The notes beneath the pieces were generated by a model. The model was not told where the DNA came from, did no database searches, and saw nothing but the letters and a program-made list of their open reading frames with translations. This document shows positions 1 to 64,000 of a stretch of 64,000 bases of DNA, one piece after another. The stretch covers positions 1,116,001 through 1,180,000 of the forward strand of contig NZ_VTRT01000001.1 in NCBI RefSeq assembly GCF_008274585.1, given 5' to 3'. The position numbers and the translations under genes are program-made. The DNA is from Pedobacter sp. BS3 (GTDB lineage Bacteria > Bacteroidota > Bacteroidia > Sphingobacteriales > Sphingobacteriaceae). Within the stretch, counting starts at the first letter, position 1, and each line of letters starts with the position of its first letter.

Positions 1-105
1 AGCTCGGTACGTGAAATTGTCAACATGGTAACCATTGCAGTTGTTGATGCTCAGGCCAAAGAAGCGGGTGCGAGCGATAAGAAAAAAAGAATGTTTAAAA
101 AATAA
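1..105 (+). CDS. C-terminal end of an unrecognised gene (partial)
   Basis: Frame 1 is open from the first base of the window to a TAA at 103-105. It gives 34 residues, starting SSVREIVNMVTIAVVDAQ and ending in a Lys/Arg-rich tail (KKKRMFKK). The start lies outside the window. The piece is too short to assign a family: it has one short hydrophobic helix-like stretch followed by a basic tail. The next gene begins 5 bases after the stop in the same direction, so the two are probably co-transcribed. It is accepted as coding because the frame is open, ends cleanly and has this tight spacing. Confidence 0.55.
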   Translation, partial: SSVREIVNMVTIAVVDAQAKEAGASDKKKRMFKK

Positions 106-110
106 CAGGG

Positions 111-473
111 ATGCTACAGGGACTTAGAACGATAATTTATCATGTTGCCGATATAGAGCAGGCTAAGCAATGGTATAAGCAGGTTTTTGCTATAGAACCG
201 TATTTTGATGAGTCTTTTTATGTAGGATTTAATGTGGGCGGTTATGAGCTTGGCCTTGACCCTGATCCAACTACGTATACCAACGGGCATCATGCCCTAA
301 CTTACTGGGGAGTTGCTGATATACAAAGTGCTTTTAAGCGTTTTGCAGCACTAAATATCAGCATACACGAAGCTCCTAAAAATGTAGGCGGCCCAATTTG
401 GGTTGGAAGCATTTACGATCCGTTTGGCAATGTTATTGGTTTAATAGAAAACCCGGAGTTTAAAGTTGGATAA
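111..473 (+). CDS. VOC-superfamily (glyoxalase/bleomycin-resistance fold) protein
   Basis: This 120-residue protein is the size of a single VOC domain made of two beta-alpha-beta-beta-beta modules. Visible marks are the N-terminal strand RTIIYHVADIEQAKQWYKQV, the strand YELGLDPD, and the C-terminal block SIYDPFGNVIGLIENPE, which is the classic end of the second module with its metal- or substrate-facing Glu. VOC proteins include glyoxalase I, dioxygenases and antibiotic-binding proteins, and the sequence does not decide among them. It starts 5 bases after the preceding stop, so it is probably the last gene of that operon. Two hairpins (481-549) follow its stop directly and may end transcription. 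Confidence 0.85.
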   Translation: MLQGLRTIIYHVADIEQAKQWYKQVFAIEPYFDESFYVGFNVGGYELGLDPDPTTYTNGHHALTYWGVADIQSAFKRFAALNISIHEAPKNVGGPIWVGSIYDPFGNVIGLIENPEFKVG

Positions 474-480
474 TATTTAC

Positions 481-513
481 AACGCAGACAGCGTTCAAAA
501 CGCTGTCTGCGTT
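481..513. repeat. 13-bp-arm hairpin downstream of the VOC gene
   Basis: Arms AACGCAGACAGCG (481-493) and CGCTGTCTGCGTT (501-513) are perfect inverse complements around a 7-base loop. The hairpin lies 7 bases after the VOC stop. The ACAGCGTT/AACGCTGT part of the arm also occurs in the hairpins at 58516-58548 and 63457-63489, so it may be a diverged member of that family. It could work as a terminator, but no clear T-run follows. Confidence 0.6.
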
Positions 514-549
514 AACTTTGACAACTTTTTAAAAGTTGTCAAAGTTAAC
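511..549. repeat. Palindrome family A, copy 1 (39 nt)
   Basis: Two perfect 19-nt arms (511-529 and 531-549) flank a single central T. The arm begins GTTAACTTTGACAAC and ends in TTTT. The core TTTGACAACTTTT recurs at 15832-15864 and 53217-53246, each time just downstream of a gene end. The palindrome directly abuts the preceding hairpin. It is likely a REP-like or terminator-like extragenic palindrome. Confidence 0.75.
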
Positions 550-580
550 GTCTCAGAAAAGTAACAGCAGCACTGCTTTA

Positions 581-650
581 ACCAAACTAAACCCGACAGG
601 AGCGGCAGCCCCGATTGCAATGAGGGCTATAGCGGATGGCGGGACTACCT
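581..650 (+). ncRNA. Candidate structured RNA (Flavo-1-like), upstream of yebC
   Basis: A nested fold can be drawn by eye. The outer pair is CCCG 592-595 with CGGG 640-643. The inner stem is AGCCC 607-611 with GGGCT 624-628, closing a 12-nt loop. Between the stems lie two 11-nt purine-rich strands, ACAGGAGCGGC and ATAGCGGATGG. The combination of GGAGCGG, AGCCC, GGGCT and ATAGCGGAT resembles, from memory, the Flavo-1 conserved RNA described in Bacteroidota, whose function is unknown. It sits 104 bases before yebC. The strand is assigned from that resemblance; the family call needs a covariance search. Confidence 0.4.
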
Positions 651-753
651 GAACCTATGAAATACGACAACTGCTTTTCAAATATCAACTAAAAAGCCTA
701 CCAGAAATTAAAGATAACATTAACTTTGCTGCACTAACGACAGATCATTTTTT

Positions 754-1476
754 ATGGGAAGAGCTTTTGAATTCCGCAAAGAGAGAAAATTTAAACGCTG
801 GGCTAAAATGGCCGTGCAGTTTACCCGCTTAGGTAAGGAAATTGCCATGGCGGTTAAAGCCGGCGGCCCGAACCCCGACGCCAATGCACGCTTACGCACA
901 GCCATGCAAAACGCAAAGGCGGTAAATATGCCGAAAGACCGCGTTGAAGCAGCTATTAAACGGGCGTCGAGCAAAGACGAAAGCGATTACGAAGAAATTG
1001 TATACGAAGGTTATGCGCCATACGGCGTTGCCGTGCTGGTTGAGACCGCTACCGATAACACCAACCGCACCGTGGCCAATGTGCGCAGCTATTTTAACAA
1101 AGTTGGCGGCACACTGGGTAAAACCGGTTCGCTGGACTTTATTTTTGCACGTAAGTCTGTTTTCAGGTTTGATCCGGGAGATTTTGACCTGGAAGAGCTG
1201 GAACTGGAACTGATCGACTTTGGCCTGGAAGATCTGTACGTGGAAGAAGATGAAGAAGGGAACGATGTTGCCGTGATCCACACGTCGTTTGAGGATTTTG
1301 GTAAAATGCAAAAAGCGCTGGAAGAGAAGGGCATTGAAGTAAAAAGCGCCAAGCTGGAGCGTATCGCCTTGTCGACCACTGAAGTTACCGAAGAACAGGC
1401 GGCAGACGTATTAAAGCTGATCGATAAGCTGGAAGAGGACGATGATGTGCAGGCGGTATATTATAACATGGCGTAA
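754..1476 (+). CDS. yebC: YebC/PmpR (TACO1-family) regulator
   Basis: The 240-residue length matches the family. The N-terminus MGRAFEFRKERKFKRWAKMA is a diverged form of the usual MAGHSKWANIKHRK start. It is followed by the family blocks GGPNPDANARLRTAMQNAK and NMPKDRVEAAIKRA. The middle has EIVYEGYAPYGVAVLVE and TDNTNRTVANVRS, and an acidic C-terminal alpha-beta domain ends ADVLKLIDKLEEDDDVQAVY. The family was long annotated as a DNA-binding regulator; later work links it to translation of difficult sequences such as proline stretches. It is transcribed alone. A TAACTTTG at 721-728 looks like a Bacteroidota -7 element but has no TTTG at the right distance. Confidence 0.95.
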   Translation: MGRAFEFRKERKFKRWAKMAVQFTRLGKEIAMAVKAGGPNPDANARLRTAMQNAKAVNMPKDRVEAAIKRASSKDESDYEEIVYEGYAPYGVAVLVETATDNTNRTVANVRSYFNKVGGTLGKTGSLDFIFARKSVFRFDPGDFDLEELELELIDFGLEDLYVEEDEEGNDVAVIHTSFEDFGKMQKALEEKGIEVKSAKLERIALSTTEVTEEQAADVLKLIDKLEEDDDVQAVYYNMA

Positions 1477-1675
1477 GCATTGCTTAATCAAAAGTCAAAA
1501 GTTGAATCCCGTATCCCAAATCGTTCCTCTCGGGACAGGCAGTACGGGAAGACTCCGACTATTCGGGGCCAAAAACCACACAAGGCTCCTGATATGGCTA
1601 ACGAAACTGAGGGTCTTTTTTAAAACTGGTTGTATAGTATAGTTCGTGTAGGCTAATTTATATAAACGTATTATT
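1477..1675. other. Intergenic spacer with degenerate inverted repeat
   Basis: No gene is seen here. TCCCGTA (1507-1513) pairs with TACGGGA (1543-1549), and CCTCTCGGGACAGG lies inside the loop. The CTCGGGA word also occurs in the repeat cluster at 16050-16240, so this may be a decayed copy of that element. The start, AAAAGTCAAAAGTTGAA, belongs to a word class seen in several other spacers of the window. Confidence 0.4.
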
Positions 1676-2596
1676 ATGCTCACATTCGAAGAATTTTTTA
1701 AGAAAAAAAAGATAGATCTGGTGCAGCTTAAAGCTGCGGAGCCAGCGCTATATACCGAATTTGAGTACGATTATGCCCAGATGGGCGAAAAAAGCTTTGA
1801 CCACACCAAGAAATTCTGGTTCAACAAATTGCGCCGGCTCTATCATACTAAGGAAGAGCCTAAACCGGCCAGGATTGCCACCCAGCCGGCTCAGCCCGAA
1901 CCAACTGCTCCGGCGGCTACCCCGGCAGAGCCAGCTACTCCTGCTAAAACCGGCTTTACGCCTCGTTTTAAACCGGGACTGGCCAAACCTAAGCCAGCAG
2001 ATGCACCTGAACCTGCGGAAAATAAACCGGCAGATAATGAAGTTTCAGGGGATACACCGGCTTCAAAACCACCGGCATTTAAACCACGTTTCAAACCCGG
2101 CTTAACCAAGCCTGCCGCAACGGCCGAAACACCGGTTAATGAACAGGCACAACCGGAAACAGAACAGACATTAACCGATACCCCGGCAGCACCAGATCCT
2201 TTATTAAAAGAGAAAACTGCTGCTAAACCGGTATTTAAGCCCCGCTTTAGACCGGGATTAACCAAGACTGTTCCTTCAACCGAAACTCCGGCCAATGAAC
2301 CGGTACAGGCCGAAACACAACCCTCGCCAACAGAAAGTTCCTCTGAAGATGCTTCATCAGTTACAGCCAGGCCCGCTTACAAACCGCGGTTTAACCCCAG
2401 GAACCTGCCGAAGAAACCGGCAGAGGAAACGAAAGCAGGGCAGGAAAGCAAGCCACTGGATGTACCGGCATTTACAGAAACATCCGACAGCGCTGCCGAT
2501 ACTCCTGCCCAACCTGAACCAAAAGAAGATTCACCTATCCAACCTGCAACCGCTTATAAGCCGCGGTTTAATATGCGGAATATAAAGAAGAGTTAA
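1676..2596 (+). CDS. Pro-rich repeat protein with conserved-looking N-terminal domain
   Basis: This is a 306-residue protein of unknown function. Residues 1-57 form a folded-looking, aromatic and charged helical domain (LTFEEFFKKKKIDLVQLKA, then EFEYDYAQMGEKSF and KFWFNKLRRLYH). The rest is Pro/Ala/Glu/Thr-rich and looks disordered. It contains five copies of a short basic motif, xFKPRFKPGLxK: GFTPRFKPGLAK at 93, AFKPRFKPGLTK at 134, VFKPRFRPGLTK at 186, AYKPRFNPRNL at 234 and AYKPRFNMRN at 293. There is no signal peptide or membrane segment, so it is probably cytoplasmic. The regularly spaced Arg/Lys/Phe motifs on an acidic tether suggest multivalent binding to a protein or nucleic acid; this is inference. 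Confidence 0.8.
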   Translation: MLTFEEFFKKKKIDLVQLKAAEPALYTEFEYDYAQMGEKSFDHTKKFWFNKLRRLYHTKEEPKPARIATQPAQPEPTAPAATPAEPATPAKTGFTPRFKPGLAKPKPADAPEPAENKPADNEVSGDTPASKPPAFKPRFKPGLTKPAATAETPVNEQAQPETEQTLTDTPAAPDPLLKEKTAAKPVFKPRFRPGLTKTVPSTETPANEPVQAETQPSPTESSSEDASSVTARPAYKPRFNPRNLPKKPAEETKAGQESKPLDVPAFTETSDSAADTPAQPEPKEDSPIQPATAYKPRFNMRNIKKS

Positions 2597-2658
2597 GAGC
2601 GGAAAGGTTCTCTGCTAATATTTGCGTCAGCACACCATCATACTACAGCAATCCTACA

Positions 2659-5600
2659 CTATTTCACTGTTACCCGTGTTCCCTGCCAATAGGTGCTGAA
2701 CTCCGGCGCATACATGCATTGCAAAGAGGTAATTCCGTTCGAAAAATTACCGGCATGCGTTACCCGCAACGGATATTCAAACACATAAACACCTTTACGC
2801 AAATAGCTGATAAAGAAATTGGTAGAGGCATCTTTGGTGCTTTCATAATATCCCAAACCATCCTGGTACTTATACCGCGAGATCACATTCACCGGCTCAA
2901 AACCTGCGGAACGCATATCTTTCAGGTGGATATATTCCATATCCCGGTCGGTGCTGATCTCAATACGAACCTTTATCAAATCACCAACAGCCAGCATGGT
3001 GTTATTGTCTAATGCTGCGAGCACCTTGCCTGCCGAAGTCTGCTTTTGCAGGAATAGCTGCTTTTTAATTTTCACGGCTGTAGCCGACGATGTGACCTTA
3101 TCCAGGTTCTCAAAATACTGCCAGTAAACAGCGCCCCAGGCAATGCCTTTATTGGTATTGGTTACCCGGATATTGCCCATTGCAGGTTTTACGGCATTTC
3201 CCGATATAACGGTTTTGGTATATCCGGTTCCTGCTTCTGCCGGACTGTCGCTTACCGGTAAGGCCTGTCCGCCTAAGGTAATTTGCGGTTGCGCCGATTC
3301 ATCCAGCAAGTTATAACCACGCATCAATAACGCATAACATGCAGCAGCAGTTGCTTTTGTAGTTTCCCAATCGTTAGTTTGCTTGTTCTTAAGCAGCCAG
3401 ACTTTCATTTCTTCTACAGCCTGTGTATCATGAGCTACCTCGTCAAAGGCTTCAATTAATATGGCCTGTGTCTCTATCGGCGACTGATACCACCACCAAC
3501 CGGCCTTATTCTCCGGCCAATACATTCCCAGCTCTTCGCTTTGCTGCGCCCGTTGCTTTAAGGTGCGGATAATTTTAAGCGCTTCGGTGGTATTTCCGGC
3601 CCGTTGCAGCACCAATGCCGCCTGCGCCTGCTGGTAAGGGCTCATGGTTTTCCAGTCTGTAGCAGTCTGTTTCAGGAAAAACGAGTAGGCCTTCTGGAAA
3701 TCTGCACTGGCATTTTCCTGTTTACCGTAGCTGCGGGCATATAAATAATGCAGCGGCAGGTAGGTAAAATGTTGATCCTTTTTTGATAAAATGTGCTTGT
3801 AATCTTCCACCATTTTACCGTCTAACCAGGTAATGGCCTTTTTCAGCAGCGCATCCACCTCCGGATAAGTTTTATTATCAATAAGGTTGAGGTGTTTCAG
3901 CTGTCCGATACCTAAAACGATATGCTGCGTAATATAACGGTCTGCGCTCATGCCGGTAAACCAGGGGAATGAGCCGTCGCTGTTCTGCATTTTCTTCAGC
4001 TTATCGAAATTGTTTTTCAGCTCATAACGCATCCTGTTCAGATCGAATAAAATGGCTATGCGCTTTTTACGCCCGGTTTCACCGGCAGCATCACGCACCC
4101 AGGGCGTTTCTTCCAGCAAAATGGTCTTCAATTCCTGGTTTTTCTCCAGGTTTGACAACAGACTTTGTCCGTTTTTATCCTGCTGCCATTGCTCAAATAC
4201 CTGCTTTATCTTAGGCGAGCTGTTGATGATGCCGGTGGCAAAGCTATTGGCATAAAACCGGCTGAATGTTTGCTCGGCACATTCGTACGGATATTCCATC
4301 AGGTACGGCAGGGCCTGCACCGCATACCAGACCGGGTTAGGCGTAAACTCTACGGTTAAACTCTGCTGACGCAGGGTTGCTGATTGCCCTGATTGCAGCA
4401 ATTTATCAAATGTGAACGTTTTGGTCTGGTTATCACGCAGGTTTAGCGGAAGCGTTTCGGTAACTAACATAGCATTGGGTAATACGGGAATGGTGTTTTC
4501 CTCGCCATCGGCATAGCTGCCGGATTGCGCCTGTAAGCGGTAGGTAATGGCCTGTATTCCCTGCGGGATGACCAGTTGCCATTTTAATGCTTCGCTGCCG
4601 CCGTTAGCCAACGTAACGGTTTTTGCAGCCCGGTCGGTTGCTGAAATGATATTCAGCGGCTGCCCGGTAAAGGCATCTTTTAAGCTAAGCAGTACCTGGC
4701 TGCTGAGACGACTGCCTGATATATTATTCAGCTTTGCAGCGAAAATAATAGTATCGCCTTCGCGGAAGAAACGGGGTGCATTGGCCGAAACAGCCAGCTG
4801 TTTTTGTGTAATCAGCGTTTGTGTCAATGAACCGGTTTTCAGGTCTTTGGTATGTGCAAAGGCCATCAGCTTCCAGCGTGTCAGCGACTGTGGGATGGTA
4901 AAATCGATGACAATCTGACCATTTTCATCCGTATGCAACTGCGGGTAGAAGAAAGCCGTTTCGTTGAAGTTTTTGCGAGGTTCTATTAATGCTAAATAAG
5001 GATATTCCTTTGGTATCTGGACGGCCCGGCCGTTTATAATGGCTGTCCCATTAGCTTTATCATAAATCGCAACGGATGCGAAATCATGAGTATTATTATC
5101 TGTTACTGTTGCTGAACCTCTGATAGTTACCTTGGGAGCTGCACCTACGTAATCAGTGGACGCTACAGCTCCTGTTAAATCTTGTCGCTTTTGCTCTCCA
5201 TAACCCACAACCACCACCTCATCCAATCCTGATGAAAGTGGCATAAGCTTGATATCCAAACGTCCTGCACCCGGAATACGAATAGTTTGAGGCTCATAAC
5301 CAACAAAACTAATGGTGATCATATCACCTGTGGCAGCATGAAATTTATACATGCCATCTGCATCTGTAGTAATGCTTATATCTTTTAATTTTATTACTAC
5401 GCGGGGCAATCCTTCTCCTGTTCTGGCATCGGTAACCATACCGAATACGCCCTTATAGGTTTTGGCCAGGCTGTCTAATTTCAGCTTTAAGGCAGCAATT
5501 CTTTCTTTATGCTCACGATTCCATCTCACCCGGTTCATATAATTACGGTATAAGGAGTTATATCCGCCATAGTAGGAATATCCCAGCAGGTCAATTTGCT

Positions 5601-8600
5601 CATAGTTATGCTTTTGAGGGTTCAGATAGCTATAATGCTGCAAAAACCAGATCGGGTTAGTTACAGAAACAGTGTTATAATAAGAATGCCAGCTAAATTT
5701 ACTATAGCTGGCGGTGCGGGTAAAGTTGGTTTGCCAGTTAAGCGGTTTAAAGGCATCCAGCGAGGCATCATATAGCGTAGCTACCATTTCAGCCAGCTCC
5801 TTTTCACCTTTTTTATTGCTGACCTGGATTTTCCACTGCTCCTGCTCACCGGGCTGCAGCTTATTCCGGAAGGTGAGCAGCTTCACATCTAAGGATTTGC
5901 TTTTATCATCTACCTGTATAGTACGCAGTGAGCGATAAAGGCGATTCTGCTGCATCATGCTGAATTGCACGGCGAAGCTGTTATCAAAATCAGCCGTAAC
6001 CGGGATGCTTATTTTGGTTTGCTTACGAGATACCGGAAGCCATTGCCGTTTGATCACCCTATCCTGCCGGTAAATTTCGTACAATACATAACCGTTGCTG
6101 AATGGAGCGGCAACTTTGAATACGGCATTTTCACCAGGACTTATACTTTCCTGTTCGGCGATCAGCCAGTCATCCGGTGTTTCAATAAGCGTTTCTCCCC
6201 CGGACGTTACTGCAAATACTTTAACGGTGCTGGCGGTATCTCCAACATGAGTTGTAGCCTTAATATATACCCGGTAATAACCGCTTTCCAGTTTCCCGGC
6301 ATCCAGCGCCAGCGATTCCCGGCCGTTTGCCAGCTTCAGCTGCCGAGTTAATACCACGTTGCCATCCGGCCAGTTTTCCGGCTGGTCATCGCCCTGGTAA
6401 GCATCGAACGGAAAATACTCCAGGTACTGCTTTTTACTGAAAGCATACTGCAGCTCGCCTTTATCAAACAGGTCACTGCGTATCATCCTGCCGGGCTCTT
6501 TGAGCTTTACCACTTTCACATCAGCTGTAGCTGCTACCGGCGTTTGATTCAGATTGGTCACCTGTACCTGTATGGAATCGCGGGATTGTATCTTTCCCGG
6601 AACCTCGGCCTGCAACAGGATGTCATGCTGCCCGGCATTGACGCGTGTGCTATTGCTGTGTGTTTCGCCACTGGCATCGGTAACATCCACGTTTACCGTA
6701 TAGCTGTAATTGTGCTTCATATCATCAGCCGCAGCTAAAAACCGGATCTTAAAATTCCCGTTGTCATCTGTTTTTATCGTTCCGTGGGCAATTTGCCGGG
6801 TTGATACGGGCGCATAATACCAGCGACCAACCGGGAAACCGGCCCTGGTAACGGTATATTTTACGCCGGCCTGGCTTACCGCGTACCCGGCAAGAGCTAC
6901 AGACCGGCCTGTAACCGTGATGCTATCGTTTAGCTTATATCGTTGATCTGGCTTATCAAACGTTACTTCAAATGAGGGACGTTTATATTCTTCAACTTGT
7001 ACGTTTACCGAACCATATTTGGCAGACAATACCATAGCGCCATTTAATTTCCCTTGCGGGATAGCAAATGAGCCCTGGAATGTACCGTATTCATTGGTTT
7101 GCAGCAAAAGCTCAGCTAATTTCTCACGATTCACATCTTTAAAGGTTACCGTTACCTTTTCGTTAGTGACGATCGAGTTTTTATTATTTTCTACCCGAAG
7201 ATACAGGCCTTTAAAATACACGGTCTGTGCGGGACGATAAATACCCCGGTCAGTAAAAAGCACAATCCGCCTGGACGGTTTTGACGAATGGCTACTGTAT
7301 CCGCCATTTACATTAAATACCAATGTATCTTTATTTAAAATGGCGAGGCCCCTTCTTATTTCTGTGTTCCACGGACATGAGGCATACCCTTCCGTATCGG
7401 TAACCAGTCGGTTGATTGTTTTTTCTTCATTGTTTTTAACTGTATATAACCTGATCCTGGCATTTTGAAGCGGCTTACCAACCGTTCTGTCGGTTACCGT
7501 AAATTCCATATTGTCATTTACGGTACGATTGCTTACCGCCAGGTTTGAAACCGTAATCAATGAAGCATAAACGGGCTGCTTTTTCTGCAATAAGCTGTCG
7601 GATGATGAAACAAACAACACATATTGTCCTGCGTCAAGCGCATCTATTTTATCCATCCAGTTATGTTGCTGATAATCGGTCTGTGCAGGTAAGATGATCC
7701 GCCAGGTACGCAGCGCCTGATGGTTTTGTAGAAATTCGGTATAGGATTTTTCGCCACCGTATAAGCCGTATGTGTTATAGGTATCTGATGCGTTAACCGG
7801 AATTTTATACAAGTACAGGAAAAGCATGCCGGCATTCTGGTATTGGATAAACAGGCGCATGGGTTTTCCTGGCAGGTTTACGTCCTCGGTTTTAGCTGTG
7901 ATCTGCTCTTTTTGAACAACCTTTATGAGCTGCCGGGCATTAACAGCACCGGTACTTTTAGGATATGCCGTTATTGCCCGCCGGGCAACGTTAACTGCTT
8001 CTACATATCCCAGCCGGTTGCGATCGCTTTTTTCGGTTTTGTATTGATCGCCTTTTTGCTTGTAAAATTGTGCTTCCTGGAAGAGTACATCGCTATACAC
8101 CTCGCTGTTTCGCGATAAGGTTTCCAATTGTTTTAACCGGTTCAGGTAAAGCGTATCCTTATTCTCCAGATCGCTTTTGCGATAAATAAATTGCAGCCGT
8201 TTCAGGTCGGCATCGGCCAGCGCTGCTTTATCGGCATCGTTATTATGAAAGGCAAGAATATCCTGAAAAAGCTTTACGGTTACGGCAATGAGCGAAAGGC
8301 TGTCTGTTTGTGGTACCGGTTGTTTGATAAAATCGGTTATATTGCCCAGCCAAACTGCATGGTTTACCGTAAACGCATCTTCAGCGACGGGCAATGTGGT
8401 TCGGGCATCCATCAGTACATCAATTGCCCGTTGCGCCAGCAGATCGTACAATGTCGGGCGATATTTGCGGGTAGCTTTATCGCCTTTCAGCACACTATCG
8501 AGCACACTAACCGGTGTCTTTTTCAGCATGCCGGCATCGGCCAGCGACCCTCGATATTGTTTCAACACCTCATTTACCAGTGTTGCGGCAGGCCAGGTAC

Positions 8601-9045
8601 GGATATCCGGGCTTAACGCGGATTGTTCTTCCACACCGGTACGCTGCATGATCTTCCATGAATTTTGCTGATAATAATTCCAATAGGTTTCTGCCAGCAA
8701 CGATTGCAAAATACTTTTCTCCGGCTGACCGGCTTTGGCAATATCCTGCTGCATGGCAGTAATGATTTTCACCAACGCATCTTCTTCCAGGTAGCTTTGA
8801 AAGATCATGCGGTATATCACCGATTTTACCAGCATAGCACTGTTACCTTCGGCCCTGGCCCGTGCATTGATCTGCTCAATGTGCGTTAACGCATCTTTCG
8901 GCAGACCTTCATCGGCCAGGGAATCGATCAGTTTAAAGCTGCGGGTATAAAAATTCTGACTTTGGGTTTGAGCTATTGAGGTGCTACCTGCAATTACCAG
9001 GATAATTCCTACAAGAAGTAATTGCCGGAAAGATGATGCTGTCAT
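2659..9045 (-). CDS. Alpha-2-macroglobulin family protein with thioester and CarboxypepD_reg insert
   Basis: This is a 2128-residue secreted protein with an N-terminal signal peptide (LLLVGIILVIAGSTSIAQ). Macroglobulin (MG) beta-sandwich domains fill the middle; the MG2 region is marked by TDRGIYRPAQTVYFKGLYLR. The conserved block ITRW-like QSLTRWKLMAFAHT is present. The thioester motif CAEQ is at about 1589-1592 and is followed by an alpha/alpha thioester domain. The cysteine and glutamine of the bait-trap chemistry are both present. In the family, such proteins trap proteases covalently in the periplasm or on the outer membrane. Oddly, about residues 1195-1275 are a carboxypeptidase-regulatory-like domain (GVFGMVTDARTGEGLP), followed by LDEVVVVGYGEQKRQDLTGA, a sequence typical of SusC-type receptors. 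No penicillin-binding protein 1C partner is adjacent. A TAAATTTG element lies at 9110-9117 upstream. Confidence 0.92.
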   Translation of the reverse strand: MTASSFRQLLLVGIILVIAGSTSIAQTQSQNFYTRSFKLIDSLADEGLPKDALTHIEQINARARAEGNSAMLVKSVIYRMIFQSYLEEDALVKIITAMQQDIAKAGQPEKSILQSLLAETYWNYYQQNSWKIMQRTGVEEQSALSPDIRTWPAATLVNEVLKQYRGSLADAGMLKKTPVSVLDSVLKGDKATRKYRPTLYDLLAQRAIDVLMDARTTLPVAEDAFTVNHAVWLGNITDFIKQPVPQTDSLSLIAVTVKLFQDILAFHNNDADKAALADADLKRLQFIYRKSDLENKDTLYLNRLKQLETLSRNSEVYSDVLFQEAQFYKQKGDQYKTEKSDRNRLGYVEAVNVARRAITAYPKSTGAVNARQLIKVVQKEQITAKTEDVNLPGKPMRLFIQYQNAGMLFLYLYKIPVNASDTYNTYGLYGGEKSYTEFLQNHQALRTWRIILPAQTDYQQHNWMDKIDALDAGQYVLFVSSSDSLLQKKQPVYASLITVSNLAVSNRTVNDNMEFTVTDRTVGKPLQNARIRLYTVKNNEEKTINRLVTDTEGYASCPWNTEIRRGLAILNKDTLVFNVNGGYSSHSSKPSRRIVLFTDRGIYRPAQTVYFKGLYLRVENNKNSIVTNEKVTVTFKDVNREKLAELLLQTNEYGTFQGSFAIPQGKLNGAMVLSAKYGSVNVQVEEYKRPSFEVTFDKPDQRYKLNDSITVTGRSVALAGYAVSQAGVKYTVTRAGFPVGRWYYAPVSTRQIAHGTIKTDDNGNFKIRFLAAADDMKHNYSYTVNVDVTDASGETHSNSTRVNAGQHDILLQAEVPGKIQSRDSIQVQVTNLNQTPVAATADVKVVKLKEPGRMIRSDLFDKGELQYAFSKKQYLEYFPFDAYQGDDQPENWPDGNVVLTRQLKLANGRESLALDAGKLESGYYRVYIKATTHVGDTASTVKVFAVTSGGETLIETPDDWLIAEQESISPGENAVFKVAAPFSNGYVLYEIYRQDRVIKRQWLPVSRKQTKISIPVTADFDNSFAVQFSMMQQNRLYRSLRTIQVDDKSKSLDVKLLTFRNKLQPGEQEQWKIQVSNKKGEKELAEMVATLYDASLDAFKPLNWQTNFTRTASYSKFSWHSYYNTVSVTNPIWFLQHYSYLNPQKHNYEQIDLLGYSYYGGYNSLYRNYMNRVRWNREHKERIAALKLKLDSLAKTYKGVFGMVTDARTGEGLPRVVIKLKDISITTDADGMYKFHAATGDMITISFVGYEPQTIRIPGAGRLDIKLMPLSSGLDEVVVVGYGEQKRQDLTGAVASTDYVGAAPKVTIRGSATVTDNNTHDFASVAIYDKANGTAIINGRAVQIPKEYPYLALIEPRKNFNETAFFYPQLHTDENGQIVIDFTIPQSLTRWKLMAFAHTKDLKTGSLTQTLITQKQLAVSANAPRFFREGDTIIFAAKLNNISGSRLSSQVLLSLKDAFTGQPLNIISATDRAAKTVTLANGGSEALKWQLVIPQGIQAITYRLQAQSGSYADGEENTIPVLPNAMLVTETLPLNLRDNQTKTFTFDKLLQSGQSATLRQQSLTVEFTPNPVWYAVQALPYLMEYPYECAEQTFSRFYANSFATGIINSSPKIKQVFEQWQQDKNGQSLLSNLEKNQELKTILLEETPWVRDAAGETGRKKRIAILFDLNRMRYELKNNFDKLKKMQNSDGSFPWFTGMSADRYITQHIVLGIGQLKHLNLIDNKTYPEVDALLKKAITWLDGKMVEDYKHILSKKDQHFTYLPLHYLYARSYGKQENASADFQKAYSFFLKQTATDWKTMSPYQQAQAALVLQRAGNTTEALKIIRTLKQRAQQSEELGMYWPENKAGWWWYQSPIETQAILIEAFDEVAHDTQAVEEMKVWLLKNKQTNDWETTKATAAACYALLMRGYNLLDESAQPQITLGGQALPVSDSPAEAGTGYTKTVISGNAVKPAMGNIRVTNTNKGIAWGAVYWQYFENLDKVTSSATAVKIKKQLFLQKQTSAGKVLAALDNNTMLAVGDLIKVRIEISTDRDMEYIHLKDMRSAGFEPVNVISRYKYQDGLGYYESTKDASTNFFISYLRKGVYVFEYPLRVTHAGNFSNGITSLQCMYAPEFSTYWQGTRVTVK

Positions 9046-9319
9046 AATGATTAGTTTGTGATATCAGGATGAATTGGCATCTCAAATTCCACAAATAATA
9101 ATTAATAAGCAAATTTATAAGGTATTGGGTCATGAGTAGTGCGTATTGAGATCGTTGAATTGCTGTATTGCGGGGTTGCTATAGTGTTGAATTGCTGTGA
9201 TTGTTTAATTGTTTTATTGCTATATTGTTGATTACTCGTTAAAGCCTGCAGCTAAAAATCAAAATACCGAATCAACCAACTACCAACCAACTAATCACTA
9301 ACTACTAATCACTAACCAA
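9046..9319. other. Low-complexity intergenic spacer
   Basis: No gene is seen. The spacer is built of short repeated words: ATTGCTGTATTG- and TTGAATTGCTG-like words at 9150-9235, then ACCAACTA/ATCACTAAC words at 9270-9322. Similar word-salad fills other spacers here (9900-10120, 54780-54860, 62210-62460). Confidence 0.5.
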
Positions 9320-9880
9320 CTACTTATTATACCTTGTCATTGTCAGTTCCGGGCCGGCGGTAACAAAGCTTTCAATCATTTCAACCGAGCGATCGATCAG
9401 GGCTGGTAGCTCGGGGATCTCGTCATCGTCAAACCCGCTTAATACGTAATCTACCTGGCGACCTTTGGGGAAGTTATCGCCTATACCGAAACGTAAACGT
9501 GGATAGTGCTGCCCGCCAACCAACGCTTCAATGCTTTTCAGTCCGTTATGTCCAGCATTGCCGCCTTTGGGTTTTAACCGGAGCGCACCAAAAGGTAAAG
9601 CCAGATCGTCCACAATAACCAGGATATTTTCTACAGGGATTTTCAGCTCATGCATCCAATAGTTTACGGCTTTGCCGCTCAGGTTCATGTAGGTAGTCGG
9701 TTTGATCACATGCAGCTTTTTTCCCTTATGGCTTAGCTCGGCATAGTATGCCAGACGGAGATTGGAAAAACTTGTTCCGGCTTTTTTCGCTAATGCATCG
9801 GCCACCATAAAACCAATGTTATGCCGTGTATCTGCATATTCCGGGCCAATATTTCCCAAACCAACTATCAGGTATTTCAT
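9320..9880 (-). CDS. pth: Aminoacyl-tRNA hydrolase (peptidyl-tRNA hydrolase)
   Basis: The 186-residue length is normal for Pth. The start MKYLIVGLGNIGPEYADTRH carries the substrate-binding Asn (N10) and the catalytic His (H20), followed by NIGFMV. Further family motifs are KPTTYMNLSGKAV, VIVDDLALPFG with its Asp, and GGNAGHNGLKSIE. It cleaves peptides from tRNA that has dropped off ribosomes, and is cytoplasmic. In many bacteria pth lies next to rplY and prs. Here it follows them on the same strand, with a GNAT gene and a spacer between. Confidence 0.97.
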   Translation of the reverse strand: MKYLIVGLGNIGPEYADTRHNIGFMVADALAKKAGTSFSNLRLAYYAELSHKGKKLHVIKPTTYMNLSGKAVNYWMHELKIPVENILVIVDDLALPFGALRLKPKGGNAGHNGLKSIEALVGGQHYPRLRFGIGDNFPKGRQVDYVLSGFDDDEIPELPALIDRSVEMIESFVTAGPELTMTRYNK

Positions 9881-10185
9881 GGCGTAAAGGTAGTAAATAA
9901 GGTGGAAGGTAATGGGGGGAAGGTATAAGGCTTAGAATAGAAACAAGAGACAAGAAAGGTAGAAGGTAGAAGGTTTATGGCTTATGGTTCATGGCGGATA
10001 GTCCGGAAGAAATCTTTAATAATTGACAATTGATAATGGACAATTGACAATGTCTGTATGGTTCATGGCCTTTAGTTCAGAAGTCGAAGAAGTCCGGAAG
10101 CTAAATAGAAGCAAGAACATAGATGCAAGAACCAAGACAAAGAACACTAACTATTGTCGGGGTGGCTTATAGCAGGCCAAGCCTT
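9881..10185. other. Low-complexity spacer between pth and the GNAT gene
   Basis: No gene is seen. The spacer holds repeated words such as GGTAGAAGGTAGAAGG, GGCTTATGGTTCATGGC and GACAATTGATAATGGACAATTG, with partial direct repeats (CAAGAACATAGATGCAAGAACCAAG). It is the same kind of spacer as 9046-9319 and 62134-62497. Confidence 0.45.
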
Positions 10186-10623
10186 CTATACATCCGGATT
10201 CTGCAAGGGTTTGATCAGGTATTTAGGCCATTCGATATAACCTTGCCGGAAATAAAAGCGGTGTGCGGCCTCCCGCAGAGAATGGGAATGGATCTCAATA
10301 CGGTCGCAGTTTCTTTTGCGGGCCAAACGGGTACAATATTGCTCCATTTTACGGCCAATGCCCTGGCTGCGAAATTTTTCGTCTACTGCAAAATAGCTGA
10401 TCCGGGCAAAATCGCCTTGTAAGGCAATCTGAGGAATAAAATGGATGGACATTACGGCAGCAACCGTTTCCCCGTGCTCATATACCAGCAATTCTGCATC
10501 CGGATGATCGAGTAGCTGCAATATCCGGTTAGCCAAAAATGGCCCGGTATCAGGATATCCTAACTGCCTTAATAATTCCTTGATCACAGGCAAATCATCC
10601 GGCCTGGCTTTTCTTATCCCCAT
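10186..10623 (-). CDS. GNAT-family N-acetyltransferase
   Basis: This 145-residue protein is a single GNAT domain. It begins IRKARPDDLPVIKELLRQLG (motif C/D region). The acetyl-CoA-binding motif A follows as ISYFAVDEKFRSQGIGRKM, with the Q/R-x-x-G-x-G/A loop (RSQGIGRKM). Motif B includes YRQGYIEWP-like FYFRQGYIEW. It would transfer an acetyl group from acetyl-CoA to an amine; the acceptor cannot be told. It lies 123 bases downstream of rplY, beyond a strong hairpin (10661-10713), so it may be transcribed separately. Confidence 0.9.
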   Translation of the reverse strand: MGIRKARPDDLPVIKELLRQLGYPDTGPFLANRILQLLDHPDAELLVYEHGETVAAVMSIHFIPQIALQGDFARISYFAVDEKFRSQGIGRKMEQYCTRLARKRNCDRIEIHSHSLREAAHRFYFRQGYIEWPKYLIKPLQNPDV

Positions 10624-10660
10624 AATCTTAACTATTTTGTATGAGAGTCTTTAAACGCAT

Positions 10661-10713
10661 AACGTCATTCCGGTAAATTGAAGCTTTGATCTCAATGTAA
10701 CCGGAATGACGTT
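10661..10713. terminator. 14-bp perfect inverted repeat after rplY
   Basis: AACGTCATTCCGGT (10661-10674) and ACCGGAATGACGTT (10700-10713) are perfect inverse complements around a 25-nt loop. It lies between the rplY stop and the GNAT start, so it could end rplY transcription on the minus strand. No good T-run follows in that direction, and the CGTCATTCCGG word is also common in REP-type elements, so a repeat origin is equally possible. Confidence 0.5.
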
Positions 10714-10746
10714 GTATACAATCTCTTTCCCGATAAAGGTTAAGGA

Positions 10747-11328
10747 TTATTTGCCTTTTGCAGCTTCCTGTTCTGCCTGACGTAATGCACGGGACATAAC
10801 AACCGATACAATCGTATCGTCGGCATTATTCAGAATAGAGAAGTTATCAAATTTAAGCTCGCCTACGCGTACTGATTTTCCTACTTCAAGCGTTTCAATG
10901 CTTACTTCAACGTATTGAGGAATATCTTTTGGCAAGGCTTTTACACGTAGCTTACGTAACTTCTGGATCAGTTTACCACCCACTTTAACACCGGGTGATG
11001 TTCCTGTTAATTTTACCGGTATTTCTATAGCAACAGGCTTTTTATCATTTAATTCTAAAAAGTCTATGTGCTGAACTTTTTCATTTAACGGGTGAAACTG
11101 GATATCCTGAACAATAGCCTGAGCTTTTGTACCTGCAATATCCAGATCTACAAAATGAACATCCGGTGTATAAACCAGTCCTGTTAAATCAGCAGCGTCA
11201 ACCGCAAAATGCAATTGTGTTTTTCCACCGTACAGAACAGCCGGAATCTTTCCCTGGTAACGTAGCTCTTTGGCGTCGCGTTTCCCTACGTTCTCTCTTG
11301 GAGAACCGCTAATAGCGATAGTTTTCAT
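10747..11328 (-). CDS. rplY: 50S ribosomal protein L25 / general stress protein Ctc
   Basis: This 193-residue protein is of the long (Ctc/TL5) type: an N-terminal 5S-rRNA-binding L25 domain (about 1-90) plus a C-terminal beta domain. The N-terminus MKTIAISGSPRENVGKRDAK and the following RYQGKIPAVLYG are the family signature. QDIQFHPLNEKVQHIDFLEL closes the first domain. The C-terminal domain contains GVKVGGKLIQKLRKLRVKALP and the final TIVSVVMSRALRQAEQE. It binds 5S rRNA in the large subunit. It starts 21 bases after the prs stop on the same strand, so prs-rplY form an operon. Confidence 0.97.
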   Translation of the reverse strand: MKTIAISGSPRENVGKRDAKELRYQGKIPAVLYGGKTQLHFAVDAADLTGLVYTPDVHFVDLDIAGTKAQAIVQDIQFHPLNEKVQHIDFLELNDKKPVAIEIPVKLTGTSPGVKVGGKLIQKLRKLRVKALPKDIPQYVEVSIETLEVGKSVRVGELKFDNFSILNNADDTIVSVVMSRALRQAEQEAAKGK

Positions 11329-11349
11329 GTTTATCTATTTTATTTGTTA

Positions 11350-12294
11350 TTAATCTACTTTAAATAGCTGGCTGATGGAGCTATGCTCATTTACATTGGT
11401 AATGGCCTTAGCGAACAGCTCGGCTGTTGACAGCACTTTGATTTTGCTGCACTGTTGCTTTAACGGAATGGTATCGGTAACGATGAGCTCGGCCAGGGCT
11501 GATTTTTCGATGGTTTCGTACGCCTTGCCTGATAAAACAGCGTGAGTACATACGGCCCGTACACTGTTGGCTCCGTTTTCCATGATGAGGGCCGCCGCTT
11601 TAGACAAAGTACCTGCGGTATCGCAAATATCATCGATCAGCACAATATCCTGCCCGGTAACATCACCGATAATAGACATAGACTCTATCTCATTGGCCCG
11701 TTTACGACGCTTGTCGCAGATAACGATCTCGGCGTTAAAATATTTCGCAAAGGTACGTGCCCGGTATGAGCCGCCAATATCCGGCGATGCGATGGTTAAA
11801 TTTTTAAGTCCCAGGCTTTTGATGTACGGAACAAAAATGATCGCTGCATCCAGGTGATCTACCGGGATATCAAAAAATCCCTGGATTTGCGCAGCATGCA
11901 AGTCCATGGTCATGATGCGGTGAGCGCCTGCCGCCATGATCAGGTTTGCCATCAGCTTGGCGCCGATAGCTACCCGCGGCTTATCTTTACGATCCTGGCG
12001 TGCCATCCCAAAATAAGGTACCACAGCAGTGATGTAGTGCGCCGAAGCCCGTTTTGCCGCATCCGTCATCAGTAACAGCTCAATAATATTATCATTTGGC
12101 TGGCAGGTGGATTGGATCAGGAAAACATCGCATCCGCGTACAGATTCATTATAGATAGGCTGAAACTCGCCATCGCTGAAGCGGGACAAGGTAAGATCAC
12201 CTAACTCTTTTCCGTAAGCTTTTGCAATTTTTTCGGCCAATTCCCTGGAACCTGAGCCGGCAAATAATTTGATGGGATTAAACTGGAGTGGCAT
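11350..12294 (-). CDS. prs: Ribose-phosphate pyrophosphokinase (PRPP synthetase)
   Basis: The 314-residue length is typical. It begins with the conserved N-terminus FNPIKLFAGSGSRELAEKIA. It has the ATP-binding segment VVPYFGMARQDRKDKPR, the metal-binding MTMDLHAAQIQGFF, and SPDIGGSYRARTFAK in place of the more usual SPDxGGxxRAR. The PRPP-binding loop is VLIDDICDTAGTLSKAA. It makes PRPP from ribose-5-phosphate and ATP for nucleotide, His and Trp synthesis. It is the first gene of prs-rplY and starts 76 bases downstream of tRNA-Gln on the same strand, so it may be read from the tRNA promoter. Confidence 0.97.
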   Translation of the reverse strand: MPLQFNPIKLFAGSGSRELAEKIAKAYGKELGDLTLSRFSDGEFQPIYNESVRGCDVFLIQSTCQPNDNIIELLLMTDAAKRASAHYITAVVPYFGMARQDRKDKPRVAIGAKLMANLIMAAGAHRIMTMDLHAAQIQGFFDIPVDHLDAAIIFVPYIKSLGLKNLTIASPDIGGSYRARTFAKYFNAEIVICDKRRKRANEIESMSIIGDVTGQDIVLIDDICDTAGTLSKAAALIMENGANSVRAVCTHAVLSGKAYETIEKSALAELIVTDTIPLKQQCSKIKVLSTAELFAKAITNVNEHSSISQLFKVD

Positions 12295-12370
12295 TTCTGG
12301 ATTTCGAAATCACGAATCTTAAATGTTCAATCTGTTCTTTAACGAAAGTGCAGCAATTGAATGTTAATTG

Positions 12371-12441
12371 TTGCCCGACCAGGATTCGAACCTAGACAAA
12401 CAGAACCAAAATCTGTCGTACTACCATTATACTATCGGGCA
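12371..12441 (-). tRNA. tRNA-Gln (anticodon TTG)
   Basis: Read on the minus strand, the cloverleaf has acceptor arms TGCCCGA and TCGGGCA with discriminator A, a D-arm with AATGGTAGT, the anticodon stem ACAGA/TCTGT enclosing the loop TTTTGGT (anticodon TTG), and the T-arm GGTTCGAATCC. CCA is not encoded. The gene is 71 nt long. A promoter of good Bacteroidota form lies upstream (12478-12509). Confidence 0.95.
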
Positions 12442-12477
12442 ATTTCCATCGCAAAAACATCGCTCTGAAATGGACTG

Positions 12478-12509
12478 CAAATATAGAGCGATAAAACAAA
12501 ACCTGCAAA
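12478..12509 (-). promoter_or_regulatory. Promoter of tRNA-Gln (and possibly prs-rplY)
   Basis: On the minus strand a TTTG (complement of 12506-12509) is followed by 20 nt and then TATATTTG (complement of 12478-12485). This is the textbook Bacteroidota -33/-7 arrangement (TTTG, 19-21 nt, TAnnTTTG). Transcription would begin about 30 nt before the tRNA 5' end. Confidence 0.65.
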
Positions 12510-12647
12510 AGAATTTTATTTTTTATCTTGCAAATAATTCAGCACGTAATTTCGTTAACACGAAAACGTTAAAAGCCGTTAATTACCCATGGTATTCAAA
12601 TACTATTCACTATTTTCGGCGCAAATTATTTACTGTTCAGGTATTTT

Positions 12648-15600
12648 ATGATGAACTATACAAAAACCAACAACATTTTAGGCTGGGTATGCTTTGTAAT
12701 TGCATCGTTAACCTATGTGCTTACCCTGGAGCCTTCTGCCAGTTTCTGGGACTGCGGCGAATTTATTTCTGCCGCCTATAAGCTGCAAATTGTGCATCAG
12801 CCCGGCGCTCCGCTGTTTTTAATGATACAAAAAATGTTTTCATTACTGGCCATGGGCGATATTCACAGGCTGGCCTACTGGATGAATGTTGGCTCGGCGC
12901 TTTCAAGCGGGGCAACTATTCTCTTCCTGTTCTGGACAATCACAGCCCTGGTGCGTAAGGTGGTGTGGAGACCCGGCGAAGAGCTTACCATCTCCAAGCT
13001 GGTTATTATCATGGGCTCGGGTCTTGTTGGTGCCTTAGCCTATACTTACTCTGATTCTTTCTGGTTCTCTGCCGTTGAATCTGAAGTATATGCCATGTCG
13101 TCATTATGTACGGCCATTGTATTCTGGGCCATCTTAAAATGGGATGCTCATGCTGATGAGCCCAAAGCCGACCGTTGGCTTATTTTTATTGCTTATGTGA
13201 TGGGCCTTTCCATTGGTGTGCACCTGCTTAACCTGCTGGCCATACCGGCAATAGCGCTGGTTTACTATTTCAGAAGAACGGCTAAGCCAACCAATAAGGG
13301 TGTTATCGTAGCGCTTATTGTTGGATGTATCATCCTTGCCGTTATACAATATGGCATTATTCAATACCTCATTAAATTTGCCGCTTATTTTGACCTGTTC
13401 TTTGTTAACTCGCTGGGAATGGGCTTTGGCAGTGGAGTTATTGTCTTTTCTGTACTGCTCATTGCTGCTATTATATATGGTATTCTGTATTCCATCAAAC
13501 GGGCTAAGCCTATACTTAACCTGGCGCTGGTCTGTTTCGCTTTTATCCTGATAGGCTACAGCTCCTTTGCCATGGTTATTATCCGGGCAAAAGCCAATCC
13601 ATCACTGAACAACAATGACCCCGACAATGCCTTTTCATTTTTAAGCTACCTGAACCGTGAGCAATACGGTGATCGTCCTTTATTATACGGCCCGTATTTT
13701 GACTCAAAGCCTATTGATTACGAGGAAGGCGAAAAAATTTACCGCAAGGGCAAAGAAAAATACGAAGTTGCCGGCCGCAAATTTGACCAGATATACGACC
13801 GCAATACCTTGCTGCCACGCATGTACAGCGATGATCCGCAACATGTGGGTTATTACCGCGACTGGATGGGTTTGGGGCAGGATCAATCGCCAACCTTTAC
13901 CGATAACCTGGGCTTTTTGTTCAGCTACCAGTCCGGCTTTATGTATGCCCGTTATTTCCTGTGGAATTTCTCAGGTCGGCAGAACGATACACAGGGCAAT
14001 GGTAATTATACCGATGGTAACTGGATAACCGGTATTAAATTCCTGGATGCGCTGCGTTTGGGCCCGCAGGATAATTTACCGCCAAGCATTGCCGGCAATA
14101 ACGGTTATAACCGTTTTTATATGCTTCCGCTGATACTTGGATTATTAGGTGCATTCTGGCACTTTAAACGCAAGCAGAAAGATGCCGGCGTTGTCGGTTT
14201 ATTATTTTTCTTTACCGGTCTGGCCATTGTGCTTTACCTTAACCAAACGCCGTTGCAGCCCCGTGAGCGTGATTACGCGTATGCCGGTTCGTTCTACGCT
14301 TTCGCGATATGGATAGGTATGGGCGTTGCCTGCATAGCCGATTTCCTGAAAAAGAAAATGAACCCGGTAAACGGCGCTATACTGGCAACCGTTATCGGCA
14401 TCTTCGCGGCCCCGGTACTTATGGCAAAAGACGGGTGGGATGATCACGACCGCTCCACCAAATATACAGTACGCGATTTTGCGAAAGATTACCTCGAATC
14501 ATGCGCACCAAATGCCATTCTGTTTACGTATGGTGATAACGATACCTATCCGCTGTGGTATGTACAGGAAGTGGAAAACGTACGTCCGGATGTGCGCATT
14601 GTTAACCTGAGCTTATTGGGAACCGACTGGTACCTGCGCCAGCAAAAGTATAAGGTAAACGAAGCCGACCCGCTGCCGATCACCATGCCGGATGATAAGT
14701 TTGTACAAGGCGTACGCGATGTTATCCGCTACAACGATCAGTACAAAATTGATGGATCGGTTGAATTGAAGGATATTTTCGATATCATTACATCCGATAA
14801 TGATAATGATAAATTAACTTACCAGGATGGTTCGAAAGAGAATTTCCTCCCGACCAAAAACTTCAAATTAACGATCAATCCCGACCAGGTAATTGCCACC
14901 AATACGGTAAGCGCCGCTTTACGCGACAGCATTATCCCGGTGATGGAATGGAAATACAACAAAAATTATGTTACCAAAACCGAGCTGGGAATGATCGATA
15001 TCCTGGCGCATAACAACTGGAAACGTCCGGTTTATTTTGCCGTTACCGTGCCATCCAGCAATTTTATCGGCCTGGATAAATACCTGTATAACGAAGGATT
15101 TGCCTCACGGCTGCTTCCTTTAAAACCTGCCGCCGAAGATACTACCCAGCAGCAGGATGACCGGTTAAACCCCGAGCCTATGTATAATAATATGGTGAAC
15201 AAGTTTGTATGGGGAAATATGAAAAATGCCCGTTACCTTGATCCCGAAAGCTCACGGATGATCGGTATTGTGATCAAAAGCTTCAACGAGCTTGCCCAAT
15301 CATTATACAATGCCGGCGAAATTGATAAAGCAAAAAAGGCCATTGATAAAAGCCTGGAGGTTGTTCCCGATAAAAACTACTCCTTGTATTTCACCATACA
15401 CCGCTTCTATACCGCCGACATGCTGTACAAGCTGAAAGAAACGGATAAAGCGAATACCCTGGTTAAGCAGACCGCCGATTACCTGGATAAGGAACTGGAG
15501 TATATGTATGAGATCTCGAAATCAAAAGAAAACCTGAGCACCAACGATATCCAGTTAGGTATGTCGGTATTGAACCAACTGGTGACTCTAACCCAGCAAA

Positions 15601-15680
15601 ACAACCAAACGGCTTTGCACACGCAACTGGATAACAGCTTTAAAGCGTTTGAATCGAAGTTTATGAGCAGTATGAGGTAG
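12648..15680 (+). CDS. DUF2723 (TMEM260-type) membrane protein, putative glycosyltransferase
   Basis: This is a 1010-residue polytopic protein. The N-terminal half has about a dozen hydrophobic segments and the DUF2723 signature: LTLEPSASFWDCGEFISAAY, followed by VHQPGAPLFLMIQK. Its acidic pair resembles the catalytic loop of GT-C glycosyltransferases. A second conserved block is LNQTPLQPRERDYAYAGSFY. The C-terminal 400 residues are soluble and include TYGDNDTYPLWYVQE and a TPR-like helical end. The family includes human TMEM260, an O-mannosyltransferase; in Bacteroidota a role in protein O-glycosylation is suspected but not shown. The start ATGATG allows 12648 or 12651. It is monocistronic and is followed by the repeat cluster. 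Confidence 0.92.
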   Translation: MMNYTKTNNILGWVCFVIASLTYVLTLEPSASFWDCGEFISAAYKLQIVHQPGAPLFLMIQKMFSLLAMGDIHRLAYWMNVGSALSSGATILFLFWTITALVRKVVWRPGEELTISKLVIIMGSGLVGALAYTYSDSFWFSAVESEVYAMSSLCTAIVFWAILKWDAHADEPKADRWLIFIAYVMGLSIGVHLLNLLAIPAIALVYYFRRTAKPTNKGVIVALIVGCIILAVIQYGIIQYLIKFAAYFDLFFVNSLGMGFGSGVIVFSVLLIAAIIYGILYSIKRAKPILNLALVCFAFILIGYSSFAMVIIRAKANPSLNNNDPDNAFSFLSYLNREQYGDRPLLYGPYFDSKPIDYEEGEKIYRKGKEKYEVAGRKFDQIYDRNTLLPRMYSDDPQHVGYYRDWMGLGQDQSPTFTDNLGFLFSYQSGFMYARYFLWNFSGRQNDTQGNGNYTDGNWITGIKFLDALRLGPQDNLPPSIAGNNGYNRFYMLPLILGLLGAFWHFKRKQKDAGVVGLLFFFTGLAIVLYLNQTPLQPRERDYAYAGSFYAFAIWIGMGVACIADFLKKKMNPVNGAILATVIGIFAAPVLMAKDGWDDHDRSTKYTVRDFAKDYLESCAPNAILFTYGDNDTYPLWYVQEVENVRPDVRIVNLSLLGTDWYLRQQKYKVNEADPLPITMPDDKFVQGVRDVIRYNDQYKIDGSVELKDIFDIITSDNDNDKLTYQDGSKENFLPTKNFKLTINPDQVIATNTVSAALRDSIIPVMEWKYNKNYVTKTELGMIDILAHNNWKRPVYFAVTVPSSNFIGLDKYLYNEGFASRLLPLKPAAEDTTQQQDDRLNPEPMYNNMVNKFVWGNMKNARYLDPESSRMIGIVIKSFNELAQSLYNAGEIDKAKKAIDKSLEVVPDKNYSLYFTIHRFYTADMLYKLKETDKANTLVKQTADYLDKELEYMYEISKSKENLSTNDIQLGMSVLNQLVTLTQQNNQTALHTQLDNSFKAFESKFMSSMR

Positions 15681-15681
15681 T

Positions 15682-15750
15682 GGGCCTCTCCCCAGCCCTC
15701 TCCGACCGCGTACCACCTTAGCTTTAGCGGTGGCGCAAGGAGAGGGAGCT
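15682..15750. repeat. Palindromic repeat, interrupted copy
   Basis: It starts 2 bases after the DUF2723 stop. The left part GGCCTCTCCCCAGCCCTCTCC and the right part AAGGAGAGGGAGCT match, in reverse orientation, the uninterrupted element at 63645-63681. Here 33 nt (15704-15736) lie between the halves, including a small hairpin (CCACC/GGTGG). It looks like an intergenic repeat family with a variable apical part. Confidence 0.55.
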
Positions 15751-15831
15751 TTGATCGTAGTATTCTTTCTCATGCCTGGCTTAAGTTTCAGCTAGGCATA
15801 GTGTTCTGGGCTTAACTTAAGTGCCTTAGTT

Positions 15832-15864
15832 AACTTTGACAACTTTTTAAAAGTTGTCAAAGTT
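15832..15864. repeat. Palindrome family A, copy 2 (33 nt)
   Basis: Perfect 16-nt arms (15832-15847 and 15849-15864) flank one central T. The arm AACTTTGACAACTTTT is identical to the corresponding part of the copy at 511-549. It lies 151 bases after the DUF2723 stop. Confidence 0.75.
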
Positions 15865-16049
15865 TATCTTATCGGTATAAACAGATTCGGGGCTAACTAA
15901 AAAGTCAAAAAGTAGTGTCATTTCGATCCCGAAGTCTCGCATAGGCCTCAAGATAATTTTATGGATTTACTATTAATTTATTGATTTTTAGATAGTTATT
16001 ATCAAAAAAAGCAGTAAGTGAAGTGGCAACACAGACAGAACTAAAAAGC

Positions 16050-16240
16050 CCGGAACCCCGTCACCCTGAACTTGATTTATCCCGAGACTTCGGGAGTAAA
16101 GTGGCGCTTATGCTGCTATTTAGGAGATTCCGGATCCCCCGAGTACTCGGGGCGGAAGGACGGCAGGGGCTTTTAGCTCTTAACTTGACGCCTATACGAA
16201 GTCTCGGGAGAGGAGACCATCGGGATGACGGGAGCTTTTT
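16050..16240. repeat. MITE/REP-like cluster with nested inverted repeats
   Basis: Several palindromes are nested here. TCCCGA/TCGGGA forms a hairpin at 16080-16095. CCCCGAGT/ACTCGGGG is a perfect 16-nt palindrome at 16137-16152. TCCCGAGACTTCG (16080-16092) pairs with CGAAGTCTCGGGA (16197-16209) over 104 nt. The outer CCCGTCACCC (from about 16057) roughly pairs with GGGATGACGGG (about 16221-16231). A related word, CCCGAAGTCTCG, lies outside at about 15929. No credible gene occupies 15681-16339. The structure fits a small non-autonomous palindromic element. Confidence 0.55.
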
Positions 16241-16339
16241 GGTCAACCCCAAGGGTAGGGCGGAACATCACCTGTGAATATTGTTGGTCTGTCAGGGATG
16301 GACTAAGGAGAGAAATCCAACGTTTTTTATAAATCTTTG

Positions 16340-17590
16340 CTATGGCTTTCTGCCACGCACCGCAAGTATAACTAAAACGGATGCCAGGAACAGTGACCCC
16401 GACATAAATAAAAACGATTGTCCGACCTGGCCTGTTCCGTGAAGATAACCCACAATATAAGATCCTACAAAAGAGCCTAAAGCGCCAATACTATTTATCA
16501 ACGCAATAGATACTCCCGCTACGTTGCGGGGTAATGTTTCGGCTATCAGGGCAAAGAAAGGTCCAAACGGCGCACATAATGATGCGCCTGCTATGACCAG
16601 CAGCACAAACGACAACCAGAAATTGCTTGCTCCAACCAAATAAGAACCGTAAAAAGCAAGTGAGCTGATTAACAGAAATGCCCAGACAAATGTCTTCCGG
16701 TTTAAGGTTTTATCAGAGAAATACGACACACTAATCATCCCGATAATGGCAAATGCGTAAGCAATGGATGAAAGCCATCCGGTTTCTACAATATCCATAT
16801 CCGGGGCAGCTTTAATTACAGAGGGCAGCCACATCATAAATCCATACGTGCCGATACTCCATAAAGCAAATTGCAGGCTCAGCAATACCACGAATCTCGA
16901 TTTAAAAGCTGTTACATAATTCTTAACCGGTTTGATATGTTCCTGCTCCTGTTGTAACTGGTTTTCTATAACCTGTTTTTCATGGTCTGACAACCATTTT
17001 ACATCCCGGGGTTTGTCGCCAACCTGTTCCCACCAAAAAAAGGCCCAGATCACCGCGGGTACTCCTTCAATGATAAACATCCCTCTCCAGCCCACCGCGT
17101 CAATTAAATATCCCGATAGAATAGACATCCACAGCATCGTTGCCGGATTGCCCAGAATTAAAAACGAATTCGCCTTGGATCGCTCGCTTTTTGTAAACCA
17201 ATTACTCAACAGTATCAGCATACCCGGCATTACCGCACTTTCAACAACTCCAAGCATAAACCGGATAACGATCAGGATGCTGATATTATTCACTATACCT
17301 GTTATGGTTGCTAATACGCCCCATAATACCAGCGACCAGAAAATCAGTTTTTTTGTGCTTTTGGTTGCAGCATAATGCGCCCCGGGAATCTGGAAAAGGA
17401 AATAACCCAGAAAGAACAGCGATCCCAGCAGGGATACCATCGCCGGCGTTATATTCAGATCGTCGGCCATGCCGCCGGCAGCGGCAAATCCAAAATTTGC
17501 ACGGTCAAGGTAAGCGAGACTATACGTTACAAAAACAATAGGCATCAGGCGATACCATCGTTTGCCGGCGGTTATATTTTGACTGGTCAT
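16340..17590 (-). CDS. MFS transporter, anion:cation symporter (ACS)-like
   Basis: This 416-residue protein has 12 predicted membrane helices in two sets of six with a cytoplasmic loop between (about 195-225). The N-terminus RWYRLMPIVFVTYSLAYLDR is the ACS-family signature of sugar-acid and related carriers (glucarate, galactonate, hexuronate). The motif after helix 2 (HYAATKSTKKLIFWS) replaces the general MFS GxxxDRxGRR motif. RFMLGVVESAVMPGMLILLS is typical of ACS helix 4. It is the last gene of the PUL, 94 bases after the GH20 stop. It probably imports a small acidic or neutral product of the locus; the substrate is inference. Confidence 0.88.
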   Translation of the reverse strand: MTSQNITAGKRWYRLMPIVFVTYSLAYLDRANFGFAAAGGMADDLNITPAMVSLLGSLFFLGYFLFQIPGAHYAATKSTKKLIFWSLVLWGVLATITGIVNNISILIVIRFMLGVVESAVMPGMLILLSNWFTKSERSKANSFLILGNPATMLWMSILSGYLIDAVGWRGMFIIEGVPAVIWAFFWWEQVGDKPRDVKWLSDHEKQVIENQLQQEQEHIKPVKNYVTAFKSRFVVLLSLQFALWSIGTYGFMMWLPSVIKAAPDMDIVETGWLSSIAYAFAIIGMISVSYFSDKTLNRKTFVWAFLLISSLAFYGSYLVGASNFWLSFVLLVIAGASLCAPFGPFFALIAETLPRNVAGVSIALINSIGALGSFVGSYIVGYLHGTGQVGQSFLFMSGSLFLASVLVILAVRGRKP

Positions 17591-17684
17591 TTTAGGTTTA
17601 TAATGTAATTGTGTTGTATGGTTTTGTTCTGATATCCTTTTAAGCCTTTATTAAAAGAACTGAAACAAACTGAATCCGATAAAT

Positions 17685-19331
17685 TCAATTCGCATTACTA
17701 TAGTACTTAAAAAAATCCATCTTCATCTTATCCAAATGCCTGAGATTATAATTTAACCTGCGCAGAAAGCCATTATAATCCTTTTGTGCCAAAGATGTCC
17801 ATCCTACTTCAGCCAGAGCACAGGCCCTCGGAAATGTCATAAACTCAGCGTCTCGTTCATTGGTAACATATTCTGTCCATAAACAGGCCTGCGTACCCAG
17901 AATATACCGGGCTTCATCCGGTGTTAAACCGGCAGGTACCGGATTATAGGAATATACTTTTTCTAAAGGTAAAAAGCCCCCGTTAGAAAAGGGTTCCTGT
18001 TTCCTGTCTTTTGTCTGGTACAAATTCACATAGGTATAAGCGCTGGGTGTCATAATTACCTGATGGTTTTGCCGGGCGGCAGCTATTCCACCTTTCTCGC
18101 CATGCCACGACATCAGCGTAGCATTTGGAGCCAGACCGCCTTCCAGGATCTCATCCCAACCTATAATTTCACGCCCTTTTGAATTCAGGAACTTTTCAAG
18201 CCGGCCGATAAAATAGCTTTGCAGACCATGTTCATCCTTCAGATTCAATGTTCGAATCAGGTTCTGGCAATATGCCGATTCTTTCCACCGGTCTTTGGGT
18301 ACCTCATCGCCTCCGATATGGATGTATTTGCTTGGAAAGATATCCATCACTTCGGTGAGTACGTCCTCCAGGAATTTAAACGTTTCTTCTTTAGGGCAGA
18401 GTATTTCCTTATGCACACCCCAGCGTGTTGAAACTTCATACGTTGTATCGGCTTTGCATCCCAGATTTGGATAAGCTGCCAGTATAGCCTGTGAATGTCC
18501 GGGGACATCTATTTCAGGAATAATGGTCATGAAATGTTTGCCGGCATACGCCACCAGGTCTTCAAGCTGCTGCCGCGTGTAGTAACCGCCATGTGGTTTA
18601 CCATCAAATTTTTCGGGCACATCCAGCCGGTGGCCAACCAAGGTTTCTTTACGCCAGGCAGCCACTGTTTGCAAACGCGGATATTTTTCAATGGCTATCC
18701 GCCATCCCTGATCATCATTGAGATGCAGATGAAGCGTGTTGATCTTATAAAACGAAAGTGCATCGATATACTTTTTTATAAACTCCACCGAAAAAAAATG
18801 ACGGGCCACGTCTAATAACGCCCCGCGATATGCAAAACGGGGAGTATCCTCAATTTGAACGGCTGGAATGGTAAGATTTTTCACATGACCATCTTTTGTT
18901 TCAACATCCGGCGGCATGAGTTGCCGTAATGTCTGAACGGCCCAGAACGCTCCACGCGGGGTTTTATAGTTTATCATCACTATCTTACCCGTTACCGATA
19001 ACTGGTATCCCTCGTCGTTAACGATGGTATTATCTATTGAGAAACAGATACTGTTTTTATGATTTCCCTTATTCCCATAACCCAGCTTATAACCTGTGGA
19101 ATGTTCAATCAACTCAATAAGGAAACCGGCTGCTGTTTTTAATGCCGGATTATTGTTATCCAGGATAACTTTTGTCTTTGCAGTGATATCAAAATACCCT
19201 TTTCCCGGTACAAGTTTTACCGGCTTGGGAATAAGCGGGTAGCGCTCACTCTCCTGCGCATATAAGACCAGGCCCGAAGAAAACAGGTACGCAAAACAGA
19301 TAATTATCCGTAAAAAGGAGGTGTTGAACAT
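17685..19331 (-). CDS. Beta-N-acetylhexosaminidase, GH20
   Basis: This is a 548-residue secreted protein with signal peptide (IIICFAYLFSSGLVLYAQ). The N-terminal GH20b domain begins YPLIPKPVKLVPGKGYF. The catalytic TIM barrel begins at about residue 160 with RGALLDVARHF and NTLHLHLNDDQGWRI. The catalytic Asp-Glu pair lies in HIGGDEVPKDRW (D342, E343). YEVSTRWGVHKEILCP and WGTQACLWTEYV-like LGTQACLWTEYVT complete the pocket. GH20 enzymes remove terminal beta-GlcNAc or GalNAc by substrate-assisted catalysis using the 2-acetamido group. The start is one base after the preceding sialidase-fold gene, which indicates tight co-expression. Confidence 0.95.
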   Translation of the reverse strand: MFNTSFLRIIICFAYLFSSGLVLYAQESERYPLIPKPVKLVPGKGYFDITAKTKVILDNNNPALKTAAGFLIELIEHSTGYKLGYGNKGNHKNSICFSIDNTIVNDEGYQLSVTGKIVMINYKTPRGAFWAVQTLRQLMPPDVETKDGHVKNLTIPAVQIEDTPRFAYRGALLDVARHFFSVEFIKKYIDALSFYKINTLHLHLNDDQGWRIAIEKYPRLQTVAAWRKETLVGHRLDVPEKFDGKPHGGYYTRQQLEDLVAYAGKHFMTIIPEIDVPGHSQAILAAYPNLGCKADTTYEVSTRWGVHKEILCPKEETFKFLEDVLTEVMDIFPSKYIHIGGDEVPKDRWKESAYCQNLIRTLNLKDEHGLQSYFIGRLEKFLNSKGREIIGWDEILEGGLAPNATLMSWHGEKGGIAAARQNHQVIMTPSAYTYVNLYQTKDRKQEPFSNGGFLPLEKVYSYNPVPAGLTPDEARYILGTQACLWTEYVTNERDAEFMTFPRACALAEVGWTSLAQKDYNGFLRRLNYNLRHLDKMKMDFFKYYSNAN

Positions 19332-19332
19332 G

Positions 19333-21096
19333 TTATTTTCTTTTAATGCCTGCGTGAAAATTACTGATGGCCTCGGATGTGGTGAGGTAACGGTTGTACA
19401 ATCTGAGGTTCACAAGGGAGCCATGCAGCGCCGGAGCAAGTTTCCATATCGCATTATTACCTATATTTTGCATTTTATCACTGAATCTGCCCCAGCCATG
19501 TATACGGGCCGTTCCTCCGTCGCATAGTTTTCCATCTACAACAACGGTGATAATATCGGGCAGGCCATCTACAATAAAAACTACATGATGTAATTTGCCT
19601 GCAGCGAGGGTTCCGGGATCGGTATCCCAGCCTTCGGTGTGCTTTCCATCACTTAGTTCCAGCCTTAGCGTATGCTGTGGCGTGGTTATTAAACGGACGC
19701 CTTTACCCTGATTATCCCGGTTATCTAATACAATCTGCCCCGGTTCCATATCTTTTAACTCAAGCCAGAGATCAATTGTAAAACCTCCTTCTTGTAGATT
19801 GGGTAAGGTGCCGGCAGCAACAGTGCTGTTCGCTTTAATACCAGCCTGATTATAAATCAGCCCTTTCCGGATAAGTTTTCGTGCGGTTGGCTGATTCCAC
19901 AGACCTTTCAATAAATCAACATCTACCGCATGGACACGGGCTTTGGTTTTCTGGGTTTCGGTTATCCAATACTTGCCGTCTTGTTCTATCAAATCCGGAT
20001 AACTCATACCGGCATAAGTTAAATCATTGCTATACAGTATAATTTCGGGCTGCGACCAGTAGATTTTACCATTTTTCTCTATTCCCCCGCTAATCCAGGC
20101 AGGATTGCGCCCTTTAAAATCTTTACCTCCATGATTATGAAACCAAAACAGATACTTACCATTAGCGCATTTGAATACCCGTGGACAGGCTCTGGGAGTT
20201 TTGATTGTATTACCGAGGCTATATACAGCCCTTTGAGGCAGCGTCCAGGTCTTACCAGCATCCTGGCTATAGGCATCAGCAGGGAATCCCATTGCCGTAC
20301 GATACATACAATAAATATTGCCGTTGCTGAGTGTAACGGTATTGTGTTCTTCCTGGACTGAACCAAAAGCAGGATTACGTAATCCGGCATCTCCCTCAGG
20401 AAGCATTTGCCAGTGAATTTTACCAGGGTCTTTTTCAAAAGCAATATTATCCGACTTAAACAGCCATCCCTCACCGATATCCTGGGGAAATTTCCCTAAT
20501 TTCGTAAATGCGAAATAGATGCTGCTTTTTATTTTATCAGGTTTATCTATTCCCCAGAACATTTGCACTTTACCCTTAAAATCATTGTTAAAGTCCAGGC
20601 TGGTTTTGCGTACCGGCAAGCGGTAACGTTGCGACCATGTCTTTCCATTATCATCTGAGAATTTGTAGCAATACCATCCCAATAATCCCGCCTGCCGAAT
20701 GGGTTTGCCGTTTACTTTTGAAACATTATCTCCATTATAATTGTAAAAAACATATACCCGTCCATAGGACGTTAGGTACGGAATAGCCCAGGACGAAATT
20801 GGCCCAACATTTGGCTCTATAGCAACCACATCTGACCATGTTTTACCATGATCTACGCTTATTGCAGAAACAATATGTTGACCGGGCCGGCTTTCTGATT
20901 CTGCTCCTGTGGTAAACACACACAACCAGCGCCCGTCTTTTAGTACCACCACATAAGGCTGATCGATATATCCGTTATCATAGATAGAATAACCATTTTG
21001 TATGTTTCTTGGATCTGCAGATTGGGCTAGCACCAGCTTACCTGGCATGCTTAATATTACTATAATAGCCCCGATTATATAGAGAATCTTGTTCAT
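19333..21096 (-). CDS. Sialidase-fold (BNR/Asp-box) protein with C-terminal LamG domain
   Basis: This 587-residue protein has a signal peptide ending LVLAQ (about 25). Three Asp boxes (SxDxGxTW) are visible: SVDHGKTW at 80, SDDNGKTW at 147 and SQDAGKTW at 277. They indicate a six-bladed sialidase-type propeller up to about residue 400. Residues about 415-585 form a concanavalin/LamG jelly roll (GGFTIDLWLELKDMEPGQI, KLHHVVFIVDG, LVNLRLYNRYL). The FRIP/YRIP arginine motif of true GH33 sialidases was not found near the N-terminus. The substrate may therefore not be sialic acid, and exo-sialidase should be a fold-level name only. It lies in the PUL between the isomerase (24-base gap) and GH20 (1-base gap). 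Confidence 0.85.
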   Translation of the reverse strand: MNKILYIIGAIIVILSMPGKLVLAQSADPRNIQNGYSIYDNGYIDQPYVVVLKDGRWLCVFTTGAESESRPGQHIVSAISVDHGKTWSDVVAIEPNVGPISSWAIPYLTSYGRVYVFYNYNGDNVSKVNGKPIRQAGLLGWYCYKFSDDNGKTWSQRYRLPVRKTSLDFNNDFKGKVQMFWGIDKPDKIKSSIYFAFTKLGKFPQDIGEGWLFKSDNIAFEKDPGKIHWQMLPEGDAGLRNPAFGSVQEEHNTVTLSNGNIYCMYRTAMGFPADAYSQDAGKTWTLPQRAVYSLGNTIKTPRACPRVFKCANGKYLFWFHNHGGKDFKGRNPAWISGGIEKNGKIYWSQPEIILYSNDLTYAGMSYPDLIEQDGKYWITETQKTKARVHAVDVDLLKGLWNQPTARKLIRKGLIYNQAGIKANSTVAAGTLPNLQEGGFTIDLWLELKDMEPGQIVLDNRDNQGKGVRLITTPQHTLRLELSDGKHTEGWDTDPGTLAAGKLHHVVFIVDGLPDIITVVVDGKLCDGGTARIHGWGRFSDKMQNIGNNAIWKLAPALHGSLVNLRLYNRYLTTSEAISNFHAGIKRK

Positions 21097-21120
21097 AAAG
21101 TATTTGATTAATGGATTAAA

Positions 21121-21840
21121 TTATACCGATGAACACGCCACCGGATATTCATGACACAAATAATATTTCCGGGCTTCATCTTCCTCAATCTCCGGAAAGC
21201 GTTGTGCATAATCTACCAGGAATACGTTATCGCTCCAATCATCACAAACGCTGGATATTTCATTACTGATAGTATAACCAACACCATCTATTTTGTAACC
21301 GGTACCTTCCTCACCCCAAAACTGATGAATGGTGCGGGGCGGAATACATACGCTCATTCCCGGCTTAAGCCTGATGATACTTCCCGGTTCCATTTTGACG
21401 GTACAGCCATCTACCTGTATTGTAAATCGCTCTGTTGAATGCCGGCCTTCTTCATCGGCCTTGGTTACCTGCACCAGAATATTTCCACCAGCCCGGCAAA
21501 TCAAATCTTCACGCTTTGAGAGATGAAAATGGGCCGGTGCACGCTGAATTTCAGGATCGATCAATAGTTTCTCCGCATACTCTTTAGGATATCCCGTTTT
21601 TCCTTTACGCCCATTGCGCAGGGTAAACAGCACTCTTCCTATATTATAAAAATCTTTACTGTTAAAATCGGTAACGTCCCAGCCCAGCATACAATCACGT
21701 ATTTCATTATATTCTTCTCCTGCCCGTTCCCATTGTTCCGGGCTCCAATTGTAAAAATCAGGAAGTTTTACGTTAAAATGTTCAATTACCAGCTTAGCTG
21801 TATCAATACTGTTATTAATGATGGATCTTGTTAAGTGCAT
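21121..21840 (-). CDS. D-lyxose/D-mannose ketol-isomerase-like cupin
   Basis: This 239-residue cytoplasmic protein has no signal peptide. The metal-binding cupin residues are in APAHFHLSKREDL (HxH with a downstream Glu) and IPPRTIHQFWGEEG (third His). The overall pattern, with N-terminal SPEQWERAGEEYNEIRDCML and GWDVTDF, matches the D-lyxose ketol-isomerase family (formerly DUF1498), which interconverts D-lyxose/D-xylulose and D-mannose/D-fructose. It sits between the GH123-like and sialidase-fold genes with 22- and 24-base gaps. An intracellular aldose-ketose step is thus built into the locus; the true substrate may be a related sugar. Confidence 0.85.
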   Translation of the reverse strand: MHLTRSIINNSIDTAKLVIEHFNVKLPDFYNWSPEQWERAGEEYNEIRDCMLGWDVTDFNSKDFYNIGRVLFTLRNGRKGKTGYPKEYAEKLLIDPEIQRAPAHFHLSKREDLICRAGGNILVQVTKADEEGRHSTERFTIQVDGCTVKMEPGSIIRLKPGMSVCIPPRTIHQFWGEEGTGYKIDGVGYTISNEISSVCDDWSDNVFLVDYAQRFPEIEEDEARKYYLCHEYPVACSSV

Positions 21841-21862
21841 GTATTTATATATAAAAGTTGTT

Positions 21863-23704
21863 TCAATAGATAGTGTCTAAATAGTCAAGCATTTCCTTGC
21901 GTACAGCGTTAAACGTTGCAGGTGAATCTTCATAACCTTTTGGAATAGTTTCTGCCCGGGTGAGGTACGTAGAAAAAGGCAAGTCCTGCCCCTGTTCAAT
22001 TTCGGGAAAGACCAACTTTGCTATCAATTCCTGCGCTTTTGATGGATTAGCAGAACGAAGCTTTGCCAGCAAGGTCGCATCAACCATGCCTTCTCTGAAA
22101 CTTATAATCCGCATAGAAGGTATCAGGCCATTTGGAGATCGGTAATACAACCAGGCATCGCCAGGTGGGTGTCCCGGATTTTGCGATCCGTTAGGGAGCG
22201 GCCCCAATGATGTTTGATATTCATCCGGAACTCCCCGGTATTCATTCGCTGCCCAAAATAAATATCCTGAAGCATTATATTTCATACACAGCCATGGCCA
22301 TAACCGATTCTCAATCAGCGGCTGGTCCAGATGACGGTTAGGATAAGGCGGATAGGGACTTGAGGTATTATATAGCCATATACTCTTATGCTGGCTTAAT
22401 CGATCCTTCACCGCATCATTTTTTTGAAGAATAATACCTGGAAGATTAAAAACCTGTATACCAATCATATCGGTAAACAATTCCGGGTGTGAACTATTGG
22501 CATCTATGGACTTAACAGTCGGCATAGTTCGTTTCAGGATATTATTATAATGCTTATATTCATTCAGGGCCGCAGGTGAAGGCTCATCGTATATATGCTG
22601 TACATAACGGTTTAACATCCCCAGCGTTTGAAGATGATTATTTAAATCTTTAAGAAATGTTTGTTGAAAACATTCAAAGTTAATTTGTGTGCTGCCCAAA
22701 CTAATCGTATTTCCAGTTACACTATCTTTAATAGTAAGGCCTGAACCCATTAACTTCATATGCCGGCCGGCAAAATATTTAAAGCCCAGACTGTCAAACA
22801 TGTGTACCCAACGATCGAATCTGGAATAATCAAATGATAATGTCTTTGTCTGGCTATTCCATAATGTTTGTATGAGTGGATGTGCTGTACTAACAAGTGG
22901 CGTAAACATCGTATTCGCTCCATCTTCCCGCAGCATTTTCCCGGCCCGTTCCAGTAAATTCCAGTGTGCTTCGCTCCACCATTCCACCGAAGTACCGCTT
23001 TTGAGATTTTCAGGCAATTCAGAAAGCCAATGTGTGCTATCCAGGAAATAATCTTCTGGCAGTACGGTTTTGTGTACGGTAAACGAAACCGGGATATTTT
23101 TTTCTATTCCTAACGAGCCCGTGATTTTAATATTCCCCTGATAATGCCCAATGGGGCAATCTGTAGGTACCTGTATTTGTAGTAATACGCCTGCAATTTC
23201 TTCAGCAGGTACATTGATAGCAGTTGTTTGTGTGTCTGCTACTGCCTCCAGAACATCAAATGGTGCAAGCCGTACGAGATAAGGTACCCAGGAATCTGGA
23301 AACGCCCCCCCTGGGACATTAATCATTGAACCCTGTGTATTTCCTTCAACATGCACAGGCAACAGTCGTCTAAAAGCAAATCCACCCGTAAAGGATGTAC
23401 CTTCTTCATTTTTTACGCTGTCAAGCACTATTGTGAATTGCTGCGTGCTCGAACCCGTGATGGCCAATTGCATGCCTAAAGTATAGTTTCGCGGAATATT
23501 AACAGACTGATACCCTGGTTCTGTAACAGGAAAATTATCAGAATAAATACGGGCATACAGGTCTAATAGTTTACATTGAAAATCATTTCCCGTATTAGCT
23601 TCCTTCTTTATAGGGAAAGCTTTATATAATTCTTCCGCCTCTGCAGATATTGTATAAGCAGACAGCAAAGCCAATAAGGCTATCATTCTTCTTATGCCAT
23701 TCAT
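21863..23704 (-). CDS. GH123/DUF4091-like glycoside hydrolase
   Basis: This is a 613-residue secreted protein with a signal peptide ending about residue 23 (SAEAEE region). An N-terminal beta-sandwich (about 30-210, with VLLQIQVPTDCPIGHYQGNI) precedes a TIM-barrel-like catalytic domain. The adjacent Asp-Glu in YVQHIYDEPSPAALNEY (D373, E374) matches the catalytic pair of GH123 beta-N-acetylgalactosaminidases, where the Asp orients the acetamido group and the Glu is the acid/base. Aromatic pocket blocks follow (LWPWLCMKYNASGYLFWAAN). DUF4091 proteins are a related, mostly uncharacterised group, so GalNAc specificity is inference. Gaps to its neighbours are 22 bases on each side. Confidence 0.8.
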   Translation of the reverse strand: MNGIRRMIALLALLSAYTISAEAEELYKAFPIKKEANTGNDFQCKLLDLYARIYSDNFPVTEPGYQSVNIPRNYTLGMQLAITGSSTQQFTIVLDSVKNEEGTSFTGGFAFRRLLPVHVEGNTQGSMINVPGGAFPDSWVPYLVRLAPFDVLEAVADTQTTAINVPAEEIAGVLLQIQVPTDCPIGHYQGNIKITGSLGIEKNIPVSFTVHKTVLPEDYFLDSTHWLSELPENLKSGTSVEWWSEAHWNLLERAGKMLREDGANTMFTPLVSTAHPLIQTLWNSQTKTLSFDYSRFDRWVHMFDSLGFKYFAGRHMKLMGSGLTIKDSVTGNTISLGSTQINFECFQQTFLKDLNNHLQTLGMLNRYVQHIYDEPSPAALNEYKHYNNILKRTMPTVKSIDANSSHPELFTDMIGIQVFNLPGIILQKNDAVKDRLSQHKSIWLYNTSSPYPPYPNRHLDQPLIENRLWPWLCMKYNASGYLFWAANEYRGVPDEYQTSLGPLPNGSQNPGHPPGDAWLYYRSPNGLIPSMRIISFREGMVDATLLAKLRSANPSKAQELIAKLVFPEIEQGQDLPFSTYLTRAETIPKGYEDSPATFNAVRKEMLDYLDTIY

Positions 23705-23726
23705 CGAACAATAAAATTAGTGTAGT

Positions 23727-25502
23727 TTACTTACCTAAAATTTTTCGTAATACGGGCTCTATCACCTCACAATAGCGAAACATGCCTAAATCAGTAGGAT
23801 GAGACCCATCAACAGTTGCTTCATTATCATAGCCAATCAGCCCTTCTCCCGGTATATATGACACAGCCTTCACATTTTCTTTCAGGAGTTGTTCATAGGC
23901 TTTTTTCAATCCTGCCCGGCGATTATTTGGCACTGCCGCTCCCGTAAAATTTGCATAGGCATACGTTCGGTCTTCGACAAGTATTATCGGTGTTTCGGGG
24001 CGTTTAGCCCGAAGTTTTCTTACAAGAAAAAGTGTTCGGTCTACAATTTCATCAGAACTCATCTTTCCCATATTGGGCAGACAGTCTATAATATAAGCTG
24101 ATGCAGAGATTTCTGCCAGTATATCAGCAAATTCCGGATCCATAGTACCATTGCCTGAAAATCCCAGATTGATAGTTGGCATATCCAGCCTTCTACCCAA
24201 CATAGAAGGATATGCCATGCCGGGTCTTGAGGCGCTACATCCCTGCAATATTGAAGTGCCATAAAAAACCAGGGGCTTTCCGCGATCATGAGGCTTTTCT
24301 ATTTTAACATCTGGCGAAAAACCCAACTGTATATCAGTTAAAGCACTATATAATGGCAAATAGAGGATATATTCATATTTACCTGTTTCGGGAATTCCGT
24401 TTTTTAAACTTGCCTCATTATCAACATCACTCCGTGTCGGTTTCCCAACACCAGCCCACTGCCATTTCCCGTTTAATTTAACATACAAATCGAGCCCATT
24501 AACACCAAGAGGAGTCATGTGGGGAAGAAACGGATTACTCTTCAATTTCCATTTCGCAGTAATAAATTTTGTATTGGAAGCGGTAAAATGCAGAGCAATA
24601 CCCGCCGAATGTGTGCTTAATGCCCATACCGGATTTCTCACCACAGATTTAAAACGGGCTGGCAATCTGTTATATGGTGTTTCTGTATCTTTCCATCCTT
24701 TACCTTCAATATTTAATTCAGTAGCGTTTATCCATTTTACAGTTAGATCTACAGGCTTTCCTGTTCTCATTTCTGCATCCAGGTTTTCTATACGTGTTTC
24801 TGTGGATGATGTCGTTGATGCCTGCGGAACACCTGTAAATTTAAAATTCTGCAGTTTTCCTATCCATAATAAAGATTTACTACTGTTACCTGCCTGACAG
24901 CCTATTTCAAACAGTCTTTTTGAGTTTTCTCCTAAATCACCTATCCCAGCAACAGAATATTTGTGTTTCCGATCTATTACAAGTGTAATGGTTCCTTTTC
25001 CACCATCGGGGCTCCATTCCAAAGAAAAGAAATGAATTTTTCCATCGTTAAAGCTACGGCCCGAAGACATTAATGAAACCCCTTTCTTATCGTTATTAAC
25101 GGCCATTACTCTTAATGTCCCATCTTTTAACATTAAAAAATCCCAGCCTGTATAACCTGATAGAGCAGAGCGAGTGCCGGCTATAACCGCTATATTTCCG
25201 TCCTCGTTTGTTGTCTGGAAGTTTCCTTCAAACACCCAAGGAAGGTTACGCATATCCAACGATGGCAAATACGAGCTGCTAAAACCCGACCATGTTCCTT
25301 TTTCAACAGATGCCTGCTTATTTAGATTATAAGTTCCTGTGTTATCCTTTATGAATGTAGATTTATCATTTACGTCCAAAGGCCAATGTGCCATAAGTTT
25401 ACTGCCCGCCTGATAAGAAGCTAACGCATTGAATGTTAAGATCCATCCTAAAAGCAGCAACAATAGCTTAGTATAGTGTCTCTTATTTATTATTTTTCTC
25501 AT
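23727..25502 (-). CDS. SGNH/GDSL-type esterase with N-terminal LamG-like module
   Basis: This 591-residue protein has a signal peptide (LLLLLLGWILTFNALAS). Residues about 33-225 are a LamG-like jelly roll (KLMAHWPLD, GTWSGFSSSYLPSLDMRN, TGWDFLMLKDGTLRV). Residues about 250-400 match an SGNH_hydro_N-type beta domain with the GLDLYVKL mark. The catalytic domain has block I FYGTSILQGCS (nucleophile S417), block II GFSGNGTM, and block V DGSHPTDLG (D565, H568). The enzyme probably removes acetyl or other acyl groups from the target glycan at the cell surface or in the periplasm. Its LamG module closely resembles the one inserted in the neighbouring SusD. Confidence 0.88.
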   Translation of the reverse strand: MRKIINKRHYTKLLLLLLGWILTFNALASYQAGSKLMAHWPLDVNDKSTFIKDNTGTYNLNKQASVEKGTWSGFSSSYLPSLDMRNLPWVFEGNFQTTNEDGNIAVIAGTRSALSGYTGWDFLMLKDGTLRVMAVNNDKKGVSLMSSGRSFNDGKIHFFSLEWSPDGGKGTITLVIDRKHKYSVAGIGDLGENSKRLFEIGCQAGNSSKSLLWIGKLQNFKFTGVPQASTTSSTETRIENLDAEMRTGKPVDLTVKWINATELNIEGKGWKDTETPYNRLPARFKSVVRNPVWALSTHSAGIALHFTASNTKFITAKWKLKSNPFLPHMTPLGVNGLDLYVKLNGKWQWAGVGKPTRSDVDNEASLKNGIPETGKYEYILYLPLYSALTDIQLGFSPDVKIEKPHDRGKPLVFYGTSILQGCSASRPGMAYPSMLGRRLDMPTINLGFSGNGTMDPEFADILAEISASAYIIDCLPNMGKMSSDEIVDRTLFLVRKLRAKRPETPIILVEDRTYAYANFTGAAVPNNRRAGLKKAYEQLLKENVKAVSYIPGEGLIGYDNEATVDGSHPTDLGMFRYCEVIEPVLRKILGK

Positions 25503-25548
25503 CTTTATATCCTTTGTAGTATACGTTGCCTTTACATATTAGCATCGA

Positions 25549-27711
25549 TTACCATCCATAGTTCTGGTCCAGTAATGGGTTCAATCCTCTTTCTTGTTCA
25601 GGTATTGGCCAAAGAACATCACGGGCGGTGGCATTTTTAAAGTATTCAACTCCCGCATTGGTAGGGGCTTCTATGGCAAACTCGTCTACTCCTATTTTCA
25701 TTCTTTCAACAAAATTCCCCCACCTTCTTAAATCCGATTTTCGTAAACCTTCATAACACAGTTCCCTCGCTCTTTCGGCCATTATATATTCCTGTAAAGA
25801 TTCTTTGGTAAACCCGGACAATTCAATGCCGGATGCTCCGGCCGGTTCTGGCGGATAATAAAACTTAAAATCACTCAGGTTTCCATTCCAAAGGTATCTT
25901 TTCAGTAGATTGGGGCCAGAAGCATATATATCAGACCCAATCGAAAAGCGACGATTTGTGTTAGCGCCTAAATCACCAACACCATCAGCCGAATACTCAT
26001 TTGTTCCGTCGATGATCAAGGTAATTTTTCCTAGTGCACCGTCATCGGGATTCCATTTGACCTCGAAGTGATGCCGCTCTCCATCCCTAAGATTAAGTGA
26101 GGTAGGAGTGGAAACACTAGCTGTTGCCTGGCCCGACCCCTTTGATACCAAAAAGCGAACGGAACCGGTCGCCAGCATAACAAGATCCCAACCGGAATAA
26201 GAAGAATAAGTTGACCTGGTTCCTGCGATGTTCTGTAACGCCGTATTAGTTGTTTTAAAATATCCTTCGCATACCCAAGCCCTATCCCTTATGTCCAATA
26301 CTGACGGATAGGCACTGCTGTATCCTGACCAAGTGCCGTTGGCGAAAGTTACCTGTTCAGTAAGATTGTATTCTCCTTCATCGTCTTGCAATACGCCACC
26401 CGACCCTGCTTCTGTATCCAGTTTCCACGAGGCGAAAATCGTATTCTCCGTTAATGGAATCGGAGACATTCCAAACGCCCTTCTTCTAATTTGATTTAAT
26501 GCGCTATAGGCTTCTGCCGTAGGTCCGTTAAGATAGTTATCGGCCTCTGCAAACATCAACAGCACATCAGAATATCTTAGCAATACAAAATTGAGACATG
26601 AGTTAGGATATTCCCTTGCTCCGGCAGCCTCATATTTTCTATACCATTTGCCCGCATATCTAAATAATCTTGAGGTAGCAGGTCTTGCCACTTCAACGCC
26701 ATTCGATATAGTGTACGGTGCTATACACCAATCTCTTCTCAGGTCTCCTGTTTCATATGAGTCGTATAGCCACCTTGTGCCTTGTACCCATCCGTAAGAC
26801 ACGCCGCTTTCTGTAGTTGACCCATTATACAAAACCCCAAAGTTTGTTCCTATCCTGCCTGCCTGTTCATAAGGAGGTTCACGATTTCCCCAAAATTCAA
26901 CTTCCCATATACTTTCTTTAATATCGTATATATCCTGTGCATAATTGATAAAAACCTGTTTATAACTGGGATTAAGAGCATGTAATTTAGAATCTATTAC
27001 TTTTTTAGCCCAGGTTCTAGCATCTTCATATTTAGAGACATCATTGATAGGATTTCCTGCCATATACAGGCACGTTCTTGCAATAATGCCCTGAACAGCA
27101 GATTTGCTTACCCTTCCCCCAAAACCAATTTCATTTATAGGTAATACAAGTTTTTCTGCTTCGATCATTTCTTTGAGAATAAACTCGTAAACCTCTTTTG
27201 CAGGAGTTTGTGGAATGTTTGGTTCACCTGGTGAAGTAGTACTCTTCAGTTTTAAAGGAATATTCCCGAAATTATTCACCAGAATAAGATAAAAGTAAGC
27301 CCTTAGAAACTGCGCTTCACCCTTTATTACTTTTCTCTTTTCCTCATCCATTTCTGGTTTATTAATATTCTCCAAAAGCAGGTTTGCATTATTAATACCT
27401 TTATAAAATTCAGCCCATAACTTAGTTATGTAAGGATCGCTCGTCACTACATTATATACCTGTACTCCACCGGTTCTTCTGAACCATCCTTCATCTGCTT
27501 GTAAACCCATATATCCATGCATCGCATTTCCATACGTGTTAAAACTAATAAGAGTAGCATACACCGCATTTAGTGCATAATTTAACTGTTCTTCTGTTTC
27601 ATAATAAGTTACAGGAGATAGAAAATCTTTGGGTTTGGTATCCAGAAACTTCTCACACGAACCAAGAAGTAACATCACGATACTTAGCGCCGATATAATT
27701 ATCCGTTTCAT
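25549..27711 (-). CDS. SusD/RagB-family lipoprotein with inserted LamG-like module
   Basis: This 720-residue protein is much longer than the usual 500-600. The lipobox LLLGSC puts the acylated cysteine at residue 19. SusD features are NYALNAVYATL, KGEAQFLRAYFYLILVNNFG (TPR helix) and LRYSDVLLMFAEADNYLNGP. Normally SusD would go on directly to the C-terminal MAERARELCYEGLRKSDLRRWG, which is present. Here about residues 424-620 intervene as a LamG-like module (GTWSGYSSAYPSVLDIRDRA, AGTRSTYSSYSGWDLVML, KITLIIDGTNEYSADG). SusD caps the SusC pore and captures glycan; the extra jelly roll may add a binding site. The gap to SusC is 18 bases. Confidence 0.95.
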   Translation of the reverse strand: MKRIIISALSIVMLLLGSCEKFLDTKPKDFLSPVTYYETEEQLNYALNAVYATLISFNTYGNAMHGYMGLQADEGWFRRTGGVQVYNVVTSDPYITKLWAEFYKGINNANLLLENINKPEMDEEKRKVIKGEAQFLRAYFYLILVNNFGNIPLKLKSTTSPGEPNIPQTPAKEVYEFILKEMIEAEKLVLPINEIGFGGRVSKSAVQGIIARTCLYMAGNPINDVSKYEDARTWAKKVIDSKLHALNPSYKQVFINYAQDIYDIKESIWEVEFWGNREPPYEQAGRIGTNFGVLYNGSTTESGVSYGWVQGTRWLYDSYETGDLRRDWCIAPYTISNGVEVARPATSRLFRYAGKWYRKYEAAGAREYPNSCLNFVLLRYSDVLLMFAEADNYLNGPTAEAYSALNQIRRRAFGMSPIPLTENTIFASWKLDTEAGSGGVLQDDEGEYNLTEQVTFANGTWSGYSSAYPSVLDIRDRAWVCEGYFKTTNTALQNIAGTRSTYSSYSGWDLVMLATGSVRFLVSKGSGQATASVSTPTSLNLRDGERHHFEVKWNPDDGALGKITLIIDGTNEYSADGVGDLGANTNRRFSIGSDIYASGPNLLKRYLWNGNLSDFKFYYPPEPAGASGIELSGFTKESLQEYIMAERARELCYEGLRKSDLRRWGNFVERMKIGVDEFAIEAPTNAGVEYFKNATARDVLWPIPEQERGLNPLLDQNYGW

Positions 27712-27729
27712 AATTTTTTGCTTTATCTG

Positions 27730-30700
27730 TTATAAAATGGCTTTTAAACTAAATACAATTGTTTTCGCCCTGGGATATGCAGAAAAGTCAAATCCCGGAG
27801 TCAGAATGGAATTTTTCACTGCCACTTCAGGATCCATACCTGTATAATTAGTCCAGGTAAATAAGTTCTGAGCAGAACATCCTAAAGAAAGCTTGCTTAC
27901 TTTTACCCGTTTTAAATATTTGGAAGGTATATCATAATCCAGTGATACTGTTTTTAGCCGTAAATAAGACCCATCTTCTAATGTCATGGACGAATACACT
28001 CCATTTGGTCCTGCTCCTGAATCTGCACCGCCTAAACCTGCTCTAAACATATTGGTATTTTGATTCTCAGGAGTCCAACGGTTATTATAAGATGCAAACT
28101 GATTCATCAGAGGCCTTATATTATAACCTCCTTCAAAATATATTCTATTTGCATTCATAATATCGTTACCATACGACCATTGGAAAAAGATATTGAGCTT
28201 AAAATTTTTGTAAGCAAAATTGTTGTTGAAACCTCCGGTATGAATAGGGAACGCTCTTCCTATAACCGTTCTGTCTTCACTATTAACTATACCGTCATTA
28301 TTCAAATCTCGGTATTTTATATCTCCCGGTTTTATAGAAGCCCGCGGATCTCCATTGGTAGGTACTTCATCTTTAAGTTCATATACTCCGGGCGAAGTTT
28401 CATTGAAATCGCTGTATTGATATACACCATCCCATATAACTCCCCAGAATGACGCTGCAGGCCCTCCTACTTCAGTTCTATATAATGGCGTTCCACTATA
28501 GTTACTGTCCCATGACATGTAGTTGAGCATAAAGGGTTCATTATCATTCAGGGCAAGTACCTTATTCCTGTTAAAACTTATATTGAAACTGCTCTCCCAA
28601 CTAAACGTTCTTCCTTTTACATTTTTAGTGTTCAATGAAATTTCCAATCCTTCATTTTTAAGAGAGCCGACATTTTTAAAGGCTGTAGAAAAGCCCGACA
28701 CTAATGGCAAATTAGCTCGTAACAGTAAATCGCGTACCGTTCTTCTATATATATCTGCCGTCAGGTTAATACGATTTTTAAACATAGAAAGGTCATAACC
28801 AATATTTACCTGTTCAGAGGTTTCCCATTTAAGAGATTCGTTTCCCAAAGTATTGGCTATGGCTCCTCTAGACGGGGTTTGGTTATTAAACGAGTAATAA
28901 TAAGTGTACGGCAGTTCAATGGAGGATAAATAGTCATAATCTCCAACCCTGTTATTACCCGATAGCCCATAACCAATTCTTAATTTTGCATCAGTTATAA
29001 ATTTAACCTGCTTCATAAAATCCTCATCACTCATTCTCCATGCAATTGCTCCGGAAGGGAAATATCCCCATCTGTTACCTGATGGGAATCTGGAAGAACC
29101 ATCAGCCCGATAAGAAGCTGTCAGCAAATATTTAGATTTGAATTTATAGTCAACTCTTCCGAAAAAAGACATTTGCTTTGAATCACTTATAATACTCCTA
29201 TTGGTTACAGGAACTCCCTGATCAAGGCCACTCAGCCCCAACTCCTCATTTGGCACATTTTGGGAACCAAAAGCATAATAACTTGTATTGATACCTTCCA
29301 GGCTGAAGCCTCCCTTAACATCCAGATGATGGTTACCAAAGGCCTTTGCATAAGAGAGAATATTTTCATTAGAGAAAAGCTTATATTGATAGAAATTTGC
29401 TCCACCTTGTACTCCAGCGTACACTACTCCGGGGCGCATAATCCCTCTTCTGGTTTTAGAATTATAGAAATAATTATATTCTCTTAGCCTTTTGTCTGCC
29501 CGGCCATTTACGGTCAGTAATAAGTTTCCGGTAATTTTATATTTGAGAGACAGATTTCCGGTAATTATCGAATTTTTTGTATGCAGATTCTCATTTTCTG
29601 CCATAATTACGGGATTTATCCTGTAGTCACTCGCGGCATTAAGTGTGGGATCTGTCAACTGTGTTTCCAAATCATATAAAGATTCATTAGGGCCTGTAAC
29701 AGGCCTGTATCCCCATATACTTGAAAAGAAAGAGCTGGTTGCTGTACCACTTAATGCATCATCTGCGGCTACGAGCCCTGATGCATGGTTATCCGTATAA
29801 TATAAGCTTAAACCAGTTGATAGTTTTTTATTAATGGTTTGTTCTAATGCAATACGACCATTAAATCTATTGAATGCTGTATTGATGATGGTACCATTCT
29901 GATTATAATAGGAACCTGACACAAGATATTTGGTGCCACCTGTTCCACCACTTACAGAAAGGTTATGTATTTGAACTGTGCCCAGACGAAATACTTTATC
30001 CTGCCAGTCTATAGATTCTGCATTTCTGTATACTTCAGGATCAGGTGTCTCTCCTGCCTGAAGATCAGGATAATAAACTGCCTTCGCATCAGCAGGGAAA
30101 CGCTCTAATTGTAATTTGACAAACTCATATCCATCCATCATCTCCATTCTATTTGTCACCTTATTAAATCCCTGACTACCATTATAAGTAATCCTTGCCT
30201 TCCCTACTTTCCCTTTCTTGGTCTCTATCAGTATTACTCCGTTAGACCCGCGAGCTCCATAAATTGCAGTTGATGAAGCGTCTTTCAAAACGCTTATTGA
30301 TTCCACATTGTCCGGACTTATAGTGGTAGGGTCAAAATTTTCCATCGGAAAACCATCTACTACATACAGCGGATCTGTACTCTGCGTCAACGACCCTACC
30401 CCTCTTATGGTAATATTAGGAGCAGAACCTGGCTGCCCATCATTTGAAGCCACCTGCACACCAGCAACTCTACCCGCCAAGGCATCGGCAAAGGTAGCAA
30501 CAGGAGCTTTTTCCATATCTTCCACACTCACCTGGCCAACAGCGCCTGTTAAATCTCCCTTTCTAACTGTGCCGTATCCTATCACTACTACTTCGTTAAG
30601 TCTTTTGTCTGCGACTTCCAACACTATATTAAGCTGCGCTTGCGAACCTATGGATACTATCCTTGTTGTGTATCCAATATAACTGAACTCTAATTGTCCA

Positions 30701-30909
30701 CTACCCTGAGGGACTCTGATAGCGTATTTCCCATCGCCATTTGTCTGGGTTTTTACAGATGTACCTTTCACCGTTACGTTTACTCCCACTAAAGGTTCAT
30801 TCCCATCTCTTGAGCTTACTAAACCTGTAATTGTTCTATCCTGTGCGTATGACAAAACTGTCAATAAGGAAAAGTACAATAGCAGGCACCATCGAATTGA
30901 TTTAGCCAT
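27730..30909 (-). CDS. SusC/RagA-family TonB-linked outer-membrane receptor
   Basis: This 1059-residue receptor has a signal peptide ending about residue 22 (LLTVLSYAQ). A CarboxypepD_reg-like domain follows (TITGLVSSRDGNEPLVGVNV, then YTTRIVSIGS). Next are the SusC linker LNEVVVIGYGTVRKGDLTGA and the plug (GVQVASNDGQPGSAPNITIR, DPLYVVDGFPM, SVLKDASSTAIYGARGSNGV). A 22-strand barrel completes the protein and ends KTIVFSLKAIL. With SusD it forms the bedbin-type TonB-dependent importer for oligosaccharides. The upstream gene ends 43 bases before the start, so the NHL gene is in the same operon. Confidence 0.97.
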   Translation of the reverse strand: MAKSIRWCLLLYFSLLTVLSYAQDRTITGLVSSRDGNEPLVGVNVTVKGTSVKTQTNGDGKYAIRVPQGSGQLEFSYIGYTTRIVSIGSQAQLNIVLEVADKRLNEVVVIGYGTVRKGDLTGAVGQVSVEDMEKAPVATFADALAGRVAGVQVASNDGQPGSAPNITIRGVGSLTQSTDPLYVVDGFPMENFDPTTISPDNVESISVLKDASSTAIYGARGSNGVILIETKKGKVGKARITYNGSQGFNKVTNRMEMMDGYEFVKLQLERFPADAKAVYYPDLQAGETPDPEVYRNAESIDWQDKVFRLGTVQIHNLSVSGGTGGTKYLVSGSYYNQNGTIINTAFNRFNGRIALEQTINKKLSTGLSLYYTDNHASGLVAADDALSGTATSSFFSSIWGYRPVTGPNESLYDLETQLTDPTLNAASDYRINPVIMAENENLHTKNSIITGNLSLKYKITGNLLLTVNGRADKRLREYNYFYNSKTRRGIMRPGVVYAGVQGGANFYQYKLFSNENILSYAKAFGNHHLDVKGGFSLEGINTSYYAFGSQNVPNEELGLSGLDQGVPVTNRSIISDSKQMSFFGRVDYKFKSKYLLTASYRADGSSRFPSGNRWGYFPSGAIAWRMSDEDFMKQVKFITDAKLRIGYGLSGNNRVGDYDYLSSIELPYTYYYSFNNQTPSRGAIANTLGNESLKWETSEQVNIGYDLSMFKNRINLTADIYRRTVRDLLLRANLPLVSGFSTAFKNVGSLKNEGLEISLNTKNVKGRTFSWESSFNISFNRNKVLALNDNEPFMLNYMSWDSNYSGTPLYRTEVGGPAASFWGVIWDGVYQYSDFNETSPGVYELKDEVPTNGDPRASIKPGDIKYRDLNNDGIVNSEDRTVIGRAFPIHTGGFNNNFAYKNFKLNIFFQWSYGNDIMNANRIYFEGGYNIRPLMNQFASYNNRWTPENQNTNMFRAGLGGADSGAGPNGVYSSMTLEDGSYLRLKTVSLDYDIPSKYLKRVKVSKLSLGCSAQNLFTWTNYTGMDPEVAVKNSILTPGFDFSAYPRAKTIVFSLKAIL

Positions 30910-30952
30910 AACCTGATTTTTTAAATGTTTATAAATTGAATGTAGAATAAAT

Positions 30953-32791
30953 TTATTCTATCACTATTTTTTTAGTGCTTATACCGTCTACTTCTAACAG
31001 ATAAATTCCTGCAGGTAATTTTTTAGAAATATTTACAGATATCTCATTATCTATCACTTCCAGCTCTTTCTGAAATACTGCTTTACCATTCAAGTCAATT
31101 ATTTTCACCAGTTTTAGTTTATCAATCGTATTTATTCCCGATATTGTAAACTTCTCTGCACTTACAGGATTAGGAAAAACTTTCCAGCTGTTAAAATCAG
31201 TTAAACCCACATTAACAGACTTCAATCCCAATTCCTTGTATACACCATCTTTATCTGTCTGCACAAGTTTGTAATAATTGATACCCGGGTTTGGATCTGA
31301 ATCTGTATAAATATAGTTACCTCCCTCATTTCCTTTAGAATCTATTCTGGTATATATTTTAAAGTCCTTTCCATCTGTACTCCTTAGTATATTGAAATGG
31401 CTGTTATTAGTCTCCGACGAAGTTTTCCATATTAATTCTACACTTCCGTTAGTTAACAAACTAACCGAGTAATCAACCAAAGACACCGGTAAAGCCGCTT
31501 CTACTGTAATATTGATTGTTGCGGTACTACTGCCTGATGTATTATATGCGGTAACGGTATAATCTGTGGCTGGAGAAATCTCTGTTGGTGTTCCGCTGAT
31601 TATACCTGTTGTAGCATCAAAACTTAAACCTGCTGGTAGCTGTGGGCTTATTGTATATCCTGTTGTGCTTATTTTTCTAATCCTATCATTAGTATAATCA
31701 GCAACATATAGGTTTCCTGAGGCATCTATCGCCACATCTGCTGGATTTTTAAAACTTGCCTCTGTGCCTATACCATCTGCTAAAGCTCCTGTCCCGCTTC
31801 CGGCTAAAGTAGTTACTATACCAGAAGGACTCATTTTTCGTATTTTATGATTATTATAATCTGCTATGTACAGATTTCCCGCATTATCAAAAGTTAATCC
31901 AAAAGGTCCATTAAAACTTGCATCTGTATCAATAGGACCATCATTAGAACCACCACAAGGACAGATATTTAATGTTTCCACCTGAGCTGTTGTGGCATTA
32001 ATTTTTCGTATCCTGTTATTACCATTATCACTTACATAAATATCTCCTGTACTGCTCACAGCAATACCGACAGGATTATTAAATCTTGCATCAGTTCCTA
32101 TGCCATCCAAAGCACCAGATTGATTTGAACCAACAGGCGCACCAGCAAAAGTTACCACATCTCCAGTTGGTGAAACTTTACGTATCTTATGCCTTGCTCT
32201 GTCTGCTACATACATATTGCCCGAGGCATCAAATGCCATCCCAAAAGGTAAGTAGAATTCAGCGGAAACGGCATCACCATCTGCATCCCTATTACCTGCT
32301 GCACTACCAGCCCCGGAAAAATGAGTTTGCACTCCTGCCGAAGTAATTTTACGTATAATATTACCTTGGTCTGATGCATATATATTTCCCGATGCATCCA
32401 CCGCCACTCCTAAAGGATTATTAAATTTTCCATCTGCCAATACACCAGAAGAACTGGTAACACCTGCAAGAGTACTTACAACACCTTCTGGAGTTATTTT
32501 TGTTATTCTATGGTAAGCCCTATCAGCAACATAGACATTCCCAGAGGCATCTACTGCTATACCTTGGGGTCTGGAAACACCTCCTGCTGCCCCAGCAACA
32601 GTAATGGTACTTACCTGTCCATAAATTGTAGCAGGTACAGCTCCTCCTGTATTAACAGGGTTTAAAGGAGAAATTGCCGTGTTTTGTGTAAACACATTTG
32701 ATACATTGTAGCTAATAACCGGAGCCTGAGCCAATGTGATGCTTGTACCAGAAAACATCAAAAAAACGCTTAATAGTAGTTTTCTTTTCAT
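30953..32791 (-). CDS. Secreted NHL six-bladed propeller protein with T9SS sorting domain
   Basis: This 612-residue protein has a signal peptide ending SITLAQ (21). Six NHL repeats of the form GxAxDxSGNxYVADxxxxRIxKI make one propeller (about 60-375); examples are GIAVDASGNVYVADRAYHRI and DVAIDASGNLYVADYTNDRI. A putative-Ig domain follows (GLSFDATTGIISGTPTE, TDYTVTAYNTSGSS). Next come a fibronectin-like segment (about 432-530) and a type A T9SS sorting domain (WKVFPNPVSAEKF, ending STKKIVIE). It should be exported by type IX secretion and held at the surface. It is a paralogue of the last block of the larger neighbour. With SusC 43 bases downstream, it leads the SusCD genes. Its function is unknown. 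Confidence 0.9.
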   Translation of the reverse strand: MKRKLLLSVFLMFSGTSITLAQAPVISYNVSNVFTQNTAISPLNPVNTGGAVPATIYGQVSTITVAGAAGGVSRPQGIAVDASGNVYVADRAYHRITKITPEGVVSTLAGVTSSSGVLADGKFNNPLGVAVDASGNIYASDQGNIIRKITSAGVQTHFSGAGSAAGNRDADGDAVSAEFYLPFGMAFDASGNMYVADRARHKIRKVSPTGDVVTFAGAPVGSNQSGALDGIGTDARFNNPVGIAVSSTGDIYVSDNGNNRIRKINATTAQVETLNICPCGGSNDGPIDTDASFNGPFGLTFDNAGNLYIADYNNHKIRKMSPSGIVTTLAGSGTGALADGIGTEASFKNPADVAIDASGNLYVADYTNDRIRKISTTGYTISPQLPAGLSFDATTGIISGTPTEISPATDYTVTAYNTSGSSTATINITVEAALPVSLVDYSVSLLTNGSVELIWKTSSETNNSHFNILRSTDGKDFKIYTRIDSKGNEGGNYIYTDSDPNPGINYYKLVQTDKDGVYKELGLKSVNVGLTDFNSWKVFPNPVSAEKFTISGINTIDKLKLVKIIDLNGKAVFQKELEVIDNEISVNISKKLPAGIYLLEVDGISTKKIVIE

Positions 32792-32877
32792 ATTACTTTA
32801 ATTACGAGTTAACAAATTGATTGACAGAAACTTGCTTCAAAAGCATTATCCTTTACTCAAAGATGCATCGAAATTTA

Positions 32878-32923
32878 CTGCTCAACTCATACGAAATTGC
32901 CCAATATCAATGCTATTCTATCT
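32878..32923 (-). promoter_or_regulatory. Duplicated upstream element, copy 2 (before the 612-residue NHL gene)
   Basis: This segment shares the core CATACGAAATTGCCCAA and flanking CTGCT...TCAAC and CTATTCTATCT-like parts with 37174-37221. It lies 87-132 bases upstream of the NHL start on the minus strand; the other copy lies 68-115 bases upstream of the paralogue's start. Similar position before two paralogous genes suggests a shared control site, perhaps for the AraC regulator encoded at 37317; the regulator link is inference. Confidence 0.5.
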
Positions 32924-33020
32924 TTATATAAATTACAAAAACAGATTTGAAACAGAATAGTATTTACCATGAAGTAAGAGAGCTTGAAATTTGAGCCTGT
33001 CTCCAAAAGCAATACTATCA

Positions 33021-36000
33021 TTAACGTATGAATATCTTTTTTACCCCCAATTCCTGTACCTGCACCATATACATGCCTGGCATTAATCGGGATGGAAGAT
33101 ATATATTAGCTTGCCCGTCATTTACGGTCAAGCCTTTGCTGAACACTATTCGTCCGGTCATATCATAAATTTTCACAATCTTTTCCTTTGAGGCAGCAAT
33201 TGGCACAACTATTCTAAACCATCTGTTATCAACAGGATTGGGGTAAATGCTCCAATCTGCTTTTATTAAATTTTCAGGGTTAATTTCTACTCTCATATTT
33301 TCATTACCAGTAGGCCGAGAAGCTAATAGCAAGTCATCTGATACTTCGATACTAATGGTATCAGAGCTGCTACCTGCACTATTATATGCTGTAACAACAT
33401 AATCTGTAGCTGGCGATACTACGGTAGGTGTACCACTAATAACACCTGTTTTGTTATCAAATGTTAACCCAGTTGGCAGTGACGGATTGATAGTGTAACC
33501 AGTGGTTACAATTTTCCTAATCCTATCATTAAGATAATCTGCTACATACAGGTTTCCATCTGCATCCGCTGCCACATCCGCCGGATTTTTAAAACTCGCA
33601 GCAGTGCCTATTCCATCTGTTAACGCTCCGGTCCCACTACCGGCAAGTGTACTTACAGTTCCAGTCGGTGCTATCTTACGAATTTTATTATTAGTATAAT
33701 CAGCTATATAGAGGTTACCAGCACCATCAAATGCCATTCCGAAAGGGCCATTAAAGCTTGCAGTCGCTACCGAGCCATCAGCCGATCCGGCACTCCCTGT
33801 CCCTGCAAATGTTGTTACTTCACCTGTCGAGGTAATTTTCCGGATTTTATTGTTATTAAAATCCCCAATATAAAAATCCCCTGCCTGACTGATTGCGATT
33901 CCTACCGGGTTATTAAACTTGGCACTTGTTCCTGTGCCATCAATAGACCCTGCCGTACTACCAGCGAAAGTACTTACGGTACCAGATACGGTTACTTTAC
34001 GAATTCTATGATTTGCACGATCCGCAACATACAGGTTTCCTGTTGAGTCCAGGGATAATCCAAATGGGTAATAGAAACTAGCTGATGTGCCTGCACCGTC
34101 AGATGATCCTACTGAACCGTCTCCGGCAAGTGTACTTACCTGCCCCGCCGGACTAATTTTCCGGATACGCTCATTCTGAATATCAGAAACATAAACATTA
34201 CCAGCACTATCTATAGCAATATCAGACGGATTATTAAACATGGCTGTGGCACTTGAACCATCTGCAAACCCTGCGGTTCCGCTGCCTGCAAGAGTACTTA
34301 TAGTTTCTTGCGGAGTAATTTTCCTAATCCTGTGATATGCCCGATCAGCGATGTATACATTACCAGATTTATCAATTGCAATACCTTGCGGCCTTGAAAC
34401 ATCTCCGCTGATAGTTATTGTACTTGTTTCACCATAAGTGGTAGCTGGAACAGGGCCACCAGTGTTTACAGGAGCTATAGGCGTAATGATTTGATTTTTA
34501 ATATAATTCTGCACATCCGGATAAGCTATGTGTGGCGGGGTATTTATAATTTCTATATTTAGAGTATCCGAACTATTACCAGCCTGATTATAAGCCGTAA
34601 TAATATAATTTGTAGCGGGCGATACGGCCGAAGGCGTTCCGCTAATTACTCCTGTTGCGGCATTGAGAGACAACCCTCCCGGTAATTCAGGATTAATAGT
34701 GTAACCTGTGATAGTAATTTTTCGAATTTTATTGTTACCGTCCGCTACATATAAGTTTCCTATGTTATCTGTTATTACATCAACCGGATACTTAAAACTA
34801 GCGGCACTGCCTATACCTTCTGCCAAGCCGATTGTGCCACTTCCCGCAAGAGTACTTACTATACCAGAAGGAGTGATTTTTCGGATTTTTTGATTATTAT
34901 AATCTGCCACGTACACATTTCCCAGATTATCCACCGTTACACCAAACGGATTAGTGAAACTGGCAGCTCCGCCAATACCATCAGCAGAACCAGGGCTGGT
35001 TTGACCTGCTAAAGTACTGACTACGCCTGCTGCAGTAATTTTCCGAATCCGGTTATTCGTGTAGTCACCAACATATATGTTGCCAGCACTGTCAACCGCA
35101 ACTCCTACCGGATTGTTAAATTTTGCAGTTAGCGGATTACTTGAATCTGCAAACCCCGCAGTGCTCCCTGCTATTGTAGTCACTACTCCCACCGGAGTAA
35201 TTTTCCGTATCTTATAGTTATAACGATCGGCGACATATACATCTCCTGACCGGTCGACAGCAAGACCAAAAGGATAATTAAATTTTGCGGCACTACCCGT
35301 ACCATCAGCAAAACCTGCAGTTCCAACAGTACCGGCCAGCGTGCTGACAACCCCTGCCGGGGTGATTTTTCTTATTGTATGATTCCGCATGTCAGAAATA
35401 TACAAGGTACCGGAACTATCAATTACAATTCCGGCCGGTTCATTAAAACTGGCACCCGTTCCTGTACCATCTGCCGAACCAGCTACACCGCTACCTGCAA
35501 ATGTGCTAACTACACCTGCAGGGGTGATTTTTCGTATTCTATGATTATAACGATCGGCCACATAAATATTTCCTGTATTGTCTGCAACCATTCCATAAGG
35601 TGTCTTGAATTTTGCTGTTGTACCTACACCATCCGCAAAGCCATAACTTCCACTGCCTGCAAATGTGCTGGTTTCACCATAGGCAACTACAGATGGCACA
35701 CTACCACCATTATTCACGGGAATAAGTAATGGAATTTCTTTATTTTTCACATAAATCTGCCCTGCCCCATAATTAATATCAGGAGATAAGTTATCTATTA
35801 CTTGAATACTTACAGTATCAGAACTATTCCCTGTTCTGTTATATGCCGTAATGATATAATCTGTTATGGGTGCTACTGCTGTTGGCGTACCACTGATTAT
35901 ACCTGCGGTAGCATCAAAATTTAACCCGGCTGGTAATGACGGCCTAATGGTAAAACCAACTGTTGATATTTTTCGGATAACGTTTCCGGTAAATTCGGCT

Positions 36001-37106
36001 ACATAGAGATTACCAGTTCTGTCAACAGCAATTCCAAAAGGATTATTGAAACTAGCCGAATCTCTTACACCATCCATAGAACCGCTACAGGCACAACCGG
36101 CCAGCGTACTTACCATCCCAGCGGAAATTTTCCGGATTTTTTGATTCCCATAATCGCTCACATATATATTTCCTATACTATCAACAGCCACACCAACCGG
36201 ATTATTAAAACTTGCTACCGTATCAATGCCATCGATTGAATTCGCGGCACCACTACCCGCTACAGTACTTACTAAGCCTCCGGGAGTAATCTTTCGTATT
36301 CTATGATTGGCTCGATCAGCTACATACAGATTTCCGGTTCTGTCAACAGCAATCCCAAAGGGATAATTAAACTTTGCCGCACTGCCTGTACCATTTGCAA
36401 AACCTGCTGTACCAACACTACCGGCAAGTGTACTTACTACTGCAGCGGGAGTAATTTTCCGAATTGTTTGATTCTGTAAATCAGAAACATACAGGTTTCC
36501 GGCAATATCGATGGCAATTCCACCAAGTTCACTGAAACTGGCTGATGTACCTGTACCATCTGCAGAGCCCACAGCACCACTGCCGGCAAATGTACTGACT
36601 ACACCTGCCGGGGTAATCTTCCGTATCTTATGATTATAACGATCAGCTACATAAATGTTGCCTGAAGTATCTACAGCCACCCCGTAAGGATTATAAAAGC
36701 TTGCCGATGCCCCTGTACCATCTGCAGAGCCCACAACACCACTACCTGCCAATGTACTGACTACACCTGCCGGGGTAATCTTTCGTATTTTATTATTCGC
36801 TCTGTCAGCTATATACAGATTACCTGAAACATCAACTGCCACTCCCACCGGCGAATTAAAAGTGGCTGCTATCCCCGTGCCGTCAGTCGAGCCGGCAATG
36901 CCACTGCCAGCAAATGTGCTTACCTCACCATATACAATAGCTGGAATTTCTCCACCAGTATTAATTGGTTCCAAGGGGACAATCGTTTTGTTTTTTATGT
37001 AAACCTGAGATTTGTTATATATTATATATGGTTCTTGCGAATAAAGTTGCTCATGGCACAATAACACAATAGCCGCCAACCAACTTATTAGTAAATACCT
37101 TTTCAT
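33021..37106 (-). CDS. Secreted triple NHL-propeller protein with T9SS sorting domain
   Basis: From the ATG at 37104-37106 the protein is 1361 residues. This start is preferred over one 26 codons upstream because it gives a clean signal peptide, MKRYLLISWLAAIVLL. Three similar blocks follow. Each has an opening strand with PVNTGG or a variant, six NHL repeats (18 in all, such as GVAVDVSGNLYIADRANNKI), and a putative-Ig domain (GLNFDATAGIISGTPTA and variants). The end is a T9SS sorting domain (DWSIYPNPVDNRWF, MPGMYMVQVQELG). It thus carries three six-bladed propellers on the cell surface or released. It is the first gene of the PUL strand, divergent from the AraC gene. Block 3 is closest to the 612-residue paralogue. 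Confidence 0.9.
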   Translation of the reverse strand: MKRYLLISWLAAIVLLCHEQLYSQEPYIIYNKSQVYIKNKTIVPLEPINTGGEIPAIVYGEVSTFAGSGIAGSTDGTGIAATFNSPVGVAVDVSGNLYIADRANNKIRKITPAGVVSTLAGSGVVGSADGTGASASFYNPYGVAVDTSGNIYVADRYNHKIRKITPAGVVSTFAGSGAVGSADGTGTSASFSELGGIAIDIAGNLYVSDLQNQTIRKITPAAVVSTLAGSVGTAGFANGTGSAAKFNYPFGIAVDRTGNLYVADRANHRIRKITPGGLVSTVAGSGAANSIDGIDTVASFNNPVGVAVDSIGNIYVSDYGNQKIRKISAGMVSTLAGCACSGSMDGVRDSASFNNPFGIAVDRTGNLYVAEFTGNVIRKISTVGFTIRPSLPAGLNFDATAGIISGTPTAVAPITDYIITAYNRTGNSSDTVSIQVIDNLSPDINYGAGQIYVKNKEIPLLIPVNNGGSVPSVVAYGETSTFAGSGSYGFADGVGTTAKFKTPYGMVADNTGNIYVADRYNHRIRKITPAGVVSTFAGSGVAGSADGTGTGASFNEPAGIVIDSSGTLYISDMRNHTIRKITPAGVVSTLAGTVGTAGFADGTGSAAKFNYPFGLAVDRSGDVYVADRYNYKIRKITPVGVVTTIAGSTAGFADSSNPLTAKFNNPVGVAVDSAGNIYVGDYTNNRIRKITAAGVVSTLAGQTSPGSADGIGGAASFTNPFGVTVDNLGNVYVADYNNQKIRKITPSGIVSTLAGSGTIGLAEGIGSAASFKYPVDVITDNIGNLYVADGNNKIRKITITGYTINPELPGGLSLNAATGVISGTPSAVSPATNYIITAYNQAGNSSDTLNIEIINTPPHIAYPDVQNYIKNQIITPIAPVNTGGPVPATTYGETSTITISGDVSRPQGIAIDKSGNVYIADRAYHRIRKITPQETISTLAGSGTAGFADGSSATAMFNNPSDIAIDSAGNVYVSDIQNERIRKISPAGQVSTLAGDGSVGSSDGAGTSASFYYPFGLSLDSTGNLYVADRANHRIRKVTVSGTVSTFAGSTAGSIDGTGTSAKFNNPVGIAISQAGDFYIGDFNNNKIRKITSTGEVTTFAGTGSAGSADGSVATASFNGPFGMAFDGAGNLYIADYTNNKIRKIAPTGTVSTLAGSGTGALTDGIGTAASFKNPADVAADADGNLYVADYLNDRIRKIVTTGYTINPSLPTGLTFDNKTGVISGTPTVVSPATDYVVTAYNSAGSSSDTISIEVSDDLLLASRPTGNENMRVEINPENLIKADWSIYPNPVDNRWFRIVVPIAASKEKIVKIYDMTGRIVFSKGLTVNDGQANIYLPSRLMPGMYMVQVQELGVKKIFIR

Positions 37107-37173
37107 ATTATGCGTTAGTTTGTAAATGGTTAGTATTAAATAATCGAATAGCAATTCAAAATTGCCCCGAATT

Positions 37174-37221
37174 CTGCTACTCAACCCATACGAAATTGCC
37201 CAACACTGATGCTTTTCTATC
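37174..37221 (-). promoter_or_regulatory. Duplicated upstream element, copy 1 (before the large NHL gene)
   Basis: This is the counterpart of 32878-32923, sharing the core CATACGAAATTGCCCAA. It lies in the 210-base divergent spacer between the NHL gene and the AraC regulator, so it could serve both directions. No convincing TTTG/TAnnTTTG promoter pair was found next to it. Confidence 0.5.
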
Positions 37222-37316
37222 TAAAACCAGGATTCACCTATAAAAATTCAACAAAATAGCATTCAATACCTAAAAAGAATCCTATATTTAGGTTACGACT
37301 CTTAACTCCGTCAACT

Positions 37317-38186
37317 ATGAAACCAGTTTTAATGCGTCATGTAGAAGCGTACAGCGAATCATTTAAATCATGGAAAAATGAGAAACCTTACCGCCATAAT
37401 CCCTGGCATTATCACCCGGAATGTGAGATAACCTTTATCATTAAAGGCAGCGGTATCCTGTTTATTGGCGACCGGGTTTTAAATTATTCGGAAAATGAGC
37501 TGGTATTGATCGGCCCGAATCTGCCGCATGAATGGCGGAGCAACATCAAAGAGGATCCTGACAACTATTCACAATCAATAGCCGTTCATTTTAAGCCCGG
37601 TTCATTGGGAAATGATTTTTACAAAATTCCCGAAATGCAACCCATTAACTTGCTATTAGAGCAATCTGTCAGGGGAATTGCTATCCAAAGCAATCCTGTT
37701 AAAGAAACGGTGAAGAATAAACTTATCCAGTTAATTGAAACTCAGGGAGTAGAACGCATTAGCCTCCTGTTATCTATATTGAGCAGCATTACCCGTACCG
37801 ACAAAATAAGCTTTCTATCCAGCACCAGCTTTGTGGATTCCATTCAAAACGACCATGATCACCGGATTAATAAAGTATATAAGTATGTGATGACCAATTT
37901 CAAAAATCAGCTATCGATAGATCAGATTGCTGCAGAGATCTCCATGACACCTACTTCTTTTTGTCGTTTCTTTAGAAAAAGGATCAATAAATCGTTCGTA
38001 CAGTATGTCAATGAAATACGCATAGGTTATGCCTGTAAGCTGCTATACGAAGACAAATTCAGCATTTCACAGGTGGCTTTTGAATCCGGATTTGACAACT
38101 TGTCTAATTTTAACAAGCAATTTAAAAAGATCAAACAGGTTACCCCCAGTCAGTTTATTTTACAGATCTCAAAAAAAAGCGATTAA
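37317..38186 (+). CDS. AraC-family transcriptional regulator (PUL regulator candidate)
   Basis: This 289-residue protein has an N-terminal cupin sensor domain (WHYHPECEITFIIKGSGILF, then NLPHEWRSN) and a C-terminal pair of helix-turn-helix motifs. HTH1 is QLSIDQIAAEISMTPTSFCR; HTH2 contains SISQVAFESGFDNLSNFNKQ and ends FKKIKQVTPSQFI, the AraC hallmark. It is transcribed divergently from the PUL, with a 210-base spacer holding the duplicated element. It probably senses a sugar released by the locus and switches on its promoter. Hybrid two-component or sigma/anti-sigma regulators are more usual for PULs; none is present here. Confidence 0.93.
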   Translation: MKPVLMRHVEAYSESFKSWKNEKPYRHNPWHYHPECEITFIIKGSGILFIGDRVLNYSENELVLIGPNLPHEWRSNIKEDPDNYSQSIAVHFKPGSLGNDFYKIPEMQPINLLLEQSVRGIAIQSNPVKETVKNKLIQLIETQGVERISLLLSILSSITRTDKISFLSSTSFVDSIQNDHDHRINKVYKYVMTNFKNQLSIDQIAAEISMTPTSFCRFFRKRINKSFVQYVNEIRIGYACKLLYEDKFSISQVAFESGFDNLSNFNKQFKKIKQVTPSQFILQISKKSD

Positions 38187-38325
38187 ATCGTTTTCAAATC
38201 TACTTACATTAAGGTTGCTCTAAACCTTCGACTTAGTGTATTTGCACCGAGACAAACTGCCTGTGTCGCAATTGTAAGCTTTGAGCTGCACAGACAATAT
38301 GGCCAATTACTTATAACATATTTAT

Positions 38326-38356
38326 TATGTTTGTATATGGCCGTTAATCGTTAACG
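38326..38356 (+). promoter_or_regulatory. Promoter/operator candidate of the DUF433 gene
   Basis: TATGTTTG (38326-38333) fits the Bacteroidota -7 element. Just downstream, CGTTAA (38342-38347) and TTAACG (38351-38356) form a perfect inverted repeat with a 3-base spacer, a likely site for autoregulation by an antitoxin. Two direct ATATGGCC repeats lie at 38298 and 38335. No TTTG at the ideal -33 distance was confirmed. Confidence 0.4.
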
Positions 38357-38370
38357 AATCAATTAAAAAT

Positions 38371-38622
38371 ATGGTTTGGCAGGATTATATCATTTCGGAT
38401 AAGAATATACTCATCGGAAAACCCACGATAAAGGGCACCCGTATATCCATTGAGCTCATCCTGGACTTATTATCTTCCGGATGGACAGAGCAACAGCTTT
38501 TGGAAAGCTATCCTCAATTAACAACAAACCATATAAAAGCTGTTTTTTCGTATTTACGGAATTTGTATGAAAAATGGACTGTTTGTGTCATTAATCAAAG
38601 GAGGCTCGTGGCTAATATCTAA
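38371..38622 (+). CDS. DUF433 protein (antitoxin-type)
   Basis: This 83-residue protein matches DUF433, a small winged-helix-like family often found as the antitoxin partner of a DUF5615 PIN-like toxin. Visible marks are GKPTIKGTRISIELILDLLS, the acidic/aromatic GWTEQQLLESYPQLTTNHIKA, and a helix FSYLRNLYE. The last 15 or so residues (TVCVINQRRLVANI) do not look like family sequence. No DUF5615 gene follows: the next gene is convergent and starts 13 bases beyond the stop. It is therefore an orphan, or the remains of a toxin-antitoxin pair. Confidence 0.8.
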   Translation: MVWQDYIISDKNILIGKPTIKGTRISIELILDLLSSGWTEQQLLESYPQLTTNHIKAVFSYLRNLYEKWTVCVINQRRLVANI

Positions 38623-38634
38623 AAAGAGAGAAAC

Positions 38635-39588
38635 TTACTTTTCTTTTTCTAACTCGTGAATTTTACGAACAAAATCAATCTCCACAGAAGCAAAGGCGGC
38701 TATCTCCTCATCTGTAAAACGATTTGAAAGAATAAGATTACGAACAATTTCAGCTTTGCCTTTTTCTATCCCTTCGGTTCTGCCTTGTTCTCTGCCCTCA
38801 ACTCTGCCCTCAACTCTACCTTCAGCTCTACCTTCAGCTCTACCTCGTTCCCTGCCTTCTTCTATCTTCTGGCGTATTGTTTCCTTCACGCTATATTCGT
38901 CCCAGCGGCGCTTTAAACTTACATCGTACATTGTTCTTTCCTCCTTATTTAATTTGCTGTACTCTGCTATATCAAACAGTTTCTCAAATATGGGCTTCCT
39001 CAGGTATACCGGTAGTTTGTCTAATTTAGACATATTGGTCAATACGTACAACCATTTGTCTAAATCTGATACCAGTTCCGCCTCATCTTTAACAAAGTTA
39101 ACCAATTCTAAATAGAAAAATCCTAACTCTTCATAAAATACTTCGCCCGTCTCCCGGTTACACAAGCAAACATCATGCAAATACCGGTCTCTTTTGCCGT
39201 CTGTTAAAGTAAATCCGTCCAGTAGCGCTATTACATAAACTTCACTGATCTGGTACCCCCATTCCGAACGCCTGCCCTTGGGCGCCTGGTCGGCTATCAG
39301 TTTACTGGAATAGTAGAGCATACGCTTCTTCAGGTTAGACTGGTCGGTACGCTGTACCTCTATCAGAAATTGAGAACCGTCGTCACCGGTACAAGTCAGA
39401 TCGAAAATAACCGAACCTACATTTTCTGTATCCCCGGTATATTCATTTTTGTTATATACCAAGTCAATAACCGTTTTCCGGCCTCGGAATATACTATTGA
39501 TAAAACTGATCAAAATGTCCTTGTTGGGTTCGGTGCCAAACAGGCGCTTGAAAGAAAAGTCGGTTAGGGGATCTATATACTTGGTCAT
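38635..39588 (-). CDS. Rpn-type PD-(D/E)xK nuclease/transposase-like protein
   Basis: This 317-residue protein matches the Rpn family (PDDEXK_2) of recombination-promoting nucleases. The start MTKYIDPLTDFSFKRLFG and then EPNKDILISFINSIFRG are typical. The nuclease core is VIFDLTCTGDDGSQFLIEVQ, with the Asp and the Glu-x-Gln of the PD-(D/E)xK site. A charged coiled tail contains a tetrapeptide repeat, GRAEGRAEGRVEGRVEGREQ, then a helical end (LSNRFTDEEIAAFASVEIDF). Rpn proteins cut DNA non-specifically and have been linked to phage defence and recombination. The gene is single and convergent with the DUF433 gene. Confidence 0.9.
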   Translation of the reverse strand: MTKYIDPLTDFSFKRLFGTEPNKDILISFINSIFRGRKTVIDLVYNKNEYTGDTENVGSVIFDLTCTGDDGSQFLIEVQRTDQSNLKKRMLYYSSKLIADQAPKGRRSEWGYQISEVYVIALLDGFTLTDGKRDRYLHDVCLCNRETGEVFYEELGFFYLELVNFVKDEAELVSDLDKWLYVLTNMSKLDKLPVYLRKPIFEKLFDIAEYSKLNKEERTMYDVSLKRRWDEYSVKETIRQKIEEGRERGRAEGRAEGRVEGRVEGREQGRTEGIEKGKAEIVRNLILSNRFTDEEIAAFASVEIDFVRKIHELEKEK

Positions 39589-39812
39589 GCAGTTTGTTAT
39601 TTCAGTTTCTATCTAATATAAAAACTAAAAAAACAAGTATACGAAACAGGGGAGCTTTTTGCTAAATTATCCTATCCTAATGCCATATTATCTCTAAAAA
39701 TTGATCTGTTGTTTCATCCTTGTCTTGTAATAGCCGGATCGTAAAATCCGGGAATTATAATTCTAAGATTACAAATCCCGATGAGCTATACGATACCCAT
39801 CATAAACCCAAC

Positions 39813-40352
39813 TCACCCTCTAACAGGCTGCCACAATTCTGTAAGATGCCCGTTTTTACCATACACAGGGTCTGATTCCGGCAAAGGCACCTGCTTAATG
39901 CGCTCATCGGCAGCAGGCCGTTCGCCATCTTTACCATACAGTATATCGTAGTTTCCGCCCGGGGGATAAGCTCCCACACAACTGAAATCCTTGGTAGCTT
40001 TGAGGCATTTATGAGCCACACCTGCCGGGATGATTACCACATCGCCCCGGAATAGCTCAATGCAAGTCCCTTCATCACCGCCAAATTGAACATCGGCCTG
40101 ACCGCAAACAATGCCCAGAGCTTCGTGTGTTGTGCTGTGATAATGATGATAGGTATAAATATCGCCAGACCAGGCATTCGTCCAGCCGTTACTATTAAAA
40201 ATTGCCTTTACGGTCTCGTCATTTTCTTCCGGGTGCAGCCGCAAAGCACCTTTATAAACCAAAAGCGGCAGGTCTGAATTGGGAAAAATGCCATCATCGG
40301 CAAAAGTGTGCGATACAAGGTAAGGCTGCTGAATGATTTCTACTTTATTCAT
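39813..40352 (-). CDS. Cupin-domain protein
   Basis: From the ATG at 40350-40352 it is 179 residues (MNKVEIIQQPYLVSHTFADD). An ATG 11 codons upstream is possible but adds non-conserved-looking sequence. It is a single beta-barrel cupin: WSGDIYTYHHYHSTTHEALG carries the metal-binding histidines and Glu, and GDVVIIPAGVAHKCL the second motif with its His. The end is LTELW. The family is broad (dioxygenases, isomerases, binding proteins), and no specific substrate can be named. It is monocistronic and convergent with nothing nearby. Confidence 0.85.
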   Translation of the reverse strand: MNKVEIIQQPYLVSHTFADDGIFPNSDLPLLVYKGALRLHPEENDETVKAIFNSNGWTNAWSGDIYTYHHYHSTTHEALGIVCGQADVQFGGDEGTCIELFRGDVVIIPAGVAHKCLKATKDFSCVGAYPPGGNYDILYGKDGERPAADERIKQVPLPESDPVYGKNGHLTELWQPVRG

Positions 40353-40605
40353 GAGGCTAATTGCTTTAGTTGGTATGTTTAACAAACAAGATCAAAAATT
40401 GATTACATAAAACCTTGCTTTTACAACTATCGTTTTATATAAATAAGCACTTGTTCCGGAATAGCCGTTTTTCGTATAAGTTTAAAATCGCCGGTAAAGA
40501 GAAATACGCAAATATTTTACACTATCACATTAAACAATACGTACAAAAGCGTGTTAATCAAATGCATTATCCTATATTAACTATTAAATAAATTACCATT
40601 AAGGT

Positions 40606-42888
40606 ATGAAGATCGCATATATTTCAACGTATCCACCTCGCGAATGTGGCATTGCAACATTCAACAATAATCTTGTAAAGGCTATTGCCGCCAATTTCAA
40701 GAACAAATCTGTAAAGGATACCGGCTTTGTTGTAGCCCTGAACGATTCTGATAAATTGAACGAGTATGAATATCCCTCTGAGGTTGAATTCATTATCCGG
40801 CAGGAGAATCAGAATGATTATATCCGGGCAGCCGGCTATATCAACAACAGTACCGCAGATGTATGCATCCTGGAGCATGAATTTGGTATTTATGGCGGCG
40901 AAAGTGGCATTTATGTTCTGCCACTTATACACCGGGTAAATAAACCCATTGTGGCCATTTTGCACACCGTTTTGCGTGAACCCACGTTTATGCAAAAAAT
41001 TGCTATCCGGGAAATTGCTGCAAATGCAGCAAAAATTGTGGTAATGAGCAAAAAAGCGGTAGGCTTTCTCAAAGATATTTATCGCATTTCGCCAGATAAG
41101 ATCCAGTTGATCGAGCATGGCGTTCCTGATCTGGAAATACTGGATATTAACCCCGTAAAGAAACAATATCCCTTCAGAGATAAGAGAGTGCTGTTTACAT
41201 TCGGTCTCATTAGCCGGGGCAAGGGGCTTGAGACCGTAGTAAGGGCTTTACCTAAAATAATAAGCAGGCATCCGGACGCAATGTATGTGATACTGGGCAA
41301 TACGCATCCGGGCGTGTTGAGAAATTCAGGTGAAGAATATCGCGATCATTTGAAACGACTCGCTACCGAACTGGGCGTACAGGATCACCTGTATTTCATC
41401 AATAAATTTGTATCGGAAGAAGACTTGTTCAATTACCTTACGGCGATCGATATCTACATTACGCCTTACCTGAATGAGGCTCAGATTACCAGCGGAACCC
41501 TATCGTATGCCATTGGCGCCGGGGCAGCCGTAGTGTCAACACCTTACTGGCATGCCCAGGAATTACTGGACGATAATCGCGGGCGACTGTTCAATTTTAA
41601 AGATGCCGATGGTTTGGCCGATATTGTAAACGACCTGCTTGGCCATCCTGAAAAGTTAAAACGCCTTAAAGCGCATGCATACGAATATGGATTAAAATTA
41701 CGGTGGCCCCGCATCGGTGCCGAGTATGTGAATGTATTAACGCATGCCATAACCAATGCCGATTACAGTCAAAAAACACCGCGGCAGATCATTGACCCCG
41801 AAATTATGCCCACCTTTTCGCTGGCGCATATCAAACGCTTAACAGACGATACCGGCATTGTTCAGCACGCTAAATACGGCATTCCCAATCTTAAAGAAGG
41901 CTATTGCCTGGATGATAATGCCAGGGCGCTGATCATGGCATTAATGGCTTACCAGCAAAATAAAAGTCCCGAAGCATTGGAGTTGCTGCCCATTTACTTA
42001 AGCTATATCCATTACATGCAGCTTGAAGATGGCAACTTCCGTAACTTTCTAAGTTTCGATCGCCGTTACCTGGATGATGTGGGTTCTGAAGATTCATTCG
42101 GCCGGACAGTGTGGGCCTTGGGATACATGATAAACTGTGCCCCCAACAACTCTTACCGCGAATTTGCATACGAGCTTTTTCACAATTCAGTCCGCCATTT
42201 CAAGTCCCTCGAACATCTTCGCGGCATAATCAATACCATTATCGGGTTGGCGCATTACCTGAAGGTTTATCCATACGATGAAGGCCTTCTACGTGAACTG
42301 AACGACATGACAAACCGCGTTATTGAAGCATACCAGGCACACAGCAGCGGCACATGGCATTGGTTTGAAGATAAGCTGACGTACGATAATGCCATATTCC
42401 CCCTGGCCTTGTTACATTCCTGCGAGATAACCGGCAACGAACAGGTAAAAAGCATTGCATTAAAATCGCTGGCATTTTTAGATGAGCTGGTGTTAAGCAA
42501 AGGGTATTTATGTCCTGTTGGTAACGACGGCTGGTATTACCGCGGCGGAACGATGCCTTTATACGACCAGCAAGCTATAGAAACCATGGCTTCGGTTTTA
42601 GTGCACCTGCAAGCCTACCGCGTTGCACAAAAAACCGAATACCTGCGTAAAATGTTTATCAGCTACATGTGGTTCCTGGGCGAGAATACCTTACGGATCC
42701 CGCTGTACGATCATGAGACCAAAGGCTGTTGCGATGGCCTGCAGCCCGGCGGCATAAACCGCAACCAGGGCGCAGAAAGTACGCTGGCGTATATGATCTC
42801 ACATCTGGCCGTGCTGAACGGTTTCCAAATGGAGTACCAGTACAACAAGTCTAACAACAGCACAGCATTAACGGTAGAACAACTATAA
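40606..42888 (+). CDS. GT4 glycosyltransferase fused to an alpha/alpha-toroid domain
   Basis: This 760-residue cytoplasmic protein has two parts. Residues 1 to about 380 form a GT-B glycosyltransferase of family 4. The N-terminal loop is YISTYPPRECGIATFNNNLV. The nucleotide-sugar domain has FTFGLISRGKGLETVVRALP and AQITSGTLSYAIGAGAAVVS with the donor-binding region. Residues about 400-740 are an alpha/alpha helical domain resembling glycosidase/epimerase toroids (CLDDNARALIMALMAYQ, GSEDSFGRTVWALGYM, GGINRNQGAESTLAYM). Such fusions in Bacteroidota are thought to act in mannose- or glucose-containing glycan synthesis, but the substrate is not shown. A second GT4 gene follows. Confidence 0.88.
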   Translation: MKIAYISTYPPRECGIATFNNNLVKAIAANFKNKSVKDTGFVVALNDSDKLNEYEYPSEVEFIIRQENQNDYIRAAGYINNSTADVCILEHEFGIYGGESGIYVLPLIHRVNKPIVAILHTVLREPTFMQKIAIREIAANAAKIVVMSKKAVGFLKDIYRISPDKIQLIEHGVPDLEILDINPVKKQYPFRDKRVLFTFGLISRGKGLETVVRALPKIISRHPDAMYVILGNTHPGVLRNSGEEYRDHLKRLATELGVQDHLYFINKFVSEEDLFNYLTAIDIYITPYLNEAQITSGTLSYAIGAGAAVVSTPYWHAQELLDDNRGRLFNFKDADGLADIVNDLLGHPEKLKRLKAHAYEYGLKLRWPRIGAEYVNVLTHAITNADYSQKTPRQIIDPEIMPTFSLAHIKRLTDDTGIVQHAKYGIPNLKEGYCLDDNARALIMALMAYQQNKSPEALELLPIYLSYIHYMQLEDGNFRNFLSFDRRYLDDVGSEDSFGRTVWALGYMINCAPNNSYREFAYELFHNSVRHFKSLEHLRGIINTIIGLAHYLKVYPYDEGLLRELNDMTNRVIEAYQAHSSGTWHWFEDKLTYDNAIFPLALLHSCEITGNEQVKSIALKSLAFLDELVLSKGYLCPVGNDGWYYRGGTMPLYDQQAIETMASVLVHLQAYRVAQKTEYLRKMFISYMWFLGENTLRIPLYDHETKGCCDGLQPGGINRNQGAESTLAYMISHLAVLNGFQMEYQYNKSNNSTALTVEQL

Positions 42889-42902
42889 CAAGCATAGCCG
42901 GT

Positions 42903-42942
42903 GAAGCCTTTAAGCGCTGATGTTAAAAGGCTTCATTTGTTT
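42903..42942 (+). terminator. Terminator-like hairpin between the two GT4 genes
   Basis: GAAGCCTTTAA (42903-42913) pairs with TTAAAAGGCTTC (42923-42934, one bulged A) and is followed by ATTTGTTTTT. This is a good intrinsic terminator shape. The next gene starts only 10 bases beyond, so it may attenuate rather than fully separate the two genes. Confidence 0.6.
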
Positions 42943-42952
42943 TTGACAACTG

Positions 42953-43957
42953 ATGAGAATTGCGGTATTATCGCCTGTAGCCTGGCGAACCCCTCCCCGG
43001 CATTATGGTCCCTGGGAACAAATAGCATCCAATATTACCGAAGGCCTGGTTAAAGCCGGGCTGGATGTAACCTTATTTGCTACTGCGGATGCTATCACCA
43101 GTGCCAGGCTGGACGCTGTTATACCCAAGGGATATGAAGAGGATAAAACCCAGGACGCTAAGGTAGCCGAATGCCTGCACATCAGTAACCTGATGGAAAA
43201 AGCAGCCGACTTTGACCTGATCCACAATAACTTTGACTTTCTGCCACTAACCTGGTCGCAGGTGATAAAAACACCGGTGCTTACCACCATTCACGGCTTT
43301 TCGTCAAAGCGCATTTTACCGGTTTACCAGAAATATAATAAACACACTTATTACGTTTCTATCAGCAATGCCGACCGCGATCCTTCATTAGACTATATTG
43401 CTACCGTTTATAACGGTTTGCGTATACAGGATTTTGTATTCAATGCACAACCGGACGACTATTTGCTGTTTTTCGGACGCATTCACCCGGATAAGGGCGC
43501 TGCCGAAGCTATACAAATAGCGTTAAAGAGCAAGCGAAGGCTCATTATGGCCGGGATTATACAGGACGAGGCTTATTTCAGAAACCACGTAGAGCCGCAT
43601 TTGGGAGGTTCGGTAGAATTTATCGGTCACGCCGGGCCTGAAATGCGCAATACCTTATTGGGCAACGCTGCTGCACTGCTCCATCCCATTAATTTTAACG
43701 AACCTTTCGGGATGAGCGTAGCCGAAGCCATGCTTTGCGGAACGCCTGTTATTGCATTTAACCGCGGCTCTATGCCCGAACTGATCCGGCACCGGAAAAC
43801 GGGGTTCCTGGTAACCAGCATTGACGAAGCTGTGCAGGCAGTAGCACAACTTGAAACCATCAACCGCAGCTATTGCCGCGAATGGGCCAGTACCATGTTC
43901 TCACAGGAAAAAATGGTAGCCGATTATATAGAGGTGTATAAAAAGATAGTGGGATAA
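42953..43957 (+). CDS. Glycosyltransferase family 4 protein
   Basis: This 334-residue GT-B enzyme begins with the acceptor domain (RIAVLSPVAWRTPPRHYGPW, GLVKAGLDVTLFATADA). The donor domain has LLFFGRIHPDKGAAEAIQIA and GHAGPEMRNTLLGNAAALLH. The sequence FNEPFGMSVAEAMLCGTPVI carries the ExFGxxxxE motif of GT4. It transfers a sugar from a nucleotide-sugar donor, with cytoplasmic or membrane-peripheral location. It lies 64 bases after the GT4-toroid gene, so the pair probably builds the same product. Confidence 0.93.
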   Translation: MRIAVLSPVAWRTPPRHYGPWEQIASNITEGLVKAGLDVTLFATADAITSARLDAVIPKGYEEDKTQDAKVAECLHISNLMEKAADFDLIHNNFDFLPLTWSQVIKTPVLTTIHGFSSKRILPVYQKYNKHTYYVSISNADRDPSLDYIATVYNGLRIQDFVFNAQPDDYLLFFGRIHPDKGAAEAIQIALKSKRRLIMAGIIQDEAYFRNHVEPHLGGSVEFIGHAGPEMRNTLLGNAAALLHPINFNEPFGMSVAEAMLCGTPVIAFNRGSMPELIRHRKTGFLVTSIDEAVQAVAQLETINRSYCREWASTMFSQEKMVADYIEVYKKIVG

Positions 43958-44419
43958 TGAACAAAAGAGTAAAGGCTTCGGTAGCGCTTATATCCGCTAA
44001 TTTAAAAAGTTTGTTTGCCGGGCATACCATATACACAAATAACCTGCCTCCCGCTTTAGGCGGAAGAGCAGGTACAATCAAGCCCACAATCCTAATCGTT
44101 CTTCATATTGTAGTTTATAAATAACAACAGCCTGCACGGGGATATCAATCAATCGCCCATTCAGGCTGCTAAAAAACAGAGAGCATATATTATCTAGAAA
44201 TAGTCTTCGGATGTATCATTAATCGCCACACACAAACTTAAATCTTGCTATCAAAGCTATCTTAAAGCAGAAGAATGGTTTATCCGTAAAATTGCTGATT
44301 TTACATCCGTATTTCTACGGAGGCAATCCCAATAACCTGTTTGTACATTTCGGAAGCAGCGTACTATTTTCACCTAAAAAAGAAAGCTATTATATTGTAC
44401 GCTGAAATGCCGGCCAATT
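43958..44419. other. 462-nt spacer with terminator-like hairpins
   Basis: No gene is seen. ACCTGC (44042-44047) and GCAGGT (44068-44073) enclose an inner CCGC/GCGG pairing, a stable hairpin about 85 nt after the GT4 stop and a likely end for that transcript. A second, looser pair (CAGCCTG 44128-44134, CAGGCTG 44162-44168) follows and is trailed by CTAAAAAAC. The remainder should hold the promoter of the histidine kinase gene, but no confident TTTG/TAnnTTTG pair was identified. Confidence 0.45.
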
Positions 44420-46348
44420 ATGCGCAGATATATCAGCTTAACGCTCCTTTGCATCACATGCTTATGCAGTGCCCAACCCAGGATAGACAGCCTTAAGAAA
44501 ATCCTGGCAAACGGCAATAAGGATTCCCGTATACCGGCATTACTTGAATTATGCTGGGAATACCGTTACAGCAAACCCGACACTGCACGGAAATACGGAT
44601 TTGAAGCACTGGAAGCGGCAATGCAGAAAAAAATGCCATCGTTTGAGGCCGAGGCGCTTCATAACCTGGCAATAACCTACGAAGCGCAGGGAAATTACCA
44701 GACCGCATTAAACTATAATTTCAGGGCATTAAAAATCAGGAAACTATTAGCCGATAGCATTAAAACAGCAAACACGCTTAATAATATTGGTATCTCTTAT
44801 GATGAGCTGGGAAATTTCACCCTGGCGCTTAAATATTATAATGAGGCCTACCAGATCTACAAAAAGCTCAACGACCGTGAAAAATTAGCCATGGTAACCA
44901 CCAATCTTGGTATTCTGTTTAAAGGACACGAAGATTTCAGACAAGCCATTGCCTATTATAAAGAGGCGTATGCTATATATAAGACCTTAAAAATGCCCCT
45001 GGAATCTGCGTTTACCGAAGCCAATCTCGGCTCGGGATATCACTACACCCATCAATACGATAGCTGCCTGTATTATTCCCTGAAAGCTGCCAAAGTGTTG
45101 AAAGAACAGCACATTCTCCAGTTTTTACCCGTTACCTACGCCAACGCCGGAATAGCGTATTTTGAGTTAGGAAATACCGCAAAAGCGTTAGAGCTGCTGC
45201 AATCAGCACTGACACAGCATGCCCGGTATGGAAATAAAAAAGAAATGTCTTTTTGTAACATACACCTGGCCCGCATCATGATGAAGCAAAAAAACAATGC
45301 TGCGGCACAGGCGTATTTAAAACAGGCCATCAGCCTGGGCGAACAAATTGGCGCCAGTAAACAGGTTATGGATGCCCAGTTGTTGTTAGCTGATGTCTAT
45401 CGCGATGAGAAGGATTTTGAGCGTGCCTATCAGGCGCAACAGGCTTATGGCTTTATTAAAGATTCTCTATTCAGGAAGGAAAAGACCAGGTTAATCACAG
45501 AGTTTCAAACAAAATACGAAACCGAGAAAAAGGAACAGCAGATCGTTTCACTCAACCAGCAAAATACCATACAGCAATTGAAGATCAGGCAGCGCACCGT
45601 CCTGTTGCTCATTGCTGTAGCCCTATTGTTAGCAGGCGCCATCATCACCTATTTATTGAATAACCGGCGTAAATTAAAAGCAGAGGCCCGCCTGCAGACC
45701 GAAATCAATAAACAACAGGAATTAACTACCAGGGCCGTACTTGATGCCGAAGAACGTGAACGGCGGCGCATTGCTACCGATTTGCACGATGGTGTCGGAC
45801 AGATCTTATCTGCCGCCCTGATGAACCTGAGCAGCTTATTTAAAAAGCTGGGGCTTAAAGGCGATGAAGAAACGCAGGCACAGCGCTCATTAAACCTGGT
45901 TACAGAAGGCTACAGTGAAATGCGCACCATCTCTCATCAAATGATGCCGAATGCCCTGCTCAAAGCCGGACTGGCCTCGGCTGTCAAGGACTTTTTAAAT
46001 CATATTGACGAAAACCAGATCAAGGTAAGTCTTGAAACCGTCGGTCTCACCAAACGCCTGGATGAACAGGTAGAAACCGTACTGTACCGTGTGATACAGG
46101 AAACCGTTAACAACGTGATCAAACATGCTTCGGCATCAAAGCTGACCGTTCAGATTATACACGATACCGACAGCACATCGGTAACCATTGAGGATAACGG
46201 CAAAGGTTTTGACAGCAGAAAGCTTGCCGGTAACGAGGGTATCGGCTTAAAGAATATACGTTCGCGGGTTGAATTGCTGAAAGGAATTGTTGATATCGAT
46301 TCGACACCTGGTAAAGGAACAATGGTAGCCATACATATACCGGCCTGA
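44420..46348 (+). CDS. TPR sensor histidine kinase (HisKA_3 type), copy 1
   Basis: This is a 642-residue protein with signal peptide (ISLTLLCITCLCSAQ). About 6-7 tetratricopeptide repeats follow (residues 60-370, such as EALHNLAITYEAQGNYQTAL). One transmembrane helix is at about 393-412 (VLLLIAVALLLAGAIITYLL). A cytoplasmic coiled segment precedes the H-box ERRRIATDLHDGVGQILSAA (phospho-acceptor H456). The HATPase has N-box ETVNNVIKHASASKL, DNGKGFD, and the G-box NEGIGLKNIRSRVELLKG. The kinase is of the NarX/DesK class, and its partner is very likely the LuxR-type regulator at 46623-47246. The C-terminal half is nearly copied in the gene at 47365. Confidence 0.94.
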   Translation: MRRYISLTLLCITCLCSAQPRIDSLKKILANGNKDSRIPALLELCWEYRYSKPDTARKYGFEALEAAMQKKMPSFEAEALHNLAITYEAQGNYQTALNYNFRALKIRKLLADSIKTANTLNNIGISYDELGNFTLALKYYNEAYQIYKKLNDREKLAMVTTNLGILFKGHEDFRQAIAYYKEAYAIYKTLKMPLESAFTEANLGSGYHYTHQYDSCLYYSLKAAKVLKEQHILQFLPVTYANAGIAYFELGNTAKALELLQSALTQHARYGNKKEMSFCNIHLARIMMKQKNNAAAQAYLKQAISLGEQIGASKQVMDAQLLLADVYRDEKDFERAYQAQQAYGFIKDSLFRKEKTRLITEFQTKYETEKKEQQIVSLNQQNTIQQLKIRQRTVLLLIAVALLLAGAIITYLLNNRRKLKAEARLQTEINKQQELTTRAVLDAEERERRRIATDLHDGVGQILSAALMNLSSLFKKLGLKGDEETQAQRSLNLVTEGYSEMRTISHQMMPNALLKAGLASAVKDFLNHIDENQIKVSLETVGLTKRLDEQVETVLYRVIQETVNNVIKHASASKLTVQIIHDTDSTSVTIEDNGKGFDSRKLAGNEGIGLKNIRSRVELLKGIVDIDSTPGKGTMVAIHIPA

Positions 46349-46622
46349 TGCTTGTACTTAAAGATCTATGAGATTTAATTTTGGTTGGTTTCTTCTTTTA
46401 AGATAAAATTGAGGACTTCGCCGTTTGAAAATCTCATTCATAGGTTTCCCGAGCACAAAAAACTAAGCTTACATCAGCGATACTTCTTTAAAGATAGCAA
46501 TCATGGGTAAATATAAGCCAGCGTACAAATATATTCGTATTACCTTTTTCATCCTAAAGTGTCGGGATTTTACGGCGCCCAACTTTTGAATTTTGAATTT
46601 TTACTTTTGACTTAACACTAAA

Positions 46623-47246
46623 TTACACCAGCTTATGGGTATAAGCATATTTAATAAGGCCGATGGTATTCACTGAATTGGTTTTGCGCATCAGGTTTTT
46701 ACGATGTGTTTCAACGGTACGTTCACTTATAAAAAGCCGGTCGGCTATTTCGCGACTGGTTAGCTCCTGCATCAGCAGCTTCAGCACTTCCAGTTCGCGT
46801 TCGGTAGGTGCACATTGCTCATCCGGAAATTCAGGTTTGTGAAACAGCGCCCGGCTTACCTCCTGGCTCCAGTACTGGCGATGGTTAAGAACCGAATCTA
46901 TGGCATGTAACAGCTCTTGTTGCGCATACTTTTTAAGCACATAAGCATCAACACCGGTCGCCATAATTTCGCGTACTATCTGCGGATCATCGTGCATGCT
47001 TAACATGATAATTTTCAGATCAGGGTGCATCTGCCTGGCCTTTTTTACCAGCGTGGCGCCGTCCATATCGGGCATGGAATAATCTGTTATCATTATATCA
47101 AACGTTTCACGTTTCAGGTTGGCCAGGGCAAAGTCTGCCGATTGCGACTTGGCGCACACGCATAAGTTTGGGTTTTCTTTCAATAAAGATTCAAGACCAT
47201 CAATCAGTATGGCATGATCATCAACCAACAGGATTTTTATTTTCAT
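46623..47246 (-). CDS. LuxR/NarL-family response regulator
   Basis: From the ATG at 47246 it is 207 residues (MKIKILLVDDH); an ATG two codons upstream is also possible. The receiver domain has the acidic pair DD, the phospho-acceptor Asp in IMITDYSMPDMDG (D55), and the conserved Lys in AYVLKKYAQQELL. The C-terminal LuxR helix-turn-helix is PTERELEVLKLLMQELTSRE with ADRLFISERTVETHRKNLMR. It probably takes phosphate from the flanking kinases and binds DNA. It lies between them on the opposite strand, so its promoter faces that of the second kinase. Confidence 0.94.
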   Translation of the reverse strand: MKIKILLVDDHAILIDGLESLLKENPNLCVCAKSQSADFALANLKRETFDIMITDYSMPDMDGATLVKKARQMHPDLKIIMLSMHDDPQIVREIMATGVDAYVLKKYAQQELLHAIDSVLNHRQYWSQEVSRALFHKPEFPDEQCAPTERELEVLKLLMQELTSREIADRLFISERTVETHRKNLMRKTNSVNTIGLIKYAYTHKLV

Positions 47247-47364
47247 ACACAAGAGCGAACGCCTTAAAAATACGTAAAAATTGGTATGTAAATCAATACG
47301 TTAGCCAATTAACTTACCCCCATACTAAGTTAAATCATTGTTCATAACAAACAAATTAACGCTT

Positions 47365-49281
47365 ATGCTCAAATCATTTACATTTATAAAAGGGGGTTAC
47401 TTGTGCATTGCCCTTTCTTTGATTATCTGTCCGGCATTTGCTCAACAGGATACCAAGGAGAGATTCGATAAAATTTACACACAGGCTGTTAAATATCTCC
47501 TGAAACCTGATTCGTTGATCAGGTATGCTAATGAAGCCTACCAGTTTGCAAAAAGCGAAAATTATGTATCAGGAGAAGCGCAATCACTCAAGTTAAAGGG
47601 AATTTATGAGCATCGCGTTAGCAATTTTGACCAGGCCATTCAATATTATCAGCAATCGTTAGCCATTTTTGAAGATTTGCATATTCCGCTTGAAATTGGT
47701 AAAGTCAACCTGAATATTGCTACTTCATATAGCAGCAAATATGATTTTGTAAAGAGCATACAATACGGGCTAAAGGCGTTGAAAATATTCGAACAGCTAA
47801 ATGACCTGAACGGCCAGGGACGTGTACTAAATTTGCTGGGTATTTGTTCATCGGCACAGAAAGATTACAGAAGTGCCGTTAACTATTTTATCCAGTACAA
47901 TAAACTTGTTAAACAAGCCCGCGACACGGTTGAGATTGCAACAAGCTACAACAATATTGGTACAACCTATCAATCGTTATCGAAACCAGATTCGGCCATA
48001 TACTACCTTAAACTTGCCGCATATCTGCATAATAAGGTTAACAATCTAAACGGCTTAGGTGCGGTGTACGAAAATATTGGCGCTCTCTATGAGTCAAAAA
48101 AAGATTTACAGAATGCCATTGTTTATCACAAAAAAAGTATGGATGCCTACAAACGCTTTGGCAACCGGAAATTTCTAAGCCATAGTTATTATAACTTAGG
48201 CGTTGCTTACAAGCAGCTAAAAGATACCGTGAAGGCAGAGCAATGGTTTGACAAAGCACTTGACCTGGCCGAAAAGGTTGGAGAAAAACAGATCATTCAG
48301 GAGACCTACGCCCGGCTTTCTGAGCTTCATGCCAACAGAGACCAGTATAAAGCGGCGTACGAAAATCTCAAATTATCTGTACATAGTCGTGATTCTATTC
48401 TCACTAACAGCAAAATGCAGATTATTGAAGATTTAAAAACGAAATACGAAACCGGGAAAAAGGAGCAGCAGATCGTTTCGCTCAACCAGCAAAACACCAT
48501 ACAGCAACTAAAGATCAGGCAGCGCACCATTCTGCTGCTCATTGCTGTAGCACTGCTGTTAGCCGGTGTGCTGGTTGCCTACCTGTTCAACAACTGGCGT
48601 AAATTAAAGACCGAAGCTCACCTGCAGGCCGAGATCAACAAACAGCAGGAGCTGGCTACAAAGGCTTTGCTTGATGCAGAAGAACGTGAACGGCGACGCA
48701 TTGCTACCGATCTGCACGATGGTATAGGGCAAATTTTGTCGGCTGCGCTAATGAATATGAATGGGTTGTTTAAAAAGCTGAACCTTAAAGGCGATGAAGA
48801 ATTACAGGCCCAACGCTTGCTGAGCCTGGTGACAGAAGGTTACGATGAAATGCGCACCATTTCTCATCAAATGATGCCGAACGCCCTGCTCAAAGCAGGA
48901 TTAGCCTCGGCTGTAAAGGATTTTTTAAATCATATTGACGAAAACCAGATCAAGGTAAGTCTTGAAACCATCGGTCTTACCCAACGCCTGGACGAGCAGG
49001 TAGAAACGGTGCTTTACCGCATTATACAAGAAACGGTTAACAATGTGATCAAGCATGCCTCGGCATCAAAATTAACGGTTCAGATCATAAACGATACTGA
49101 CGGCATATCGGTAACCGTTGAAGATAACGGCAATGGGTTTGACAGCAGGAAGTTTACCGGCAACGAAGGCATCGGTCTAAAAAATATACATTCGCGGGTT
49201 GAATTGCTTAAGGGGATTATCGATATTGATTCGGCTCCCGGTAAAGGAACTTTGGTAGCCATACATATACCGTTAAAATAA
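47365..49281 (+). CDS. TPR sensor histidine kinase (HisKA_3 type), copy 2
   Basis: The ATG at 47365 gives 638 residues with a good signal peptide (FIKGGYLCIALSLIICPAFAQ); a TTG start at 47338 is possible but less likely. Several TPRs fill the periplasmic part (QYYQQSLAIFEDLHIPLEIG). One transmembrane helix is followed by the H-box ERRRIATDLHDGIGQILSAA (H451) and an HATPase with ETVNNVIKHASASKL and NEGIGLKNIHSRVELLKG. The region from just before the membrane helix to the end is very similar to copy 1, even in DNA, while the TPR parts differ. The two kinases thus have different inputs and probably the same output regulator. Confidence 0.93.
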   Translation: MLKSFTFIKGGYLCIALSLIICPAFAQQDTKERFDKIYTQAVKYLLKPDSLIRYANEAYQFAKSENYVSGEAQSLKLKGIYEHRVSNFDQAIQYYQQSLAIFEDLHIPLEIGKVNLNIATSYSSKYDFVKSIQYGLKALKIFEQLNDLNGQGRVLNLLGICSSAQKDYRSAVNYFIQYNKLVKQARDTVEIATSYNNIGTTYQSLSKPDSAIYYLKLAAYLHNKVNNLNGLGAVYENIGALYESKKDLQNAIVYHKKSMDAYKRFGNRKFLSHSYYNLGVAYKQLKDTVKAEQWFDKALDLAEKVGEKQIIQETYARLSELHANRDQYKAAYENLKLSVHSRDSILTNSKMQIIEDLKTKYETGKKEQQIVSLNQQNTIQQLKIRQRTILLLIAVALLLAGVLVAYLFNNWRKLKTEAHLQAEINKQQELATKALLDAEERERRRIATDLHDGIGQILSAALMNMNGLFKKLNLKGDEELQAQRLLSLVTEGYDEMRTISHQMMPNALLKAGLASAVKDFLNHIDENQIKVSLETIGLTQRLDEQVETVLYRIIQETVNNVIKHASASKLTVQIINDTDGISVTVEDNGNGFDSRKFTGNEGIGLKNIHSRVELLKGIIDIDSAPGKGTLVAIHIPLK

Positions 49282-49282
49282 T

Positions 49283-49320
49283 AAGCCGGTTTATACTCCA
49301 TTCAGCATACAAACCGGCTT
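49283..49320. terminator. Bidirectional terminator between histidine kinase 2 and the small secreted protein
   Basis: AAGCCGGTTT (49283-49292) and AAACCGGCTT (49311-49320) are a perfect 10-bp inverted repeat right after the kinase stop. A TATAATAAAT tail follows on one side and TTAT on the other. It lies between convergent genes, as expected of a shared terminator. Confidence 0.65.
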
Positions 49321-49336
49321 TATAATAAATATGGTT

Positions 49337-49753
49337 TTATAAAATCTGCGAAAGCACACTCAATGCAGCATCTGTGCTGGTGCTTTTAGCCGATGATTTC
49401 AGCCCTAACAAATTAGCATACTGGTTAACTGTTAAAATGGTTTTCAGGTTAGACAGCAGCTTGCTTTTTGAACCGGCCAGCTTAGTGGCGTAAGCTGCAG
49501 CGTTAGTGGTTGCCAGCGATGCGATGCTCGATTTTTCGTTCAAAAACGATGTTACCGCCGATAATGAGCTGCTCTCCTGTTTGCTGTTTAAATTCAGCTT
49601 GGTATCTAAGGCCGATACAATTTGCGATGCTGATGCCGTAACCGCGTTAGTGGCTGCCGTTTTACCGGCAGATTTAACCGTGCTTAACAGCGATTGTGAA
49701 TACCCCATGGCCGCAATGCAAGCCAGGGCAATGGTGAAGACTACTTTTTTCAT
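49337..49753 (-). CDS. Small secreted Ala/Ser-rich protein of unknown function
   Basis: This 138-residue protein has a clear signal peptide (MKKVVFTIALACIAAMGYSQ). The mature part is rich in Ala, Ser, Thr and Leu (KSAGKTAATNAVTASASQIV), looks helical and has no cysteines. It ends SKLLSNLKTILTVNQYANLL, which recalls short helical repeats of other secreted Bacteroidota proteins. No family was recognised. Clean codon structure and the signal peptide support a real gene. Confidence 0.75.
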   Translation of the reverse strand: MKKVVFTIALACIAAMGYSQSLLSTVKSAGKTAATNAVTASASQIVSALDTKLNLNSKQESSSLSAVTSFLNEKSSIASLATTNAAAYATKLAGSKSKLLSNLKTILTVNQYANLLGLKSSAKSTSTDAALSVLSQIL

Positions 49754-49857
49754 TTTATTGTATTGTTTGTTTTTAGTTGTTTGAAATTTGAATTTTAGTT
49801 CTGGTATTGGACATTGGAACGGTCAACGTACAACCTAAAACTTATAACTTAAAAACC

Positions 49858-52800
49858 TTAGTTCTCCGTTGTTTCCTGCAATTCATCTTCCTTTTGCTGC
49901 CTGCCCAGTTTAATCACAGGCTTTTCCTGCGTTCCGGTGATCTTCATGGGGATACCAAATATTCCAAAAGGAGGGAGGCCCAGCCTGAAACCGATGTTCA
50001 TCCGGCCGTCAAGGCTTACCTGACCTTCAAACCGGGGCCTGAAACCCGCAATCTTCATCCGGGTACGTTCAATGGTCATCACATTATTGCTGATGCTCGT
50101 TTTAATATCCACCTGCGATACACTGGGGTCATTCAAACTTTCGCTGGAAGTTTTACGGGCAATACTGTTCATCAGCTTAAAACCTTTAAAGCGAATGTTA
50201 TTTAGGCTTAATGTTCCGTTACCTTTCAGGCTGGGCAGTACAGGGAACATGTTTTCATCCAGTTTACCTTCCAGCTTATAGTTTAGCGAAACCGTTCCGT
50301 AAGCATCTTTAGCCGCCGAAGCCATTTCCCTGAACAGCTTTATCTGCTGATACGCCTTCTGAATATCAAAGTTCTCCGCTTTTACATCATACGTAAAGTT
50401 CGCTTTACGCGGATTTACCGGTGCATACGAAGCATTCATATTCACCGTGGTTCCAATAACGTTAAAGCCGGTATTCTTTAAAAACAGTTGCCCATCTTTT
50501 ACTTCCGCCTCGCCCTTGAAATTATCCAGGTTCAAATCATCATAACGGACACGTTTTACCGCAGCGGACAGGTTAACATCCAGGTTATCCGGAATAAGCA
50601 CCACACCGACAGCCTGTTGGGGGGCAGGCGCTGCCGACGATGAAACCGGTGCGTAAGCCATAAACTCGTTTATATCCAGCTTATCGCTGCTCAATTTGAA
50701 ATCACCTTTTAACGGTTCCCCCTCGCGGGTAAGGTAATTAAGCATATTGGATAGTTGCCCGTCCATGTTAAATGCCGTTTTACCGTATTGGGCGGTAAAG
50801 CTTTTAAACAGCATTTTCTCGCGGTAAAACACAAATCGACCGCTCCTGATCAGGAATGCCTGCGGGAAAAGGTCGCTGCTCACGGCCATGTCCTTAATCT
50901 CCAGCATCCCTTTGTTATCCAGCTTCTGGTACTGGCCGCTGGCAGCATCGCTTTGACGACCTTTTAAAGCCAGGTTGGTTTTAATTTTACCTGCCAGATC
51001 ATAGCCGGAAACACCAAATATCTTATACAGCTTGGCTAAATCGACGCTGCCTTTTGATTTGATATCATAACGCAGATTGTTAAAATCTTCCAGGTTTGCT
51101 TTAAGCAGGAAAGGTTCCTGGGAAACCTTAAAGGAAACCGGCAGAATTTCAATCCTCAAATCTTTGTACGAGCCTTTGCTACTAGTAACCCGTGTCAATA
51201 AATCAATATTATTCAGCGGAATAGGATAAGCGTCGGTTTTAAAATGTCCGTTTTTCAACGCAAGCTCGGTAACCGTAACCGGGAAGATATGCTTCTTAGG
51301 CTCATACGTTCCGTTAGCAACCGCGTTTACCGTTAGCTTGCCGCCCAGTTCAATCCCGTTTAACGGATAAAATTTGGCAATATCCTGTAAATCAAATACC
51401 GATTTAAGGTCGGCATTTACGGTAAATTTATTAAGGTCTTTAACCTTGATATAGCCTTTCAGGTAATTATCAAGCAGGTTTACGTTGATGTTGGTAAGCT
51501 CGGCAGTGGTATTCTTATAATTGCTGTCTGCGCAGGATGCGTTGATATCAAAGCTGATATTCTTTAAGGCTTCCGGCAAAGCGGTGTACTTAAAATAGCC
51601 GTCGCTTACCCTGCTTTTCAGCGTGAAAGCCGGGATACTGGCAATTACAGTATCTACCTGCCGGATACCGCTTTTTCTTATCGCGGTAGCATATTTTCCT
51701 TTGGCGCTGAAATCCAGGTGCAACAAACCCCTGAAATCAAAATCCGGTAAGCCGAGGGCCTGGTCAAGTTCAGCCAGGTTAAGCTGCGTTTGTACCTTAC
51801 TATCAACCGTGCAGGGATTTAAGCCGTTCAGCTTCAGTGAGCCGTCAAAATAATCTTTCCCGATATTAAAGTGCACCTTATTCACTGCCAGATCCAGTTT
51901 TTGTGGATCAAGCCCCGGAACATTAGCCTTCATTTCCAATGCCAGATTCTCCAGCGGGAAAGGGGCCTTTTCATGTTGTATAAAGCCATCCTGTATGCTT
52001 AGTCCGAAAGCTGCATCCGGCATTTTTTGATCTTCGGCATTGTATTGCCCGTTTAAGGTCAGTGTTAAACTTCCGGTTCCCTTCAGCTTTGTACCGGCGA
52101 CATAGCGCAGATAATCCGGCGGCAATGCGCTGATGAAATCAGCCAGTGCAACCTGCCTACTGCTTACACTGAAAGACATATCATAGCCGCTTTTCAGAAA
52201 GGCGAACTTCCCGGTAAAGGTTAAAGGCAGATCATTGATCTTCAAATCGTTTTTCTCAAAAATAAAGCTCAGCGAATGGGTATTGATCCGGGTAACCAGC
52301 CGGGCATCTATCTTTTTGTTTTTAAGGTATTGCTGATCGCCATAAGCAAAATCCAGCGAATCAACACGGGCATGGGTTTGCAGCGTGAACACAGCGTTCA
52401 TTAAATCGCCTTTGCCCTGGTAATTAAATCCTTTCGCGTCAATCATCATCGGTAAAGAACGGTCATGATAAACCAGGTGACTGTTGCTGATCTTTATCAG
52501 CTCAATACCCAACGATACACTGGTAGTATCCATCGTTTCAGTGCTGTCTGCCGGCGATGATGATTTATAAATATTGTAATTAGCCGCTCCAAGGCTATCC
52601 GTCTGGATATTGATCAGGGCATTATCTACGTAAAATTTATTGATACTGATTTTATCGCCAAAAGCAGACCACACGTTAACGCCCAATGCGATTTCGCCGG
52701 CATTCAACAGGTTTTCTTTCTCAAACGGTGCAGAACCTTTTAAATCAACCTGATAGAGTGTAACGGTCAGGTAGGGAAAATGCTTAAAAAATGATAAGTT

Positions 52801-52980
52801 AACATCTTTAAATGCAACTGTGCCGTTAATGTTGGCATTGGCCCATTCGGTTACTTTGCCGTTAATGGTTTTTGATAAAAATAATGGAAGAACGGCCAGA
52901 AGAACAACTATACCGAGTATACTAAAGCCTGTAATTTTAGCTATCCTGATAAACAGGTTGCCAGAGCGTTGCGTTTTCAA
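49858..52980 (-). CDS. AsmA-family (AsmA-like C-terminal) protein
   Basis: This 1040-residue protein has one N-terminal membrane segment (ITGFSILGIVVLLAVLPLFL) followed by a long beta-rich periplasmic part. The start KTINGKVTEWANANINGTVA and FKDVNLSFFKHFPYLTVTLY are typical AsmA/TamB-like sequence. The C-terminal AsmA_2-like region has NFDIQKAYQQIKLFREMASA and SQVDIKTSISNNVMTIERTR. AsmA-like proteins form long hydrophobic grooves and are thought to move phospholipid between membranes or affect outer-membrane assembly. The charged tail (KLGRQQKEDELQETTEN) is probably disordered. Confidence 0.9.
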   Translation of the reverse strand: MKTQRSGNLFIRIAKITGFSILGIVVLLAVLPLFLSKTINGKVTEWANANINGTVAFKDVNLSFFKHFPYLTVTLYQVDLKGSAPFEKENLLNAGEIALGVNVWSAFGDKISINKFYVDNALINIQTDSLGAANYNIYKSSSPADSTETMDTTSVSLGIELIKISNSHLVYHDRSLPMMIDAKGFNYQGKGDLMNAVFTLQTHARVDSLDFAYGDQQYLKNKKIDARLVTRINTHSLSFIFEKNDLKINDLPLTFTGKFAFLKSGYDMSFSVSSRQVALADFISALPPDYLRYVAGTKLKGTGSLTLTLNGQYNAEDQKMPDAAFGLSIQDGFIQHEKAPFPLENLALEMKANVPGLDPQKLDLAVNKVHFNIGKDYFDGSLKLNGLNPCTVDSKVQTQLNLAELDQALGLPDFDFRGLLHLDFSAKGKYATAIRKSGIRQVDTVIASIPAFTLKSRVSDGYFKYTALPEALKNISFDINASCADSNYKNTTAELTNINVNLLDNYLKGYIKVKDLNKFTVNADLKSVFDLQDIAKFYPLNGIELGGKLTVNAVANGTYEPKKHIFPVTVTELALKNGHFKTDAYPIPLNNIDLLTRVTSSKGSYKDLRIEILPVSFKVSQEPFLLKANLEDFNNLRYDIKSKGSVDLAKLYKIFGVSGYDLAGKIKTNLALKGRQSDAASGQYQKLDNKGMLEIKDMAVSSDLFPQAFLIRSGRFVFYREKMLFKSFTAQYGKTAFNMDGQLSNMLNYLTREGEPLKGDFKLSSDKLDINEFMAYAPVSSSAAPAPQQAVGVVLIPDNLDVNLSAAVKRVRYDDLNLDNFKGEAEVKDGQLFLKNTGFNVIGTTVNMNASYAPVNPRKANFTYDVKAENFDIQKAYQQIKLFREMASAAKDAYGTVSLNYKLEGKLDENMFPVLPSLKGNGTLSLNNIRFKGFKLMNSIARKTSSESLNDPSVSQVDIKTSISNNVMTIERTRMKIAGFRPRFEGQVSLDGRMNIGFRLGLPPFGIFGIPMKITGTQEKPVIKLGRQQKEDELQETTEN

Positions 52981-53216
52981 TGTTTAAACAGCTAATACCT
53001 TGCAAAAGAACACTTTTTACTTTATATGTATGAAATTTTACAGGCAGAATTTTTTGTTAAAAATCGTTAAGAGGAGATTCTAGAGTATGTATAAATTTAT
53101 ATATGGGTAATTTAGAATGGCCGGTATCTCCACCGGCCATGGTCTCGGCCGCTGCCTGTGTCTCCACTGGCAGCTCTGTATAACTTAACTTTTTCATTTT
53201 TAAACAGACTCTTAAA

Positions 53217-53246
53217 ATTTGACAACTTTTTAAAAAGTTGTCAAAT
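53217..53246. repeat. Palindrome family A, copy 3 (30 nt)
   Basis: Perfect 15-nt arms ATTTGACAACTTTTT (53217-53231) and its complement (53232-53246), with no loop. It lies 5 bases beyond the rlpA stop on the minus strand, a terminator position. The core TTTGACAACTTTT is shared with 511-549 and 15832-15864. Confidence 0.75.
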
Positions 53247-53250
53247 GAAA

Positions 53251-53640
53251 CTATGGTTCATTACCATCCTGGTAAATCAACTGAACATCGGCTACACCGC
53301 GACCATAGATGCCAATAGCTTTTGCCGCTCCCTGCGAAATATCGATGAGGTACTTTTTATTAAAAGGTCCACGGTCGTTTACCAGTACATCAATGGATTT
53401 GCCGTTGGCTTTGTTAACAACGGTAACCCGGCTGCCAAATGGAAGCGTGCGGTGTGCGGCCGTAAACTTTTTATGATGATAGCGCTGTCCGCTGGTAGTT
53501 TTCCGGCCTTCGAAATAGCCGGCATAATAGGTTGCCTTACCGCTTAATGTATCAGTGTATGCTTTTGTAAATGCAGCTTTTACTTTAGTTGTATGAACAC
53601 ACAGAGCTGCCGTCAATATTCCAATAATAACTATGCGCAT
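53251..53640 (-). CDS. RlpA-like double-psi beta-barrel protein
   Basis: This 129-residue protein has a signal peptide (IVIIGILTAALCVHTTKVKA) and a single RlpA domain: GKATYYAGYFEGRKTTSGQR, then FTAAHRTLPFGSRVTVVN and VNDRGPF. These are the family's metal/active-site-like Asp, His and Arg residues. RlpA proteins bind or cut naked peptidoglycan glycan strands; here there is no SPOR domain, so septal targeting is not expected. The fold is also like expansin barrels. It stands alone between the AsmA-like gene and sucD. Confidence 0.93.
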   Translation of the reverse strand: MRIVIIGILTAALCVHTTKVKAAFTKAYTDTLSGKATYYAGYFEGRKTTSGQRYHHKKFTAAHRTLPFGSRVTVVNKANGKSIDVLVNDRGPFNKKYLIDISQGAAKAIGIYGRGVADVQLIYQDGNEP

Positions 53641-53761
53641 GTTTTCAATTCAAAAGTAAAAATTCAAAAGGCTCACCTCGCAATCCTAACCTACCGATTT
53701 AGATTAAGTAAACATCAAAACAGGTAATCGGCTTAAAATTATTCGTTTGTAATTAACTTAA

Positions 53762-53791
53762 AATACCCCATCGTTTTACGGATGAGGTATT
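53762..53791 (-). terminator. Terminator of sucD
   Basis: AATACCCCATC (53762-53772) and GATGAGGTATT (53781-53791) pair with one mismatch around an 8-nt loop. On the minus strand the stem is followed by TTTTAAGTTAATT, giving a U-rich tail. It begins 34 bases after the sucD stop. Confidence 0.55.
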
Positions 53792-53824
53792 AATAAATAT
53801 CAACGTATCTGCTAAAGCAGCATA

Positions 53825-54697
53825 TTATTTTGCCAGTTCTTCGGCCATGGCAGCGCCAATCTCTGCCGGAGATTCCACTACCCGTATGCCGCACTCACGC
53901 ATAATTTTCATTTTGGCAGCCGCTGTATCGTCGGCACCGCCAACAATAGCGCCGGCATGACCCATACGACGTCCCGGAGGCGCAGTTTGTCCGGCGATAA
54001 AGCCTACAACCGGCTTAGTACCGTTCTCTTTTATCCAACGGGCTGCTTCGGCTTCCATACCACCGCCAATCTCGCCAATCATGATGATACCGGCAGTTTC
54101 AGGATCGTTCATCAGCAGCTTTACCGCTTCTACCGTTGGCGTACCGATAATCGGGTCGCCACCAATTCCGATGGCTGTAGTAATACCCAACCCGGCTTTT
54201 ACCACCTGGTCTACGGCTTCATAAGTCAGGGTTCCTGATTTGGATACAACACCTACATTACCTTTCCTGAAGATAAAACCAGGCATAATACCGATTTTAG
54301 CTTCGTCAGCAGTAATAATTCCGGGGCAATTTGGTCCGATCAAACGGGTGTCCCTGTCTTTAATGTATTCCTTCACCATGATCATATCTTTAGTAGGAAT
54401 ACCTTCAGTAATACATACAATTACTTTGATGCCGGCATCGGCAGCTTCCATAATGGCATCGGCAGCAAATGCCGGAGGAACAAAAATAATAGATACGTCG
54501 GCGCCTGTTTTATCCACAGCATCTTTTACAGTATTAAAAACGGGACGCTCCAAATGGGTCTGACCGCCTTTGCCGGGGGTAACCCCTCCAACAACGTTGG
54601 TTCCGTATTCTATCATTTGCGACGCGTGATAAGTACCCTCGTTGCCTGTAAAACCCTGTACGATAACTTTAGAATTTTTATTAACTAAAACGCTCAT
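53825..54697 (-). CDS. sucD: Succinate-CoA ligase, alpha subunit
   Basis: The 290-residue length is standard. The N-terminal CoA-binding Rossmann part is [20 protein letters not shown], then [15 protein letters not shown]. Further marks are [33 protein letters not shown], and the phosphohistidine segment [12 protein letters not shown]. It pairs with SucC to convert succinyl-CoA, ADP/GDP and phosphate to succinate, CoA and ATP/GTP in the TCA cycle. sucC is not in the window; separate sucC and sucD loci are usual in this phylum. Confidence 0.97.
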
Positions 54698-54887
54698 AGA
54701 TCTTTATTTTTTGCTTTGGGTGCAAAGCTACTATTATTGCATGGATTGTCAAATTGAAATTGGCGGTAATCCCATTTACGATTTTAGATTTATGATTTAC
54801 GAAGGTGGCTGATGGCTGATGGCCGATAGCCAATGGCTAACAGCTAATGGCCTATAGTCAGGAAGCAGAAATAGGCCACAATACGCG

Positions 54888-56159
54888 TTACATCATCTCC
54901 TCCATCTTTTCTATAGCGGCAGGTTGTGTGGCCCAACGGTATTTATCCTCATCAAATTCATTTTCGCTTTTGGCGATAACAATGGTAGCTATCCCGTTAC
55001 CGATCATATTGGTAATGGCACGGGCTTCGGACATAAAACGGTCTACGCCCAGCAATAGGGCAATATGCTCTACCGGCATAATTTTTAATGCCGATAAGGT
55101 TGACGCCAGCACGATAAACCCGCTTCCGGTAACTCCGGCTGCTCCCTTGGATGTAACCATCAAAACCGCCAGCAGCGATATTTGCTGACCCAACCCTAAA
55201 TGAATATTAAACGCCTGCGTTAAAAACAACACCGCCATAGAAAGGTAAATGGCGGTTCCGTCTAAGTTAAACGAGTAGCCGGTAGGTATAACTAAACCGA
55301 CAACGGATTTATCGCAACCAATGGTTTCCATCTTCTGCATCATACTGGGCAATACCGATTCTGATGACGAGGTTCCCAGTACAATTAATATTTCCTGGCG
55401 GATATACCGCAAATATTTCCACAGGCTGAATTTATAGTAGCGGCAAATGGCATTTAAAACCGCGAAGATAAACAGGATACAGGTTAAATATACCGTTCCC
55501 ATCAGCTTGGCCATAGGCAGCAGGGTGGATAATCCGTACGTACCAATACTGTAAGCCATTCCGCCGAAAGCACCCACCGGGGCCAGGCGCATTACCACCT
55601 TCATGATATTGAAAAACACTTTCGATAGCTTATCGAAGGTTGATAACAGCGATTGTCCGCTGCTGCCCATACGGTTTAAACCGTAGCCAAACAAAATGGC
55701 GAAGAACAGTAGTTGCAGAATATCTCCCTTAACAAAGGACTCAAAAATATTATGCGGAATAATATGGGCAATAAACTCACTCCAGTTTATCTCTGCAGCC
55801 TCTTTGGCATATTTATCTACGCTTTGGGCATCGCTGCCTGCCGTGCTCAAACCCTCGCCGGGCTTCAGGAGATTGGCAACCAGCATACCGATGATAATGG
55901 CCAGCGTGGTAACTATTTCAAAATATATTAAAGCCTTTCCTCCCACGCGACCTACCTTTTTCATATCGCCCATGTGCGCAATACCCAGCACAATGGTTAG
56001 AAATATAATGGGTGCTATCAGCATGTTGATCATGTTGATAAAGCTCTGACTGATCAATTTGGCGTAAGGTGAAAAGCCGGGAAAGAACGCACCGATAATC
56101 ATGCCTGTTATAATGGCCACAATTACCTGGAAGGTTAGGTTAGTATAGATTAACTTCAT
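54888..56159 (-). CDS. Dicarboxylate/amino acid:cation symporter (DAACS, GltP/DctA-like)
   Basis: This 423-residue inner-membrane protein has the 8-TM plus two-hairpin fold of the family. Marks are the start YTNLTFQVIVAIITGMIIGA, LIAPIIFLTIVLGIAHMGD, the serine-rich first hairpin SSSESVLPSMMQKMETIGC, and TGYSFNLDGTAIYLSMAVLF. The second hairpin is SKGAAGVTGSGFIVLASTL. It imports C4-dicarboxylates or acidic amino acids with protons or sodium ions. The spacer to sucD carries repeated words (GGCTGATGGC, GGCCGATAGCC). Confidence 0.95.
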   Translation of the reverse strand: MKLIYTNLTFQVIVAIITGMIIGAFFPGFSPYAKLISQSFINMINMLIAPIIFLTIVLGIAHMGDMKKVGRVGGKALIYFEIVTTLAIIIGMLVANLLKPGEGLSTAGSDAQSVDKYAKEAAEINWSEFIAHIIPHNIFESFVKGDILQLLFFAILFGYGLNRMGSSGQSLLSTFDKLSKVFFNIMKVVMRLAPVGAFGGMAYSIGTYGLSTLLPMAKLMGTVYLTCILFIFAVLNAICRYYKFSLWKYLRYIRQEILIVLGTSSSESVLPSMMQKMETIGCDKSVVGLVIPTGYSFNLDGTAIYLSMAVLFLTQAFNIHLGLGQQISLLAVLMVTSKGAAGVTGSGFIVLASTLSALKIMPVEHIALLLGVDRFMSEARAITNMIGNGIATIVIAKSENEFDEDKYRWATQPAAIEKMEEMM

Positions 56160-56322
56160 TTATTTTTTACCGTAAAAATAAAAAGTGGATTTAATACCAA
56201 AGTTTACAAGATTGCGAATGTAGTTGATAAATACCATTTATTGATAATGAAAGATTAGCATAAGTTGAGTAGATTTTATCCGGGTATAACCATTTTATCT
56301 GTTTATACGTGAACGTGTTGTG

Positions 56323-56330
56323 TATATTTG
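56323..56330 (+). promoter_or_regulatory. -7 element candidate for the VOC gene at 56393
   Basis: TATATTTG fits the TAnnTTTG element and lies 62 bases before the chosen start. A TTTG at the ideal -33 distance is not present (GTTTAT is near), so the call is tentative. Confidence 0.35.
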
Positions 56331-56392
56331 GGAGTTAGCGGTCGTTGCAGGACGCCACAGTAGACATTAATAAACGACATAACAAGAACAAT

Positions 56393-56845
56393 ATGACAAA
56401 AAGTAAATTACTTGAAATGAACAACGTAGGCATCGTTGTAGAAAATCTTGATAACGCTATTTCTTTTTTCACAGAAATGGGGCTGAAACTTGAAGGACGA
56501 ACCATGATTGAAGGCGAATGGGCGGGACGAGTAACAGGACTTGGAAATCAATCCGTAGAAATTGCAATGATGGTTACACCTGACGGGCACAGCCGGCTTG
56601 AACTTTCAAGATTTCTAACACCGGCAATCATTTCTGACCATAGGGCAGCACCTGTTAATTCTTTGGGGTATCTAAGAGTCATGTTCAAAGTTGACAATAT
56701 TGACGAGTTGGTGTCCAGACTTACAAAGCAAGGTGCAGAACTTGTTGGCGAAGTGGTTAATTATGAAAACATATACCGGCTTTGCTACATTCGTGGAGTT
56801 GAAGGACTTCTTATTGGACTTGCCGAACAAATAAATAATAAATGA
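56393..56845 (+). CDS. VOC-family protein (accessory patch)
   Basis: The ATG at 56393 gives 150 residues (MTKSKLLEMNNVGIVVENLD); an upstream TTG frame adds 16 residues of non-family sequence. VOC marks are the N-terminal strand and helix NNVGIVVENLDNAISFFTEM, RVTGLGNQSVEIAMM, and GYLRVMFKVDNIDELVSRLT. Glyoxalase/dioxygenase-type chemistry is possible, but the substrate is unknown. The gene is AT-rich compared with core genes of the window. Its TGA overlaps the ATG of a truncated copy of the start of the serine hydrolase gene. Confidence 0.85.
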   Translation: MTKSKLLEMNNVGIVVENLDNAISFFTEMGLKLEGRTMIEGEWAGRVTGLGNQSVEIAMMVTPDGHSRLELSRFLTPAIISDHRAAPVNSLGYLRVMFKVDNIDELVSRLTKQGAELVGEVVNYENIYRLCYIRGVEGLLIGLAEQINNK

Positions 56846-56858
56846 AAAAACAATATGG

Positions 56859-56888
56859 TTACCGGAGTTTTATGTCAAATCGGGATTG
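56859..56888 (+). repeat. 30-bp direct repeat, copy 1 (fragment of serine hydrolase 5' end)
   Basis: The 30 bases beginning TTACCGGAGTTT are identical to 57165-57194 inside the signal-peptide region of the serine hydrolase gene. Upstream, ATGAAAAAACAA (56842) also resembles that gene's start, with about 11 bases missing between. The copies flank the winged-helix remnant. Confidence 0.85.
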
Positions 56889-56915
56889 GTTGAAAAAAAG
56901 TAGTTGAAGGCATAG

Positions 56916-57140
56916 ACTAAAAAAGAAGGTTCGGAGAAAAGTTCGGAGAAACCCTGGAAAAGTTCGGAGAAAATTATACGATTGATAAAAAACAATGCCC
57001 GGATAACGATTAAAGAATTAGCAGAACAACTGAATATATCAACAAGAGCAGTAGAAAAGAATATAGCAAAACTAAAAACAATAGGAATACTTGAACGCAT
57101 TGGTAGCGACAAGGGCGGACATTGGAAAATTAACAAATGA
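56916..57140 (+). pseudogene. Truncated C-terminal winged-helix tail of an AlbA_2/RecG-like ATP-binding protein
   Basis: An open frame of 74 codons runs from just after a TAG (56913) to TGA (57138-57140) with no start of its own. It reads SSEK-type linker repeats (GSEKSSEKPW, KSSEKI) followed by a winged helix: RITIKELAEQLNISTRAVEK, then ILERIGSDKGGHWKINK. This is the usual end of putative DNA-binding AlbA_2/divergent-AAA proteins of Bacteroidota. The rest of the gene is absent, so it is a remnant. It ends in the ATGA overlap with the serine hydrolase start and lies between 30-bp direct repeats. Confidence 0.75.
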
Positions 57141-58456
57141 AAAAAACAACGTTAACAATACTGATTACCGGAGTTTTATGTCAAATCGGGATTGCCCAAA
57201 ACTTTGACAAAATCAAGCTGGATAATTACTTTAACGCACTTAAAGCAAACGATAAGTTTATGGGGAGTGTGGCTGTTTCACGGGACGGAAAACTCATTTA
57301 CTCAAAATCCATAGGATTTGCGGACATTGAGAACAATATACTGGCAGACGCAAATACCAAATACCGGATTGGCTCAATATCCAAAACGTTCACTTCGGTT
57401 TTGGTATTAAAAGCCGTAGAAGGGAAAAAATTAGACCTGAGCCAAACCATTGACCAATATTTTCCGGCTATTAAAAATGCCGCTAAAATAACCATTAAAG
57501 ATTTGCTCAGTCACCGAAGCGGAATACCTAATTTTACCAATGAAAAAGATTACCTGACCTGGCACACCCAACCCAAGACTGAAGCAGAAATGGTAGCGAT
57601 TATTGCTAAAGCCGGCAGCGATTTTGAGCCTGGCAGTAAAGCTGAATACAGCAATTCAAACTTTGTGCTTCTAACCTATATTCTTGAAAAGAGCTTCAAA
57701 AAATCCTATACCGAATTACTGAAAGAATACATTACTCAACCCATTGGATTAGTCAATACATACCTGGGAGGAAAAATTAAAACTTCGGAGAAAGAAAGTA
57801 AATCATATAAATACACAGATACCTGGAAAGTTGAACCCGAAACCGATATTTCTATTCCTTTAGGTGCGGGCGGCATTGTTTCCACACCGGGCGATTTGGT
57901 AAAATTCAGCGACGCGTTGTTTGGAGGAAAACTTTTAAAAAAAGAAAGTCTTGAAACGATGAAAACCATCAAAGACCATTATGGAATTGGATTGTTTCAA
58001 ATTCCTTTTTACAATAAAACAGGTTATGGACACACTGGAGGTATAGATGGTTTTAGTGCTGTTTTCGCACATTTTTCAGACGGCAATATTTCTTATGCGC
58101 TAACCTCAAACGGAACAAACTTTAACAATAACAACATTTCTATTGCGGTTCTGAGTGCCGTTTATGACAAGCCTTATGACATTCCTGAATTTTCAACTTA
58201 CAAAGTGAGTTCAGCAGATTTGGACAAGTATTTGGGCGTTTATTCATCAACGCAAATCCCGCTTAAAATAACAATAACTAAAAAAAACAGTACACTCATT
58301 GCGCAAGGCACAGGACAACCTTCCTTTCCGCTTGAAGCAATAGAAAAAGACAAATTTAAATTTGACCAGGCAGGTGTAGTATTAGAATTTAATCCGGCAG
58401 CAAAAACAATGACACTTAAACAAAGAGGAGGGCAATTTGCGTTTACAAAGGAGTAA
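57137..58456 (+). CDS. Serine hydrolase of the beta-lactamase/penicillin-binding class C fold
   Basis: This is a 439-residue secreted protein with signal peptide (LTILITGVLCQIGIAQ). The active-site SxxK is in YRIGSISKTFTSVLVLK, the YxN in AEYSNSNFVLL, and the third motif is HTGG in GYGHTGGIDGF in place of KTG. The C-terminal 90 residues form a small lipocalin-like domain. Such enzymes hydrolyse beta-lactams, D-peptides or esters, and the sequence cannot decide. The start overlaps the preceding remnant's stop. The gene is AT-rich like its neighbours, suggesting acquired DNA. Confidence 0.93.
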   Translation: MKKTTLTILITGVLCQIGIAQNFDKIKLDNYFNALKANDKFMGSVAVSRDGKLIYSKSIGFADIENNILADANTKYRIGSISKTFTSVLVLKAVEGKKLDLSQTIDQYFPAIKNAAKITIKDLLSHRSGIPNFTNEKDYLTWHTQPKTEAEMVAIIAKAGSDFEPGSKAEYSNSNFVLLTYILEKSFKKSYTELLKEYITQPIGLVNTYLGGKIKTSEKESKSYKYTDTWKVEPETDISIPLGAGGIVSTPGDLVKFSDALFGGKLLKKESLETMKTIKDHYGIGLFQIPFYNKTGYGHTGGIDGFSAVFAHFSDGNISYALTSNGTNFNNNNISIAVLSAVYDKPYDIPEFSTYKVSSADLDKYLGVYSSTQIPLKITITKKNSTLIAQGTGQPSFPLEAIEKDKFKFDQAGVVLEFNPAAKTMTLKQRGGQFAFTKE

Positions 58457-58515
58457 AATTACACTCAAAACGGCTGTTGTTCTTGTCGAATTTCGTACCG
58501 GGATTTATTTCGGTA

Positions 58516-58548
58516 AACGCTGTCAGGGTTTTGAACCCTGACAGCGTT
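58516..58548. repeat. Palindrome family B, copy 1
   Basis: AACGCTGTCAGGGTT (58516-58530) and AACCCTGACAGCGTT (58534-58548) are perfect 15-bp arms around TTG. It lies 60 bases after the serine hydrolase stop and 82 bases before the antitoxin start. The family has an imperfect copy at 63457-63489. Confidence 0.75.
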
Positions 58549-58584
58549 AAAAGCCAGAACAACTTTGCATGACCACTTATTCAA

Positions 58585-58622
58585 TTACGTAAATTATTCC
58601 TAACTTTACACGTAACATACGT
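58585..58622 (+). promoter_or_regulatory. Operator/promoter candidate of the VapBC-like pair
   Basis: TTACGTAA (58585-58592) is a perfect palindrome. ACGTA-N3-TACGT (58610-58622) is an inverted repeat starting 21 bases before the antitoxin ATG. TAACTTTA (58601-58608) between them is a near -7 element. RHH antitoxins usually repress their own operon from such repeats. Confidence 0.45.
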
Positions 58623-58630
58623 TTAAAGGA

Positions 58631-58876
58631 ATGAATACGAAACTGACATTGAACTTAAACAAGCATATCATTGAAAGTGCAAAAGACTATGCAAAAAGTC
58701 ATAAAGTTAGCTTATCGCAATTAATCGAAAACTATTTAAACTCATTGACCCAAAAGAACGAAAAAGAGATTAAAGTAAGTCCGCTTGTTGAGAGTTTAAC
58801 CGGTGTAATTCCAAGTGAACAAGACGCTGACTTCAGAAAAAACTATTATGAATATTTAAACAAAAAATATTCATAA
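58631..58876 (+). CDS. DUF6364/ribbon-helix-helix antitoxin
   Basis: This 81-residue protein begins with a ribbon-helix-helix pattern (KLTLNLNKHIIESAKDYAKS, then VSLSQLIENYLNSL), typical of VapB-like DUF6364 antitoxins. The C-terminal part (VESLTGVIPSEQDADF) would wrap the toxin. Its TAA overlaps the next gene's ATG by one base, so the two are translationally coupled. The start is preceded by TTTAAAGGA. Confidence 0.88.
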   Translation: MNTKLTLNLNKHIIESAKDYAKSHKVSLSQLIENYLNSLTQKNEKEIKVSPLVESLTGVIPSEQDADFRKNYYEYLNKKYS

Positions 58877-59298
58877 TGGATAAACTTTTTGTTGACACAA
58901 ACATTATCATTGACCTTCTTCAAAAGAGAGAAGGATTTTATGAAGAAGCTCAGGAATTATTTACACTTGCTGACAAAAAGAAAGTAAAACTTTTTATTTC
59001 TTCATTAACCATTGCGAATACACATTTTTTACTCTTAAGGAATTATAACTCTGATGAGGCCAGGAAAATATTGGCAAAATTTAAAGTTCTGGTAGAAGTT
59101 TTGCCATTGGATGACAAAATAATTGAGCTGGCTTTGGCTTCAGACTTAAAAGACTTTGAAGATGCCATTCAATACTACACTACCATAGAAAATAATGCGA
59201 ATATGATTATAACCAGAAATAAAAAGGATTTCGGTAAACAAACTATTCCAATATTAACAGCAAAAGAATATCTAAACCGAAATAAAAGTGTTGGGTAG
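58876..59298 (+). CDS. PIN-domain toxin (VapC-like)
   Basis: This 140-residue PIN domain has the acidic metal-binding residues in LFVDTNIIIDLL (first Asp), the mid Glu-containing helix EEAQELFTLADKK, KDFEDAIQYYT (Asp pair) and MIITRNKKDF. PIN toxins are Mg-dependent RNases, often against tRNA or rRNA. It is coupled to the antitoxin by a 1-base overlap. The end (LTAKEYLNRNKSVG) looks complete. Confidence 0.92.
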   Translation: MDKLFVDTNIIIDLLQKREGFYEEAQELFTLADKKKVKLFISSLTIANTHFLLLRNYNSDEARKILAKFKVLVEVLPLDDKIIELALASDLKDFEDAIQYYTTIENNANMIITRNKKDFGKQTIPILTAKEYLNRNKSVG

Positions 59299-59335
59299 AC
59301 AAAGGGAATTTCCTTGGTGAAGCAAAATTCTTATC

Positions 59336-59362
59336 GATTGAGCGAAGCTCCGGCTTCGTTCA
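59336..59362. repeat. 27-nt repeat, inverted relative to 63612-63638
   Basis: The 27 bases are the exact inverse complement of 63612-63638. The element is itself a hairpin: GAGCGAAGC, TCCG loop, GCTTCGTTC. It lies in the spacer between the convergent PIN toxin and ABC exporter genes. Confidence 0.7.
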
Positions 59363-59449
59363 ACTACTTTTAAGCCTCCGGCTGATAAACAAAGGTTCAT
59401 ACCATAGTAATTGTAGGGGAAACAGAATAGCGCATAGTGAAGTTTCCCG

Positions 59450-61249
59450 CTACCGCTCTCCAATCCCGGCCGAATTAAATTGCAAATCGTACAGGCGTTT
59501 GTAATAACCATCTAAACGCAGCAATTCCTGGTGTGAGCCCATCTCCTTAATCTCACCATGGTCAAGCACAATAATTCTGTCGGCATGCTGGATGGTAGAC
59601 AAACGGTGCGCAATCACAATGGATGTACGTCCCTGCATCAGCTTTTCAATAGCCGTTTGGATAAGATGTTCCGTTTCAGTATCTACCGAAGAAGTAGCTT
59701 CATCCAACACCAGAATCTTAGGATTATACACCAGGGCACGGATAAACGACACGAGCTGCGCCTGCCCGGCCGATAAGGTTGCGCCGCGTTCCTGCACCAC
59801 GTAATCATAGCCGCCGGGCAAACGCATAATAAACTCATGCGCACCCACTTCTTTGGCCGCGGCAATGATCTGCTCCCGCGAAATATCCGGGTTATTCAGG
59901 CTGATGTTGTTGGCAATGGTATCCGAAAACAGGAAAACATCCTGTATCACGGTAGCAATCTGCGAACGCAGAAAACCAAGCTCATAATGCCGGATATCCA
60001 CATCGTCAAGCAATACGGTGCCCTTACCAATCTCGTAAAAACGGTTAAGAATATTAATGGTTGATGATTTTCCCGCCCCCGTTGCGCCTACCAGCGCTAG
60101 CGTTTCGCCGGGTTTTACATGAAACGAAATATTCTTCAACACCCAATTTTCATCGTTATAAGCAAACCATACATGCTCAAAACGAATATCGCCCTGTATG
60201 GCTACAGGTTTCAGTGTACCGTTATTGGCCGTAGTTTCATCGGTATCCAAAACGGTAAAAATCCGGTCGGCGCCCACCATACCCATTTGCAGCGTGTTGA
60301 ATTTATCAGCCAGTTGCCTGATGGGCCTGAACATCATGTTAATAAAGGCGATGAATGATACGATTAAACCCGGCGTTACACCGCCCGACGAGGCAGACAA
60401 AGCGGCCAGCTCATGGTCTGAAAGAATACGCTTTGAGCCGTACCAAACCAGCAAACCCAGCGACATGGCGGAGATAATTTCGACCACCGGGAAAAATATG
60501 GAATAGTACCAGTTTGAACGGATATGCGCATCGCGGTGCAGCTTATTTACAGCTTTAAATTTCTTCATTTCCTGCGCCTCGCGGGCGAAATACTGGATAA
60601 TGCTGATGCCCGTAATATGTTCCTGCAAGAACGTATTGAGCCGGGCAACCTGCGTACGCACTTCCTGGAAAGCCGATTTAATAGCTTCCTTAAAGATATA
60701 CGTAGCCAGAAAAAGCAGTGGCATGGGAATAAGCGTTACCAATGTAAGTTTCCAGTCCTGAATCAGCATCACCACCAGAACACCAATTACCAGCAATAAA
60801 TCGCCAATGATGGAAATTAAGCCTTCAGAAAAAATATCGGCAATAGTTTCCAGGTCAGATACCGTACGTGTTATCAGCATCCCGATAGGTGTACGGTCAA
60901 AATACTTCAATCGCAGCGAAGTGATATGATTAAACACATCAATACGCAGGTTGCGGATAACCGACTGCCCCAATAAATTCGTGGAAAACGTTTGATAATA
61001 TTGCACCAGCGATTGCAGGATTAATAATCCCGACATCAGCAAACAAATCTTGATCAACCCCGGATAATCTGCCCGGATGATATACCGGTCGACCGCAAGC
61101 TGCATTAAAAACGGTTGCGCCAGCGACACCACCGAAAGCAAAATAGTAAGCACCGCCGATACAATAAACAGCAAACGAAAAGGCCTGACATACTGCAGCA
61201 CACGCCCCAGTAATTTAATATCTAATGCTTTTCCGGTAACTTTTGCCAT
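59450..61249 (-). CDS. ABC exporter half-transporter (MsbA/multidrug type)
   Basis: This 599-residue protein has an N-terminal six-helix membrane domain (LLFIVSAVLTILLSVVSLAQ onward, including DRTPIGMLITRTVSDLETIA) and a C-terminal ATPase. Walker A is ALVGATGAGKSSTINIL, the Q-loop region is VIQDVFLFSDTI, and Walker B is KILVLDEATSSVD. The signature is ATLSAGQAQLVSFIRAL, with Ala-Gly in place of the usual Gly-Gly. It acts as a homodimer or heterodimer exporting lipids or drugs across the inner membrane. It is the next gene on the strand after truA, 116 bases away. Confidence 0.95.
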   Translation of the reverse strand: MAKVTGKALDIKLLGRVLQYVRPFRLLFIVSAVLTILLSVVSLAQPFLMQLAVDRYIIRADYPGLIKICLLMSGLLILQSLVQYYQTFSTNLLGQSVIRNLRIDVFNHITSLRLKYFDRTPIGMLITRTVSDLETIADIFSEGLISIIGDLLLVIGVLVVMLIQDWKLTLVTLIPMPLLFLATYIFKEAIKSAFQEVRTQVARLNTFLQEHITGISIIQYFAREAQEMKKFKAVNKLHRDAHIRSNWYYSIFFPVVEIISAMSLGLLVWYGSKRILSDHELAALSASSGGVTPGLIVSFIAFINMMFRPIRQLADKFNTLQMGMVGADRIFTVLDTDETTANNGTLKPVAIQGDIRFEHVWFAYNDENWVLKNISFHVKPGETLALVGATGAGKSSTINILNRFYEIGKGTVLLDDVDIRHYELGFLRSQIATVIQDVFLFSDTIANNISLNNPDISREQIIAAAKEVGAHEFIMRLPGGYDYVVQERGATLSAGQAQLVSFIRALVYNPKILVLDEATSSVDTETEHLIQTAIEKLMQGRTSIVIAHRLSTIQHADRIIVLDHGEIKEMGSHQELLRLDGYYKRLYDLQFNSAGIGER

Positions 61250-61365
61250 ATTTTACTCCTCGCAACTTTTAATCCCCGAACCCCGAATTACCCGGGAGGA
61301 TTTCGCTCCACCCAACTTTGCCTTTAAAAAGGCCATGTGCGCCGGGCATTTTGACTTTTGACTTT

Positions 61366-62133
61366 TTAATTTTGACTTTCAATATAAGGATAATGTACCG
61401 CCGTAAGATACAAACCACAGGCCGGCACCGATGTACCGGCATTCGAACGGTCTTTACTCATTATAATATCATGCAAGGCCTCCGGGGCCATTTCACCACG
61501 CCCTACTTCCAGCAGCGTACCAACGATGGCACGCACCATGTTCCGCAAAAAACGGTCGGCCGAAATATAAAATACAATACCATCTGCCTGCTCTCTCCAC
61601 ACCGCCTCTTTAATCATGCAATTGTTGGTAAACACCTGCGTGTTTGATTTACTGAAACAACTGAAATCCCGGTATTGCTGCAAAATCGCCGAAGCTTTGT
61701 TCATAACGGCAATATCAGGACGGTCGCGTAACTGCCAGGATAAATCTTTTTTAAACGGATCTTTTTCAAAATGAATACGATATTCATACGAACGTAGCGT
61801 GGCGTCAAAACGGGCATGGGCATCCGGCTTAACCGGGATAAGCCGCTTTACCGCGATATCATACGGAAGCAAAGCGTTCAGGCTGTTCAGCGAGCGCTGC
61901 TCTTCAAACGGCATATCCACATCGCTTACATCAAAATGTACATAAAACTGGGTGGCATGTACGCCGGCATCGGTACGGCCACAACCCACCGTTTCAACGG
62001 TCTGCCTGAAAACCGTATTCAGCATCTGGTTAAGCACCTGCTGTACAGTAACAGCATTAGGCTGCACCTGCCAGCCATGATATTGCGTGCCTTTAAAGCA
62101 GATTTCAGCAAAATAGCGCCGGATAGTATTCAC
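61366..62133 (-). CDS. truA: tRNA pseudouridine(38-40) synthase
   Basis: The 255-residue length is standard for TruA. The catalytic Asp is in VGCGRTDAGVHA (D55). The start RRYFAEICFKGTQYHGWQ and the motifs LNALLPYDIAVKRL, FEKDPFKKDLSWQ and FLRNMVRAIVGTLLEVGRG are typical. It converts U38-U40 of the anticodon arm to pseudouridine. It is cytoplasmic. Confidence 0.96.
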   Translation of the reverse strand: MNTIRRYFAEICFKGTQYHGWQVQPNAVTVQQVLNQMLNTVFRQTVETVGCGRTDAGVHATQFYVHFDVSDVDMPFEEQRSLNSLNALLPYDIAVKRLIPVKPDAHARFDATLRSYEYRIHFEKDPFKKDLSWQLRDRPDIAVMNKASAILQQYRDFSCFSKSNTQVFTNNCMIKEAVWREQADGIVFYISADRFLRNMVRAIVGTLLEVGRGEMAPEALHDIIMSKDRSNAGTSVPACGLYLTAVHYPYIESQN

Positions 62134-62497
62134 CCCGCAAAGATAGTTTTTTGAACGGTTGCCTGTTCCAACCCTCTGCGATAATTAGGTAAAATTAGTG
62201 TTGAGTATTGAGACACGAGATTTTAGATGTGAGATTGTTTCGCTTCGCTCAAATTGTTGTATTGCCAGATTGTTATATTGTTACGTGTTATGAGTTACGA
62301 GTTATGAGTTACGTGTTACGGGCCTCATAACACGTAACTCACAACTGGCAACACATTTCTGCTTTCAGACTTTCCCGACTTCCGGACTAAGGACTATGAA
62401 CCATGAACTATAAGCCATCAGCCATAAACTATCCGCCATTCAACTTTAAGCTAAAAACATTATCTTTAACACAGAAATAATATTCATTTTCACGAAA
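62134..62497. other. Low-complexity spacer of repeated words
   Basis: No gene is seen in these 364 bases. ATTGTTGTATTGCCAG and GTTACGAGTTATGAGTTACG words alternate, with the inverse CGTAACTC about 60 bases later (ACGTGTTACGGG/CATAACACGT, near 62315-62335). The second half has CATGAACTATAAGCCATCAG words. The same style occurs at 9046-9319 and 9881-10185. Confidence 0.5.
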
Positions 62498-63343
62498 ATG
62501 CCTGCATTCACCAATATTAACAGGTTTTACCCCGAACCCGGAATATTGACAGCTATCGTCAAGAACATAACGGTGGCTGAGATGGCCGTTACCAAAGGAT
62601 GGGAAAAATTATTTCATCTTGGCGGCAACTATATCACATTTGTTCTTAAAGGCGATGTACAGATCCGCTCAAACGAGGTCATATACGATGGTAGCGAGGT
62701 ACTCTTTAACGCTTCAGGAACACAATTCTTTGAGTTTAAGGTACAGTCTGATACGCTGTTTGCCATTATATCCCTGAAACCCACGACATTTAACCGGGTC
62801 TTCCATCTAAACCCGGCCGACTACAACGGGAAGTACCTTCCTGCTAAAAAGGCCATAAACGATGATTTACATGATATCCGCGAAGAACTGCAGACCTGTA
62901 ATAATTATGAGGAAATAGCAAACCGGTTATTCAACTGGATGGAGCCCTGGTGCAAAAATATCCGGAATTCAAATAACCTTATCGATGCTATTATTGAATA
63001 CATCCATACAAAAAATGGATGTGTAAAAATGCTGGAAATCGCCAGGCGTTTTAAGCTATCCCGGCGTTCCCTCGAAAAATATTTTAAAAAAGAAATTGGT
63101 ATTACACCTGCCCATTACACCAAAACCTGTCGTTTCGCTTCGGTGCTTACCCTGTTGCAACAATCGCAGAAAGAACACATTGATGCTGTTATAAGTATCC
63201 TGGAGTATTACGACTATTCTCACTTTCAGAAAGATTTTCAACGGTGCATGGGTATTAAATTTCAGGACTACATTAACGATAAGCAGCATCCGTTGCAGGA
63301 ATACCTGTTTGCATATAATTCTAATTTCTCGCCGGTACGATAA
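62498..63343 (+). CDS. AraC-family transcriptional regulator
   Basis: This 281-residue protein has an N-terminal sensor domain (WEKLFHLGGNYITFVLKGDV) and a C-terminal AraC DNA-binding domain. HTH1 is KMLEIARRFKLSRRSLEKYF; HTH2 lies in HIDAVISILEYYDYSHFQKD and ends QRCMGIKFQDY. It is a single gene. Nothing near it says what it controls; the secreted protein beginning at 63761 is the next gene on the strand. Confidence 0.9.
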   Translation: MPAFTNINRFYPEPGILTAIVKNITVAEMAVTKGWEKLFHLGGNYITFVLKGDVQIRSNEVIYDGSEVLFNASGTQFFEFKVQSDTLFAIISLKPTTFNRVFHLNPADYNGKYLPAKKAINDDLHDIREELQTCNNYEEIANRLFNWMEPWCKNIRNSNNLIDAIIEYIHTKNGCVKMLEIARRFKLSRRSLEKYFKKEIGITPAHYTKTCRFASVLTLLQQSQKEHIDAVISILEYYDYSHFQKDFQRCMGIKFQDYINDKQHPLQEYLFAYNSNFSPVR

Positions 63344-63456
63344 GGCCGGAAGGTGGAAGGCCTCTTTGAGACATCTTCGTCCCGGAGTAATCCCGGAACA
63401 AATCAAGTCAAATCGCGATAGGAATTCCAGAACATGGCTTAAGTTTCAAATGCTAT

Positions 63457-63489
63457 AACGCTGTCAGGGTTTAAAACTCTGACAGTCTT
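63457..63489. repeat. Palindrome family B, copy 2 (imperfect)
   Basis: The left arm AACGCTGTCAGGGTT (63457-63471) is identical to the left arm at 58516-58530. The right arm AACTCTGACAGTCTT (63475-63489) has three changes. It lies in a 417-base spacer that also holds the two repeats below. Confidence 0.65.
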
Positions 63490-63611
63490 AAAAACTTCAC
63501 CTGTCTTAAGTTTCAGCAGGAATATTGAGCACCGGATAACTTAGGCCTTAGCATTACAGGAAGTTCTGAAACTTCCTTAATTACCTAAAAAGCCACAAGC
63601 CTTAAAGTTAC

Positions 63612-63638
63612 TGAACGAAGCCGGAGCTTCGCTCAATC
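63612..63638. repeat. 27-nt repeat, inverse of 59336-59362
   Basis: These 27 bases are the exact inverse complement of 59336-59362. The hairpin is GAACGAAGC, CGGA loop, GCTTCGCTC. Confidence 0.7.
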
Positions 63639-63644
63639 AGCTTA

Positions 63645-63681
63645 CTCCCCTCTCCCTTGGAGAGGGGCTGGGGGTGAGGCC
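63645..63681. repeat. Palindromic repeat, uninterrupted copy
   Basis: CCCCTCTCC and GGAGAGGGG pair around CTT, followed by CTGGGGGTGAGGCC. It matches in reverse orientation the interrupted copy at 15682-15750. It is 80 bases before the start of the next gene. Confidence 0.6.
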
Positions 63682-63760
63682 AACAAATTTCGTTCGCATT
63701 TTTACACAAGAATACTACCTGCGAGCAATAATATTGCATGTTATTTAAATACAGCGCAAT

Positions 63761-64000
63761 ATGAATCTACGTTTATCCTTTACTTTCCTCATCCTGTTCA
63801 TCTCATCGCTATCGCTAAAAGCACAGGTGCTTTTTTACGAAGACTTTGATAATATTCCCGGTGCGATCGCTGTAGGCGGCTACCAGTCTTACACTTTTCC
63901 CGCTGGCTGGACACTGGCAAATGTGGATAACTTCACTCCTGCAGAGCAGGTGTCTTATGTAAATAATAGCTGGATACGGCGTGAAAATTCCTTCACTGAT
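63761..64000 (+). CDS. Secreted protein, choice-of-anchor/cleaved-adhesin-like (partial)
   Basis: The ATG at 63761 opens a frame of 80 codons to the window edge. It begins with a signal peptide (LSFTFLILFISSLSLKAQ) and continues VLFYEDFDNIPGA, then TFPAGWTLANVDN and NNSWIRRE. The pattern EDFDN...PAGWT is the start of choice-of-anchor J/cleaved-adhesin jelly-roll domains, usually in type IX secreted proteins. The rest, including any sorting domain, is outside the window. Confidence 0.8.
   Translation, partial: MNLRLSFTFLILFISSLSLKAQVLFYEDFDNIPGAIAVGGYQSYTFPAGWTLANVDNFTPAEQVSYVNNSWIRRENSFTD

Follow-up and report, generated by a model that had tools for sequence, protein, structure and literature searches.

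A recurrent SusC/SusD gene cluster of Pedobacter sp. BS3 encoding GH20, GH123 and a sialidase-fold protein with an altered active site

The minus strand of Pedobacter sp. BS3 carries, at positions 16340–37106 of the window (the whole stretch of 64,000 nucleotides analysed), a run of genes that is a real, recurrent unit. It encodes a sialidase-fold protein (hereafter BNR) in which two active-site positions of GH33 sialidases are replaced in all aligned sequences. We tentatively read the cluster, with a little less than even confidence, as a PUL for an acylated glycan with beta-linked N-acetylhexosamine, likely N-acetylgalactosamine, capped by a sugar other than sialic acid.

The cluster consists of a divergent AraC regulator, two NHL proteins, a SusC/SusD pair, an SGNH esterase, a GH123 enzyme, a PF07385 protein, BNR, a GH20 enzyme and an MFS carrier. 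From the MFS gene to NHL2 all genes lie on a single strand with intergenic gaps of 1 to 94 bases; NHL1 follows 229 bases beyond NHL2. The regulator (37317–38186, plus strand; PF12833, PF02311) is 60% identical to one in the same place in Chitinophaga alhagiae; all other genes are on the minus strand. NHL1 (33021–37106, with an in-frame ATG start at 37106 and a homologue in C. alhagiae) and NHL2 (30953–32791) are NHL-repeat proteins with T9SS sorting tails (PF01436, PF18962). The SusC-like TonB-dependent transporter (27730–30909; TIGR04056, 907.8 bits; plug and TonB barrel) adjoins a SusD-like surface lipoprotein of 720 amino acids (25549–27711; PF07980 and PF14322, SusD_RagB and SusD-like_3). 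The SGNH esterase (23727–25502; GxDLY and GDSL_3, with PF14606 at 199.8 bits and PF14607 at 138.4 bits) has motif residues S417, D565 and H568 and matches 4lhs with an E-value of 1.1e-70. As in other PULs of Bacteroidota, adjacent susC and susD homologues share a conserved cluster with CAZymes, an esterase, a carrier and a regulator; it differs from them in having a LamG module inserted in SusD and NHL/T9SS proteins at its head. Pfam and NCBIfam profile searches of the window recovered every gene named in the preliminary description, namely GH20, a GH123/DUF4091-like enzyme with its Asp-Glu pair, the sialidase fold, SGNH, isomerase, ACS-type carrier and SusCD; a limited literature search found no described PUL of matching gene content, in agreement with its view of the combination. 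The family of the isomerase, the LamG module common to SusD and esterase, and the inclusion of the NHL proteins in the unit had been missed.

In C. alhagiae the cluster is present nearly gene for gene, with AraC, NHL, SusC, SusD, GH123, SGNH, PF07385, BNR, GH20 and MFS genes in a matching arrangement, which argues against a chance combination. Identities are 51–76% for the regulator, NHL, SusC, SusD, GH123, PF07385, BNR, GH20 and MFS proteins and just 36% for the SGNH esterase; there is an extra GH123 gene beside the latter, and a second NHL gene follows SusD. Coprobacter secundus keeps SusC, SusD, the SGNH esterase with its LamG module, GH123, BNR and GH20 at 47–58% identity. There, an SBF carrier replaces the MFS carrier, and PF07385 was not found in the PUL within the fetched DNA.

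Both candidate hexosaminidases retain their catalytic signatures. The GH20 beta-hexosaminidase (17685–19331) scores 391.5 bits with the catalytic-domain profile PF00728 (gathering threshold 22.3 bits) and has its catalytic pair, D342-E343, in a GGDE motif. The protein assigned by family as a GH123/DUF4091 beta-N-acetylgalactosaminidase (21863–23704) scores 141.6 bits with GH123_cat (PF13320; gathering threshold 23.1 bits), with the pair D373-E374 in HIYDEP. Its closest solved relative in a PDB search is 8k2j (E-value 9.6e-39), deposited as an oligosaccharide/monosaccharide-releasing beta-N-acetylgalactosaminidase; GH123_cat and the DE motif are common to this and other beta-GalNAcases of the DUF4091 kind. 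Matches were present in 27 of 201 genomes of the family Sphingobacteriaceae, the best outside its own genome at about 30% identity, and the copies in the sister PULs of C. alhagiae and C. secundus are 48–56% identical.

The PF07385 protein (21121–21840), a presumably cytosolic cupin, is by family assignment an isomerase of the D-lyxose/D-mannose type, scoring 254.2 bits with Lyx_isomer (gathering threshold 20.8 bits) and matching E. coli D-lyxose isomerase 3kmh with an E-value of 5.5e-48. It falls below the cut-off of the NCBIfam D-lyxose/D-mannose isomerase equivalog (205.7 against 350 bits), so its own substrate may differ from these sugars. Nine of the 201 family genomes contain a match, and apart from its own only one, G516, exceeds 70% identity. 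The run ends with the MFS carrier (16340–17590; MFS_1, PF07690, 214.8 bits), which is 70% identical to its C. alhagiae counterpart. Its best NCBIfam model is the D-galactonate transporter TIGR00893, at 262 bits and below that model's cut-off of 395; we take this match to fit the ACS subfamily.

BNR (19333–21096) combines a propeller with Asp boxes (BNR_2, 50.8 bits) and a C-terminal LamG_3 domain (58.1 bits). A sequence-only search of the PDB gave chance matches to MHC chains alone (best E-value 0.046); a profile search found sialidases, the best being NanB (2.3e-11). The AF2 model (pLDDT 90.1) has the six-bladed sialidase fold and superimposes on NanA with a Z-score of 35.2 and an rmsd of 2.9 over 325 residues. 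The alignment contains 31 rows, the window protein and 30 copies from 23 of 24 fetched loci; one copy matching in two pieces, apparently in two frames (L089), and a divergent one of 27% identity (L088:12056-13183) were left out, and the G516 copies entered the tree only. Asp45, Glu68, Glu250, Arg266, Arg330 and Tyr366 are identical in all of these rows. Like GH33 sialidases, BNR has the Glu/Tyr catalytic pair (Glu250 and Tyr366) and the second and third arginines of the triad (Arg266 and Arg330), with Arg3 and the tyrosine assigned by motif reading, the automatic profile alignment being poor in the C-terminal part of the propeller. Unlike them, apart from carrying the LamG_3 domain, it has Asp45 in place of Arg1 and Glu68 in place of the acid/base aspartate. 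The match of Arg1 to Asp45 is ungapped, through a common P and KDG, and the spacing of 16 between the glutamate and Arg2 equals that of Glu559 and Arg575 in RgNanH. According to PMC4510645, from which the definition is taken, the arginine triad of GH33 binds the carboxylate of sialic acid. With Arg1 and the acid/base aspartate replaced throughout, BNR is probably not a sialidase.

BNR proteins occur in Bacteroidota, Planctomycetota, Lentisphaerota, Sumerlaeota and Hydrogenedentota, and their tree groups the window sequence with those of C. alhagiae and C. secundus in a single clade (support 100/99). Within the DNA fetched, relatives in Planctomycetota and other non-Bacteroidota lack the remaining PUL genes. 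Beside BNR in the fetched DNA, in which many loci are incomplete, PF07385 and GH123 were each found in two of 24 loci, GH20 also in two and SGNH in three; PF07385 also adjoins BNR in Dyadobacter bucti and G516. At a threshold of 1e-3, nine of 100 relatives' genomes gave matches, its own and eight weak ones (best 26.7 bits), and none came from the single additional genome of the genus that was searched; at 1e-10, only its own genome matched among 395 of the phylum.

A single LamG lectin-like module is present in two copies, 44% identical, one fused to the N-terminus of the esterase (24837–25400; Laminin_G_2, 20.9 bits, under gathering) and one inserted within SusD (25822–26442, residues about 424–630, placed by alignment to the former). 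Their alignment scores 390, whereas 100 shuffles gave no score above 59. Neither C. alhagiae nor C. secundus has the insert in its SusD. In overlapping samples, the module was found in its own genome alone among 296 of the phylum, and among 395 of the class in its own genome plus a 28-bit match (77 of 204 positions, in a 1586-amino-acid frame) that we counted as an ordinary LamG; across six sequence sets, its own contained two copies, that of Coprobacter one and the other four none. The C-terminal LamG_3 domain of BNR has no clear relation to either copy (scores 45 and 48, shuffle maxima 55 and 45). The SusD model, from a six-row alignment, has a pLDDT of 44.4, too low to place the insert on the SusD surface, and its beta-strands at 479–618 are no more than in line with a LamG fold. 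In PMC11216935, BT3986-type surface glycan-binding proteins combine DUF1735 with LamG3; LamG as a surface glycan binder in a PUL, putative here, would be common to both, although in those proteins it follows DUF1735 and in the window it lies within SusD and on the esterase.

In the pathway that we propose, the LamG module of SusD would help to keep the glycan at the pore of SusC, through which oligosaccharides would be imported. In the periplasm, the LamG-bearing esterase would strip acyl groups, BNR would take off the terminal sugar, and GH123 and GH20 would take off N-acetylhexosamine units. The MFS carrier would then move a product over the inner membrane, where the PF07385 protein may isomerise an aldose of D-manno or D-lyxo type to the ketose. 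These locations are predictions, made on visual inspection of signal-like N-termini and of the lipobox in SusD; the order of the steps and the substrate are likewise conjectural. Less easily accommodated are the non-Bacteroidota BNR relatives without PUL partners, the Coprobacter PUL without PF07385 in the fetched DNA, and the equivalog score of PF07385; the TIGR00893-type MFS and SBF carriers, with the sugar-acid-type enzymes nearby in C. secundus and G516, would suit an acidic product equally well.

An acidic amino-sugar glycan is the rival that survives best, though we consider it rather unlikely: BNR would free a uronic or other ulosonic acid bound by its two remaining arginines, which would enter through anion carriers (TIGR00893-type, SBF) and be isomerised by PF07385. 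An HpcH/HpaI aldolase, an IlvD/EDD dehydratase and a 2-hydroxyacid dehydrogenase are encoded near the Coprobacter PUL, and RraA-like, MR_MLE and 2-hydroxyacid dehydrogenase proteins near the G516 cluster. However, none of these acid-catabolism genes is among the PUL genes of the window, they may belong to adjoining operons, and the replacement of Arg1 by Asp45 would be expected to repel a carboxylate. It is unlikely, too, that BNR is an inactive, lectin-like beta-propeller in an ordinary PUL for GalNAc/GlcNAc oligosaccharides with an esterase, as the two altered catalytic-site positions and the LamG domain after the propeller might suggest; against this, the invariance of Glu68, Glu250, Arg266, Arg330 and Tyr366 over several phyla suits a catalytic site, and BNR may be an active glycosidase.

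Nan operons of Tannerella and Bacteroides contain a sialidase, an SGNH esterase, GH20, MFS and SusC/SusD; the cluster differs from them in having, among other things, a PF07385 protein and GH123. That the cluster is such an operon for sialylated host glycans (with a NanS-like esterase, a sialate MFS and NanO/NanU) is very improbable despite this similar parts list, the GH33 fold of BNR and a NanU match in SusD, since that match reaches just 58.1 bits against a cut-off of 425, the triad is broken, profile searches found no N-acetylneuraminate lyase or ManNAc epimerase among the genes at 16340–38186, and a separate locus of the genome encodes sialidases, a member of the N-acetylneuraminate lyase family, a protein resembling NanM and an MFS of its own. 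Asp45 and this separate locus ruled out a sialic-acid PUL as the leading reading. The amino-sugar reading of the preliminary description holds in so far as two beta-hexosaminidase families and an SGNH esterase are present, but any leaning to host-type sialylated glycans on account of the sialidase fold is unsupported.

Returning to the acylated glycan with a cap other than sialic acid, we consider it possible, at somewhat under even confidence, that the BNR proteins are an undescribed family of sialidase-fold glycosidases that keep the Tyr/Glu machinery and have shifted from nonulosonic acids to an aldose through replacement of Arg1 by Asp and of the acid/base Asp by Glu. The freed sugar would be passed to the D-lyxose-isomerase-type enzyme, and the esterase-kind LamG inserted in SusD would be one recognition domain for uptake protein and esterase, directed at the same glycan. 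If so, a sialidase site can act on a different sugar after losing its carboxylate clamp, with the tyrosine nucleophile retained; this has a bearing on why sialidases use tyrosine. With a lectin module inserted in SusD and shared with one of its enzymes, the PUL would allow a direct test of how SusD proteins acquire new glycan specificity. As BNR proteins are widespread in little-studied phyla, the function of one member would provide a function for many.

The genes named in the preliminary description are all present on the minus strand, between positions 16340 and 37106. They are transcribed in the order NHL1, NHL2, SusC, SusD, SGNH esterase, GH123, PF07385 protein (D-lyxose isomerase family), BNR (the sialidase-fold protein), GH20 and MFS carrier. 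The two NHL-repeat proteins at the head of the locus (30953-37106) have T9SS tails; NHL1 lies 229 bases upstream of NHL2, and the gaps from NHL2 to the MFS carrier gene are 1 to 94 bases. NHL-type proteins are found again in both sister loci, those of Chitinophaga alhagiae and Coprobacter secundus. Ahead of NHL1 is a divergent gene of the AraC type (37317-38186), and directly past that gene is a PD-(D/E)XK transposase-family gene (PDDEXK_2, 38635-39588), a possible sign of mobility at the border of the polysaccharide utilization locus (PUL).

BNR (19333-21096, minus strand) was modelled with a pLDDT of 90.1 and a pTM of 0.90 (30 sequences). The closest structures are GH33 sialidases, with NanA (2vvz) giving a Z-score of 35.2 and an rmsd of 2.9 over 325 residues. 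For the sialidase RgNanH, PMC4510645 gives Arg257, Arg575 and Arg637 as the arginine triad, Glu559 and Tyr677 as the catalytic pair and Asp282 as acid/base. Glu250 and Arg266 of BNR correspond to Glu559 and Arg575 as numbered there, with a spacing of 16 in both proteins; the same placement comes from profile alignments, both with sialidases from the PDB and with those of related genomes. Arg330 and Tyr366 match the third arginine and the tyrosine by motif, in a part where automatic alignment is poor. The acid/base aspartate aligns to Glu68 when residues are counted backwards from the first Asp box. The RIP motif, which holds the first arginine, aligns ungapped to Asp45-Gln46-Pro47, through the subsequent proline and KDG. 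BNR thus retains the catalytic pair and two arginines of the GH33 sialidases, but has an acidic residue where these grip the carboxylate. Asp45, Gln46, Glu68, Glu250, Arg266, Arg330 and Tyr366 are invariant in all 31 rows of an alignment of BNR with 30 copies from 23 of 24 fetched loci. We infer that BNR would be an active glycosidase, on a sugar lacking the C1 carboxylate of sialic acid.

The genome contains 12 PF13088 matches. A separate locus on contig C25 (203000-231500), and not the window PUL, looks built for sialic acid. Several BNR proteins lie there at 204-230 kb, one of them with BNR_assoc_N and BNR_3, together with a GH31, a DUF2961 protein, an MFS carrier and a sodium symporter to which a NanM-like domain is fused. 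Its DHDPS-family protein has N-acetylneuraminate lyase as best NCBIfam model (176 bits, below the cut-off of 281).

All enzymes of the PUL except BNR belong to known families. The GH123 has the DE pair and 8k2j as top solved relative, an entry among those deposited with PMC11087588, where oligosaccharide- and monosaccharide-releasing types of DUF4091-based beta-GalNAcases are described. GGDE is present in the GH20. The solved match of the esterase is an uncharacterized protein (4lhs, E 1.1e-70). The PF07385 protein has a match in the D-lyxose isomerase of E. coli (3kmh), with which it shares HFH, KRED and a later histidine, but scores below the NCBIfam equivalog cut-off; in a four-row comparison, the phenylalanine of HFH is tyrosine in another genome, G516.

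A scan of genome contigs for BNR relatives yielded 24 named loci. Chitinophaga alhagiae has the PUL, with identities, in gene order, of 60% (AraC), 52% (NHL), 56% (SusC), 67% (SusD), 58% (second NHL), 56% (GH123), 36% (SGNH), 54% (second GH123), 76% (PF07385), 62% (BNR), 61% (GH20) and 70% (MFS). In Coprobacter secundus these are 58% (SusC), 52% (SusD), 47% (SGNH), 48% (GH123), 55% (BNR) and 50% (GH20), after which come an SBF carrier, another BNR and NHL proteins; no PF07385 gene was seen in the fetched DNA. The three BNR proteins form a single clade (support 100/99), although C. alhagiae belongs to the Chitinophagaceae and C. secundus to the Barnesiellaceae. Most of the remaining relatives are in Planctomycetota, Lentisphaerota, Sumerlaeota and Hydrogenedentota, and in the fetched DNA these have no window-like partners; over all 24 loci, many of them short, PF07385, GH123 and GH20 each occur at two and SGNH at three.

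A PF07385 gene adjoins BNR copies in Dyadobacter bucti and G516. In G516 (L060, L106) it clusters with multiple BNR copies, an SBF carrier, SusC/SusD, RraA-like, MR_MLE, 2-hydroxyacid dehydrogenase, GH95 and two CoA-transferases. A ribokinase-type gene close to the Dyadobacter cluster (TIGR02152, above cut-off) may or may not belong to it. BNR genes are grouped in twos to fives in Maribellus, Dyadobacter and a Cytophagales MAG (L088, L068, L090), with a sulfatase and URO-D-like proteins close by in Maribellus and a URO-D-like protein in the MAG.

Residues 424-630, approximately, of the 720-residue SusD match the N-terminus of the adjoining esterase, a LamG module (44% identity; score 390, against a maximum of 59 in 100 shuffles). 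The SusD proteins of C. alhagiae and C. secundus are without this stretch, their flanks aligning side by side. The Coprobacter esterase carries the module (35%); that of C. alhagiae lacks it. Searches of 296 phylum and 395 class genomes (overlapping samples) brought up no further convincing copy, a single 28-bit match among the latter being discounted. On the simplest history, the esterase would have owned the module first and SusD would have acquired a duplicate of it. The two modules have diverged so far that this is neither a recent event nor an assembly duplicate. LamG domains on DUF1735 proteins of PULs are considered likely glycan binders in PMC11216935; the modules here are putative glycan binders.

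In the papers searched, no description was found of PULs with a D-lyxose isomerase, of SusD with laminin G, or of PULs combining GH123, GH20, sialidase and esterase. An entry for the BNR family may already exist in PULDB/CAZy.

The most likely reading, held tentatively, is that the PUL targets a beta-HexNAc glycan which bears acyl groups and whose terminal sugar is not a sialic acid. An acidic terminal sugar, again not sialic acid, is the main and distinctly less probable alternative: the carrier types fit it, as do genes of the sugar-acid type in the neighbourhood of the Coprobacter cluster and of that in G516, but Asp45 speaks against it.

Follow-up and report, generated by a model that had tools for sequence, protein, structure and literature searches.

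The window, i.e. the whole 64-kb stretch of DNA analysed here, carries a run of genes on the minus strand, in the order susC, susD, SGNH esterase, GH123-like hydrolase, D-lyxose isomerase-like protein, BNR/LamG protein, GH20 hydrolase and MFS transporter. The features used below are the following, with positions counted in the window and the basis of each assignment in brackets.

27733..30909, minus strand: susC, TonB-dependent transporter paired with the module-bearing SusD (NCBIfam OMP_RagA_SusC, E 1e-272)
25552..27711, minus strand: susD, lipoprotein of 720 aa with the lipobox LLLGSC, SusD-like_3 and SusD_RagB domains, interrupted by the module (Pfam, AlphaFold2)
25843..26445, minus strand: LamG-like module within SusD, residues 423-623 (alignments with the esterase copy and with uninserted SusD homologues, AlphaFold2 secondary structure, GC)
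23730..25502, minus strand: esterase of 591 aa, with signal peptide, LamG-like module, GxDLY and GDSL/SGNH domains (Pfam, PDB)
24825..25406, minus strand: LamG-like module of the esterase, residues 33-226 (alignment; not in homologous esterases)
21866..23704, minus strand: GH123-like glycoside hydrolase of the same gene run (Pfam GH123_cat, E 4.7e-41)
19336..21096, minus strand: BNR-repeat (sialidase-like) protein with an unrelated C-terminal LamG (BNR_2, E 2e-13; Laminin_G_3, E 1.5e-15, at residues 423-575)
17688..19331, minus strand: GH20 beta-hexosaminidase of the same gene run (Pfam Glyco_hydro_20, E 5e-117)

The D-lyxose/D-mannose isomerase-like protein, a cupin encoded at 21124-21840, is in unexpected company amid genes of amino-sugar type (GH20, GH123, BNR). 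Directly upstream of susC, at 30956-37184, lie the genes of two large NHL-repeat proteins, one of 612 aa with a Por secretion tail, the other of 1387 aa with repeated blocks. For the BNR protein, no PDB relative was found at E 0.001, and no relative at E 1e-40 in 150 related genomes; among these genomes, one distant relative at most was found for the GH123 and BNR genes. The GC content is 38-40% over the part comprising susC, susD and the esterase gene, compared to ∼45% in the first 20 kb of the window.

As a rule, SusD proteins are regarded as lids of a single domain, PDB 3ihv and BT1762 of the levan transporter being examples of the SusD/RagB family. The SusD of the window has the complete sequence and fold of this family: both Pfam domains were detected (SusD-like_3, E 7.8e-28; SusD_RagB, E 2.1e-35, residues 266-720 for a model of 297 positions), the fold is helical, the lipobox is present and the gene adjoins susC. 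In an AlphaFold2 model made with 29 homologues from GTDB loci, pLDDT is mostly above 90 in the core on both sides of the insert, and below 50 in the insert itself (residues 423-630), which occupies a loop between the helices 399-412 and 636-650. The closest PDB structure to this model is the SusD homologue 3ihv (E 3e-28, TM 0.83 on the target). We conclude that this SusD is most probably an intact lid lipoprotein, its core being complete on both sides of the insert and its role as a lid on SusC being predicted. It differs from the family by a LamG-like module of 201 residues placed before the ERARELCYEG helix, which was present in no other SusD examined.

The esterase belongs with the GxDLY plus Lipase_GDSL_3 SGNH esterases: both domains of the catalytic part are complete (Pfam, E 2e-40 and 5.8e-59 respectively), the GTSI serine block and the DGSHP block of the catalytic motifs are present, and the closest solved chain is 4lhs (E 1.1e-70, over residues 255-589). 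Its homologues, in contrast, are devoid of the N-terminal LamG-like module. The esterase has a plain signal peptide without a lipobox, so that its module and that of SusD may lie on opposite sides of the outer membrane.

Two related modules in neighbouring genes

The preliminary description had proposed that one LamG-like module occurs in SusD (residues ∼424-620) and in the esterase (∼33-225). This is confirmed, with limits refined to 423-623 and 33-226: 84 of 191 aligned residues are identical (44%; BLASTP, 147 bits, E 1e-49), and both copies are in intact reading frames. The three motif pairs on which the proposal was based were all recovered in the alignment, and each module resembles the other far more than it does any further LamG found. 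In particular, the third LamG of the locus, at the C-terminus of the BNR protein (residues 408-587), is not close to either of them (E 0.2-0.6).

Assignment to a fold is less direct. With the Pfam model Laminin_G_3, the SusD and esterase modules score 25.0 and 16.3 bits, for a cut-off of 27.6, and with Laminin_G_2, 21.7 and 20.9 bits, for a cut-off of 22.9; as these scores are below the curated cut-offs, we name the modules LamG-like. A two-sequence AlphaFold2 model of the isolated module gave a beta sandwich of low confidence (pTM 0.62, mean pLDDT 54), which matches laminin LG, CBM40 and galectins at E 1e-6 to 1e-4, with laminin LG5 (1qu0, E 2.5e-6) and CBM40 (6er4, TM ∼0.62) among the matches, as well as neurexin and agrin. 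CBM40 binds sialic acid; here it is a match to the fold of a low-confidence model, with no match to the Pfam sequence profile reported. The weak Pfam match, the tentatively predicted beta sandwich and the LG5/CBM40 fold matches would relate the pair to the Laminin_G_3/ConA-like lectin superfamily (LamG, CBM40, galectin-type), whereas the scores under the cut-offs and the lack of detected relatives set the pair apart as a sequence group of its own. The residues identical between the two copies are evenly spread rather than clustered into a putative binding site (permutation p 0.16-0.64).

Further copies were searched for at several scales. In the organism's own genome (4.8 Mb), the SusD module had no match at E ≤ 1 apart from itself and its counterpart in the esterase. 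Searches of 200 related genomes, 400 of the order and 395 across the phylum, and of plasmids, gave no copy. GTDB genomes and viral contigs, each scanned with two short peptide patterns, yielded none either, these patterns admitting only residues present in the two copies, so that divergent relatives may escape them. The next best matches in 2.1 Mb of related loci were at E 0.14 or worse, too distant to be placed in a tree with the two modules. In esterase homologues, whether of relatives or from across the phylum, the match to the window esterase starts only at residue 240 or later, and a profile search found the module in none of 37 other esterase homologues. Four homologues with long reading frames (L043, L054, L055 and L169) were considered as module carriers and ruled out, as what they carry is an N-terminus resembling an alpha/beta hydrolase, an additional GDSL domain or a tail of repeats. 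Both host families are therefore otherwise without the module, and the only two copies found are in neighbouring genes. For a genome of ∼4,000 genes, as estimated from its 4.8 Mb, the chance that two copies are adjacent is ∼1 in 2,000.

A recurrent insertion site in SusD

The insertion of a module into SusD had been described as unusual. This holds for LamG as the cargo, but not for insertion as such, as 22 other SusD cores are filled in the same loop; likewise, SusD proteins of unrelated loci commonly carry an insert at this site, yet not this module. Among SusD relatives at 45-56% identity, the VRRRA and ERxREL motifs are separated by 16-38 residues in most cases and by 104-171 in the others. 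The long loops consist of Gly-rich repeats (GSGYTSAPTVTISGGGG...GATATA), which in ∼9 inserts are joined by a segment resembling CBM5/12, with Pfam E-values of 1e-4 to 7e-3 that fall short of the curated cut-off. A quick tree of 68 SusD cores, built with the insert removed, contains 45 empty loops, 22 of the repeat type and a single LamG, that of the window. The state of the loop, empty or filled, changes 15 times on this tree, 10 of these changes being forced by well-supported branches. The window SusD groups among empty and repeat-plus-CBM relatives, the split between the two repeat classes being approximate (L026 is probably mis-sorted). The repeat-type inserts, found mostly in Sphingobacteriales and Chitinophagales, thus share with the LamG module the identical loop and the SusD subfamily; they differ from it in module type and in that most of their loci keep a DUF5017 gene.

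Two metagenome-assembled susD genes (L092:9977-11828 and L079:3087-4841) are broken into two reading frames where the insert begins or close by, through assembly errors or real frameshifts. The insert of the window is unlikely to be an assembly error, as it keeps the reading frame, occupies a recurrent site and departs from the esterase copy along its whole length.

In one of the 22 regions with an insert-bearing, unbroken SusD, L067, the repeats of the insert are also found in a nearby secreted alginate-lyase-like protein of 1072 residues with a Por secretion tail (L067:151-3366 and 9418-11409; 36% identity in 115 aa; E 7e-11 without composition correction, and 3e-14 in a profile search). This is possibly a second case of module sharing within a locus, and we take it as a lead only, as Gly-rich repeats are common in secreted proteins.

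In this subfamily, the regular third gene after susC and susD encodes a DUF5017 lipoprotein of ∼300 aa (e.g. L080:11576-12508). Counting the window, and only the loci with a gene directly after susD, it is found in 35 of 46 loci: 16 of the 21 with an insert and 19 of the 25 without. In the window, its usual place is filled by the LamG-esterase gene, and no DUF5017 protein is encoded in the 64 kb. A search of the open-access literature for SusD together with DUF5017 found no paper; the position of the gene suggests that DUF5017 proteins bind glycan. The missing gene would fit with a LamG insert that supplies surface glycan binding, although replacement is not a general rule, since inserted relatives mostly keep DUF5017.

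Probable origin and proposed role of the shared module

To explain the pair, the preliminary description had invoked copying within the locus. An event common to both genes is still the simplest account, as the modules are mutually closest and their hosts are otherwise without them, but it would not be recent. Identity between the copies is 53, 68 and 34% at codon positions 1, 2 and 3. With third positions only 34% identical, silent sites are saturated, so that a recent duplication is rejected and any copying is old, with either gene as a possible donor. Copying between the neighbouring genes thus appears plausible from the sequences, as an old event. The composition of the copies differs: the SusD module has a GC of 0.459 and a GC3 of 0.41, compared to 0.392 and 0.32 in the rest of susD, and the esterase module 0.39 and 0.33. 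The modest excess of the SusD copy hints at a different history, without proving it. It is also possible that the whole locus was acquired from an unsampled lineage, given that its GH123 and BNR genes have so few relatives. A version without any copying from gene to gene supposes that related LamG modules were gained independently from an unsampled donor pool, the locus being acquired later. The age of the pair, the near absence of close relatives of the GH123 and BNR genes and the GC drop in the susCD-esterase part are all consistent with it, but no third member of the family was found anywhere searched, and the sole two copies are adjacent; we consider this version rather doubtful.

Regarding function, the proposal that best explains the whole is a lid with a built-in binder and a matching module on the esterase; we put it at an even chance. 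The module in the SusD loop would be of LamG type and probably carbohydrate-binding, and the loop would be a permissive slot for add-on modules in this subfamily. The adjacent esterase would have gained its N-terminal copy from SusD, or have been the source, in an old event in the locus or in an ancestral lineage. Most likely, it turns the lid itself into a glycan-binding protein of the cell surface, standing in for the absent DUF5017-type lipoprotein, while the esterase copy would keep glycans of this class close to the active site for deacylation. Direct support comes from the identity of the modules, their confinement to two genes in everything searched, the recurrent slot, the intact SusD core and the lack of a DUF5017 gene; what we infer is that the modules bind glycan, that they have a ligand in common, that the insert takes over from the lipoprotein and that one module was copied. 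Several observations go against the proposal: most inserted loci keep DUF5017, and 6 of the 25 uninserted loci are also without it; the conserved residues are unclustered; the divergence of the copies is too great for direct copying to be proved; the esterase is possibly in another compartment than SusD; and the module models are of low confidence.

Other roles for the insert can be weighed against these same data. LamG domains often bind proteins, and the fold matches include laminin, neurexin and agrin, so the insert could be a structural or protein-interaction module, the two LamG copies packing together or on SusC and tethering the esterase to SusCD. Such an assembly would resemble the known utilisomes, in which surface enzymes and binding proteins gather on SusCD and enzymes dock to SusC (PMC7618045). 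However, the esterase has a plain signal peptide without a lipobox and its surface display is putative; we hold such a tether to be very unlikely. Alternatively, the insert may be a neutral passenger that the loop tolerates, without a function common to all inserts, as the frequent gains and losses on the tree, the unrelated kinds of insert and the DUF5017 gene kept in most inserted loci would suggest. Yet repeat-type inserts stay in frame and recognisable across large divergence, and the LamG copies are 44% identical although their silent sites are saturated, which means that the protein sequence of the SusD module has been under selection; we hold the passenger reading to be distinctly unlikely. 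A broader version of the built-in-binder lid, which we regard as tentative and somewhat unlikely, is that a single SusD loop is a general cargo slot for different glycan-binding modules, whose swapping would make the transporter lid itself the surface binder. Through exchange of this cargo with enzymes encoded in the locus, capture and processing would be directed at one and the same glycan.

For the built-in-binder lid, the nearest functional parallels are the surface glycan-binding proteins (SusE/F, SGBP-B, DUF1735 with LamG), in which add-on modules serve the surface glycan capture proposed here; unlike them, the module of the window is built into the lid rather than carried by a separate lipoprotein. 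An enzyme in which a LamG module serves as CBM was described in a 2019 paper, as cited in PMC11216935. In a Maribacter laminarinase, an insert resembles a surface glycan-binding protein (PMC11345257), which by analogy may serve as a precedent for enzymes and binding proteins with a common module. Text searches of the open-access literature found no description of a SusD with a LamG insert.

If the slot does take up different modules, the specificity of the transporter could evolve by domain insertion. Were this true, it would help substrate prediction for loci without a separate surface-binding protein, and the loop would be a natural engineering site for SusCD uptake systems.

Follow-up and report, generated by a model that had tools for sequence, protein, structure and literature searches.

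Two genes of Pedobacter sp. BS3 encode NHL-repeat proteins with T9SS sorting tails and stand directly ahead of a SusC/SusD pair, which raises the question of whether their products take part in glycan uptake by the neighbouring PUL or serve the cell surface in some other way. An initial annotation of this DNA regarded them as possible glycan-binding or scaffold parts of the locus, or even as a new class of SusCD accessory. The window, that is, the whole stretch of 64,000 nucleotides analysed here, covers positions 1,116,001 to 1,180,000 of contig NZ_VTRT01000001.1, and in it the two proteins are laid out as follows:

33021..37106, minus strand: 1361-residue NHL/He_PIG protein with a T9SS type-A tail, ATG start
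35787..37034, minus strand: block 1 of the 1361-residue protein; Ig N-half (residues 25-60), six NHL blades, Ig C-half (residues 384-440)
34536..35786, minus strand: block 2 of the same protein; Ig N-half (441-476), six blades, Ig C-half (801-857)
33330..34538, minus strand: block 3 of the same protein; Ig N-half (857-892), six blades, Ig C-half (1203-1259)
33027..33248, minus strand: T9SS type-A sorting tail of the 1361-residue protein, TIGR04183 39.5 bits (cut-off 23)
30953..32791, minus strand: 612-residue NHL/He_PIG protein with a T9SS type-A tail
32618..32725, minus strand: Ig-like domain, N-half (residues 23-58), of the 612-residue protein
31661..32617, minus strand: six-bladed NHL propeller nested in the Ig-like domain of the 612-residue protein
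31490..31660, minus strand: Ig-like domain, C-half (residues 378-434), of the 612-residue protein, He_PIG profile positions 31-95 of 96
31202..31489, minus strand: extra domain of ~95 residues before the tail of the 612-residue protein, from the alignment
30959..31180, minus strand: T9SS type-A sorting tail of the 612-residue protein, TIGR04183 35.2 bits (cut-off 23)

A mechanical call had started the longer frame at a TTG (37184), which is not credible and falls within the upstream element described below.

The 612-residue protein carries 6 NHL blades and the 1361-residue protein 18, in three groups of six, with Pfam NHL scores of 138.5 and 374.2 bits, respectively (cut-off 20), together with one and three He_PIG stretches. 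The three blocks of six repeats recognised in the long protein by the initial annotation are indeed there, whereas the Ig-like domain, taken at the time as an addition to the six repeats, is split around the propeller: its N-half precedes blade 1, its C-half follows blade 6, and the propeller lies between them. Pfam He_PIG matches just positions 31-95 of its 96, 3′ of blade 6, and the missing first part of the profile (Y....V....I.PL.PVNTGG.VPA..YG) stands ahead of blade 1. As had been proposed, the single block of the 612-residue protein is closest to block 3 of the long one (62% amino acid identity, versus 55% for block 2 and 54% for block 1), and the VSRPQG and SFKNPADVA segments are common to both proteins in the alignment. 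On the other hand, the segment of ~95 residues preceding the tail (about 435-530) is found in the 612-residue protein and is missing from the 1361-residue one; this extra domain looks like the beta-sandwich often seen in T9SS cargo.

Each propeller thus seems to sit as an insertion within an Ig-like domain, as judged from alignments and from a predicted model. Half-domain HMMs, built from the blocks of the window and iterated on the fetched loci, yielded 107 C-halves, 94 of which have an N-half upstream across 3-6 blades (exactly six blades in 69 cases), the others being contiguous with it (3), devoid of an N-half (9) or preceded by a gap without blades (1). When the halves of the 612-residue block were joined in silico and used as a query for uninterrupted domains, natural contiguous domains, matched end to end, were found in four places:

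G110:C1:1208075-1208335: natural uninterrupted Ig domain, query 1-90, 60%
G063:C9:2768: natural uninterrupted Ig domain, query 4-92, 57%
G051:C1:526062: natural uninterrupted Ig domain, query 7-90, 43%
G046:C7:581: natural uninterrupted Ig domain, query 4-93, 52%

Pfam coverage of the joined halves grew to positions 2-95 in 2 of 3 joins, with a gain of 1-2 bits, and showed no gain in the third, a test that is weak by itself because the bit gains are small and a control with a shuffled N-half still reached 8-95 of He_PIG. In any case, the two halves, once joined, would make up a complete He_PIG Ig-like domain. A shallow AlphaFold model, based on four window sequences, puts the two Ig halves and the greater part of the propeller at a pLDDT of about 80-92, with values <50 in loops and in the stretch leading up to the tail, and Foldseek aligns the model with designed six-bladed propellers at target TM-scores of 0.87-0.91. 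Both the blade counts (6 and 3x6) and this match of the predicted fold are those of a propeller closed by six NHL blades. The same fold and repeat are present in the PknD sensor (1RWI), TRIM71, the designed Pizza6 and the NHL propeller of teneurin, with TMt values to the predicted model of about 0.8-0.9 for PknD, Pizza6 and TRIM71 (Foldseek); the uncharacterized 3HRP, found by sequence, also has an NHL propeller like those described here. The propellers of this locus differ from all of these in being nested in an Ig-like domain, exported through the T9SS, according to their tails, and tripled in one protein. Both the nested module and its repeated control element are new to us: a literature search limited to open-licence papers found no description of either, and nothing relevant on NHL together with SusC, SusD, PULs or the T9SS.

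The T9SS signals reported earlier on both proteins were recovered, with Por_Secre_tail and TIGR04183 over their cut-offs (Pfam, NCBIfam). Their signal peptides would probably be cut before a Gln (between TLA and QAPV in the 612-residue protein, between LYS and QEPY in the 1361-residue one), in agreement with the Bacteroidetes Q-rule, by which Gln follows the signal peptide (PMC5837995), and no lipobox is evident in either protein upon sequence inspection. Judging by their sorting domain, both would be T9SS type-A cargo with a predicted location at the surface. Many further T9SS tails occur elsewhere in the genome, and one frame of 1640 residues matches a PorU-like sortase in two parts, which score 196 and 81.7 bits, both under the cut-off of 420 bits.

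The genes that follow on the same strand, a SusC/SusD pair with carbohydrate enzymes, form a PUL, which is flanked by a divergent regulator:

27730..30909, minus strand: SusC-type TonB-dependent transporter, 43 bases downstream of the 612-residue gene, TIGR04056 907.8 bits
25549..27711, minus strand: SusD with a C-terminal LamG region
23727..25502, minus strand: LamG + GxDLY + GDSL/SGNH esterase
21863..23704, minus strand: GH123 catalytic-domain protein
21121..21840, minus strand: D-lyxose isomerase family protein (Pfam; under the NCBIfam equivalog cut-off)
19333..21096, minus strand: BNR (sialidase-like) + LamG protein
17685..19331, minus strand: GH20 hexosaminidase-family protein
16340..17590, minus strand: MFS transporter
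37317..38186, plus strand: AraC-family regulator, divergently oriented, that may bind the 67-bp elements

The spacing of 43 bases between the 612-residue gene and SusC is the one given by the initial annotation. The enzymes of the locus would fit a host-type or amino-sugar glycan as the substrate. Domain sharing inside the locus is seen between SusD and the neighbouring SGNH esterase, since the LamG region of the former (residues 425-630) shows 41% identity over 208 residues to the LamG of the latter (residues 36-235). The PUL looks lineage-specific and was perhaps acquired, because no close GH123 homologue (E <= 1e-60) was found in the other 398 family genomes searched, no NHL match was listed beside the closest SusD homologues (at most 56%), and the GC content, 44-48% over the initial 20 kb of the window, is 38-43% from SusD to AraC. 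Just past the AraC regulator, beside this lower-GC region, lies a PD-(D/E)XK transposase-family gene (38635-39588).

The NHL genes are tied to this PUL by their regulatory DNA, in the form of a 67-bp element that precedes each of them:

37156..37222, minus strand: copy 1 of the 67-bp element (P1), before the 1361-residue gene; core TTGGGCAATTTCGTATGGGTTGAGTAG, contains TTG-N17-CAATTTTG
32857..32923, minus strand: copy 2 of the 67-bp element (P2), before the 612-residue gene; core TTGGGCAATTTCGTATGAGTTGAGCAG, contains TTG-N17-CATCTTTG

P1 and P2 are identical at 53 of 67 positions (score of 36.2, versus a maximum of 14.6 among 200 shuffles) and show two differences in the 27-bp core, with 0 copies expected by chance in the window and no third copy, at <=2 mismatches, in the 4.8 Mb genome. 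Coding DNA aligned between the two NHL blocks is 62% identical, and the far better conservation of the element suggests that this stretch was kept by selection or copied later than the genes; for all that difference, it could be a residue of the NHL gene duplication. Bacteroidota promoters follow the pattern TTG...TAnnTTTG, and the downstream end of both copies reads TTG-N17-CAnnTTTG, one mismatch away from it; TAnnTTTG was not over-represented in a scan, which returned no exact instance ahead of either NHL gene, and the CAnnTTTG boxes of P1 and P2 are to be read as one-mismatch candidates. The 22-base core of the element was not found to be conserved in relatives, where 8 of 301 genomes match it, mostly with 3 mismatches and barely above a control pattern. 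The 43-base gap before SusC shows no terminator-like site on the minus strand, and those of the plus strand within the NHL coding region were disregarded as repeat-derived. This arrangement is consistent with two promoters that share a common operator, P1 driving the 1361-residue gene, and P2 the 612-residue gene, SusC and the rest, with the divergent AraC protein as the natural candidate regulator of both elements. That the genome has this element ahead of the two NHL genes alone speaks for SusC and both of these genes being controlled together.

Whether such an association recurs was followed in NHL genes sampled from the family and the phylum via propeller similarity and full-block similarity, with neighbourhoods of up to 20 kb each around about 130 places. 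Propeller-only and block queries were used, since the full 612-residue protein pulls in unrelated T9SS tails; a scan of genome contigs with that protein gave 16 distant matches only, with no SusC neighbours. Matches to the nested block occur in 82 of 399 family genomes, at about 40-53% identity. A same-strand SusC was found within 5.5 kb of 1 out of 37 nested-Ig T9SS genes (HMM counts of one to five nested blocks), lying in that single case upstream of the NHL gene, whereas the proportion rises to 17 out of 60 for small NHL genes (<=720 residues, devoid of nested Ig and often with a lipobox), with SusC upstream in 13 of the 17 (Fisher p = 0.001, although genes of one genome are not independent). 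The earlier statement that surface NHL propellers are not standard partners of SusCD was therefore too strong, the small proteins next to SusCD including those of two other loci of this genome. These two further SusC loci hold three other NHL genes, so that 3 out of 3 NHL loci are SusC loci, for which the chance would be about 5e-4, if independent, given that, counted by strand, about 8% of genome positions lie no more than 5.5 kb from one of the 56 SusC genes.

One of these loci (L009:9531-16830, C1 about 1.017-1.025 Mb) is a SusC-SusD operon with an NAGPA phosphodiester glycosidase, a TIG+NHL lipoprotein, an NAGPA+NHL fusion (644 residues) and a type I phosphodiesterase-family protein. The other (L010:9346-18288, C12 about 0.388 Mb), with NAGPA, an anti-sigma-like gene, SusC, SusD and DUF5689+NHL in a row, pairs NHL with NAGPA for a second time in this genome. 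Giant NHL/Ig proteins were also met: one, in an ORF of 3459 residues (L143), has 54 blades, and nested blocks occur in two open frames that run to 6983 and 6163 residues (G483:C1 about 2.85 Mb and G417:C36 about 0.178 Mb). A contig filed as Bifidobacterium breve (L022:3295-6815) carries He_PIG-type Ig repeats like those of these Bacteroidota, probably through an assembly binning error.

With 36 out of 37 relatives of the same architecture away from SusC, the general job of the nested module is not glycan uptake. Homologues lying mostly away from SusCD, the outcome named beforehand as evidence against the initial proposal, are precisely what was found among relatives with the nested architecture, and a general SusC-leading class of NHL/T9SS accessories is not supported by this sample. 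What stands of that proposal is the link of this particular pair to this PUL through its regulatory DNA. The locations of the relatives favour the main rival reading, in which the Ig-nested NHL proteins are a general surface adhesin or scaffold (spacers), as they probably are elsewhere in the family, and have no more in common with the PUL than promoter and position; they might, for instance, attach cells to a glycan-bearing particle instead of feeding SusC. The extreme length of some relatives, with as many as 54 blades in a single protein or with such blocks in frames of 6000-7000 residues, also suits spacers, but the shared upstream element and the close spacing to SusC would not be expected, and we regard this reading as possible, though somewhat doubtful.

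The two conserved copies of the element and the 43 bases without a terminator weigh as well against the idea that the pair came to lie next to the PUL by chance after an insertion, with no functional link. Such a coincidence would accommodate the absence of the pair, to the extent that the reported positions show it, from the surroundings of the closest SusD homologues, together with a PUL GC content below that of its flanks and a transposase-family gene nearby, and yet seems unlikely. Even less probable is that the propellers are an enzyme, a lyase or hydrolase of the Vgb/SMP-30 kind acting on the substrate: the weak Pfam matches to Vgb_lyase, SGL and PhoX that could suggest it ride on the NHL-like repeats, with Vgb_lyase at 44.0 in the single-block protein, below the cut-off of 50, and NCBIfam Vgb scores of 19-25 versus a cut-off of 600.

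The reading preferred here is that a widespread T9SS surface module has been recruited, apparently in this lineage only, as a co-regulated accessory, probably for ligand capture, of an amino-sugar PUL, a proposal that, resting on sequence comparisons, could prove wrong as easily as right. The nearest mechanistic precedent would be BtuG, a surface propeller that captures its ligand and caps a TonB-dependent transporter, and which resembles the NHL pair in being encoded with such a transporter (PMC10404256). BtuG is, however, a seven-bladed lipoprotein that binds B12 and acts as the lid of BtuB, whereas here SusD already supplies the lid. The TIG/NHL, DUF5689/NHL and NAGPA/NHL proteins encoded next to SusCD, in this genome and in relatives, bring the same six-bladed propeller into SusCD loci, but they are small, often lipoproteins, usually downstream of SusD and without Ig-nested blocks. 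Conversely, the large He_PIG/NHL proteins of the family, of T9SS or gliding type, have the same nested block, but away from SusC. The surface glycan-binding lipoproteins SusE and SusF would share with the NHL pair the proposed surface capture for SusCD, and yet the pair is not of the SusE/SusF type, a surface lipoprotein encoded downstream of SusD, since it lies upstream of SusC, carries T9SS tails and shows neither a lipobox nor, in the Pfam scan, a SusE/F domain.

Starting from the architecture, the tails, the duplicated element and the 43-base spacing as read from the DNA, this recruitment would have added two T9SS-exported proteins, with one and three nested modules, upstream of the amino-sugar PUL in this lineage. 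The AraC regulator would bind P1 and P2, so that the long NHL gene, from P1, and the 612-residue gene with SusC, SusD and the remaining genes, from P2, would be induced together. Once exported through the T9SS, the propellers would sit at the outer surface, carried on Ig stalks, and may hold glycan or glycoprotein substrates near the SusCD transporter and the enzymes, where three propellers in one protein could provide avidity or reach. In this way, the NHL pair would fill the role of a surface glycan-binding protein while being unrelated to SusE/F. A bolder version, in which a portable and so far unrecognised T9SS surface module, strung together in one to many copies, can be drafted into a SusCD system under the operator of the PUL and then serves instead of the usual lipid-anchored glycan-binding protein, can be held only tentatively, but, if true, it would link two surface-delivery routes of Bacteroidota, lipoprotein SusCD and the T9SS, in one regulated uptake locus. 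Beyond this locus, the nested domain-within-domain module is widespread, roughly one in five of the family genomes sampled yielding a match to it.
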